DNA from: an uncultured Kineosporia sp.
Lineage (GTDB): Bacteria > Actinomycetota > Actinomycetes > Actinomycetales > Kineosporiaceae
DNA: 32,933 nucleotides
Direction of reading: 5' to 3'
Assembly: GCA_937859855.1 (NCBI GenBank)
Contig: CALMAR010000302.1
Span: 1 to 32,933 of the forward strand
Below the pieces are notes generated by a model. It did no database searches. It saw only the letters and a list, made by a program, of their open reading frames with translations, and had not been told where the DNA came from. Position 1 is the stretch's first letter. Every line of letters starts with the position of its first letter. The position numbers and the translations under genes were made by a program. Below are positions 1 through 32,933 of the stretch, one piece after another.

Positions 1-1
1 G

Positions 2-1960
2 GCGCTGGACGGCGCCCTCCGCCAGCAGATCGTCGATCGGCTGCCCGGCACCCCGATGCTGGCCGCCGCCGACGAACCCGAGATTCTGGTCAGACCCCGC
101 GATGCACTGGCGATCACCCCGCCGATCGGTGCTGACGAGGCGGTGGTGTCCGAGCTGGCCAGCTGGATCGCCGGACTGGTGCAGGCCCCCCGGGCCGCGG
201 ACGCTGCCTTCGCCGCGCTCGGCGTGCGCCGGGCCGAGCTGGCTGATCTGATCGAGCAGTTGCCGCAGGCGCCAGATCCAGCACGCTGGCACCGGCTCTA
301 CGGCGTACTCCAGCCCGCGGCCATCGATCCGCGGGTACGGGAGTCGCTGGCTGCGATCTGGGTGCCGCTCGCCGATGGGCAGTTCGCCCGAGGAGCTCGT
401 GGTCTGCTGCTAGGCGCGGAAGGCGTTCCCGCCGAGGCGCTTTCGGAGCTCGGCCTGCGGGTGGTAGATCCAGTGGCCGTGCACCCCTTGCTCGAGCTGC
501 TGGGTGCGACCCCGGCTGGTCCGCGGGCTGTGCTCGAGCTGCCCGCCGTGCAGGGCGCTGTGCTCGCCCAGCCCGAGGCCGAACAGCCCGCCCAGATCGC
601 CAGCGCCGTCCTGCAACTGGTGAGCGCCGCGGTCGGGGCTGGGCAGCTCGAGCCCGGCGATCTGCCCTGGCTCGGCGAGCTGGACCTCGAGGACGACGAG
701 GGAGAGGCCGCGCCTGCCTCGGCGCTGGCCATCCCCGGCTCACCCGCCGCGGACTGGTTCAGCCGCGAGGATGTCGGCTTGGTCAGCGAAGAACTCGCTG
801 ACCGCTGGGGAGCTGAAACCCTAAGCGCTGCCGGAGTTCTCAGCGGCCCAGGGTTGTGGACGGGCCACGACGTCCCGCTCGAGCCGGCTCTGGACGACGA
901 CCCGGACGATCCAGGTGCTGAACTGGACGATTGGGACACCTGGGTCGACCAGACCCTGGAACAGGTTGCGGCACAGGGTGAGACGCTGGGCGCGGTGATC
1001 GCCGAGGCCACCGCGATCCGCGACCTGGATCTGGTCCGGCCGGGCGCGCGACCGGCGGTGCCGGCTCTGCGCCGAGCGCTGGTTCAGCCCTGGCGGGTCC
1101 TGATCGCTGGTGCCGCCGGAGCGGCGGTGGACGTCGCCGGGCACACCGCCTGGTGGCTGCGGCGTGAGCTGATGGACGGCGCTGCCGCCAGTTCCCGGGC
1201 GCAGCCGGGACTGCGGGTGCTGCTCCCGCCAGCGCCGTCCTGGGTGGCCGATCTGGACGACGAGGTCCAGCGGGCTCTCGGCGTTCTCAGCACCCTGGAG
1301 GATCTGGACGCCGGTGCCGTGCCCCTGGTACTGGACCGGCTGGCCGATCCGGGGCTCCCTCTGTCGGCAGGTTTCGTGCTACGGCTGCTGCGGCACCTCG
1401 GCCGGCTGGCTGCGGCCGGAGTCCAGCTGACCCGGCCGCCCGAGCATGTTCGGGCGCTGTCGTTGCCCGGCACCGTGGTGATGCCCGCCGCCGAGGCGGT
1501 GATCGTGGACGCGCCGATGTATCTGCAGCGTCCGGATCTCGGTGTGCCACTGCCCGTCCCGCCCGAACTCGCCGGGCCGCTGGCCGATCTGCTCGACCTT
1601 CCGCTGGCCCGTGAACTGGCGCCCGGGATCGTGGACGAGGTCGGGTCGGCCCGGCAGCCGATCGACCCGGCCGCCCAGGAGCTGACCGCGACGGAGGCCG
1701 AAACCTGGTGTGAGCACGAGGAACTGGTGGTGGACGGCATCGAGGTGGAGTGGTGGGTGGACGACGACAGGCTGGCCCACGCGGCCACCCTGAATGGGCT
1801 GGCCCGGGGTCTGGCCTTCGCGGCCGGCCGCTGGCCGCTCCGGCATCAGCTGGCCGAAGTCCTGCTGGCCGAGCCCGCCGACCGCGATCGGGTCCTGGCC
1901 GAAATCCTCGCCGACGAAGCGTTCAGCCAGCCGGGGGAGAGCCGGGTCGATCCTCGCTGA
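2..1960 (+). CDS. sacsin N-terminal ATPase-like protein, C-terminal part (5' end outside window)
   Basis: The frame is open from the first bases, so the gene starts upstream; 652 residues are visible. The sequence is Ala/Leu/Asp-rich and resembles the C-terminal two thirds of long actinobacterial proteins annotated as sacsin/Hsp90-like ATP-binding proteins. The GHKL ATPase domain that defines that family would lie at the N-terminus and is not in the window, so the assignment rests on overall resemblance and on the DUF2530 and MarR neighbours. Visible features are long stretches of predicted helix, an acidic segment near residues 295-325 (Asp/Glu runs with several Trp), and a Trp/Glu-rich patch near the C-terminus (WCEHEELVVDGIEVEWW). 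No signal peptide or membrane segment is seen in the visible part. Its last 38 bases overlap the 3' end of the convergent DUF2530 gene. The role is unknown; a chaperone-like ATPase is an inference from the family name. Confidence 0.7.
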   Translation, partial: ALDGALRQQIVDRLPGTPMLAAADEPEILVRPRDALAITPPIGADEAVVSELASWIAGLVQAPRAADAAFAALGVRRAELADLIEQLPQAPDPARWHRLYGVLQPAAIDPRVRESLAAIWVPLADGQFARGARGLLLGAEGVPAEALSELGLRVVDPVAVHPLLELLGATPAGPRAVLELPAVQGAVLAQPEAEQPAQIASAVLQLVSAAVGAGQLEPGDLPWLGELDLEDDEGEAAPASALAIPGSPAADWFSREDVGLVSEELADRWGAETLSAAGVLSGPGLWTGHDVPLEPALDDDPDDPGAELDDWDTWVDQTLEQVAAQGETLGAVIAEATAIRDLDLVRPGARPAVPALRRALVQPWRVLIAGAAGAAVDVAGHTAWWLRRELMDGAAASSRAQPGLRVLLPPAPSWVADLDDEVQRALGVLSTLEDLDAGAVPLVLDRLADPGLPLSAGFVLRLLRHLGRLAAAGVQLTRPPEHVRALSLPGTVVMPAAEAVIVDAPMYLQRPDLGVPLPVPPELAGPLADLLDLPLARELAPGIVDEVGSARQPIDPAAQELTATEAETWCEHEELVVDGIEVEWWVDDDRLAHAATLNGLARGLAFAAGRWPLRHQLAEVLLAEPADRDRVLAEILADEAFSQPGESRVDPR

Positions 1961-2270
1961 TCCGATCGGGGGACTCGTCCGCGGGCCGGGCCCGGATGTA
2001 CAGCCAGCCCAGCAGGCCCAGGACGATGCCGGTGACGGCGCACCAGATCCACCAGGTATGGCCGTCGCGGGCCAGCCGATCGTGCTCGATCAGGGCTGCG
2101 GCCAGCAGCAGCACCCAGATGCCGGTACCCACCGCGACCGGCGCGGTGTTGCTGAACTGGGGCAGATCCTCCGATCGCACGACTCGGTGCCGGCGCTGGT
2201 GCGGCCCGGGTTCAGGATGATCGGCCGGCTGGGGCTGCGCCGCCGGGCCGCTGGATGCCCGTTCGCTCAC
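1923..2270 (-). CDS. DUF2530 family small membrane protein
   Basis: A 115-residue protein. A polar Pro/His/Arg-rich N-terminus (residues 1-35) is followed by two hydrophobic segments, about residues 38-60 (APVAVGTGIWVLLLAAALI) and 71-94 (WWIWCAVTGIVLGLLGWLY), and a charged Pro-rich tail. Two helices separated by a short charged loop, with Trp clusters in the second, are what is known of the actinobacterial DUF2530 family, whose function is undescribed. It is convergent with the sacsin-like gene and overlaps it by 38 bases. It is transcribed away from the marR gene, whose start is 60 bases from this gene's start, so the two share an intergenic region. Confidence 0.75.
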   Translation of the reverse strand: MSERASSGPAAQPQPADHPEPGPHQRRHRVVRSEDLPQFSNTAPVAVGTGIWVLLLAAALIEHDRLARDGHTWWIWCAVTGIVLGLLGWLYIRARPADESPDRISEDRPGSPPAG

Positions 2271-2311
2271 GGCCCGGAGCCTACCGGCCGGTTGCCCGGC
2301 GCCGGAAATAG

Positions 2312-2328
2312 TTAGCCTGTCTAATTAG
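2312..2328. promoter_or_regulatory. inverted repeat at the marR start, probable MarR autoregulatory operator
   Basis: TTAGCCTGTCTAA at 2312-2324 is an imperfect dyad (TTAG-C-G-CTAA symmetric) followed by a further TTAG half at 2325-2328, directly before the ATG at 2331. No Shine-Dalgarno sequence fits in this space, so the marR mRNA is probably leaderless and the dyad would overlap the core promoter. MarR proteins commonly bind TTAG/CTAA-like palindromes over their own promoter; binding here is inferred. Confidence 0.5.
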
Positions 2329-2330
2329 TT

Positions 2331-2780
2331 ATGGCAACCATGAGCGGCGCAGACGACCCGGCCGGGGCTGACACGCTGGCCGCTGAGCTGCGGGTCTCCC
2401 TGATGAAGAGTGCTCGCCGGCTGCGGGCGGAGAAGTCCGACGCCGAGCTGTCCGACGCGCAGTACTCCGTGCTCGGGGTGCTCGATCGTGAGGGCCCCAG
2501 CACCCCGGGCGACCTGGCCGCCCACGAGCGGGTGCAGCCGCCGTCCATGACCAGGACCCTGGCCGCGCTGACCGAGCGAGGGCTGGTCCAGCGCAGCAGT
2601 CATCCGGCCGACGGCCGGCAGAGCATCGTCGAACTGACCGGCCCTGGCCGGGACGCCGTCCGTGAGACCCGCCGGCGCCGCAACGCGTGGCTGGCCGGCC
2701 GGCTGGCCGAGATGAACGACGACGACCGCGCCGTGCTGGGCGCCGCATCACAGATCCTGAGGAGGATCGCCGCCTCGTGA
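2331..2780 (+). CDS. MarR family transcriptional regulator
   Basis: A 149-residue protein with the MarR winged-helix fold: dimerisation helix at the N-terminus, recognition region around residues 55-85 (STPGDLAAHERVQPPSMTR) and a wing around residues 90-110 with the typical DGRQSIVELT sequence. MarR proteins repress divergent or downstream genes and are released by small phenolic or drug-like ligands. The ATG at 2331 directly follows a TTAG/CTAA dyad. The stop codon overlaps the GTG of the next gene, an MFS exporter, so the two are translationally coupled and the exporter is the most likely regulated target. Ligand unknown. Confidence 0.9.
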   Translation: MATMSGADDPAGADTLAAELRVSLMKSARRLRAEKSDAELSDAQYSVLGVLDREGPSTPGDLAAHERVQPPSMTRTLAALTERGLVQRSSHPADGRQSIVELTGPGRDAVRETRRRRNAWLAGRLAEMNDDDRAVLGAASQILRRIAAS

Positions 2781-4087
2781 GCCCCACCTTCGCCGCCCTG
2801 CGTCATCCCAACTACCGGTTGTGGGCGTCTGGGTCGGTGGTATCGAACGCCGGCACCTGGATGCAGCGAGTCGCGCAGGACTGGCTCGTTCTGACCGGGC
2901 TGACCCACAATTCGGGCACCGCTGTCGGCATCACCACCGGTCTGCAGTTCGCACCGATGCTGCTGCTCGCGCCGTTCGCCGGGGCCCTGGTCGACCGGTT
3001 CGACCGGCGCCGGATCCTGATCGCCACCCAGACCTCCTCCGGTCTGCTGGCGGTGATTCTGGGTCTGCTCGTGATCACCGATACCGCCCGGTTGTGGATG
3101 GTCTTTCTGCTGGCCCTGCTGCTGGGCGTGGTCGCCGCGATGGACGGCCCGGCCCGTCAGGCCTTCGTCTCCGAGCTGGTGCCGATCGAGGACCTGCCCA
3201 ATGCCGTTGGCCTGAACAGTGCTTCGTTCAACAGCGGCCGGCTGATCGGGCCCGGCATCGCCGGCCTGCTGATCCACTGGGTCGGCACCGGCCCGGTTTT
3301 TCTGATCAACGCGGCCTCCTTCGCAGCTGTGGTGTTCTCGCTGACCAGGATGCGGCTCTCCCTGCTGCGTTCGCGGCCGGTGGCGGTGCGTGGGGAAGGT
3401 GGTGTGCGGGCGGGCCTTTCATACGTGCGGCAGCATCCGGACATCGTTCTGATCATGGTCATCGTGGGAATGGTGGGCACCTTCGGCTTCAACTTCCAGA
3501 TCACCACCGCGCTGATGGCCCGGCTTGAGTTCGGGAAGGGCGCAGGCGAATACGGGCTGCTGGGCTCGGTGATGGCGGTGGGCACCCTGGGCGGTGCGCT
3601 GATCGCCGCCCGGCGGCCCCAGCCCCGGCTGCAGCTGGTGATCGGCTCGGCGCTGGCTTTCGGGGTGTGCTCGATGATCGCGGCCCTGATGCCGTCCTAC
3701 TGGACCTTCGCCGCGGTGCTGGTCTTCGTCGGGCTGAGTTCGCTGACCCTGATGACGGCGGCCAACGCCAGCGTGCAGCTGCGCACCGCGCCGGAGTACC
3801 GCGGGCGGGTGATGGCGCTCTACATGGCCATCTTCATGGGGGGTACGCCGGTGGGTGCCCCGATCATCGGCTGGATCGGGGAATCCTTCGGGCCGCGCTG
3901 GACCATCCTGGCCGGTGGGCTGATCTCGATCGTGACCGCAGCGGCCGCGATGGCCTGGCTGGCCCGGTCTCGCCGGGTCACCATCCGGTACCGGCTGCGC
4001 GGGCGCCCGCACCTGCAGATGGCGGCCGCCGACCCGGTGGGGGCCCGCCGCGAACTGGCCGAGCAGGAGGCCGAGAACGCAGCCTAG
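2777..4087 (+). CDS. MFS transporter, drug/siderophore efflux type (MFS_3-like)
   Basis: A 436-residue integral membrane protein. The GTG at 2777 is chosen because GAGGAGG lies about 10 bases upstream and the codon overlaps the marR stop (GTGA); a longer open frame upstream only runs through marR. The N-terminus (PTFAALRHPNYRLWASGSVVSNAGTW) is characteristic of MFS_3/EntS-like exporters. The conserved loop 2-3 motif GALVDRFDRRR falls at about residues 70-80, and the second half carries YRGRVMALYMAIFMGGTPVG. About ten to twelve hydrophobic segments are visible. The family exports drugs, dyes or siderophores using the proton gradient. The coupled MarR gene suggests induction by the exported compound. 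The substrate cannot be read from the sequence. Confidence 0.88.
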   Translation: MSPTFAALRHPNYRLWASGSVVSNAGTWMQRVAQDWLVLTGLTHNSGTAVGITTGLQFAPMLLLAPFAGALVDRFDRRRILIATQTSSGLLAVILGLLVITDTARLWMVFLLALLLGVVAAMDGPARQAFVSELVPIEDLPNAVGLNSASFNSGRLIGPGIAGLLIHWVGTGPVFLINAASFAAVVFSLTRMRLSLLRSRPVAVRGEGGVRAGLSYVRQHPDIVLIMVIVGMVGTFGFNFQITTALMARLEFGKGAGEYGLLGSVMAVGTLGGALIAARRPQPRLQLVIGSALAFGVCSMIAALMPSYWTFAAVLVFVGLSSLTLMTAANASVQLRTAPEYRGRVMALYMAIFMGGTPVGAPIIGWIGESFGPRWTILAGGLISIVTAAAAMAWLARSRRVTIRYRLRGRPHLQMAAADPVGARRELAEQEAENAA

Positions 4088-4113
4088 GTTTCGGGAACAT
4101 GAGCGGCACTTGA

Positions 4114-4914
4114 TCAGCGCAGGCCCAGCTGATCGGCGAACAGCTGGTACCCCACGAAGGCGACCAGGTCGAGCAGGGTGTGGGCGATGATCAGCGGACC
4201 GGTTCTGCCCGTCCGGCGGAACCACTCGGCGAAGATCACGCCCATGATCGCGTTGCCGAAGAACGGCCCGAACCCCTGGTACAGGTGATACGAACCGCGC
4301 AATACCGCGCTGGTCCCCACGATCGCCCAGGGCGCCCAGCGCAGCTCGCGCAATCGGGTGGTCAGGTAGCCGACAGCCACGATCTCTTCGATCAGCGCGT
4401 TCTTGATCGCCTGCAGGAAGAGTACCGGCACGGCCCACCAGTGCGGCTCCAGGGCCGAGGCCACCACATCGGCGGTCAGGCCCAGCGCCCGCCCGGCGAA
4501 GTAGAAGCCGAGACCGGGCAGGCCGATCAGGGCCGCCAGGCCAGCTCCAAAAGCCAGATCCAGCAGGGGTTTCCGTGGCGCCAGCCCCAGCCGGGCCGCC
4601 GCCGAGCGCCCCCCCGCGCTGAGCAGCCAGAACACCAGCGCCACCGGGACCAGGGTGAAGGCCACGTCGGCCAGCTGATAGGCCAGATCGACGTAGGGCC
4701 GGGGGCTCTGCGAGGCGTTCAGGGTGGCGGTCTGCTGCGCCAGCGGCTTGCCGGCGGTCAGCTTGGCCGAGAGGCTGATCACCGCGTAGACGGCCGAGGC
4801 GCCCAGCGACAGGCCGAGCACGATCCAGATCTCGGCCACCAGCCGGTTCCTCGGCTGCGGTCCGGCCGGTTCTCCGACCGCCGCTGCCGCCGCCGGTTCT
4901 TCCGCCTGATCCAT
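4114..4914 (-). CDS. CPBP (Abi/CAAX-like) family intramembrane metalloprotease
   Basis: A 266-residue membrane protein. After a Pro/Ala-rich cytoplasmic N-terminus there are several hydrophobic segments and the three conserved CPBP regions: a Glu-Glu motif (IEEIVAVGYLTTRL, about residues 175-190), a His-containing helix (RGSYHLYQGFGP) and a final His/Asp helix (IIAHTLLDLVAFVGYQ). The Arg of the usual EExxxR motif is replaced by Val. These residues form the intramembrane active site in the family, which cleaves prenylated proteins or peptides, or acts in bacteriocin self-immunity. GAGGTG lies just upstream of the ATG at 4914. It is convergent with the MFS gene, separated by 26 bases. The next gene upstream on the same strand ends 6 bases before its start, so they may be cotranscribed. 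Substrate unknown. Confidence 0.85.
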   Translation of the reverse strand: MDQAEEPAAAAAVGEPAGPQPRNRLVAEIWIVLGLSLGASAVYAVISLSAKLTAGKPLAQQTATLNASQSPRPYVDLAYQLADVAFTLVPVALVFWLLSAGGRSAAARLGLAPRKPLLDLAFGAGLAALIGLPGLGFYFAGRALGLTADVVASALEPHWWAVPVLFLQAIKNALIEEIVAVGYLTTRLRELRWAPWAIVGTSAVLRGSYHLYQGFGPFFGNAIMGVIFAEWFRRTGRTGPLIIAHTLLDLVAFVGYQLFADQLGLR

Positions 4915-4920
4915 CGCACC

Positions 4921-5235
4921 TCAGCGTAGGGCGCCGGCCTGTGCCCCTTGGTGGACCATCTCGAAGAGGGCTGGCGTCGAGGGAAAATCTCGCCAACCCG
5001 GGCGCATCACCAGGGCCCGGAAGCCGTCGTCATGAGCAGCGTCGCACAGCTGCGCTGATTCCCAGTCGGCGTAGTTGATGAATCGGTATCTGGCGTCCGG
5101 CGCCAGTGATCGGTGCAGCTGATGACTGACGTATCCGGGCTTCTGCCTCATGTAGGTGTTCACCTCGACCCAGAGGGCGAAGAACTCGTCCTCACGTCCG
5201 GCCGGGACCTCGAAGCAGTTGATGAGCTTGATCAT
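4921..5235 (-). CDS. antibiotic biosynthesis monooxygenase (ABM)-fold protein
   Basis: A 104-residue protein with the ABM-fold pattern: a beta strand at the N-terminus (MIKLINCFEVPAGREDEF), then W-x-E-V-N-xYMRQKPGY, then a strand-rich middle with RYRFINYADWES. The family comprises small dimeric ferredoxin-like proteins, including quinone monooxygenases and heme-degrading enzymes; here only the fold is supported. The ATG at 5235 is chosen because AGGAGG lies 7-8 bases upstream; the open frame extends further but runs through the divergent TetR gene. It lies 57 bases from that TetR start, and the shared region contains palindromes, so the TetR protein probably controls it. The downstream CPBP gene follows after 6 bases. 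Confidence 0.85.
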   Translation of the reverse strand: MIKLINCFEVPAGREDEFFALWVEVNTYMRQKPGYVSHQLHRSLAPDARYRFINYADWESAQLCDAAHDDGFRALVMRPGWRDFPSTPALFEMVHQGAQAGALR

Positions 5236-5251
5236 GGCGACCTCCTGTAAT

Positions 5252-5276
5252 TGCACTGTAGTGCATTCGATGCACT
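5252..5276. promoter_or_regulatory. overlapping palindromes between ABM and TetR genes, probable TetR operator
   Basis: TGCACTGTAGTGCA (5252-5265) is a perfect 6-2-6 inverted repeat. AGTGCATTCGATGCACT (5260-5276) is a perfect 7-3-7 inverted repeat sharing the middle half-site. Three TGCACT/AGTGCA half-sites alternate in orientation, as expected for a TetR-family operator binding one or two dimers. TATAGT at 5281-5286 could be the -10 box of a nearly leaderless tetR transcript, and TACAGT on the minus strand (5260-5255) a -10 for the ABM gene. The position between divergent promoters fits repression of both. Confidence 0.75.
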
Positions 5277-5292
5277 GGGGTATAGTCACCGT

Positions 5293-5910
5293 ATGCCAGA
5301 TCGTCAAGCCCAGCGGCGCCGGACCAGGCAGGCCATCGTGTCGGCGGCCATGCAGCTGCAGGCCCGGGGTGAACCGGTGACCGCCGATACCGTGGCCGAA
5401 GCCGCCCAGGTGTCCAGACGGACCGTCTTCCTGCACTTTCCGAGCCTCGACCAGCTCGTGCTCGATGCCACCCTGGGTGCGCTGGCGGCGGCCGAGGTGG
5501 ACGTCGGGCAGGACGCCGCTGGATCAGACGTCCGGGCGCGAGTACAGGCGCTGGCTCAGTCCCTGATCGAGATGTCTCCGGTGACGATGCCGCTCGGCCG
5601 TCAGATCATCCGGCTCACGGTCGCGTCGGAGCCGGCCGCGCCGCACCAGCCACTGCGAGGGGCCCGGCGCGTGCGGTGGATCGAGCAGGCGCTCGAGCCG
5701 ATCCGGGATCAGCTGACTGAACTCGAGTTCGACCGGCTGGTCTCAGCCCTGGCCATGGTGCTCGGCTTCGAAGGCATGGTGGTCCTGCAGGACATCCGGG
5801 GTCTGGACGCCCCGGCGCAGACCGGCGTCATCAGCTGGGCTGTGACGGCTCTGGTCGATGCGGCGCTGGCCAGCGCGGGGCATCCGGGCGGCCAGGTCAG
5901 CCGGAGGTGA
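5293..5910 (+). CDS. TetR/AcrR family transcriptional regulator
   Basis: A 205-residue protein. The N-terminal helix-turn-helix is typical: RRTRQAIVSAAMQL, then VTADTVAEAAQVSRRTVFLHFPS, where the VSRRTVFLHF recognition helix is diagnostic. The all-helical C-terminal ligand-binding domain covers about residues 60-200 and is not assignable to a subfamily. The ATG at 5293 is used because it starts the domain cleanly and lies 7 bases after a TATAGT -10-like box, implying a leaderless mRNA; no Shine-Dalgarno sequence is present. It is divergent from the ABM gene across a double palindrome. Its 3' end overlaps the convergent DinB-like gene by 14 bases. Confidence 0.9.
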   Translation: MPDRQAQRRRTRQAIVSAAMQLQARGEPVTADTVAEAAQVSRRTVFLHFPSLDQLVLDATLGALAAAEVDVGQDAAGSDVRARVQALAQSLIEMSPVTMPLGRQIIRLTVASEPAAPHQPLRGARRVRWIEQALEPIRDQLTELEFDRLVSALAMVLGFEGMVVLQDIRGLDAPAQTGVISWAVTALVDAALASAGHPGGQVSRR

Positions 5911-6418
5911 CGTCGTGCAGGTGATGCACCGGGTCGTGGATCAGGTAGCGGGCAAAGGTTTCGACGGTGAACTCAGCGCCGTCACTGCGCCGCCCGGGCC
6001 GGCGCCATTGATCGTCGCCGACGGCGGTGAAGGCGGTCGCCAGAGCCTGAGCCGCCTCCAGCAGCTCGGCGGTCACCAGCAGCGGGTCCTGGTCGGCGTA
6101 GCGGTCCTCGATCGCGGTCTGGTCCTGGTCCCAGTTGGGAAACAGCGGATCGTCCTGTTCCAGCATCAGATTGAGCCGGAACAGATACAGCCGGAACACA
6201 TCCCGGACATGACAGCCGTATTCGAGCGGCGACCACGTCTGCGCAGCCGGGCGCTCGCGCACCTCGGGCCGGCCCAGCACCGGCTCCCAGGCCGCCGCGT
6301 TGGCCTGGATCATGGGTGAGATGTCGTCCCGGCCAATGGTTGTGGTGTCCAGGCCGCACTCCGGGCAGCGCCGCCGCAGGACCCAGGTCCAGTCCTTGGT
6401 GTCGGGTTCGATGGTCAC
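5897..6418 (-). CDS. DinB-superfamily protein
   Basis: A 173-residue protein. The helical-bundle pattern and His residues are those of DinB/YfiT-like metalloproteins: W-SPLEYGCHVRDVF around residues 62-75, and a C-terminal YLIHDPVHHLHDV supplying further His ligands. Actinobacterial members include mycothiol-dependent enzymes and many of unknown role. An unusual N-terminal CPECG motif (about residues 18-22) precedes the bundle. The start is GTG at 6418; no Shine-Dalgarno sequence is seen, and TATCGT a few bases upstream could serve a leaderless transcript. It is convergent with the TetR gene (14-base overlap). Function beyond the superfamily is not inferable. Confidence 0.75.
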   Translation of the reverse strand: MTIEPDTKDWTWVLRRRCPECGLDTTTIGRDDISPMIQANAAAWEPVLGRPEVRERPAAQTWSPLEYGCHVRDVFRLYLFRLNLMLEQDDPLFPNWDQDQTAIEDRYADQDPLLVTAELLEAAQALATAFTAVGDDQWRRPGRRSDGAEFTVETFARYLIHDPVHHLHDVTSG

Positions 6419-6458
6419 CGGCCCACGATAGCCGGGCCACCGGAGTGCCGAAGCGGAG

Positions 6459-6490
6459 ATTCAGCCGAGCGGGTATTCAGCCGAGCAGGT
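6459..6490. repeat. 16-bp tandem duplication at the allantoicase 3' end
   Basis: attcagccgagcgggt (6459-6474) is followed immediately by attcagccgagcaggt (6475-6490), a 15/16 match. The second copy contains the allantoicase stop codon (complement of tca at 6477-6479), so the duplication lies at the very end of the gene and just past it. It looks like a slippage product; no function is evident. Confidence 0.75.
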
Positions 6491-7637
6491 ACGCGCGGAC
6501 CGGCGCCGGGATCCGGTCGGCGGGCAGGAACGGGCGGCGCCCGCGTACTGTTTCGGCGTCCTGGCCGGACAGGCCGGGGACGGCGGCCAGCATCTCCTCC
6601 AGCTGCGAATCGGGCAGCACGCTGAGCCAGCGAGCCGTGATCCCGTCCAGAGCGGATGGCTCCAGTTCACCGAGCAGCCTGACCCGGGACATCCCGCCGT
6701 CCGGGAAGACCTCCATCCGTACGTGGGTCACCGGCTCCGAGCGGATCACGAATCGGTGCAGGGTGTCGGGCCGTAACCGGGTGCGCGGCAGCAGTTCTCG
6801 CCACGCGTCCGGGTTGTCCATGGCGGCGGACCGGATATCGATGCCTACCAGCCGGACTTCGCCGGGAGCATTACCGGTGAAGTGGGTGGTGTCGATCTCG
6901 GCCCGGCGCAGGCAGCCGGCTTCGGCCAGCTTGAACAGCACCCAGTCATGCCCACCGTCGCGCCGCCGGGCCGTCTCCCAGCCCTCGGCGATGGACGCGG
7001 GATCACCGGGCCGGATCAGGTTCCCGGCCGAGGAGTAGAACATGTCGGAGGCGCCCAGCACCCGCCCGCCGTGCCAGAGTGCGGCCAGGTCGACGGTGCC
7101 GGTGAGGATCCGCGGGTCCGGAGCCGCTTCGCCGAGCACTCGCAACCGCGCTACTCCGCCGTCCGGGTAGATCGACAGCCGGACGTGGCTCCAGCGCCGA
7201 TCGCTGACCACGTCGAACGAATTCACCGTGTCGCCCTTGAGTGCCGACCTGCTGACCAGGGTGGTCCAGGCACTCTCGGGCATCTCCTGCGCGACCGGAT
7301 GACCCTCGCCGGCCATCCCCTCGACCGAGGCGTAGGGCGGGTAGTTGCCGCGGAAGTGGGCGGTGTCGATCACCACCGAACGGATCACGCCGGGCGTGCC
7401 CAGCCGGACGATGGCGAAGTCGTGACCCTCGCTCCGGCGCCGCCGCGTCTCCCAGCCGTCGTACACCTTGCCGTCCGGTCCGTAAGTGTCGGGCCGCCAG
7501 GCGCTCGGCTCCGGATGGATGAGATGACGCCGGTCGGCGAACAACTCGTCATTGGCGTACACCACTCGTCCGCCGATCGCACTCGAGGCGAGGTCGATCG
7601 GCTCGGTCAGCGGTGACGGCGTTGGATACTGGCTCAC
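6477..7637 (-). CDS. alc: allantoicase
   Basis: A 386-residue protein made of two homologous halves, as in known allantoicases. Half one has GGRVVYANDELFADRRHLI, DGWETRRRRSEGHD and IDTAHFRGNYP; half two repeats GGRVLGASDMFYSSAGNLI, EGWETARRRDGGHDW and IDTTHFTGNAP. The enzyme hydrolyses allantoate to ureidoglycolate and urea in purine-nitrogen salvage. The GTG at 7637 is chosen because GAAAGAGG lies about 6 bases upstream; an ATG at 7664 would overlap the upstream allantoinase and lacks a ribosome site. It follows allantoinase after 19 bases as the last gene of the operon. The C-terminus ends within a 16-bp tandem duplication. Confidence 0.95.
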   Translation of the reverse strand: MSQYPTPSPLTEPIDLASSAIGGRVVYANDELFADRRHLIHPEPSAWRPDTYGPDGKVYDGWETRRRRSEGHDFAIVRLGTPGVIRSVVIDTAHFRGNYPPYASVEGMAGEGHPVAQEMPESAWTTLVSRSALKGDTVNSFDVVSDRRWSHVRLSIYPDGGVARLRVLGEAAPDPRILTGTVDLAALWHGGRVLGASDMFYSSAGNLIRPGDPASIAEGWETARRRDGGHDWVLFKLAEAGCLRRAEIDTTHFTGNAPGEVRLVGIDIRSAAMDNPDAWRELLPRTRLRPDTLHRFVIRSEPVTHVRMEVFPDGGMSRVRLLGELEPSALDGITARWLSVLPDSQLEEMLAAVPGLSGQDAETVRGRRPFLPADRIPAPVRAYLLG

Positions 7638-7656
7638 AGCAACCTCTTTCGGACCT

Positions 7657-8997
7657 CTAGACATCGGTACGGCTGAGCAGTTGCCCGCGTGGAGCCACCC
7701 CCGGGGAGAGATCGATGACCTGGCCCCGCAGCCAGGTGCTGCGGACGACGCCGGCCAGCGCCATCCCGTCGTAGGGGGTGACCGGATGGCGATGCTCCAG
7801 CTGGGCGGCCGAGACCACGGCCGCCTCATCCGGGGCGAAGACGCAGAAGTCGGCATCGTAACCCAGTGCGATCCGGCCCTTGCGGCTCAGCCCGGCCAGT
7901 TTGGCGGGCCGGGCCGACATCCATTCGGCGATTTCGGTCAGCGTGTGATCGCGGGTCCGGGCCTGGCTCCAGACCGCACGCAATCCCAGTTGCAACGAGC
8001 TGATCCCGCCCCAGGCGACCCCGAAATCGCCGATGTCGAAACGCTTCAGCTCGGGTGTGCTGGGGGAATGGTCGCTGACGATCATGTCGATCACGCCGTC
8101 CTTGATTCCGCGCCAGAGCAGATCCCGGTTGGCCCCTTCCCGGATCGGCGGGCAGCACTTGAACTGGGTCGCGCCGTCAGGGATCAGCTCGGAGGAGAAG
8201 CTCAGGTAGTGCGGGCAGGTCTCCACCGTGATCTGTACGCCTTCGCGCTTGGCGCTGGCGATCATCGGGATCGCATCGGAGCTGGACAAGTGCAGCACGT
8301 GCACCCGGGTCCGGGTGAACCGGGAGGCCTCGATCACTTCGGCGATGGCCACGTTCTCGGCTCCCCGGGGCCGGGAGGCCAGAAAACGCCTGTATCGTTC
8401 CCCTTCGGGGTTCGGGGCCCGATCGATCGCCTCGGAGTTCTCCGCGTGCACGATCATCAGGCCGCCGAAGTCGTGGATGACGTGCAGCGCCTCCTCCATC
8501 TGCTGGGTGTTCAGGTGCGGGAACTCGTCGACCCCGCTGTGCAGCAGGAAGCACTTGAAGCCGAACACACCGGCGTCGTGCAGCGGCCGGAGCTGATCAT
8601 TGTTGCCCGGGATCGCGCCGCCCCAGAACCCGGTGTCGACGAAAACCGCGCCCTCGGCGCACTTTCGCTTGATCTCCAGTGCGTCGACCGTGGTGGTCGG
8701 CGGAATGCTGTTCAGTGGCATGTCGATGATGGTGGTGACGCCGCCGGCTGCGGCCGCCCGGGTGGCCGTCGAAAAGCCCTCCCATTCGGTCCGGCCGGGC
8801 TCGTTGACGTGCACGTGGGTGTCGACCAGGCCGGGCAGCAGCACCTCGTCGTCGCCGAGCTCGATCACCCGCTCACCCTCCAGCGGGATGCTGAAGGGCT
8901 CGATCGCCGCGATCCGGCCATCCTGCACGCCGATCGATCGCTCGACCTCACCCACCACGGTGATGACGCGGGGGGCTCTGATCACCAGATCCAGCAT
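7657..8997 (-). CDS. allB: allantoinase
   Basis: A 446-residue amidohydrolase with all expected active-site residues: metal ligands in DTHVHVNEPGR (His61, His63), the carbamylated-lysine position in GFKCF (Lys148), HAEN (His184), HLSS (His236) and the catalytic SDHSP (Asp309). The spacing and the EPGRTEWEGF sequence match allantoinases rather than dihydroorotases or hydantoinases. It hydrolyses allantoin to allantoate in the cytoplasm. AAGGGAG, inside the end of the upstream gene, serves as ribosome site for the ATG at 8997. It is the middle gene of a tight operon: 4 bases after the CitE-like gene and 19 bases before allantoicase. No AllR-type regulator is seen in the window. Confidence 0.96.
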   Translation of the reverse strand: MLDLVIRAPRVITVVGEVERSIGVQDGRIAAIEPFSIPLEGERVIELGDDEVLLPGLVDTHVHVNEPGRTEWEGFSTATRAAAAGGVTTIIDMPLNSIPPTTTVDALEIKRKCAEGAVFVDTGFWGGAIPGNNDQLRPLHDAGVFGFKCFLLHSGVDEFPHLNTQQMEEALHVIHDFGGLMIVHAENSEAIDRAPNPEGERYRRFLASRPRGAENVAIAEVIEASRFTRTRVHVLHLSSSDAIPMIASAKREGVQITVETCPHYLSFSSELIPDGATQFKCCPPIREGANRDLLWRGIKDGVIDMIVSDHSPSTPELKRFDIGDFGVAWGGISSLQLGLRAVWSQARTRDHTLTEIAEWMSARPAKLAGLSRKGRIALGYDADFCVFAPDEAAVVSAAQLEHRHPVTPYDGMALAGVVRSTWLRGQVIDLSPGVAPRGQLLSRTDV

Positions 8998-9001
8998 GGT
9001 T

Positions 9002-10225
9002 CTAGCTCCCTTCTCGACGGGCCAGGCGCAGCAGCTGGTCGCGGCTCAGCCCGCAGTCGCGGCTGACCTCATCCGAACTGGTTGCCCCACAATCCATTCC
9101 GCGCACCACGGCGGTGGCCAGAGCCTGCGCGGTGGCTGGTTCGTCCAGGACGCCGGACGCGGCGGCGCTGGTGTACGCCGTGAGCCGGCCCGCCGACACG
9201 CTCAGCTGGCGGCGGTAGAACTGGTAGGTGGCGGCGAAGCGGGTGACCAGCTGGCCGGGATGCAGATCCCAGCCTTGATAGAGCGCGCGTTCCAGGCCCC
9301 GGGTGACCAGCCGCGCGTGCAGCTGCCAGGCCCGGGCGACGTCTTCAGCTGATCCGGCCGGGACCACGTTGGTCGATCCGTCGCTGACCCGGACGCCGGT
9401 CTGCGCGGCGGCCAGCTGCATCACCGCTTTGGCGTGGTCGGCCAGTGGATGTTCGAGCGACTGTTCACCGGCCACCACCCCGGCGGCGGCACTGAAATCG
9501 TAGGTGCCGTAGTGCAGTCCCTCGCACCGGCCCTGACTGGCCTGGATCAGCCGGGCCACGGTGGCGCTGCCGTCCGGCCCGATCACCGCCTGCGGCATCT
9601 CGATCTGCAGCTCGAACCGGATGGCCCCTGCGGGTAGCGAGTTCAGCTTCTCCAGCCGCTCGCAGATCATCACCGCGGCCGCCGCCTCGGCCACGTGAGC
9701 AACCTTGGGGAAGGTGACGACGAACCGCTCGGGCAGGCCGCCGGTCTGCGTGGCGGCGGCAACGAACAGGCCGAGGGTGCGGATCCCGCGAGCGCGGGTG
9801 CTGGCCTGCAGGCCCTTGACCCGGACTCCGGCCATGAACGGCGCGCGGTCCCCGGTCACGGCGGCCAGCGCTCGCCCGCCCGCCCGCGCGGCGTCGTCCT
9901 CGGCGCCGTCCGGCTGGATGCCGTATCCGTCCTCGAAGTCGACGCGCAGATCCTCGATCGGCTGGCTGGTCAGCTTCGCGATGACCAGTTCCCGCACCTG
10001 CGGCTCGGCGACCTGCTTGAATTCGGCCGGGTACTGGCCGATCAGGTCGAGGGCGGCCAGGCCCCATTCGGCCGGGGTGGTGGCCCGGAAGGCGTGCGCG
10101 GGCACGTACACGGTGTGCACCGGCTGCCGGGTCGCAGGCTCGCCGGGGTACAGCGCAGCCTGCACGTCAGCCGGAGCCAGGACGGCGCCGAGCTCGCCCA
10201 GGAACTCGCCGTCCAGCCCGCTCAT
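9002..10225 (-). CDS. CitE/HpcH aldolase-like protein of the DUF6986 family, in the allantoin operon
   Basis: A 407-residue protein with the metal-site pattern of the citrate lyase beta/malate-synthase-like barrel: DLRVDFEDGYG near residue 95-105, RFELQIEMPQAV near residue 205 (metal-ligand Glu) and EGLHYGTYDFSAAAGV near residue 240 (metal-ligand Asp). It is longer than CitE (about 290 residues), consistent with the DUF6986 family. The ATG at 10225 is chosen because GGGAGG lies 5 bases before it; a GTG 12 bases upstream lacks its own ribosome site. It is the first gene of the operon with allB and alc. Enzymes of this fold join or cleave acyl-CoA and glyoxylate-like aldehydes, so a glyoxylate-using role beside allantoin degradation is an attractive inference, not a demonstrated activity. 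Confidence 0.8.
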   Translation of the reverse strand: MSGLDGEFLGELGAVLAPADVQAALYPGEPATRQPVHTVYVPAHAFRATTPAEWGLAALDLIGQYPAEFKQVAEPQVRELVIAKLTSQPIEDLRVDFEDGYGIQPDGAEDDAARAGGRALAAVTGDRAPFMAGVRVKGLQASTRARGIRTLGLFVAAATQTGGLPERFVVTFPKVAHVAEAAAAVMICERLEKLNSLPAGAIRFELQIEMPQAVIGPDGSATVARLIQASQGRCEGLHYGTYDFSAAAGVVAGEQSLEHPLADHAKAVMQLAAAQTGVRVSDGSTNVVPAGSAEDVARAWQLHARLVTRGLERALYQGWDLHPGQLVTRFAATYQFYRRQLSVSAGRLTAYTSAAASGVLDEPATAQALATAVVRGMDCGATSSDEVSRDCGLSRDQLLRLARREGS

Positions 10226-10338
10226 GCACCCTCCCACCGTCGCCCAGACGTCGATTCTGACTCGGCCTGGTCACGCCAGGGTTAAACGGTGCGCGGCAAA
10301 ACCCCAGCCGAGGTGAGGCAGCGGGTGATGTTCGCTGA
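10226..10338. promoter_or_regulatory. gap between rmlD and the allantoin operon, with a short inverted repeat
   Basis: This 113-base gap lies downstream of rmlD and upstream of the allantoin operon, both read leftwards. CCTGGTCACGCCAGG at 10266-10280 is a 5-5-5 inverted repeat. It could be an operator for the allantoin operon or a weak terminator hairpin for rmlD; no T-run follows it on the minus strand. I could not place a convincing promoter. Confidence 0.35.
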
Positions 10339-11205
10339 TCAGACGACGACGCCACCGGTACGCAGAGCTTCGGGAAGAGCCTCGTCCCAGGGCCGCAGCG
10401 GCCCTAGGCCGGCCCTCTTCCAGCAGCTGTGATCGAGCACCGAGTATGCGGGACGTGGGGCTGGGCGGATGAACTCGGCCGACGTCGTGGGCCGCACCCG
10501 GGAGGGATCCGCGCCGAGGCCACCGAACACGGCGGCAGCCAGCCCGTGCCAGGTCGTCGATCCAGAGGCTGATCCGTGGTAGATGCCGAATGGGGCTTCG
10601 GCCTGGACCATTGAGACGATCTGGGCGGCCAGATCGCGGGTCCACGTGGGCTGGCCATGCTGATCCGTCACCACCTGAACCACGTCGCGCGATCGCTCCA
10701 GCGCGGCCATCGTGCGGACGAACGACGGCCCGTCCCCGTAGAGCCAGGCGGTGCGCACGATCCATGCGTGGCTCAGCTCCGCTCTGATCGCCCATTCACC
10801 GGCTGCCTTGGTGCGTCCGTAGGCCGAGCGCGGCGACAGGGGCTCGTCGACTTCGTAGGGCCGGTCGGCATCACCGGCGAACACATAGTCGGTGGAGATG
10901 TGCACCAGCTGCGCGCCGGTGGCGGCGCACGACTGCGCCAGCAGGGCGGCTCCGTAGGCGTTCACGGCAAAGGCTTCCGCCTCATGGGTTTCGGCGTCAT
11001 CGACGGCCGTCCACGCGGCGCAGTTCACCACCACATCTCCGGCCTCGAGATTGTCCAGAGCCGCGCGCACCGATGACCGTGAAGTGATGTCCATCTGATC
11101 TCTGCCCAGCGCGAACGTCGTCTTCCCGGCTTGTTCCAGCTGCCGCACGACTTCCCGGCCCAGCATCCCTCCGGCCCCAGCGACGTGCCACCTCCGCGGG
11201 GTCAT
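10339..11205 (-). CDS. rmlD: dTDP-4-dehydrorhamnose reductase
   Basis: A 288-residue short-chain dehydrogenase. The Rossmann glycine motif GAGGMLGREV is at about residues 10-20, HISTDYVFAG near 105 and the catalytic YGRTKAAGE near 130. It makes the last step of dTDP-L-rhamnose synthesis, NAD(P)H reduction of dTDP-4-keto-L-rhamnose. The ATG at 11205 is chosen because it overlaps the rmlB stop by one base (TGATG), a translational coupling arrangement, and because the glycine motif starts at the expected distance. No ribosome site is present, consistent with coupling. The open frame extends 12 codons upstream into rmlB without support. Confidence 0.94.
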   Translation of the reverse strand: MTPRRWHVAGAGGMLGREVVRQLEQAGKTTFALGRDQMDITSRSSVRAALDNLEAGDVVVNCAAWTAVDDAETHEAEAFAVNAYGAALLAQSCAATGAQLVHISTDYVFAGDADRPYEVDEPLSPRSAYGRTKAAGEWAIRAELSHAWIVRTAWLYGDGPSFVRTMAALERSRDVVQVVTDQHGQPTWTRDLAAQIVSMVQAEAPFGIYHGSASGSTTWHGLAAAVFGGLGADPSRVRPTTSAEFIRPAPRPAYSVLDHSCWKRAGLGPLRPWDEALPEALRTGGVVV

Positions 11206-12200
11206 CAGCCGACCAGTGCGTGCCGGGCCTGAGGTTCCCACCAGCTGCGATTGTCCCGATACCAGGCAACGGTCTGGGCAAGTCCCTCGGTGAAGGGGAC
11301 GCCCGGCTCGTAGCCCAGCTCGGCCCGGATCTTGTCGATGGACAGTGAGTATCTCCGGTCGTGTCCTTGGCGATCCTCGACCAGTTCCACCCGTTCCCAG
11401 CTGGCACCGAGTGCATCGAGCAGAAGCTTCGTCAGGGTCCGGTTGGTCAGTTCGGTTCCACCGCCGATGTTGTAGACCTCGCCCGATCGGCCGCCTGCGG
11501 CCACTAGGGCGATGCCTGCGCAGTGGTCATCGACGTGCAGCCAGTCTCGGACATGCAGGCCATCGCCGTAGAGAGGAACCGGCAGCCCGCGGATCAGGTT
11601 CGTGATGAACAGAGGGATCATTTTTTCGGGGAACTGGTAGGGCCCGTAGTTGTTCGAGGCTCGTGTGATCACGACGTCGAGCTGATGGGTCCGGTGGTAC
11701 GCGCGAACCAGCAGATCAGCGGCTGCCTTGGTCGCCGAATATGGCGAGTTGGGTTGCAGCGGACGGTTTTCGCTCCACGAACCACTGTCTATCGTTCCAT
11801 AGACCTCGTCGGTCGAGATGTGCACGAATCGTGCCACGCCGCCGTGCAGGGCAGAGTCGAGCAGGGTCTGGGTACCCGCCACGTTCGTGGCAACGAAGTT
11901 TGCCGGACCCGTGATCGACCGGTCGACGTGGGACTCGGCTGCGAAGTGCACGACCAGGTCGGTACCGCTCATCAGGTCATCGACCAGCCGGCGGTCGGCA
12001 ATGTCGCCCTCGACGAACTGGATGCGATCGGCGACCGGAGCGATGTTGGCTCGGTTGCCGGCGTAGGTGAGTTTGTCCAGAATGATGACGTCAGAATTGC
12101 GCAGCGCACCACCGGGTATGGCGGAGTACTTTCCGGCGATCAGGTTCCGGACGAAGGCTGAACCGATGAAGCCAGCACCGCCGGTGACGAGAATTCTCAC
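11205..12200 (-). CDS. rmlB: dTDP-glucose 4,6-dehydratase
   Basis: A 331-residue extended short-chain dehydrogenase. The N-terminus is the NAD-binding TGGAGFIGSAFVRN; HISTDEVYG (around residue 118-126) carries the Thr-Asp-Glu active-site triad of the dehydratase, followed by YSATKAAADLL with the catalytic Tyr and Lys. RASNNYGPYQFPEKMIPLFI is the substrate-binding signature. It converts dTDP-glucose to dTDP-4-keto-6-deoxyglucose. The start codon is GTG at 12200. It is the first gene of the leftward rmlB-rmlD pair, divergent from rmlC-rmlA over a 55-base space. Confidence 0.96.
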   Translation of the reverse strand: MRILVTGGAGFIGSAFVRNLIAGKYSAIPGGALRNSDVIILDKLTYAGNRANIAPVADRIQFVEGDIADRRLVDDLMSGTDLVVHFAAESHVDRSITGPANFVATNVAGTQTLLDSALHGGVARFVHISTDEVYGTIDSGSWSENRPLQPNSPYSATKAAADLLVRAYHRTHQLDVVITRASNNYGPYQFPEKMIPLFITNLIRGLPVPLYGDGLHVRDWLHVDDHCAGIALVAAGGRSGEVYNIGGGTELTNRTLTKLLLDALGASWERVELVEDRQGHDRRYSLSIDKIRAELGYEPGVPFTEGLAQTVAWYRDNRSWWEPQARHALVG

Positions 12201-12255
12201 GGCGATACTCTAACCAGTTCGATTACGTTACGTGTCCCTGATGTAGCTTTGGGTA
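12201..12255. promoter_or_regulatory. shared divergent promoter region of rmlBD and rmlCA
   Basis: Only 55 bases separate the rmlB GTG (leftward) and the rmlC ATG (rightward), so both promoters must lie here or run into the coding starts. A tandem TTACGTTACG is seen at about 12225-12234, and TAGCTT about 8 bases before the rmlC ATG could be a -10 box of a leaderless transcript. No strong Shine-Dalgarno sequence precedes either start. Element assignment is tentative. Confidence 0.4.
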
Positions 12256-12864
12256 ATGCACTTGACTCGGCTGGCTATCCAGGATGCGGTGGTTGTGCGC
12301 CCGCGTCAGTGGCAGGACGAACGCGGCCGCTTCCTCGAGTTCTATCGCTATGAGGCATTGGCCGAGGTCGTTGGACATCCTCTTGATCTCCGGCAGGGCA
12401 ACTGTTCGGTCTCGACGGCCGGAACCGTGCGAGGGATCCACTACGCGGACGTCCCGCCCGGTCAGGCCAAATACGTGACCTGCGTGCGCGGGGCTGTCCT
12501 GGACGTGGTCGTCGACGTCCGGGTCGGGTCCCCGACGTTCGCTCAGCATGATGTGATCAGGCTGGACGACGATGAGCGCGCAGCTGTCTACCTGCCTGAG
12601 GGCCTGGGTCACGGCTTCGTCGCGCTGACCGACGACGCCACGGTGATGTATCTCTGCAGCCAGGTGTACAACCCAGTTGCCGAACACGGGCTCGACCCCC
12701 TCGATCCGGCCCTGGGAATCGATTGGGGTGCCGGGACGCCGCTGCTGTCGCCGAAGGACGCCGCGGCGCCCACGCTGTCACAGGCGCAGGCCGACGGCCG
12801 CTTGCCCAGCTATCAGGCGTGCATCGAGTACTACGCGTCCTGTTCGGCGATGGCTTCGGTCTAG
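12256..12864 (+). CDS. rmlC: dTDP-4-dehydrorhamnose 3,5-epimerase
   Basis: A 202-residue cupin. The characteristic [18 protein letters not shown] (around residues 58-75) contains the catalytic His and substrate-binding residues. [15 protein letters not shown] follows, then [24 protein letters not shown] with the conserved Tyr. This is the normal length and order for RmlC. It epimerises dTDP-4-keto-6-deoxyglucose at C3 and C5. ATG at 12256; no clear ribosome site. rmlA begins 14 bases after its stop, making a two-gene rightward operon. Confidence 0.95.
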
Positions 12865-12878
12865 GCCGGAGTTCCGAC

Positions 12879-13751
12879 ATGCGCGGCATCGTTCTGGCCG
12901 GTGGCACCGGCACGCGGCTCTGGCCCATCACCAAAGGCATCAGCAAGCAGCTCATGCCCGTCTACGACAAGCCGATGATCTACTACCCGCTGTCGACGCT
13001 GATGATGGCCGGCATCCGCGAGGTCCTGGTGATCACCACCCCCGACGAGGGCCCGCAGTTCCGGCGTCTGCTGGGCGACGGGAGGGATCTGGGCATGCGG
13101 ATCAGTTATGCCGTGCAACCGCGGCCGGAGGGCTTGGCCCAGGCCTTCCTGATCGGAGCCGAGTTCATCGGCGACGAGACGGTCGCGCTGGTCCTGGGCG
13201 ACAACATCTTCTACGGCGCGGGACTTGGAACGGCACTGGCACGAACCATCCAGAATCATTGTGGCGCAATGATATTTGCCTATCACGTTGCCAATCCGGA
13301 ATCGTACGGTGTGGTCTCTTTCGACATCGACGGGCGTGTGACTGCTCTTGAGGAGAAGCCTGCTGCGGCCAAGAGCCACTACGCCGTCCCCGGACTGTAC
13401 TTCTACGACAACGACGTGGTCTCGATCGCCAGAACGATCAGGCCAAGCACTCGCGGAGAGCTTGAGATCACCGCCGTCAATGACGTCTACCTGCAAGAGG
13501 GCAGGCTGAACGTGACGGTCCTGGAGCGGGGTACGGCCTGGCTCGACACCGGAACGATCGATTCCTTGATGGACGCTGGTCAGTTCGTTCAGGTGATCGA
13601 GGCGCGGCAGGGCTACAAGATCGGATGTATCGAGGAGGTGGCGTGGCGTAACGGCTGGATTTCCGATGACCAGTTGGAACGCCTGGCCGACTCCCTCCAC
13701 AAGGTTGGTTACGGCGGCTATCTGCGAGGCCTGCTCGACCCCGTGCTCTGA
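12879..13751 (+). CDS. rmlA: glucose-1-phosphate thymidylyltransferase
   Basis: A 290-residue nucleotidyltransferase. It begins directly with the nucleotide-binding [16 protein letters not shown], then [16 protein letters not shown], and has [10 protein letters not shown] (metal-binding Asp) near residue 110, [20 protein letters not shown] near 160-180 and [17 protein letters not shown] near 220. It makes dTDP-glucose from glucose-1-phosphate and dTTP. The ATG at 12879 places the glycine loop at the usual distance; the open frame upstream runs through rmlC and is not used. Its last 34 bases overlap the end of the convergent acyltransferase gene. With rmlB, rmlC and rmlD the dTDP-L-rhamnose pathway is complete here. 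Confidence 0.96.
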
Positions 13752-14281
13752 AACTGCCGGCTGGCGGTTCCGTGGTCAGGTGGATCCGCGAGTTGGCGGA
13801 TCAAGCGGGCGGGATTGCCCGCGACGAGTGTGTCCGGTGCGACGTTTCGCGTCACGACACTGCCTGCGGCCACAACGGCACCCGGTCCGATAGTGACTCC
13901 TGGCAACACAAGGACACCGGCTCCCAGCCACGCGCCGTCTCCAACGATGATCGGGTCGCTGGTGAGGTGACCGGCGCGTCTTCTGCTGGGTCCGATCTGA
14001 TGGCTGTCCGTGATCAATCGGACGAAGGGCCCGATCGCAACATCGTTTCCGATCTGAGTTCCGGCCCTGATGTAGGCCCCTTGATTGATGAAGGTGTTGT
14101 CGCCGATGACAATGGGCCCAAAGAGTAACGAGTCACGGCGAATCACCGCCGTGTCTCCGATGGTGATGGCGGCACCGTAGAGCTTCACGCTCGGATAGAT
14201 GATGGCCCAGCGGCCCACTTTATGGCGCAAACGCGGTCGTCGGCCGTTCAATCTGGCTAACACATCGCCCAGCGACTTCAT
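13718..14281 (-). CDS. hexapeptide-repeat acyltransferase (left-handed beta helix)
   Basis: A 187-residue protein with at least six imperfect [LIV]-G-x4 turns: [63 protein letters not shown]. The terminal NPARLIRQL matches maltose/galactoside O-acetyltransferase-like enzymes. A candidate catalytic His lies in ITDSHQIG (around residue 92). Such enzymes O-acetylate sugars of surface glycans using acetyl-CoA. It is convergent with rmlA (34-base overlap). The last roughly 20 residues after NPARLIRQL are low in complexity and partly antisense to the rmlA end. A pair of dyads lies just upstream of the ATG at 14281. Confidence 0.88.
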
Positions 14282-14288
14282 GAGAGCC

Positions 14289-14321
14289 AGAGTCTAGAGA
14301 CTCTCCGTCGTCGTAGCGACG
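14289..14321. promoter_or_regulatory. two adjacent inverted repeats upstream of the acyltransferase gene
   Basis: AGAGTCTAGAGACTCT at 14289-14304 has perfect 7-base arms with a 2-base centre and begins 8 bases before the acyltransferase ATG (complement, 14281). CGTCGTAGCGACG at 14309-14321 is a second dyad with 5-base arms. Either could be an operator or an mRNA hairpin masking translation start. The rest of 14282-14533 holds no gene I can support; it must contain the start signals for the secreted protein to the right. Confidence 0.45.
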
Positions 14322-14533
14322 CGTCGTCGCCGAGCCGAAAGCGTTCTCTGACGCAAGGGTCACCGGTTCCTCCAACCCTCCGCTATGGGCATTTGCATAA
14401 CGAGAACGGGCGAACAAGACGCATCGGGCGACGATGACACTGCGGAACCGGGATTCACCCATCTGATTGCTAACAGTGGCCGAGACGGGCCCGAATGGAA
14501 CGGCATCGGGCAGCTCGAACGCATGGAGTGACA

Positions 14534-15661
14534 GTGTTCACCAAGGTCGGCAGCAGGCGCGCTTCAAGTTTCGGGACCTGTGCCCTTCTTGCAGTGAGCG
14601 TTTCAGTTCTGGTGCAGTTGCCGTCGACCGCCCAGACCAGCAGGACTGAGACAGTGGCGGCCAAGATTCGGAACAGCGCGACAAGCAAGAAGCTGCCGGT
14701 GAAGACAGCCGCCACCCTCAACTATCAGGAATCGCTGGCCGGTCCGTTCGGGACCAGCAGCGTATGGAAGACCAACATCAGTTCCGCTCCACTTGCCAGC
14801 AATTCGAAGGAAATGGTTGCCAAGCTCGCGGGTCAGGCTGCTTCGCTCTACGGCGGAATCGCTGCATTTAATGTATGGAATTACAACACGAGCTTCTACA
14901 GCGTGACCGCCAGCCAGAAACGAGTGGACGTCAAATGGGATGATTGCCAGGGAAAGGGATATGTCCCGGCAGGCCTGTTCGGATCGGGCGGCCAGTTCAT
15001 GTCAGTGCCGATCCCCGACGACGCCGTCCCGGCCGCGGGTACCGATTCCTCGCTGTCGATCTATCAACCCAGTTCTGACACGATGTGGGACTTCTGGCTG
15101 GCCAAGAAGAACTTGGATGGCTGGCACGCCTGCTGGGGTGGCCGCATGGACAAGGTTTCTCAAGCCGGAGGCTGGTTCCCCGGGCGTTTCGGGGCCTCGG
15201 CCAGTGGCCTCTCCCAGATCGGCGGGTCGCTTGGTATCCGGGAGGCCCAAGCGGGTCGAGTGAATCATGCACTGGCGCTGCACATTCCGCGCCCTGCTGT
15301 CTGGTACGACGTCAGTTGGCCTGCTCAAAGGTCCGACGGCATGGACACCGGCCCGAACGGGATCCCGGAAGGAACACGGCTCCGCCTGGACCCCAGCGTC
15401 GACGTCAGCAAGCTCGGCTTGCATCCACTGGCCAAGATGATCGCGGTGGCCGCACAGAAATACGGGTTCATCGTCACTGACAAGTCAGGTTGTGTCGCAG
15501 TCGTAACCGAGAGTGGCGAGGCAACTCGGGCGGTGACCGGCGTCAATCCATGGGACAAGCTGCTCAACGGGACGCCAAATTATCGGGTGATGCAAGGGTT
15601 CCCCTGGGACAAGCTGCAGGCGCTCCCGAAAGACTACGGCAAGCCGATAGCCCTGAAGTAG
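14534..15661 (+). CDS. secreted protein of unrecognised family, paralog of the 31.3-32.4 kb gene
   Basis: A 375-residue protein. The GTG at 14534 is chosen because GGAG lies 5 bases upstream and it gives a clean signal peptide: basic VFTKVGSRR, hydrophobic CALLAVSVSVLVQL, cleavage near STAQ; an ATG at 14495 would add 13 residues. After a Lys/Thr linker (about 35-65) comes a folded domain with GPFGTSSVW, DDCQGKGYVPAGLFG (Cys138), IYQPSSDTMWDFW, WHACWGGRMD (Cys200), SWPAQRSDG, IPEGTRLRLDP, YGFIVTDKSG and FPWDKLQALPKDYG. The two Cys, 62 residues apart in both paralogs, may form a disulfide. I do not recognise a named family; the setting suggests binding or processing of the exported glycan (inference). 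Its 3' end overlaps the convergent glycosyltransferase by 98 bases. Confidence 0.85.
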   Translation: MFTKVGSRRASSFGTCALLAVSVSVLVQLPSTAQTSRTETVAAKIRNSATSKKLPVKTAATLNYQESLAGPFGTSSVWKTNISSAPLASNSKEMVAKLAGQAASLYGGIAAFNVWNYNTSFYSVTASQKRVDVKWDDCQGKGYVPAGLFGSGGQFMSVPIPDDAVPAAGTDSSLSIYQPSSDTMWDFWLAKKNLDGWHACWGGRMDKVSQAGGWFPGRFGASASGLSQIGGSLGIREAQAGRVNHALALHIPRPAVWYDVSWPAQRSDGMDTGPNGIPEGTRLRLDPSVDVSKLGLHPLAKMIAVAAQKYGFIVTDKSGCVAVVTESGEATRAVTGVNPWDKLLNGTPNYRVMQGFPWDKLQALPKDYGKPIALK

Positions 15662-16679
15662 GTTGCCTGGACTCCTTGGGCAGCAGACCTGCCACCGCCA
15701 GTAATTGGTCTGTGTACCGGCCAGGCGAGAAGTCAGTGAGGGCCACTTCCCTGGCCCGCTTCCGCATTGCGTCGTAGTGTTTCTGACGTTCGGGCCGGCA
15801 CACGTCTTTGATCGCGTCATTCAAGCATCCAGGAGTAGCCAGCACGCCAGTGACTCCGTCGACAATGTAATCAGCTGCAGCACCGATCGGGTCCGACACA
15901 ATAACCACCTTCGCCAGTGCCATAGCATTGAGATATGTCTGCTGTCCGGCGCTGCGCGATGACGCTTCAAGGGCGATCACAACGACGTCAGCCGCACGCA
16001 TCTCCGCAATAAACTGCTCATGAGGCAAGTGTTTGATAGTCACCTGATCGGCAACCTTTGCGGGCAGTTCTGTTGTCGCCACCGTCAGTGGCTGCCGAAC
16101 ATCTGCAAATGCATGTAAAAGTAGCTGATAATCCCTCAAACTGTTTCCGCCACTAAAAAAACGAATAGTTTCGGAATTATCCATCTCTCTTGGAATATAG
16201 TCCATGTCGTTCCATAGCGTGTGCGAGAAAGAAGTAAAGTAAATACGCTCCAGCGGCACGTTCCAAGTCGATGCAAACAACTGACGCTCTGCCTTGGAAA
16301 GGACACACCATCTGACCGTTGGCCCATCGCAAGCTTTGATCAACCCTTTCGCCAAGAGAGCTATCAGCCATCTGAGGGGTCCTAGTCTTCGCTCCAGTTC
16401 GCGACTTCGCGGTTGAATTGTGGCATCAGAAATAACAATTAACGGCGGCCGTCGACGAAGCCTGCGGACAAGAGCAGCCCCGACTAGGTCCCGATATCGA
16501 TCTCTCAGGGTTACGGTACCTCTAAGAATCAAAGCTTGGCGTCCTTTAGACATGTGCCAGAAGGATCTGAACCAACCTTGGTTGAATTGTGCTTCACCCG
16601 CGACTAAAACCTCGACCAGTTCTTTCCAACGTCGGTCTTCGTACCACATCGTACTGAGGATGGGGGCGCGCTCATTCAA
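15564..16679 (-). CDS. glycosyltransferase, GT4-like (GT-B fold)
   Basis: A 371-residue protein without signal peptide. The second half has the GT-B donor-domain pattern: IRFFSGGNSLRDYQLLLHAF, then a region with ADVVVIALEASSRSAGQQTYLNAMALAKVVIVSDPIGAAADYIVDGVTGVLA, where the Ala/Gly-rich stretch replaces the usual E-x7-E motif. Such enzymes move a sugar from a nucleotide donor to the growing lipid-linked glycan on the cytoplasmic membrane face. The C-terminal about 34 residues (after LLPKESRQ) are Ser/Ala/Pro-rich, lie antisense to the secreted-protein gene and look like read-through past an ancestral stop. The ATG at 16679 is the first in frame. It is about 50 bases downstream of the next GT gene on the same strand. 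Donor and acceptor unknown. Confidence 0.75.
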   Translation of the reverse strand: MNERAPILSTMWYEDRRWKELVEVLVAGEAQFNQGWFRSFWHMSKGRQALILRGTVTLRDRYRDLVGAALVRRLRRRPPLIVISDATIQPRSRELERRLGPLRWLIALLAKGLIKACDGPTVRWCVLSKAERQLFASTWNVPLERIYFTSFSHTLWNDMDYIPREMDNSETIRFFSGGNSLRDYQLLLHAFADVRQPLTVATTELPAKVADQVTIKHLPHEQFIAEMRAADVVVIALEASSRSAGQQTYLNAMALAKVVIVSDPIGAAADYIVDGVTGVLATPGCLNDAIKDVCRPERQKHYDAMRKRAREVALTDFSPGRYTDQLLAVAGLLPKESRQPTSGLSACRSLSGAPAACPRGTLASPDNLASR

Positions 16680-16728
16680 TTGACACTCCCTGGTAGTATT
16701 TGAGCAGTATTTAACCTAACCAATCGAC

Positions 16729-17547
16729 CTATCTACGTCGGCTACCCATGTAAAATCCAATATGTTCAGCCAACCGGAGCGGGCTGACACGGCGGGCCGC
16801 CTGTGGCCAAGAACTCTCATAGGGAAAGTCACTCCACCAATGGTTGATCGCCGTTGAGAATTTCGGGTTCGGTGGCTGGCCAAGCATGGCTAGACCCCGC
16901 CCTTCACGATATGTGCGTTTCCATAGTGCAAGGATACTTTCGCGTCGTCGGTGCGCAGAGGAAACCGTCAACGCCGAATCAAAGCGAAATATCCAGCCCA
17001 GTTCGAGCATACGCCAGAACCATTCTTTGTCTTCGCAGGCCGGAAGATCTTCTCGAAATTTGTTTTCTCGCCATGCTCTAGCCCTCCATGAGCTGGCATG
17101 GTTCGAGTATCCCCATTGGAAATTCTCGAGCGCCTCTTCAAGAGTAGGGGAGTAGATACCTTGAAGAATGTGTCCGTTCGGCTTGCGATCACAGCCGTTG
17201 GTGCCTACCACTCGTTCATCAAGATAGTGTCGAATCGAATCTTGCACCCAAGTGTCCTTGAGGGGGGCTCCGTGCGCCGAAAGCGCGAAATGAATGTTGC
17301 CGAGAGCGGCTTCGGCGCCCAGATTGAGGGCGCCCCCATAAGAAAAATGTGATGGGGAGATCTGGATAAGTTTGTCTGCGTGCCGCTTGGCGATGGCGAC
17401 GGTCCCATCTATTGATCCAGAGTCCACGACGATGATTTCGACAGGAACGGTCTGCCGACGAAGGTAACCAAGCGTTGCGCCGATGGTTCCCGCCTTGTTC
17501 AAAGCGCGAACGATCACGCTGGCCATCTGTAGTTCTTCGCGGATCAT
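16729..17547 (-). CDS. glycosyltransferase family 2, rhamnosyltransferase-like
   Basis: A 272-residue GT-A enzyme. ASVIVRALNKAGTIGATLGYLRRQ and VEIIVVDSGSIDGT give the nucleotide-binding N-terminus. SPSHFSYGGALNLGAEAA followed by LSAHGAPL is typical of the GT2 subgroup that contains rhamnosyltransferases, which suits the adjacent rml genes. DLPACEDKEWFWRMLELG is the candidate catalytic/acceptor region with the ED motif. The ATG at 17547 is chosen for AGGGG about 7 bases upstream; a second ATG at 17526 is possible, and the longer upstream frame runs into the divergent Wzz-like gene. The role inferred is adding rhamnose or a similar sugar. The space between its stop and the next GT start (16680-16728) is AT-rich. 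Confidence 0.82.
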   Translation of the reverse strand: MIREELQMASVIVRALNKAGTIGATLGYLRRQTVPVEIIVVDSGSIDGTVAIAKRHADKLIQISPSHFSYGGALNLGAEAALGNIHFALSAHGAPLKDTWVQDSIRHYLDERVVGTNGCDRKPNGHILQGIYSPTLEEALENFQWGYSNHASSWRARAWRENKFREDLPACEDKEWFWRMLELGWIFRFDSALTVSSAHRRRESILALWKRTYREGRGLAMLGQPPNPKFSTAINHWWSDFPYESSWPQAARRVSPLRLAEHIGFYMGSRRR

Positions 17548-17701
17548 GCGATATCCCCTAGAAAAGTATGAGTCGCCGCCGTGAGTCCCTGGTTGTCGTT
17601 TTGGTCGAGCTGACACCAGATATTGGCTCGTTGCTGAGAGCAACCTTACGGTCACGGTGAGCGATACACTCCTCACTGGACCAACGTCTGGGGAGTGGCG
17701 C
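17548..17701. promoter_or_regulatory. divergent promoter region between GT2 and the Wzz-like gene, with hairpins
   Basis: GTTGCTGAGAGCAAC at 17630-17644 is a perfect dyad (6-base arms, 3-base centre). A second looser pair, GTGAG at 17657-17661 and CTCAC at 17672-17676, follows it. These sit about 90 bases from the GT2 start and 60 from the Wzz-like start, positions suited to an operator for both directions or a leader hairpin for the Wzz-like mRNA. I could not fix -10/-35 boxes. Confidence 0.4.
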
Positions 17702-18700
17702 ATGAAGGTACGGTCGCGTACACGAAGATCATCAAGGGCTACCTGGCACAGGCTGGTTGTGGCGATTTTGTGCCTCATCGGGGGCGTCTGCGGGACTACT
17801 GCGGCTTTGCTGCAGGCGCCGATCTATACAGCTGAGACGCGGCTGAGTGTCGGCCGTTCGACCCTGTCCGCCAACATGATCCCGGGCTACGTCAGTGCGA
17901 CGCAGGATTTGGCGGCCAACTACGCTCGGTTCGTCACCACTGGCTCGATACGACCTGTCCTTCCGGAGAAGATCGCTGATGCGGTGAAGACCGTGTCGGC
18001 GAGTCCTATCGCAGAGTCCAACATCTTGCGCATTGAAGCGACCGCAATAGATCCTTCTGCAGCAGTAACAGCCGCCCAGATCGCGGCACGAGGGCTGACC
18101 CAAGAAGTCGAGAGCCTCTCGTCCGAAGAGTCGGCGAAGACAGCCCTATCGAGATACGCCAAGATCAGCCGTGAAGTTTCGGCGACCCAGCAAAAAGTTC
18201 AGGAAGCCCAAGGTAAAGTTGCTTCGTTGCGGCCTGGTGGCGGAAATGCGTCGTCCCCATCGAAGAAGCTGCTTTCGGCGCAGTCAGATGTTGTCACTTA
18301 TTCCACACAGCTACTCACACTTCAGGCGCAGCAGAACGCCCTGGGCGCTCAATACGTGAACCTGTCCAACACGAACAACGCTCAGGCCGAGTTGACCATT
18401 GTGGGGGCGGCCTCGGTGACTGGAGACGACACGGCAAGCCGACTGGAGTTGTACCTCTTGATAGGGCTTGGTGTTGGCGGCGGTATAGGACTGATTATTA
18501 ATCGGACAAGGGGCGACCTATTCATTCACAGCACCGAAGAGATGAATATGGCGCGCACCGATTCGGGCGAACACGTCGATTTGACTACCTCGCCGATGCC
18601 TGACGATCATTCGTTCCCAACGCCCCGAAGCGGTCAACTTAGCCCGCCAACCGCCAGCGCTTTACCCGGTGGCAGTGAATGGGCTCCCCGACGCAGATGA
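17702..18700 (+). CDS. Wzz/chain-length-determinant-like membrane protein without kinase domain
   Basis: A 332-residue protein. Basic N-terminus (residues 1-18), first membrane helix about 19-37 (LVVAILCLIGGVCGTTAALL), then the YTAETRLSVGR strand typical of Wzz domains, a long helical periplasm-type region with coiled-coil character (about 140-230, Gln/Ser/Ala/Lys heptads) and a second membrane helix about 255-275 (LELYLLIGLGVGGGIGLII). A 55-residue Ser/Pro/Asp tail follows, with no Walker motifs or Tyr cluster, so no fused BY-kinase. The family sets polysaccharide chain length. ATG 17702 has GGGGAG 6 bases upstream. Its end overlaps the ligase/polymerase gene by 22 bases, indicating an operon. 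Confidence 0.82.
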   Translation: MKVRSRTRRSSRATWHRLVVAILCLIGGVCGTTAALLQAPIYTAETRLSVGRSTLSANMIPGYVSATQDLAANYARFVTTGSIRPVLPEKIADAVKTVSASPIAESNILRIEATAIDPSAAVTAAQIAARGLTQEVESLSSEESAKTALSRYAKISREVSATQQKVQEAQGKVASLRPGGGNASSPSKKLLSAQSDVVTYSTQLLTLQAQQNALGAQYVNLSNTNNAQAELTIVGAASVTGDDTASRLELYLLIGLGVGGGIGLIINRTRGDLFIHSTEEMNMARTDSGEHVDLTTSPMPDDHSFPTPRSGQLSPPTASALPGGSEWAPRRR

Positions 18701-20064
18701 CCTATTTCGCCGTCGTTCCACCGGCTACGCCGAGCGCAACATCGTCGGCGCAGCCGTCGAGTCGGATTGGCACAACGGATTCGGCCGGTCCTGCTGTCTG
18801 GCTGTTCCTGGCCTTCTTGATCAGCAGCGTATTTGCCGGACGGAGCGATCTTCTGGGGTTACCGGTCGCCCCTCATCGGATTCTCCTCGGTCTCAGTCTG
18901 GTCCCTATCGCCTCCCTGCTGCGGAGATCTTGCGGCCCTCGGCTCCATTCGACCCCTCCCTACCATCAGAGCCTCATGGTCGCCACGGGCTTCTGGGCTG
19001 TCTGCTCAGCCTTGGCCGCCGGGACACTCTTCACGAATTTGGGTTTCTTCGCACTTCTAGACCGCCTCCTACTTCCCTTCATGAGTTTTGTCTTAGCCCC
19101 TCTGATCTTCCGCCGCCAAGCAGATCGGCAGCTCCTGCTCAAGTGCCTGATCCTGTTGGGTGTATATTTGGGCCTTACAGCTCTCCTTGAAATGACTGGG
19201 CTGCGCCAATTCGTGTTCACGGGCTACATCAACGATCCCCAGGTCGGTATTCACTTTGTGCTGGCACGGGGCCCTTTCGTGAACGCTGAAGCCGACGGCC
19301 TGGTCATGCTGACCTGTTGTTTCGCTGGCGCAACCGGGTTCTTTCGGTTTCGAAATCTATGGCGCTGGGTTTCGGTGCTCGCCTGCGCGGCTTGCAGTGT
19401 CGGATGCTTGCTGACCCTGACCCGTTCGGTGTGGCTTGGCTGCGTGCTGGCGGTCTTTGTGGCGGTTGGCAGCGACCCCCGGATGAGAAAAAAACTGCTG
19501 GTAATCGTGCCTGCGATTGTGGTCGGAACAGGGATTGTCCTGACTCTGGTGCCAGGGCTCCAGTCGGCTGTCACTGCTCGGGCCGGCACGGCTCGCTCAA
19601 TCTACGACCGGCAGAACACCAACGCGGCAGCGATTCGAGTAATCGAGCACAAACCCTTGTTCGGCATCGGATGGATGCGCTTTGTCGACGAAGGGGAGGA
19701 CTATGTAAGGCAAGCAAGCAATTTTCCCATCACGAATGTGCACATTGAGGTTCACAACGTGATCCTCAGTCGTGCGGCCGAATTGGGGTTGCCTGGAGCC
19801 GCCTTGTGGTTGTCATGTGTGCTGCTGGGCCCGGTAGCGGTAGCCTCACGCCGACGTAGCAGGAACGATCCACTGGAGGTGACCACCTGGACTATGGTTG
19901 CCACAGCAACGCTCTGCGGCTGGTCCGTCGCTGTGCTATCCAGTCCGGTGTCCTATCCGGTGGCGAACATGATGGTCTGGTTGCTGGCCGGGGTGCTGAT
20001 TGCTGCAGAGCGTGAGCACAATTCCCGGACAGGTGAAGGCGCTAGCCAAGCTCGGCCCGCATGA
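18679..20064 (+). CDS. O-antigen ligase/polymerase-like membrane protein
   Basis: A 461-residue polytopic membrane protein with about ten to twelve hydrophobic segments after a 35-residue Ser/Thr/Pro-rich N-terminus. The large external loop near residues 300-370 contains HKPLFGIGWMRF and then NVHIEVHNVILSRAAELGLPGAALW, the HN-x-E-x-G-x-PG signature of the Wzy_C/WaaL family. These proteins either polymerise or ligate lipid-linked oligosaccharides. Wall-anchored glycans of Gram-positive bacteria do not use WaaL-type lipid A ligation, so a polymerase is more likely here (inference). ATG 18679 has GGTGG upstream and overlaps the Wzz-like gene by 22 bases; the next gene overlaps its stop by 4 bases (ATGA). 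Three genes, 17.7-20.7 kb, thus form one unit. Confidence 0.85.
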   Translation: MGSPTQMTYFAVVPPATPSATSSAQPSSRIGTTDSAGPAVWLFLAFLISSVFAGRSDLLGLPVAPHRILLGLSLVPIASLLRRSCGPRLHSTPPYHQSLMVATGFWAVCSALAAGTLFTNLGFFALLDRLLLPFMSFVLAPLIFRRQADRQLLLKCLILLGVYLGLTALLEMTGLRQFVFTGYINDPQVGIHFVLARGPFVNAEADGLVMLTCCFAGATGFFRFRNLWRWVSVLACAACSVGCLLTLTRSVWLGCVLAVFVAVGSDPRMRKKLLVIVPAIVVGTGIVLTLVPGLQSAVTARAGTARSIYDRQNTNAAAIRVIEHKPLFGIGWMRFVDEGEDYVRQASNFPITNVHIEVHNVILSRAAELGLPGAALWLSCVLLGPVAVASRRRSRNDPLEVTTWTMVATATLCGWSVAVLSSPVSYPVANMMVWLLAGVLIAAEREHNSRTGEGASQARPA

Positions 20065-20708
20065 AGCGGCGTTACAGACTGGGCCCGCGGCGGGCGATTT
20101 CTGCAGTCATTTATCTGTCGTTCGCACGTCATCTACCCTGGTCGCCTCGCCCCGGTGGTCGGACAGCGCGCCGACTGAGAGCTGGCCTGGGCCGGTTGAT
20201 GTTGGATCGATGTGGGCGTGACGTCAACATCGAGCACGGCGCTTGGTTCGGATCAGGCCAGGGGATCGCATTGGGGGACCGGTCAGGTATCGGCATGGAT
20301 GCGTTGGTCATCGGACCCGTCAGTATCGGCCAAGACGTGATGATGGGACCGCGGTGCATGTTGATCGCGAGCAGCCACAACATTCGGTTAATTGATATCC
20401 CCATGAACAGGCAGGGTTATGTCGACGACCGCCCGATCATCGTGGAGGACGACGTGTGGATCGGGGCCGGTTCCATCATTCTGCCGGGCGTTCGGATCGG
20501 GCGGGGCAGCGTCATCGGGGCTGGGTCCGTAGTGCCCCGTGACGTACCGCCACTGAGCATCGTGGCCGGTAATCCCGCCCGGGTGGTCCGGCAACGAGGC
20601 GGACGATCCTCGTCGGCGAGCGGCCATGATCGACCGGCACGCAATCAAAGCGAACTTCGGATCGTCGATGAGATAGCGCCGCCAGAGCCGGCCAGGCTCC
20701 AGAAATAA
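20061..20708 (+). CDS. hexapeptide-repeat acyltransferase with read-through C-terminal tail
   Basis: A 215-residue protein. The left-handed beta-helix covers about residues 52-179: IALGDRSGIGMDALVIGPVSIG, DVMMGPRCMLIASSHN with the likely catalytic His, then IIVEDDVWIGAG, SIILPGVRIGRG, SVIGAGSVVPRDVPP and the terminal NPARVVRQR. It probably O-acetylates a sugar of the glycan. The ATG overlaps the upstream stop (ATGA). After residue 179 the family normally ends, but the frame continues 36 residues (Ser/Arg/Pro-rich) into the antisense of the convergent WecG-like gene core. In total the two coding frames overlap by 321 bases, so an ancestral stop and spacer seem to have been lost. Confidence 0.85.
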   Translation: MKRRYRLGPRRAISAVIYLSFARHLPWSPRPGGRTARRLRAGLGRLMLDRCGRDVNIEHGAWFGSGQGIALGDRSGIGMDALVIGPVSIGQDVMMGPRCMLIASSHNIRLIDIPMNRQGYVDDRPIIVEDDVWIGAGSIILPGVRIGRGSVIGAGSVVPRDVPPLSIVAGNPARVVRQRGGRSSSASGHDRPARNQSELRIVDEIAPPEPARLQK

Positions 20709-21455
20709 TCTGTGTAGCCACTCGAGCCCTAGGGTCTGCCACATCTTCCCGGCTCTAGGCAGTTGCCCGGAGACGATATCGATCGTTCCTCCGAGACAAA
20801 GGTACGCGCCGGGAGGCAACTTGTCCCGGTGTTCGTTAACCCATATCTCCTGCTTGGGGCAACCGAAAAAAACGGCCACCACGTTGGCGCCGCTGGTGGT
20901 GATCTCTTCGATGATGCCATCTGAACCAGACTCGCTGACCCAAGCGGTGTTCCGCCCCACCAGTTGCAGTCGCGGATACCGCTGACGAAGAACTCTTGCG
21001 GCCGCGGTGCTGTTGCGTTCTGATCCACCGAGCAGGAACAACCGCAGCCCGTCGTCCTGAAGTGCGCAGATCTCCTCGAGTAGATCAACGCCGGTCACCC
21101 GATGCGCCGGGACAGACATCAACTTCGCAGTCCAGACCAAGGGCTGACCGTCAGGAACCGACAAGTCAGCGGCCCAGTAGGCCGAGGCGAGACTCTCGTC
21201 GCGCTCCAGCCGGACGATGTGATCAGCATTGGCTGTAACCACGAGTGACGGCGCTGCTCCGGCCGCGAGACTTCTTACCCGGTCCACAGCCTGGCTCATG
21301 GAGACGCAGGCCAGTTCAGCGCGTCCGATGCGTACGGTGGGAACCGGTCCTTGAAGCGCACGAATGACGGGACGGAGCTGCTCAATCCGGACCTCTGGGC
21401 GTGGCCGAGGGACTTCGTTGACCGGATGGACGCGGTGCTGCTGCCGGTCGGTCAT
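20388..21455 (-). CDS. WecG/TagA/CpsF family glycosyltransferase with read-through tail
   Basis: A 355-residue protein. The family core is about residues 38-283: VVTANADHIVRLERD, LSVPDGQPLVWTAKLMS (Asp of the active site), LFLLGGSERNSTAAARVLRQRYP, VVAVFFGCPKQEIWVNEH (the diagnostic CPKQE) and MWQTLGLEWLHRLFLEPGRLWRRYL. Family members add ManNAc, ManNAcA or a related sugar to the lipid-linked first sugar in teichoic acid, ECA and capsule synthesis. The ATG overlaps the stop of the upstream GT4 gene by 4 bases (ATGA). The last 72 residues do not look like the family; they are antisense to the hexapeptide core of the convergent acyltransferase. The N-terminal about 37 residues are Arg/Pro-rich and also outside the core. 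Confidence 0.87.
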   Translation of the reverse strand: MTDRQQHRVHPVNEVPRPRPEVRIEQLRPVIRALQGPVPTVRIGRAELACVSMSQAVDRVRSLAAGAAPSLVVTANADHIVRLERDESLASAYWAADLSVPDGQPLVWTAKLMSVPAHRVTGVDLLEEICALQDDGLRLFLLGGSERNSTAAARVLRQRYPRLQLVGRNTAWVSESGSDGIIEEITTSGANVVAVFFGCPKQEIWVNEHRDKLPPGAYLCLGGTIDIVSGQLPRAGKMWQTLGLEWLHRLFLEPGRLWRRYLIDDPKFALIACRSIMAARRRGSSASLPDHPGGITGHDAQWRYVTGHYGPSPDDAAPPDPNARQNDGTGPDPHVVLHDDRAVVDITLPVHGDIN

Positions 21456-22753
21456 CGAACGTTCTCCTGAGCTGCCCGGCCTGCCTTGACGAATAGGGGC
21501 GCCAGCAGCTGGGCGCCTCGGTCCGGAGAATGTAGGCGGCGGACCTTCTGGACGGCGTTGCTGCCGAGTCGGAGGGCCAACTCTCGATCGGTGGACAGCC
21601 GGACCAAGGCGTCATGAAGAACGTCCGCCCGGCCCGGGGAGACGACTAGCCCGCTGACTCCGTCGTCCACGAGTTCGGGTATGCCGGCTATCCGGGTCGT
21701 GATCACGGGAAGCCCGGTGGACATGGCTTCCATCAGGACCACAGGAAGACCTTCGGAGAAGCTGGGCAGGCAGAAGACATCGGCCCACTCGTAATGAGAA
21801 GGAAGTTCGTCCTGCCCCACCGGCCCGACAAACGTCACGACATCAGAGAGACCTCGGATCGCCACTTCACGATGCAGTCCCTCTGCGAGTGGGCCGCCGC
21901 CAACGATTCGCAGCTCCACGTCACCGAGGCCGCGGATGGCGTCCAGCAGAATCTGAGGACCCTTCTGAGGGACCAGTCGCCCGACAAAGAGAATGCGCAG
22001 GGGGTTTGGCCGCCGCGTAGCCCGTTCGTCCAACGTGGAAGGGTAATGGCGCAGGTCCACAGTCATCGGCACGATGTACAATTTGGGCCAATGGCACGGT
22101 TCAACCAGATGCATCAGCTGCGAGCGGCAGAAGTCACTGATACAAGCCACGAAAGCCGCGGAACGAACCTTTTCCGCGACATCCGAACCGAGTACATCGA
22201 AGAACTCGGAGGGCCCATGCATTGCCAGGCTCCAGCTCCAAGTTGAGCTTTGGGTCCGATCAGCGATCGCCACAGCCAGCCGCGCTACATCCGCTCCATT
22301 GTTAGCGAAATGTACGTGTACATGACTGATTTGGGCTGCACGCATCCGTTCGACCAAGAGCGCAGCCTCAGCGAGGTAGAAGAGTTGCCAGAGACGCCTC
22401 CGCGCCATGGGCTGACCCGTACACATCGCCCGCCACAGCATCGAGACCCCGGCCGAAGGATGCCTGATCAAGAGGCGGAGCAGCGCGGCCACCGGCTGAA
22501 TTGGCTTGTCCAGCAGCACTTCGGTCGTCGCTTGTTCGGCTCGACCAGTTGACGAGTGTAAGTCCTCCATCGAGGGGGGGCGAACCGTGAACGTGTGCAC
22601 TCTGACGCCAGCGGCGCGCAAGGCCCGGATCTCACGGGCTATGAACTCATGAGACAACTTGGGGTACTGGCTCACCAAGTAGGCCACTGTCAGCGGCGGG
22701 GACTTATCCGCGGCTGGTGGTCTGGAGGTAAGCAACGGATTGCTAGCTAACAT
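21452..22753 (-). CDS. glycosyltransferase family 4
   Basis: A 433-residue GT-B enzyme. Acceptor-side motif VAYLVSQYPKLSHEFIAREIRAL (residues 23-45) is typical of GT4 colanic-acid type (WcaL-like) enzymes; SHVHVHFANNGADVARLA follows near 145. The donor half has ILFVGRLVPQKGPQILLDAI, LRIVGGGPL, VTFVGPVGQDEL, then FSEGLPVVLMEAMSTGLPVITT containing the E-x7-E motif, and GIPELVDDGVSG. It retains the sugar configuration and acts at the membrane face. The ATG at 22753 lacks a clear ribosome site. Its stop overlaps the WecG-like start, so the two are coupled. It follows the GT2 gene upstream after about 60 bases. Donor unknown. Confidence 0.92.
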   Translation of the reverse strand: MLASNPLLTSRPPAADKSPPLTVAYLVSQYPKLSHEFIAREIRALRAAGVRVHTFTVRPPSMEDLHSSTGRAEQATTEVLLDKPIQPVAALLRLLIRHPSAGVSMLWRAMCTGQPMARRRLWQLFYLAEAALLVERMRAAQISHVHVHFANNGADVARLAVAIADRTQSSTWSWSLAMHGPSEFFDVLGSDVAEKVRSAAFVACISDFCRSQLMHLVEPCHWPKLYIVPMTVDLRHYPSTLDERATRRPNPLRILFVGRLVPQKGPQILLDAIRGLGDVELRIVGGGPLAEGLHREVAIRGLSDVVTFVGPVGQDELPSHYEWADVFCLPSFSEGLPVVLMEAMSTGLPVITTRIAGIPELVDDGVSGLVVSPGRADVLHDALVRLSTDRELALRLGSNAVQKVRRLHSPDRGAQLLAPLFVKAGRAAQENVR

Positions 22754-22814
22754 TCAACGCAGAGTAGTTGGCATCGCTGCAAGTTAGGCGATGCCACACG
22801 GTCCTGGCTCTAGG

Positions 22815-23735
22815 TCAGCGTACTGAGCTAACCCGGCCAGTCATCACTTTCAGCCCGACGGCCGCGAGCAGCCGTTGCCGCTGTTCTCGTCGGTGCCTGG
22901 CGCGGAGTTCGGACGGATAGGGGCCGTGACCGGCCAAGAGGTATCCATAGACCACGGCAGCGCCGCCAACCAGTCGCGGCCGCCGGAAGCAGTACCTGAG
23001 TGAGTGAAGCAGGAGATACGGCCACCAGTAGCCGGTCCAGCGGCAGACCACGCCATTGCGGTATCGGCCGTGGATGCGCCCTTGGCTGGCACCGATGGCG
23101 CGCCGGATCCGGATCTTGGCTTGGCCGATGGTGGTGGTCAGGTAGCCGGCGTCACGAATGGACAGCTCATCGATGACATCGAATCCGACACTGCGGGGCA
23201 AATGGGTCAGGCACGTATACCCCCGCCAGCTGTAAGCTTTGGCTGGTCCCGGGACGTGCCAAAGTCGTTCCTGATGACCTGGACCTTCCAGAAGGCCGCC
23301 GGCGCAGTCGAAATGGCTCAGAGCTTGACTTATCAGCCGGAGATAGTTTTCGGAAAGCTCTACATCTGCATCAAGTTTCATGAGCCACGACGGATGCAGG
23401 CCGCGCCCGAGGGCCCAGTCCACTCCGCTCTGCCATGCCCGGAAAGCCGAGCCGCCGATGAGTCCGCCGCTGTTCCGTGTCTCGATGACGTACTTCGGAA
23501 AGTCGACCTCGAGGCTCCGGGCAATGTCACCGGTGGCATCCGTACTTCCATCATCGACGATCACCCACGCTCTGATTTGGCGGCTGTCCTGGGCCATCAG
23601 CGCACGAGCGCAGTAGGCCAGATTTTGCGCTTCGTCGTGGGCCGGTGTCACGATGAGCCAGCCGTGGCGTGATTCCGCTTCCGGTGTGGCCATAGATACC
23701 CGCTCACCCGAGTGGTCCCACGTAGAACCGTTCAT
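22815..23735 (-). CDS. glycosyltransferase family 2
   Basis: A 306-residue GT-A enzyme. WLIVTPAHDEAQNLAYCARALMAQ (residues 26-48), AWVIVDDGSTDATGD (about 56-70) and WLMKLDADVEL (about 118-128, the DxD metal motif) define the family. The C-terminal half, rich in Arg and aromatic residues (RWTGYWWPYLLLHSLRYCFRRP), probably lies on the membrane. Two starts are possible: ATG 23735 (used) and ATG 23693, which follows a weak AGCGGG and would begin MATPEAES, 15 residues shorter. It lies 12 bases after the stop of the next GT2 gene, so they are one operon. The conserved HxGR/hydroxyl-binding region is not obvious. Donor unknown. Confidence 0.85.
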   Translation of the reverse strand: MNGSTWDHSGERVSMATPEAESRHGWLIVTPAHDEAQNLAYCARALMAQDSRQIRAWVIVDDGSTDATGDIARSLEVDFPKYVIETRNSGGLIGGSAFRAWQSGVDWALGRGLHPSWLMKLDADVELSENYLRLISQALSHFDCAGGLLEGPGHQERLWHVPGPAKAYSWRGYTCLTHLPRSVGFDVIDELSIRDAGYLTTTIGQAKIRIRRAIGASQGRIHGRYRNGVVCRWTGYWWPYLLLHSLRYCFRRPRLVGGAAVVYGYLLAGHGPYPSELRARHRREQRQRLLAAVGLKVMTGRVSSVR

Positions 23736-23747
23736 AAAGCCGCAGGC

Positions 23748-24575
23748 CTATCGGGTCGTAAAATCACGTATCCAGTCCGATCCCGGGGCAAGGCGCGCGC
23801 GCGTCCGGGCTACGAACGTGACGCCCGCATAGACACAGGCAGCTGCCAGGAGACGTGGATTACCAATCACCAGCCGAATCAGCGCCCGGGCCGTTTCTGA
23901 TCCGGTCGCGCTTTGCCCCTCATCATGAGCAGCCAACTGTGCATTGGCCCGGGCGATCCGAGCACGTACAGCGGTCAATGAGCGCAGCGTGCGAGGGGTC
24001 TGAACCACGAACGAGCAGTTCGTCAGCACCACCCGCTCGGCCGGATCGAATAGACGTTGAACGAAGAGGTCATCGGCCATCACATTTGGAAATTCTTCGA
24101 AGCGCCGCCGGCCAGCTTCGGAGATGGCGTACAGACCCAAGCCTGTCAGCCCGTTCTGCACGTACGGGAGGGCCCGATAGGCGCGGTAGAACGCTCGGAC
24201 TGACCAAGGTCGGCCCTCAGTCAGCAGTTCGACGCTGGGAGCGCAGACCCGTGCTTTATCTCCCGCCACCGCGTCTCGCACGGAACGCAGAGCCAGGGCG
24301 CTGACAGAGACATCGGCGTCGAGATAAACCCGGGGAAACGCAGCGACCGCTGAGTCACCAGCGTTGAGCGCCGTGGTCTTTCCTGCCTCTTCTAGTTCGA
24401 TGACCCGAACGTCGGGTATCGCAGCAGCCGCGCTGGCAGTGCCGTCACTGCACCCATTGGCAACAACAACAACCTCCGCCTCACCGGGGTCCAAGTGCGC
24501 CACGAATGCAAGACATCGGCTGATCACCGCCTCTTCATCGTGCGCCGGAATCACCACGGAGAAGGCTGGCCTCAT
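23748..24575 (-). CDS. glycosyltransferase family 2
   Basis: A 275-residue GT-A enzyme. FSVVIPAHDEEAVISRCLAFV opens the protein, EVVVVANGCSDGTAS (about 33-48) binds the nucleotide, and FPRVYLDADVSVSALALRS (about 80-97) holds the DxD motif. MADDLFVQRLFDP (about 165-178) is the later acidic motif found in GT2 enzymes that make polysaccharides. A C-terminal hydrophobic patch (LLAAACVYAGVTFVA) may contact the membrane. AGAGGTGA is placed about 4 bases upstream of the ATG at 24575. It is the first gene of a leftward operon of four glycosyltransferases (24.6 to 20.4 kb), divergent from the ABC transporter genes. Confidence 0.9.
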   Translation of the reverse strand: MRPAFSVVIPAHDEEAVISRCLAFVAHLDPGEAEVVVVANGCSDGTASAAAAIPDVRVIELEEAGKTTALNAGDSAVAAFPRVYLDADVSVSALALRSVRDAVAGDKARVCAPSVELLTEGRPWSVRAFYRAYRALPYVQNGLTGLGLYAISEAGRRRFEEFPNVMADDLFVQRLFDPAERVVLTNCSFVVQTPRTLRSLTAVRARIARANAQLAAHDEGQSATGSETARALIRLVIGNPRLLAAACVYAGVTFVARTRARLAPGSDWIRDFTTR

Positions 24576-24969
24576 CAGTCACCTCTTGGCATGTGCCCCG
24601 ATGCCTGGGCAGTAGGTCTTCGATTAGCTCACAGGATCGTCGTTGACGACCACATGAACCCCACCACCTGCGTCTCCACTTAAAGTCGTCTCATCGAGAC
24701 GCAGTCATCCAACCAATTGCAGTTACTCCACCACGAAAGTGGGTCTGTTCCGGTCAAATCCGGACTTTAACTGTTGCGCTGACTGCACCGCCTCTATATT
24801 ACCCGAGCTGTGACCGCGCCGCTATCCCATAAATTCAATGGGGCGAACGGTGACAAAGGTTCAGAAGCCCGCTTTGCCGCAGAGGTCTAAGGATCGCCGG
24901 ATACTACCCTGCAGGTCGCGATATTTAGTATGGTATTGCGGTTCCAAGACAGCTTCCGAGGCATAACAC
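24576..24969. promoter_or_regulatory. 394-base divergent intergenic region with alternative hairpins
   Basis: This gap separates the leftward GT operon from the rightward ABC transporter genes and must hold both promoters. CGTCTC occurs twice (24671-24676 and 24687-24692), and a single GAGACG (24696-24701) can pair with either: a tight hairpin with a 3-base loop or a 7-base stem with a long loop. TCCGG occurs twice near 24750-24763. TTGCGC (24774-24779) and TATATT (24795-24800) could be a rightward promoter, though the 15-base spacer is short. The sequence is clearly AT-richer than the flanks. No gene is supported here. Confidence 0.4.
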
Positions 24970-25866
24970 ATGGGGTTGGGCCCTGATAAGTCAATGAGAA
25001 GGGGCATCGGAACCTCGTTGAGTAAGCAGATTGTTATGAATCTATCTAGTGCCGATCTGATCATCGAGCCGCCGAAACGTTGGGCATTCATTCATTTGCG
25101 TGACGTGTGGGACTTCAGGCACCTGCTGTTCAGACTGGCCGCAAGAGACATAACCTTGAGATATAGGCAGACCGCCTTGGGTGTGATCTGGGTGATCCTG
25201 CAACCTTTGCTAGCCGCAGGAGTGTTCAGCTTCGTGTTTGGTAAAATCGCTGACCTTCCTAGCGAGGGCGTGCCGTACTTCGCGTTCAGTTATGCCGGAA
25301 TGCTCGGATGGAACCTGTTCAGCAGTACCCTGTCAAAGTTTTCCACTTCATTGCTGGCCAACTCGGGGTTGGTATCAAAGGTCTTCTTTCCCCGTCTGAT
25401 CCTGCCCCTGTCGACATTGGGGTCAACGTTCACAGACTTCGCTGTAGCCCTTGCCATGATGACCGTGATACTGGCGGCCACGGGAGTCGGTAGCGGTATA
25501 CGTCTGATGATCTTACCGTTCTGGGTCCTTTTGGCTCTGATGATCGGAGCCGGTATCGGACTAGTTTCAGCGGCGCTAATGGTCAATTACCGGGACGTTG
25601 GATATGTGATTCCAATAATGCTGCAGATACTGATGTACGCAACACCTATCGCATATTCACTCACTGAAGTACCCAAAGCGACTTTGGTCTGGGTCGAGCT
25701 CAATCCCTTGACAGGCGTGATGCTGGGCTTCCGCTGGAGCCTGTTGGGCGTCAGCCCACCAGACACTTTCTCAATCACCTGTAGCGCCATAGCCGCACCA
25801 CTTCTCTTCCTGGCAGGAATGGTTTCCTTTAGTCGAATGGAGAGACGATTCGCAGATGTCATCTGA
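24970..25866 (+). CDS. wzm: ABC-2 polysaccharide exporter permease (Wzm/TagG type)
   Basis: A 298-residue membrane protein. RDVWDFRHLLFRLAARDITLRYRQTALGVIWVILQPLL (residues 44-81) is the diagnostic N-terminus of polysaccharide export permeases, with RYRQTxLGxxWxxLQP. Six hydrophobic segments follow, including YAGMLGWNLFSS and MVNYRDVGYVIPIMLQILMYATPIAYS, also typical. It forms the channel that carries lipid-linked glycan across the membrane, powered by the next gene. The start is uncertain: ATG 24970 has GAGG 9 bases upstream, and in-frame ATGs at 24994 and 25036 would remove 8 or 22 residues. Its 3' end overlaps the ATPase gene by 11 bases. Confidence 0.92.
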   Translation: MGLGPDKSMRRGIGTSLSKQIVMNLSSADLIIEPPKRWAFIHLRDVWDFRHLLFRLAARDITLRYRQTALGVIWVILQPLLAAGVFSFVFGKIADLPSEGVPYFAFSYAGMLGWNLFSSTLSKFSTSLLANSGLVSKVFFPRLILPLSTLGSTFTDFAVALAMMTVILAATGVGSGIRLMILPFWVLLALMIGAGIGLVSAALMVNYRDVGYVIPIMLQILMYATPIAYSLTEVPKATLVWVELNPLTGVMLGFRWSLLGVSPPDTFSITCSAIAAPLLFLAGMVSFSRMERRFADVI

Positions 25867-27121
25867 CATTGCATTGCAAGTTCATGACCTGTCCAAGCAC
25901 TACACCATCCGCCATATGGACCACGATCACGCAACACTGGCTCAGGCAGCTCTACATCGGATCCGTCATCCACGGGGCGGTCGATCACGTGAAGAGTTCT
26001 GCGCCCTTCGAGACGTTAGTTTCGAAGTTCCTCGCGGTCAGATTCTGGGCGTGATTGGTCATAACGGAGCGGGTAAGAGCACCCTTCTGAAAATTCTAAG
26101 CCGCATCACGCCACCAACCGGCGGTCGCGTGGAGGTGTTCGGCCGAATCGGATCCCTGTTGGAAGTTGGAACCGGCTTTCACTCCGAATTGACCGGCCGA
26201 GAGAACATTTTTCTTAATGGATCGATATTGGGCATGAAGACCCGCGAGATTGATCGCCAGTTTGATGCAATCGTTCAGTTCGCCCAAATCGAACAGTTTC
26301 TTGATACGCCTGTCAAACGCTACTCCAGCGGAATGTACGTGAGACTGGCATTCGCCGTTGCCGCCCATCTGGATTGTGACATCCTCTTGCTCGATGAGGT
26401 TCTGGCCGTTGGTGATCCAGACTTTCAGCAGAGATCGGTTGCGCAGATCAAGCGCATGGCCAGTGACGGGCGCACGGTGTTGTTCGTCTCTCACAACTAT
26501 GAGTTGATTGCCGAACTCACAACGAATGCCATCGCCTTCGATCGAGGATCGCTGGTCGACAGCGGTCCTTCAATGGATGTACTCGAACGGCAGCATCGCG
26601 TAGGAGCTCGGAATGCTGGTTTCATCCGTCAGCTCGGCTCAGGAAAGATCCATCGATTTATCGCGGCCGCGGCTCATGCTCATCGATCCGCCGGAGATCT
26701 CGTCACACTTCAGTTGGACTTGTACGTTGAGTCTAGTGCTGGTTGTGATGGGTGGCGGCCCAACTTTACGCTTCGTAGTTCGGCTGGTGTGTCGATCGGG
26801 TCTACTTTCGGACCTCCATGTCCCCGTATCGAACCCACAGCATCGGCCCAAGCTACGATCTTTTCTGATCCTATTCCTCTGGCACCTGGTACCTATTCGG
26901 TCGATCTGTCGCTGTCGACAGCAGAGCCGACCGGTGCAGCTTACGAGCTGGCCGACCTCGTCATGGACGCGTGCACTTTTCGAGTACCCGACTTGCGGGA
27001 CGGTGTCTGGGCGCCGGAATGGGGGTTTCTAAACTTGAGAACGCACTCCGCAGAAGACGGAACCGGACACCAAATCGCCCTTCTTCGAAGTGATCAAGAT
27101 GCTCTTACGAGCTGCCCATGA
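25856..27121 (+). CDS. wzt: ABC polysaccharide exporter ATPase with C-terminal Wzt-type domain
   Basis: A 421-residue protein. The nucleotide-binding domain fills about residues 1-240: Walker A GHNGAGKST (68-76), signature YSSGMYVRLA (from 156, the export-ATPase form with Ser-Ser-Gly-Met), Walker B ILLLDE (176-181) and the switch SHN (His213). IGSLLEVGTGFHSELTGREN is typical of Wzt/TagH. Residues about 260-400 form a second, strand-rich domain (VTLQLDLYVES, PLAPGTYSVDLSLS, MDACTFRVPDL) matching the Wzt_C beta-sandwich that, in E. coli O8/O9a, recognises the modified non-reducing end of the glycan. It begins inside the permease gene (11-base overlap). Confidence 0.92.
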   Translation: MSSDIALQVHDLSKHYTIRHMDHDHATLAQAALHRIRHPRGGRSREEFCALRDVSFEVPRGQILGVIGHNGAGKSTLLKILSRITPPTGGRVEVFGRIGSLLEVGTGFHSELTGRENIFLNGSILGMKTREIDRQFDAIVQFAQIEQFLDTPVKRYSSGMYVRLAFAVAAHLDCDILLLDEVLAVGDPDFQQRSVAQIKRMASDGRTVLFVSHNYELIAELTTNAIAFDRGSLVDSGPSMDVLERQHRVGARNAGFIRQLGSGKIHRFIAAAAHAHRSAGDLVTLQLDLYVESSAGCDGWRPNFTLRSSAGVSIGSTFGPPCPRIEPTASAQATIFSDPIPLAPGTYSVDLSLSTAEPTGAAYELADLVMDACTFRVPDLRDGVWAPEWGFLNLRTHSAEDGTGHQIALLRSDQDALTSCP

Positions 27122-27521
27122 GGCACCCAGTTTTTCTATTTCCCTATCCGACCGTCAGTAGGAAAAATCGTAAGTGATCGTAAATCTGCGACCTCACACG
27201 CTGCGGCCTTTACCTCTGGCGTTTCAAAAAGGGCACGATCAATTGACTTGCTTCTTCACGCATAAGCTTAATCGACTCGGAAAGCGATCGATGGTGACCG
27301 AGCACTTGCAAGAACGTAAGAAGTTGGTTGGCAGGACTACCTGTTCGTCAATACGCATGAGTCGGGCGGACAGCGCGCATCTAGAGCCTGGTATGTACCT
27401 CACTATCAGCCCTTTACAAGCTCATGTCCTCGTTCTCGCTAAGGTCAGCCGTCCCCATCAGATCATGACGCTTAAATAAACGATGTTAGTGCTACGAGTT
27501 ATATTTCAAACGGAGGTAACA
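27122..27521. other. AT-rich 400-base stretch without a convincing gene
   Basis: This separates wzt from the methyltransferase. A 101-codon open frame (27174-27479) is present, but it has no ribosome site, no recognisable motif and irregular composition, so I do not call it a gene; it could be a remnant of a lost gene. ATCGTAA occurs twice, 10 bases apart, at 27167-27183. The stretch ends with GGAGG, which serves the methyltransferase. A promoter for the downstream genes may lie within it; none is clear. Confidence 0.5.
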
Positions 27522-28196
27522 ATGCCATTAAAATACGATACTCATCGAAATGAATTAATTGACTTCATACCGAACCACACAAAGAGGCTATTAGATATAG
27601 GATGTAGTACTGGGCGGTATGCGACCGAGGTGTCTCGTCAGCGACCTGAAATAGAGTTATGGGGCGTGGAGCCGGATGATGAAAGCTTCTCCGTCGCTGA
27701 ACCTGCCTTTCATAGATGTCTAAGTGGCATGTTTCCCGACGTTGAGAACGAACTTCCCGCCAAGTTCTTTGATGTGATCACATTTAACGATGTGCTGGAA
27801 CACATGATTGAACCCGCGCATGCGCTCACTGCCGCTGCCAATCTGTTGTCTGAAGGCGGCGTCGTCGTGGCCTCTATTCCGAACGTTCGCCACCGGAGTG
27901 TCGTGTGGCCATTAGTGTGGCACGGCAGTTGGCAATACGAAGAGGTGGGAATTCTGGATAAGACGCACCTCCGATTCTTTACCAAACAATCTATGCGGCA
28001 AATGTTTACTGAAAGTGGATGGCGAATTCAATCAATCGTAGGGATTAATCCTTGCTGGCATATGCTGGATGGGTCTAGCCGTCGACGTTCGCGTTTAGTC
28101 AAGTACATCGCCCCGCGAGCATTAGGTGAGATTCTTTTCCTCCAGTATGTGGTAACTGCTTCACCTTGTCGCGGCAAGAAGATCGCCGCCCAGTAA
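27522..28196 (+). CDS. class I SAM-dependent methyltransferase
   Basis: A 224-residue protein. Motif I is LLDIGCSTGRYATEV (about residues 22-36), followed by ELWGVEPDDES (acidic loop for the ribose), FDVITFNDVLEHMIEP (about 85-100, motif II region) and LSEGGVVVASIPNVRH, the Methyltransf_11/23 pattern common in polysaccharide loci. The ATG at 27522 is chosen for GGAGG 7 bases upstream; the open frame extends 13 codons further without support. Position directly after wzm-wzt suggests a sugar O-methyltransferase that modifies the glycan, possibly its end (inference). The gene is unusually AT-rich and contains six TTA leucine codons, unlike its high-GC neighbours, a sign of transfer. Confidence 0.87.
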   Translation: MPLKYDTHRNELIDFIPNHTKRLLDIGCSTGRYATEVSRQRPEIELWGVEPDDESFSVAEPAFHRCLSGMFPDVENELPAKFFDVITFNDVLEHMIEPAHALTAAANLLSEGGVVVASIPNVRHRSVVWPLVWHGSWQYEEVGILDKTHLRFFTKQSMRQMFTESGWRIQSIVGINPCWHMLDGSSRRRSRLVKYIAPRALGEILFLQYVVTASPCRGKKIAAQ

Positions 28197-28269
28197 GAAC
28201 ATGAGCGCCATGGCCGCTTGCACGCGTGTCCAGTTGACTCAAGTTTATGTGGAATTTGAAAGGAACACC

Positions 28270-29166
28270 ATGGCTGAATGCTTCCACGTTCGACTGAGCC
28301 TGGCGATGCTCCACTCTGTGCCGAAGCGTTTTCTGCGAGCGGTATACAAGACCGATCGATTTCCGGGTAAAAGGATCCGGCCAATGCTCTTGAATCTGCC
28401 GTCTGTCCTATCAAGTTCGCGTGCATCGCGGCACTTTTCGGGGCTTCAGAATAGAAAGACTGTTGTCTTATGTGTATACCGAAGACGCAACGCTCATGTC
28501 GTTCACAAACTGATAAATGGATGCGCCAGCGACAGTACAGAGATACGATTGTGGGCCCTTGACTCAGTGGCGCCGAGTTTGGCGCGATTCACTTGTGGGA
28601 GTGGCCAGGGACCGAGATGTACGTTGCTCAATCGCCTGTGGACCCAATCGACGACCAACCCTGACTGGCTCGTCATAGCTGACGATGACGTCGCACTCTT
28701 AAGGTCGTGGACCCTCTCAGCAGTGATTGGAGCAATGTCAATGCTTGATGTCGACTTCGCTCAGCCTGCCCATGCCGCGAATAGTCATCATTCTCACTGG
28801 TTTAACGTGCGTCGCCCTCTCGTCGCCGGGAGAGCCGTGGGCGCGGTAGAAATTGGACCACTGTTTCTCGTTAAAGCCCCTTGGATTGACCGCGTTGTTC
28901 CCTTTTCGAAAGACGCCGGGATGGGCTATTTCCTGGAGTGGTTTTGGGCAACCTTTGAGAAGGAAGGATGTCGCTCAGCAGTACTCGACTGCGTGCCAAT
29001 GCGCCACTTGGGGGCTGTTGGCGCAAGTTACGGTTCCGTGGCTCTCGGCTCAAGCGAGCAGCCCGACGCGGGCTCGGTATCTGTGGACCAACTCGTGTCT
29101 CAGTCTCCGAACTATGGACGGCTATTGTGGCCTTCGAGCATCCCGCGTGCAGATTGTGCGCCATGA
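28270..29166 (+). CDS. putative glycosyltransferase, GT-A-like, not assigned to a family
   Basis: A 298-residue protein. RKTVVLCVYRRRNAHVVHKLI near residue 60-80 resembles the start of a GT-A fold, and DWLVIADDDVALLRSW (about 135-150) supplies a DDD metal motif. VEIGPLFLVKAPWIDRVVPFSKDAGMGYFLEWFWA (about 195-230) and AVLDCVPMRHLGA give the rest of an active-site pattern seen in poorly characterised bacterial glycosyltransferases. The ATG at 28270 is chosen for AAAGGA about 6 bases upstream; an ATG at 28201, 4 bases after the methyltransferase stop, lacks a ribosome site. It is co-directional with the methyltransferase and probably cotranscribed. Donor, acceptor and family number unknown. Confidence 0.7.
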   Translation: MAECFHVRLSLAMLHSVPKRFLRAVYKTDRFPGKRIRPMLLNLPSVLSSSRASRHFSGLQNRKTVVLCVYRRRNAHVVHKLINGCASDSTEIRLWALDSVAPSLARFTCGSGQGPRCTLLNRLWTQSTTNPDWLVIADDDVALLRSWTLSAVIGAMSMLDVDFAQPAHAANSHHSHWFNVRRPLVAGRAVGAVEIGPLFLVKAPWIDRVVPFSKDAGMGYFLEWFWATFEKEGCRSAVLDCVPMRHLGAVGASYGSVALGSSEQPDAGSVSVDQLVSQSPNYGRLLWPSSIPRADCAP

Positions 29167-29247
29167 TAGGCCCCGTTTCGACAAAGGACGGTCTATCAAC
29201 TGCAGTGTCTCCGCTTGTTTTCGAGGCAATGAGCTTATAAGTCTGGT

Positions 29248-30129
29248 TCAAGTGGGTAGATTCCAGAGTTTACGTTCAACTAGATCAACAACGTGCTGAT
29301 CGGCTGAGGTGAATTTGCGAGCCATGAGCATAGCCGCTCGGCCGTAGGGTGTGACTTCACTGGCTTGCTCCGGTTGCGCTAGCCAATCGATGTCTTTAGT
29401 CGTTAATGGTCGCGCCGACCATCCTTGCCATCGAATAAATATGGGAGCCGGTTGGCGGACGCTGTTAAAAATGGAGTTGCCGATCAACGTTTGAAAGAAG
29501 AATTCGTCTGGCACTTGCGAAGTGCGGGCTAAGCAGACGAAAGCCGGTCGTTGGCTCGTCTGTTTAAGAACGTAGTCAACCGCTGAACCGGTGAGAGCGA
29601 GCCATTGACTTCCGCAAAAGGGCCGCATTCCCTGCAACAAGTACTTATAGGGACTGCGACTGTGCCGGCTGATGATGCCAAGGACTCGGTTGAAACGGCC
29701 CCCTTTGCGGCGCTCTATGTGCACCCGCGATATCCGTTCGAGCTGTTTATCAATCTCCGGCGCGGGGAAGGGCAGCAAGTCTATGAATTGCGTTTCAGGA
29801 TAACGGCTAAGCCAGGATTCTAGTTGCTTCGGTGCTCGGATCGGGTAACTGTCGCCACTCACCAGCCAATAGTGTGTGGCAGTTGGTGCCACCTCGCGAG
29901 CTAGTCGAAAAGCTCGTAGAGTGGCCTTAATCATGCTGAAGCCGCCCCAATTTACACTGACACGATTGGTAACAAAATGTACAGATGGGGGAGCTGAGCG
30001 TTGGAACTGCTCTATGTCCACTCCGGCATCGACATGTGCCACTACTTGTTGGCCACCGTCGGTCAAGGTCTCACACAGTCTCACGAAGTGGAGCGGCTCG
30101 ATGTGAGCCAGGACGACGAAGCAAATCAT
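29248..30129 (-). CDS. GT14-like glycosyltransferase (Core-2/I-branching enzyme family)
   Basis: A 293-residue protein that starts MICFVVLAHIEPLHFVRL. VVAHVDAGVDIEQF and SVNWGGFSMIKATLRAFRLA (about residues 55-75), followed by HYWLVSGDSYPIR (about 85-98), are characteristic of the Branch family (beta-1,6-N-acetylglucosaminyltransferase-like, PF02485). GSQWLALTGSAVDYVL and VPDEFFFQTLIGNS (about 205-220) complete the conserved core; the VPDE/F-F-Q element is the typical acidic motif. Bacterial members are common in surface polysaccharide loci. Transcribed opposite to its flanking genes, it has its own promoter in 30130-30360. The exact sugar is unknown. Confidence 0.85.
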   Translation of the reverse strand: MICFVVLAHIEPLHFVRLCETLTDGGQQVVAHVDAGVDIEQFQRSAPPSVHFVTNRVSVNWGGFSMIKATLRAFRLAREVAPTATHYWLVSGDSYPIRAPKQLESWLSRYPETQFIDLLPFPAPEIDKQLERISRVHIERRKGGRFNRVLGIISRHSRSPYKYLLQGMRPFCGSQWLALTGSAVDYVLKQTSQRPAFVCLARTSQVPDEFFFQTLIGNSIFNSVRQPAPIFIRWQGWSARPLTTKDIDWLAQPEQASEVTPYGRAAMLMARKFTSADQHVVDLVERKLWNLPT

Positions 30130-30456
30130 TGATCAACAACTCACAGCTTGAACGATGGACAATTGTCATGAATCGTGTCTTCGGAGATGTCACCCTGTCA
30201 TTATCACGTCATCGACAGACGCTCCATGGTACTGATTCCAAGCAGGAGTGCGGTGTTGTGGCTACTGGTGGCGAGTCGCAATCTTAGAGGATAATTCTAA
30301 AAAGGCCACAGATGTTAACATGTAACCTTCTGGGTTTTGGCCTCTTGCCTCATTAGTTGAGTTTTGAGCTTTTTCGGGTGCGCTTCGGCAGTGCTGGCAA
30401 GGCAGATAACTGCGCCCACTCACATAGTGGGTCGGCAGGTTTACGGTGCGGCACCT
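30130..30456. promoter_or_regulatory. divergent region between the GT14 gene and the WKLTGRY protein gene
   Basis: About 327 bases if the downstream gene starts at 30457. GATAAT at 30290-30295 is a good rightward -10 candidate and sits inside an inverted repeat, TTAGA (30284-30288) and TCTAA (30296-30300). No matching -35 is seen. AGGCCA (30302-30307) and TGGCCT (30337-30342) can pair across a long loop. Sequence 30280-30370 is AT-rich. The TTG-initiated frame running from 30364 is discussed in the next entry. Confidence 0.35.
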
Positions 30457-31266
30457 ATGTCAGTTGGCAGTCAACCTTTAGGCTGCGCTGCTATGCAGCA
30501 GCTGGCTAGAGCGCCTCATGCAAGGCGGATCGTCCTGCTGACCGCGACTGTCCAGCCGCACGCCGCCTCTGGCGGCTTGGCCGTCATAGATCCAGAGGTC
30601 CGGCGGGACCAGTACCTGTCAGCGTTCGAACATATGTTTCGCTCGGTCCCGTCGGGCGTCGCAGGAATCGTGGTCGGCGAAAACAGCGCGTTCAATTTGG
30701 ATCCTTTTCGGCGACTGGCCAAGAGCGTTGGCTGTTCAGTGCCCATTGAGTTCGTCGAAGCCCCGCCGATGACGGACGTGCCGGGGAGGCCGGGCCGCGC
30801 CTATTTGGAAGCCCACCTCATCTATGAGGCGATGATGAAGTCCGACTTGGTGGACGACCGCGCGGTAGTCTGGAAGCTGACTGGGCGTTATACGGTGCCG
30901 AACCTCGATCGGGTTATCTGTGATCGCGCACTGCCTTACGACCTGTACTTCAACGTGCGCCGGTACCCGAGACCGTGGGCCGATATGTTTCTGTTCGGCG
31001 CTACCCGTTACGGGATGTCGCAGATCTTGGATCACGTCGATCTTCTCCGCGAGGACGCGACCGCCCAGTGCGCGGAACAGTCTCTCGTCACCGTGCTGAG
31101 GGACCTGGAGGCCAAGGGCACAGGCGTTGACTGGCGGTTCCCAGTCGAGACGAAGCTATCCGGAACCCGCGGGTATGACGGCCGTCCCTATGAGTCACCT
31201 AAGCAGCGGGTCAAGTACGCGATCCGAGCCAGCAGCAGATTTGCGTTGCCTCGGCTATGGCTCTAG
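30457..31266 (+). CDS. protein of unrecognised family with WKLTGRY motif, polysaccharide locus
   Basis: Using ATG 30457 gives 269 residues; TTG 30364 (300 residues) or ATG 30493 are alternatives, none with a strong ribosome site. The conserved-looking core starts at RRIVLLTATVQP. It contains RRDQYLSAFEHMF, IVVGENSAFNLDPF, WKLTGRYTVPNLDRV, YDLYFNVRRYPRPWADMFLFGATRYGM and a basic C-terminus (PKQRVKYAIRASSRF). No signal peptide or membrane helix is evident, so it is probably cytoplasmic. The K-x-T/S-GRY motif and aromatic-rich middle recall uncharacterised proteins of capsule and O-antigen loci that may be glycosyltransferases, but I cannot assign a family. Its composition is GC-rich again, unlike 24.6-30.3 kb. 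It converges on the secreted-protein gene with 25 bases between the stops. Confidence 0.75.
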   Translation: MSVGSQPLGCAAMQQLARAPHARRIVLLTATVQPHAASGGLAVIDPEVRRDQYLSAFEHMFRSVPSGVAGIVVGENSAFNLDPFRRLAKSVGCSVPIEFVEAPPMTDVPGRPGRAYLEAHLIYEAMMKSDLVDDRAVVWKLTGRYTVPNLDRVICDRALPYDLYFNVRRYPRPWADMFLFGATRYGMSQILDHVDLLREDATAQCAEQSLVTVLRDLEAKGTGVDWRFPVETKLSGTRGYDGRPYESPKQRVKYAIRASSRFALPRLWL

Positions 31267-31291
31267 GTGGCGGTGTCGGCTGAAAGCGCGA

Positions 31292-32356
31292 TCAGGCTGT
31301 CCGACCGTAGTTAGGAGGTAGCACCTGCATTTTGCTCCAGGGAAAGTTTCGCATGATGTGATAACTGGGCTCGCCGTGCATGTACTTGGCCCAAGGGTCC
31401 TTGCCGGTGACCTGCTTGGTCGCGTAGCCACTTTCGGCGACGACGGACACCGCTCCAGACTTGTCGGTAACGATGAATCCGTATTGCTGCGCTGCACGGG
31501 CCACCATCTTGCCGATCGGGGTCAGGTGAAGCTTGTTGATGTTCACCTTGGGATCGAGACGGAGGCGGGTCCCCTCAGGGATCGCGTTCTTGTCGTTACT
31601 GAATCCGTCCGAGCGCTGGGCCGGCCAGCTGAACTTGGTCCAGCTCGCCGGGGAGATCAGTTGCAAGGTCAGGGCATGCTCGATGCGACCGGCCATAACG
31701 TCTCGAATCCCGATGGCTCCCCCGATGGATGAAAGCCCTGTCGCGGTTACGCCGTGTCCGCCGGAAAACCATCCGCCCGATGTCGACACGTGGTCGAGGC
31801 GGCCACCCCAGCAGGCACTCCAGCCCGAAGCGGTCAACGTCATCTGCCAGAACTCCCAGCTGGTGTCCGTACTCGGCTGGTAGATGACCAGAGTCTTGTC
31901 GGTACCGAAGGACGGCGTCGCGTTGGACGGCACCGGGACGCCGACGAACTGGCCGCCTGCGCCGAACAGGCCGGCCGGGACATAGCCCTTGCCCTGGCAG
32001 TCGTTGAAACGGACCGTCACCCGCTTCTGCCACTTCTGCACCACGTACACGTTGGTCGCGTACTGGTCCACGTTGAAGGCGGCAACCCCACCCCAGTTCG
32101 GCGTCACCTGGCCGACGAGGTTCCGCACCATGGCCCGCGAGTTCTTGGCCAAGGGAGCCTTGTCGATCCGCTTCTTCCACACGCTCTTGGCTGAGAAGGG
32201 ACCACCACGCGGCAGCTGCACGGACTTGGCCGACCGCTTGCTCGGGGCCTTCTTGATCTCGGGTGCCTTCGCCTCCGCCGATCCAGGGCTCATGGCCGAG
32301 ATCACGAGGAGCAGCCCGAACGCCGTCAGCAGCCGGAGACGCGTGTTGATCATCAT
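31292..32356 (-). CDS. secreted protein of unrecognised family, paralog of the 14.5-15.7 kb gene
   Basis: A 354-residue protein with signal peptide: MMINTRLRLL, hydrophobic TAFGLLLVISAM, cleavage near GSAEA. A Lys/Pro/Ser linker (about 30-50) precedes the domain shared, without visible gaps, with the 14.5 kb paralog: GPFSAKSVW, NDCQGKGYVPAGLFG (Cys120), IYQPSTDTSWEFW, SACWGGRLD (Cys182), SWPAQRSDG, IPEGTRLRLDP, YGFIVTDKSG, FPWSKMQVLPPNYG. The Cys spacing of 62 is the same in both. GGAAGG lies about 9 bases upstream of the ATG. It is exported by Sec and, lacking a sorting signal or membrane helix, is likely free or wall-associated. Function unknown; a lectin or carbohydrate-active enzyme fits the setting (inference). 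Confidence 0.88.
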   Translation of the reverse strand: MMINTRLRLLTAFGLLLVISAMSPGSAEAKAPEIKKAPSKRSAKSVQLPRGGPFSAKSVWKKRIDKAPLAKNSRAMVRNLVGQVTPNWGGVAAFNVDQYATNVYVVQKWQKRVTVRFNDCQGKGYVPAGLFGAGGQFVGVPVPSNATPSFGTDKTLVIYQPSTDTSWEFWQMTLTASGWSACWGGRLDHVSTSGGWFSGGHGVTATGLSSIGGAIGIRDVMAGRIEHALTLQLISPASWTKFSWPAQRSDGFSNDKNAIPEGTRLRLDPKVNINKLHLTPIGKMVARAAQQYGFIVTDKSGAVSVVAESGYATKQVTGKDPWAKYMHGEPSYHIMRNFPWSKMQVLPPNYGRTA

Positions 32357-32610
32357 GTCGTTTGACCTTCCATGGTCACTACCGGGGTGTTACCGATCCA
32401 CTACGACCGAGAGTGATCAGGCATGAGGAATCGTTGAACTCCGCTGGGGCGTCAAAACCCGACGAACCGGGTCGTCATGACGGCGTTCACTCGGTTGCAG
32501 GAACGAGCTTGTAGCCGGGCAATTAGTCATCAACCAGTCTCGACCACAGCGCAGAGCAACCTGGCCCAGAAATCAATGAGCCAGCCGGGTGATCAGGGCC
32601 AGCAGGGGGT

Positions 32611-32640
32611 TGGGCCGAATGGGAACGGCCGGCCGGCCCA
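32611..32640 (-). terminator. GC-rich hairpin after the LCP gene, possible terminator
   Basis: TGGGCCG (32611-32617) and CGGCCCA (32634-32640) form a 7-base GC-rich stem 15 bases past the LCP stop codon in its direction of transcription. No T-run follows on the minus strand, so it would be a non-canonical terminator of the kind often seen in actinobacteria. The rest of 32357-32655 has no gene I can support; it must contain the promoter of the secreted protein. Confidence 0.4.
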
Positions 32641-32655
32641 GGCGAACCTCGCGCT

Positions 32656-32933
32656 CTAGCGGACCGTTTCGCCCAGAAATAGACCCAGGTGGGTTGCCGC
32701 CCACACCGCCATGGAGTCGTTGGCCATGTGCCGGAAGAGGTCCCGGTCCTGGGTCGCAGCCAGGCGCACGATCGACTGCTTACCGTCCGGGCTGCGCCCA
32801 GTACCGGTGACCGGAACGGTCAGGAAGAACAAGTCGTCATCACGCACATTCCGCATCGAAAGCCCCAGGCCTCGCATGTCACCGATCGAGAAGCCGCGGT
32901 CCACCTGAATCAACCGGGTGACCAGAGTGAGAA
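32656..32933 (-). CDS. LytR-CpsA-Psr (LCP) family protein, C-terminal part (gene continues past window)
   Basis: The frame is open to the right edge; about 92 codons are visible. The sequence, ending LFRHMANDSMAVWAATHLGLFLGETVR, with MRGLGLSMRNVRDDDLFFLTVPVTGTGR and SIVRLAATQDRDLFRHMAND, matches the end of actinobacterial LCP domains: a helical segment, then the ...TVPV-x-G-x-G...-V-L-x(n)-LF-x(3)-D pattern. The catalytic Arg/Asp residues lie upstream, outside the window. LCP enzymes transfer lipid-linked glycans such as arabinogalactan, teichoic acid or capsule to peptidoglycan. Beside this locus it is the likely enzyme that anchors the glycan to the wall. The short C-terminal tail appears to lack a further domain. 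Family call is moderately sure because only the end is seen. Confidence 0.65.
   Translation of the reverse strand, partial: LTLVTRLIQVDRGFSIGDMRGLGLSMRNVRDDDLFFLTVPVTGTGRSPDGKQSIVRLAATQDRDLFRHMANDSMAVWAATHLGLFLGETVR

Follow-up and report, generated by a model that had tools for sequence, protein, structure and literature searches.

The question raised by this locus is what two related, secreted-type proteins might do at either end of a cluster of glycan assembly and export genes. The window (the whole 32,933-nucleotide stretch of DNA analysed, from an uncultured Kineosporia sp.) carries paralogue 1 (P0001) at 14534..15661 on the plus strand and paralogue 2 (P0002) at 31292..32356 on the minus strand. 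Both open frames were confirmed where the preliminary description had placed them, with paralogue 1 starting there at the GTG at 14534; an alternative ATG at 14495 would give a protein of 388 amino acids. Paralogue 1 consists of an N-terminal signal-like segment, a linker and a conserved domain from about residue 70, and in paralogue 2 this domain begins at about residue 52. By BLASTP the two share 193 of 363 positions (53%, E 9e-139) with 18 gap positions, every one of them N-terminal of GPF, so that the alignment from GPF to the C-terminus is gap-free, as had been described, and 59% identical (178/303). A Cys pair spaced by 62 residues in both copies (C138/C200 in P0001, C120/C182 in P0002) and the motifs SWPAQRSDG, IPEGTRLRLDP, YGFIVTDKSG, DCQGKGY and ACWGGR were likewise found in both. 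Because the pair has 672 homologues at E≤1e-3, this likeness reflects homology and not chance. Instead of a dedicated predictor, visual inspection (window pair) and a simple hydrophobicity rule (family) served to call signal peptides; by this rule 62 of 67 single-domain members possess a hydrophobic N-terminal segment, and 13 of the 67 carry a lipobox-like motif.

Divergence between the copies had been taken to argue against a recent duplication, and our comparisons bear this out. Each copy is closer to a protein of another genome than to its partner (63% identity to P0006 for one, 59% to P0003 for the other), which makes a recent duplication unlikely, and the two are not sisters in a quick 79-row tree, where the fork has a support of only 84% SH-aLRT.

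The absence of a named function also held. Neither Pfam nor NCBIfam returned a family for either protein up to E 10, a PDB sequence search returned no relative (best E 0.59), and no enzymatic family was matched by sequence or by structure. The database name DUF4124, carried by some relatives (Kineococcus), was rejected: a scan of 40 members at E≤1 matched 11 families without it, and the window pair itself matched 0 Pfam families up to E 10. Structure comparison gave no significant fold match, and no well-characterised unrelated family emerged from it; what it did give was a weak likeness, of double-psi beta-barrel type, to one lytic transglycosylase and one barwin protein.

The preliminary description had proposed that the pair are partners of a rhamnan-type glycan exported by an ABC transporter. 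The window indeed contains a flanking dTDP-rhamnose set with all four rml genes, namely rmlD (10339-11241, minus), rmlB (11205-12200, minus), rmlC (12256-12864, plus) and rmlA (12723-13751, plus), grouped with a hexapeptide transferase (13718-14281, minus), as well as an ABC polysaccharide exporter composed of the Wzm permease (24970-25866, plus) and the Wzt ATPase (25856-27121, plus). Near the family elsewhere, however, these genes are mostly absent. In a neighbourhood survey with rmlB and rmlD as the rml queries and regions of the same contigs as controls (n=40), none of the 17 actinomycete loci had rmlB, rmlD or Wzm and two had Wzt (versus 8/20 controls), while 28 other loci had no rmlD, Wzm or Wzt (Wzt in 4/20 controls). 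On the other side, rmlB-like matches did occur in 10 of these 28 loci against 1 of 20 controls, yet they are weak (E ~1e-14 to 1e-21) and could represent sugar epimerases of other kinds. The genes from Wzm to position 30129 furthermore have a third-position GC of 0.49-0.62 compared with 0.83 for paralogue 2, as if inserted. We therefore consider a partnership with a rhamnose-containing, ABC-exported glycan to be very improbable.

The partner genes were instead found to be a Wzy-type exopolysaccharide module of six genes lying between the two copies, a core that was picked after the first neighbourhood count. These encode a Wzz-like chain-length protein (17657..18700, plus) with two hydrophobic segments, conserved beside the family, whose true start is probably inside the frame and whose PF02706 match is weak (E 0.0068, below cut-off); a Wzy/O-antigen-ligase family membrane protein (18679..20064, plus) with about 10 hydrophobic segments, which lies beside the transferases and matches PF04932, a family that covers ligases too, at 60.1 bits (cut-off 31.7); a hexapeptide acyltransferase (20061..20708, plus); a WecG/TagA/CpsF glycosyltransferase (20388..21455, minus), the frame of which overlaps that of the acyltransferase by 321 bases; a GT4 glycosyltransferase (21452..22753, minus); and the GT2 glycosyltransferase GT2c (23748..24575, minus). 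The best NCBIfam match of the GT4 is EPS_EpsE (236 bits, cut-off 400) and the WecG-type protein has EPS_EpsA as its second best (134 bits, cut-off 500), so that neither curated cut-off is reached; both models we take to represent Myxococcus xanthus proteins. Other transferases are less well conserved: GT2b (22815..23735, minus) occurs beside the family in 0 of 45 loci and is hence not a conserved component, and the GT4 adjoining paralogue 1 (15564-16679, minus) and the GT2 near it (16729-17778, minus) recur in 3 and 5 of 17 actinomycete loci, respectively. No Wzx flippase was seen among the window proteins scanned, and flippase-like proteins of relatives had no tblastn match in the window at 1e-8. 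Locus L049 encodes a MOP-flippase-like protein (253 bits, cut-off 273), and a protein with 8-11 hydrophobic segments that we read as flippase-like is found in 12 of 22 actinomycete loci, two examples of which, when scanned, had no Pfam match.

Two or more of the six module genes neighbour the family in 14 of 17 actinomycete loci and 20 of 28 other loci, versus none of the 40 control regions. The median gap from a family gene to the nearest module gene is 68.5 bp in the actinomycete loci (30 of 35 genes) and 100 bp in the others (21 of 29), the remaining genes having no module gene in their locus, and up to 3 paralogues occur per locus. Module genes are absent from 10 of the 45 loci; in these, 84 neighbours were scanned and no glycan family appeared among the 25 families listed of 126. 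None of the 28 non-actinomycete loci had a Wzy or a Wzz of the window type.

Presence and absence across genomes tell much the same story. Within one order of 59 genomes the family occurs in 8 of 8 module-bearing genomes and in 0 of 51 others at the thresholds used (one positive is a contig-edge fragment, and the centre genome was known to be positive beforehand), with the Wzy-family protein and the GT4 co-occurring in the same 8. In the taxonomic family of another genome, G019, the EpsE-like GT4 is present in all 8 positive genomes (centre included) and in 10 of 52 negative ones, and since these 10 possess the GT4 alone the secreted family is not essential for synthesis in that group. For 8 genomes out of 10, the best EpsE-type match and the secreted family are separated by no more than ~16 kb; in G019 they are far apart. 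A different order had only 2 positives in 100 genomes, one of them the centre. As the genomes are related, p-values overstate the number of independent events. The earlier idea of a dedicated glycan partner thus survives in its tie to a glycan locus, both by neighbourhood and by genomic co-occurrence, and fails in its choice of genes; similarly, homologs of this branch are not scattered at random, although 10 of the 45 loci lack the module and the few distant relatives viewed lie elsewhere.

The domain itself extends far beyond these loci. At least 7998 proteins scored in one search, and an unnamed Streptomyces-type superfamily is homologous over the domain (alignments A3 and A5; hhalign 99.7%, E 4.2e-25, 229 columns); a domain present in thousands of predicted proteins is nonetheless without a match in our Pfam, NCBIfam and PDB searches. 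Carbohydrate-binding modules are fused to it in 12 of 120 close homologues listed (8 NPCBM, 4 malectin), and in a distant branch PA14 occurs in 38 and CBM60 in 26 of 120 listed, the query itself having both. The domain is also common to the PHROG 17388 minor tail proteins of Gordonia phages (E 1.5e-11 to P0001 and 6.1e-9 to P0002; 24-30% identity in 20 phage records listed), of which one example, unlike the window pair, is a 538-residue protein of putative function within a tail-gene cluster.

These phages must cross the host wall, and it is conceivable that the family cleaves the cell wall (peptidoglycan or arabinogalactan), opening a path for the polymer or making an attachment site instead of acting on the exopolysaccharide. 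The weak barrel resemblance points the same way, MltA, barwin and RlpA having the double-psi beta-barrel fold in common, but no profile match was obtained to MltA (3 sequences) or RlpA (hhalign 0.1-0.4%), a comparison whose intended positive control, RlpA versus MltA, itself reached only 6.9%. More to the point, presence of the family tracks the exopolysaccharide module and not the wall, since 51 of the 59 genomes in that one order lack it at the threshold used, and we judge a wall-cleaving role improbable.

Conservation within the domain bears on whether these proteins cut or hold a glycan. D153 and H227 (P0002 numbering) are unchanged in all 223 members, R248, D250 and R264 are each found in 222 and D298 in 221, and D153, H227 and D298 remain invariant in a 13-row set reaching down to 21% identity and including two phage proteins. 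Five tryptophans (W167, W170, W179, W183 and W340) are each present in at least 98% of the 223 rows. These tryptophans, the fusions to carbohydrate-binding modules, the several paralogues per locus and the lipoprotein-type members (13/67) would all suit a non-catalytic glycan-binding protein that anchors exopolysaccharide at the surface or cross-links the matrix, its invariant residues serving fold or sugar binding. Unvarying D153 and H227 over such distances, phage proteins included, exceed what binding usually demands, and on this ground we regard a purely binding role as somewhat unlikely. Polar residues that do not vary and fused carbohydrate modules would also suit a lectin-like protein, which speaks against the enzyme reading.

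Among a binding protein, a lyase or hydrolase and a transferase, we favour a glycan-cleaving or remodelling enzyme. Our data suggest a type of protein not yet described, probably enzymatic, that acts extracellularly on the completed polymer, and we think it slightly more probable than not that the pair are secreted enzymes with an accessory role in a Wzy-dependent exopolysaccharide system. What the module proteins do in this organism is inferred, as are catalysis, substrate and chemistry (hydrolase, lyase or transglycosylase). The WecG/EpsA-like transferase, the EpsE-like GT4 and the GT2 would assemble the polymer on a lipid carrier, the Wzy protein would polymerise it and the Wzz protein would set its length; beyond the membrane, the secreted proteins may hold it through the conserved tryptophans while a candidate active site of D153, H227, R248/D250 and D298 cleaves, trims or re-links it, several paralogues per locus perhaps serving different linkages or stages. 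It is possible, if short of probable, that the whole forms a large superfamily, as yet unnamed, of carbohydrate-active enzymes that have a fold of their own and a D-H-(R/H)-D active site, common to exopolysaccharide loci, secreted multi-module proteins (with PA14, CBM60, malectin or NPCBM, mycobacterial relatives included) and phage tails, with the window branch as the enzyme dedicated to remodelling a widespread yet undescribed exopolysaccharide of the EpsE type in actinomycetes and betaproteobacteria. Sharing of the domain with phage tails could explain passage through the host surface layer. If glycan cleavage proves true, a new enzyme family and possible tools against biofilm matrix would follow, and the tie to one polysaccharide module provides a concrete substrate to try and named residues to mutate.

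Among the closest described systems is the EPS pathway of M. xanthus, for which the published account lists EpsA, EpsD, EpsE, EpsH, EpsU, Wzx, Wzy and EpsV, together with EpsB as a predicted glycosyl hydrolase and EpsC as an acetyltransferase (PMC7484181). The window resembles it in its EpsE-like GT4, its EpsA-like WecG-type protein and the presence of a Wzy-family protein and an acyltransferase, and differs in that its scores fall far below the curated cut-offs (236 vs 400 and 134 vs 500). Accessory glycan hydrolases and lyases of exopolysaccharide loci include AlgL, PslG, PelA, BcsZ and ExoK. In contrast to these, the window family is without a named enzyme match by sequence or fold and has up to 3 paralogues per locus, but it shares with them the arrangement of a secreted or periplasmic enzyme, here a putative one, encoded in the locus of its own polymer.

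Both open frames proposed in the preliminary description for the paired secreted proteins were recovered, paralogue 1 at 14534-15661 (+) and paralogue 2 at 31292-32356 (-), as were their gapless alignment from the GPF motif onwards (178 of 303 positions identical, with all gaps lying before GPF) and the two Cys residues spaced 62 apart in each. Pairwise alignment gave 53% identity over 363 positions (E 9e-139). Neither paralogue matched Pfam or NCBIfam at thresholds up to E 10, and a search of solved structures returned no relative of either. A protein search returned 672 homologues; the names among the 120 listed, where given, were ‘hypothetical’, ‘DUF4124’ or derived from an attached NPCBM domain. 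‘DUF4124 domain-containing’ is the name given in public entries to relatives from Kineococcus and Spongisporangium (P0006, P0008 and others), and scanning of such copies with the Pfam model did not support it.

According to Pfam and NCBIfam, the left part of the window carries allantoin-degradation genes, followed at 10339-13751 by a complete dTDP-L-rhamnose set, rmlABCD, arranged as two pairs (rmlD and rmlB on the minus strand, rmlC and rmlA on the plus strand) that all exceed the NCBIfam equivalog cut-off. Then come paralogue 1, two glycosyltransferases, Wzz-like, Wzy-family, acyltransferase, WecG-type and EpsE-like GT4 (GT4b) genes, two GT2 genes, the Wzm/Wzt ABC exporter pair, a methyltransferase, a Core-2/I-branching-like transferase, two genes that match no Pfam family and, last, paralogue 2. 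At 20061-21455, 321 bases are shared by the acyltransferase (+) and WecG-type (-) frames, an overlap that may reflect a wrongly called end or be genuine. Third-position GC is uneven along the window, and the locus therefore looks composite: the majority of genes left of 10237 have 0.81-0.89, paralogue 1 has 0.72, the three frames at 15564-18700 have 0.53-0.63, the stretch from Wzy to the second GT2 gene (GT2c) has 0.64-0.70, that from Wzm to 30129 has 0.49-0.62, the gene at 30364 has 0.71 and paralogue 2 has 0.83. Values are likewise low (0.53 and 0.56) for the two transferase genes within 15564-17778. The stretch at 24970-30129 (Wzm/Wzt, methyltransferase and transferase-like genes), at 0.49-0.62, lies far below its flanks and sits as if inserted between the conserved module (Wzz, Wzy, acyltransferase, WecG, GT4b and GT2c) and paralogue 2. 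Two genes near paralogue 2 (28201-29166 and 30364-31266) have neither a Pfam match nor a relative in the 45 loci counted below.

Scanning one genome per species yielded 71 loci from the best 80 of 119 confirmed relatives, spanning actinomycetes (Kineococcus, Pseudokineococcus, Mobilicoccus, Austwickia, Arsenicicoccus, Nocardioides and others), betaproteobacteria (Methylotenera, Thiomonas, Massilia, Duganella, Noviherbaspirillum and others) and a few loci from other groups. Locus frames were searched with the glycan proteins of the window in a first pass, then recounted in 45 loci of at least 18 kb against 40 hand-placed 20-kb control regions on family-bearing contigs. The 17 actinomycete loci contained GT4b in 14, GT2c in 14, Wzy in 13, Wzz in 13, acyltransferase in 12 and WecG in 11, against 3, 0, 0, 0, 1 and 0 of 20 controls, respectively. 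The 28 other loci, mostly betaproteobacterial, had GT4b in 20, WecG in 18, GT2c in 17 and acyltransferase in 15 (controls 1, 0, 0 and 1 of 20); with the window proteins as queries, Wzy and Wzz were found in none of these 28 nor in their 20 controls. When the count was widened to 22 actinomycete loci, including some shorter ones, Wzy-like proteins occurred in 20, GT4b-like in 19 and GT2c-like in 19-20, with 0 of 20 controls. The partners originally named for a rhamnan-type glycan fared differently. Wzm was absent from all 17 actinomycete loci (controls 2/20) and all 28 others; Wzt occurred in 2/17 (controls 8/20) and 0/28 (controls 4/20); rmlD was found in neither group; and rmlB was absent from the 17 actinomycete loci (controls 1/20) but present in 10 of the other 28 (controls 1/20). 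The initial observation is real and its explanation of the right kind, with the wrong partner genes named.

Ten of the 45 loci lacked any module gene. Some of these are second copies in genomes where another copy is module-linked (L028 versus L009 in Nocardioides mangrovicus, L035 versus L055 in Thiomonas delicata), and among 84 scanned neighbours of module-less loci no glycan family appeared in the 25 families shown out of 126. In Methylotenera (L068, L069) two family genes lie near each other, in L068 with no module genes in the vicinity. A flippase-like membrane protein was present in 12 of the 22 actinomycete loci (e.g. L012:7866-9731, L017:13833-15626, L032:13838-15580 and L026:8562-10247), two of these four copies having no Pfam match when scanned. 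The window has no match to this protein and carries Wzm/Wzt instead; polymer export may differ here.

Twenty-two genomes, each behind one locus and selected as family-positive, hold 1-4 family copies at E below 1e-50, often within one locus, plus one extra weak match in a single genome (G022). In 10 of them the EPS_EpsE model gave 5-25 matches each, and in 8 the best lay no more than about 16 kb from the family gene; in one exception (G007) the copy next to the family gene is broken into two frames and scores below another match, and in the other (G019) the best match is distant. All 14 control genomes also had EPS_EpsE matches, none above the cut-off, and the model alone is therefore unspecific. 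Of 59 genomes from the order of G001, 7 contained the family (E<=1e-40) and 8 contained both GT4 (E<=1e-50) and Wzy (E<=1e-30), the eighth carrying a 41-residue family fragment (E 5.6e-19) at the end of its GT4-bearing contig. Counting this fragment, the family is present in 8/8 module-bearing versus 0/51 remaining genomes (Fisher p 4.5e-10, descriptive only given that the genomes are related); G001 was known beforehand to be positive, and without it the figures are 7/7 versus 0/51. Among 60 genomes from the family of G019, all 8 with the secreted protein (G019 included) had GT4, as did 10 of the 52 without it (p 1.7e-5), and in a different order the secreted protein turned up in only 2 of 100 genomes. 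These counts show that the secreted protein tracks the module, and that the module can do without it in some bacteria.

In a quick 79-row tree, copies from one locus fell in several lineages into separate groups common to different species (three each in Mobilicoccus and Austwickia), and multiplicity in these lineages is old and maintained, as would be expected if the copies differ in task. Later duplications also occurred, since the three copies of N. mangrovicus cluster together, as do two of three in Agilicoccus. The window paralogues share a 10-row group (SH-aLRT 95) and are not sisters at 84% support.

Two residues, D153 and H227 (numbered as in paralogue 2), are invariant in the 223 non-identical members compared, which comprise the window pair, listed homologues and locus copies; R248, D250 and R264 deviate once each, and D298, C120 and C182 twice. 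In a 13-row alignment reaching Streptomyces, phage and proteobacterial relatives, P143, D153, H227, P245, A246, G262, A286, G293 and D298 are invariant. By simple rules, a hydrophobic segment at the N-terminus is seen in 62 of 67 single-domain members of 330-380 residues, and a lipobox-like motif in 13. We consider a secreted enzyme that cleaves or remodels glycan the most likely reading of the paralogues, at slightly better than even chances. Second comes a non-catalytic binder, which we regard as rather unlikely. Domains attached to the 120 listed close homologues were NPCBM (8), malectin (4) and Big_7 (1); for a Tsukamurella protein that itself bears PA14 and CBM60, the 120 relatives listed had PA14 (38), CBM60 (26) and fewer of others. 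Among the accession numbers shown, some of them unfamiliar, no glycoside hydrolase or lyase domain was recognised as a separate unit.

Profile-profile comparison places a Streptomyces-type group as homologous to the family (99.7%, E 4.2e-25). A search with this group scored at least 7998 proteins, and the 120 listed were ‘hypothetical’, ‘uncharacterized’ or blank, bar one cell wall-binding repeat protein. In Tsukamurella, Gordonia and Aeromicrobium (L073:4357-6480 and relatives) the domain is combined with both PA14 and CBM60, and in proteins of Mycobacteroides and Mycobacterium with PA14; on the one Tsukamurella plasmid viewed, no annotated glycan-assembly genes lay near the domain-bearing gene. 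The family also reaches into phages through a match to the PHROG 17388 minor tail protein. Of 57 phage records matched (limit E 1), 55 are Gordonia phages; identity is 24-30% for the 20 listed, and a viral structure library gave five matches at E<=0.001, including a Gordonia minor tail protein and a beta-helix protein. In the Gordonia phage minor tail protein at L075:3689-5305 the domain occupies the N-terminal half, and there it is possibly a virion enzyme acting on surface glycan.
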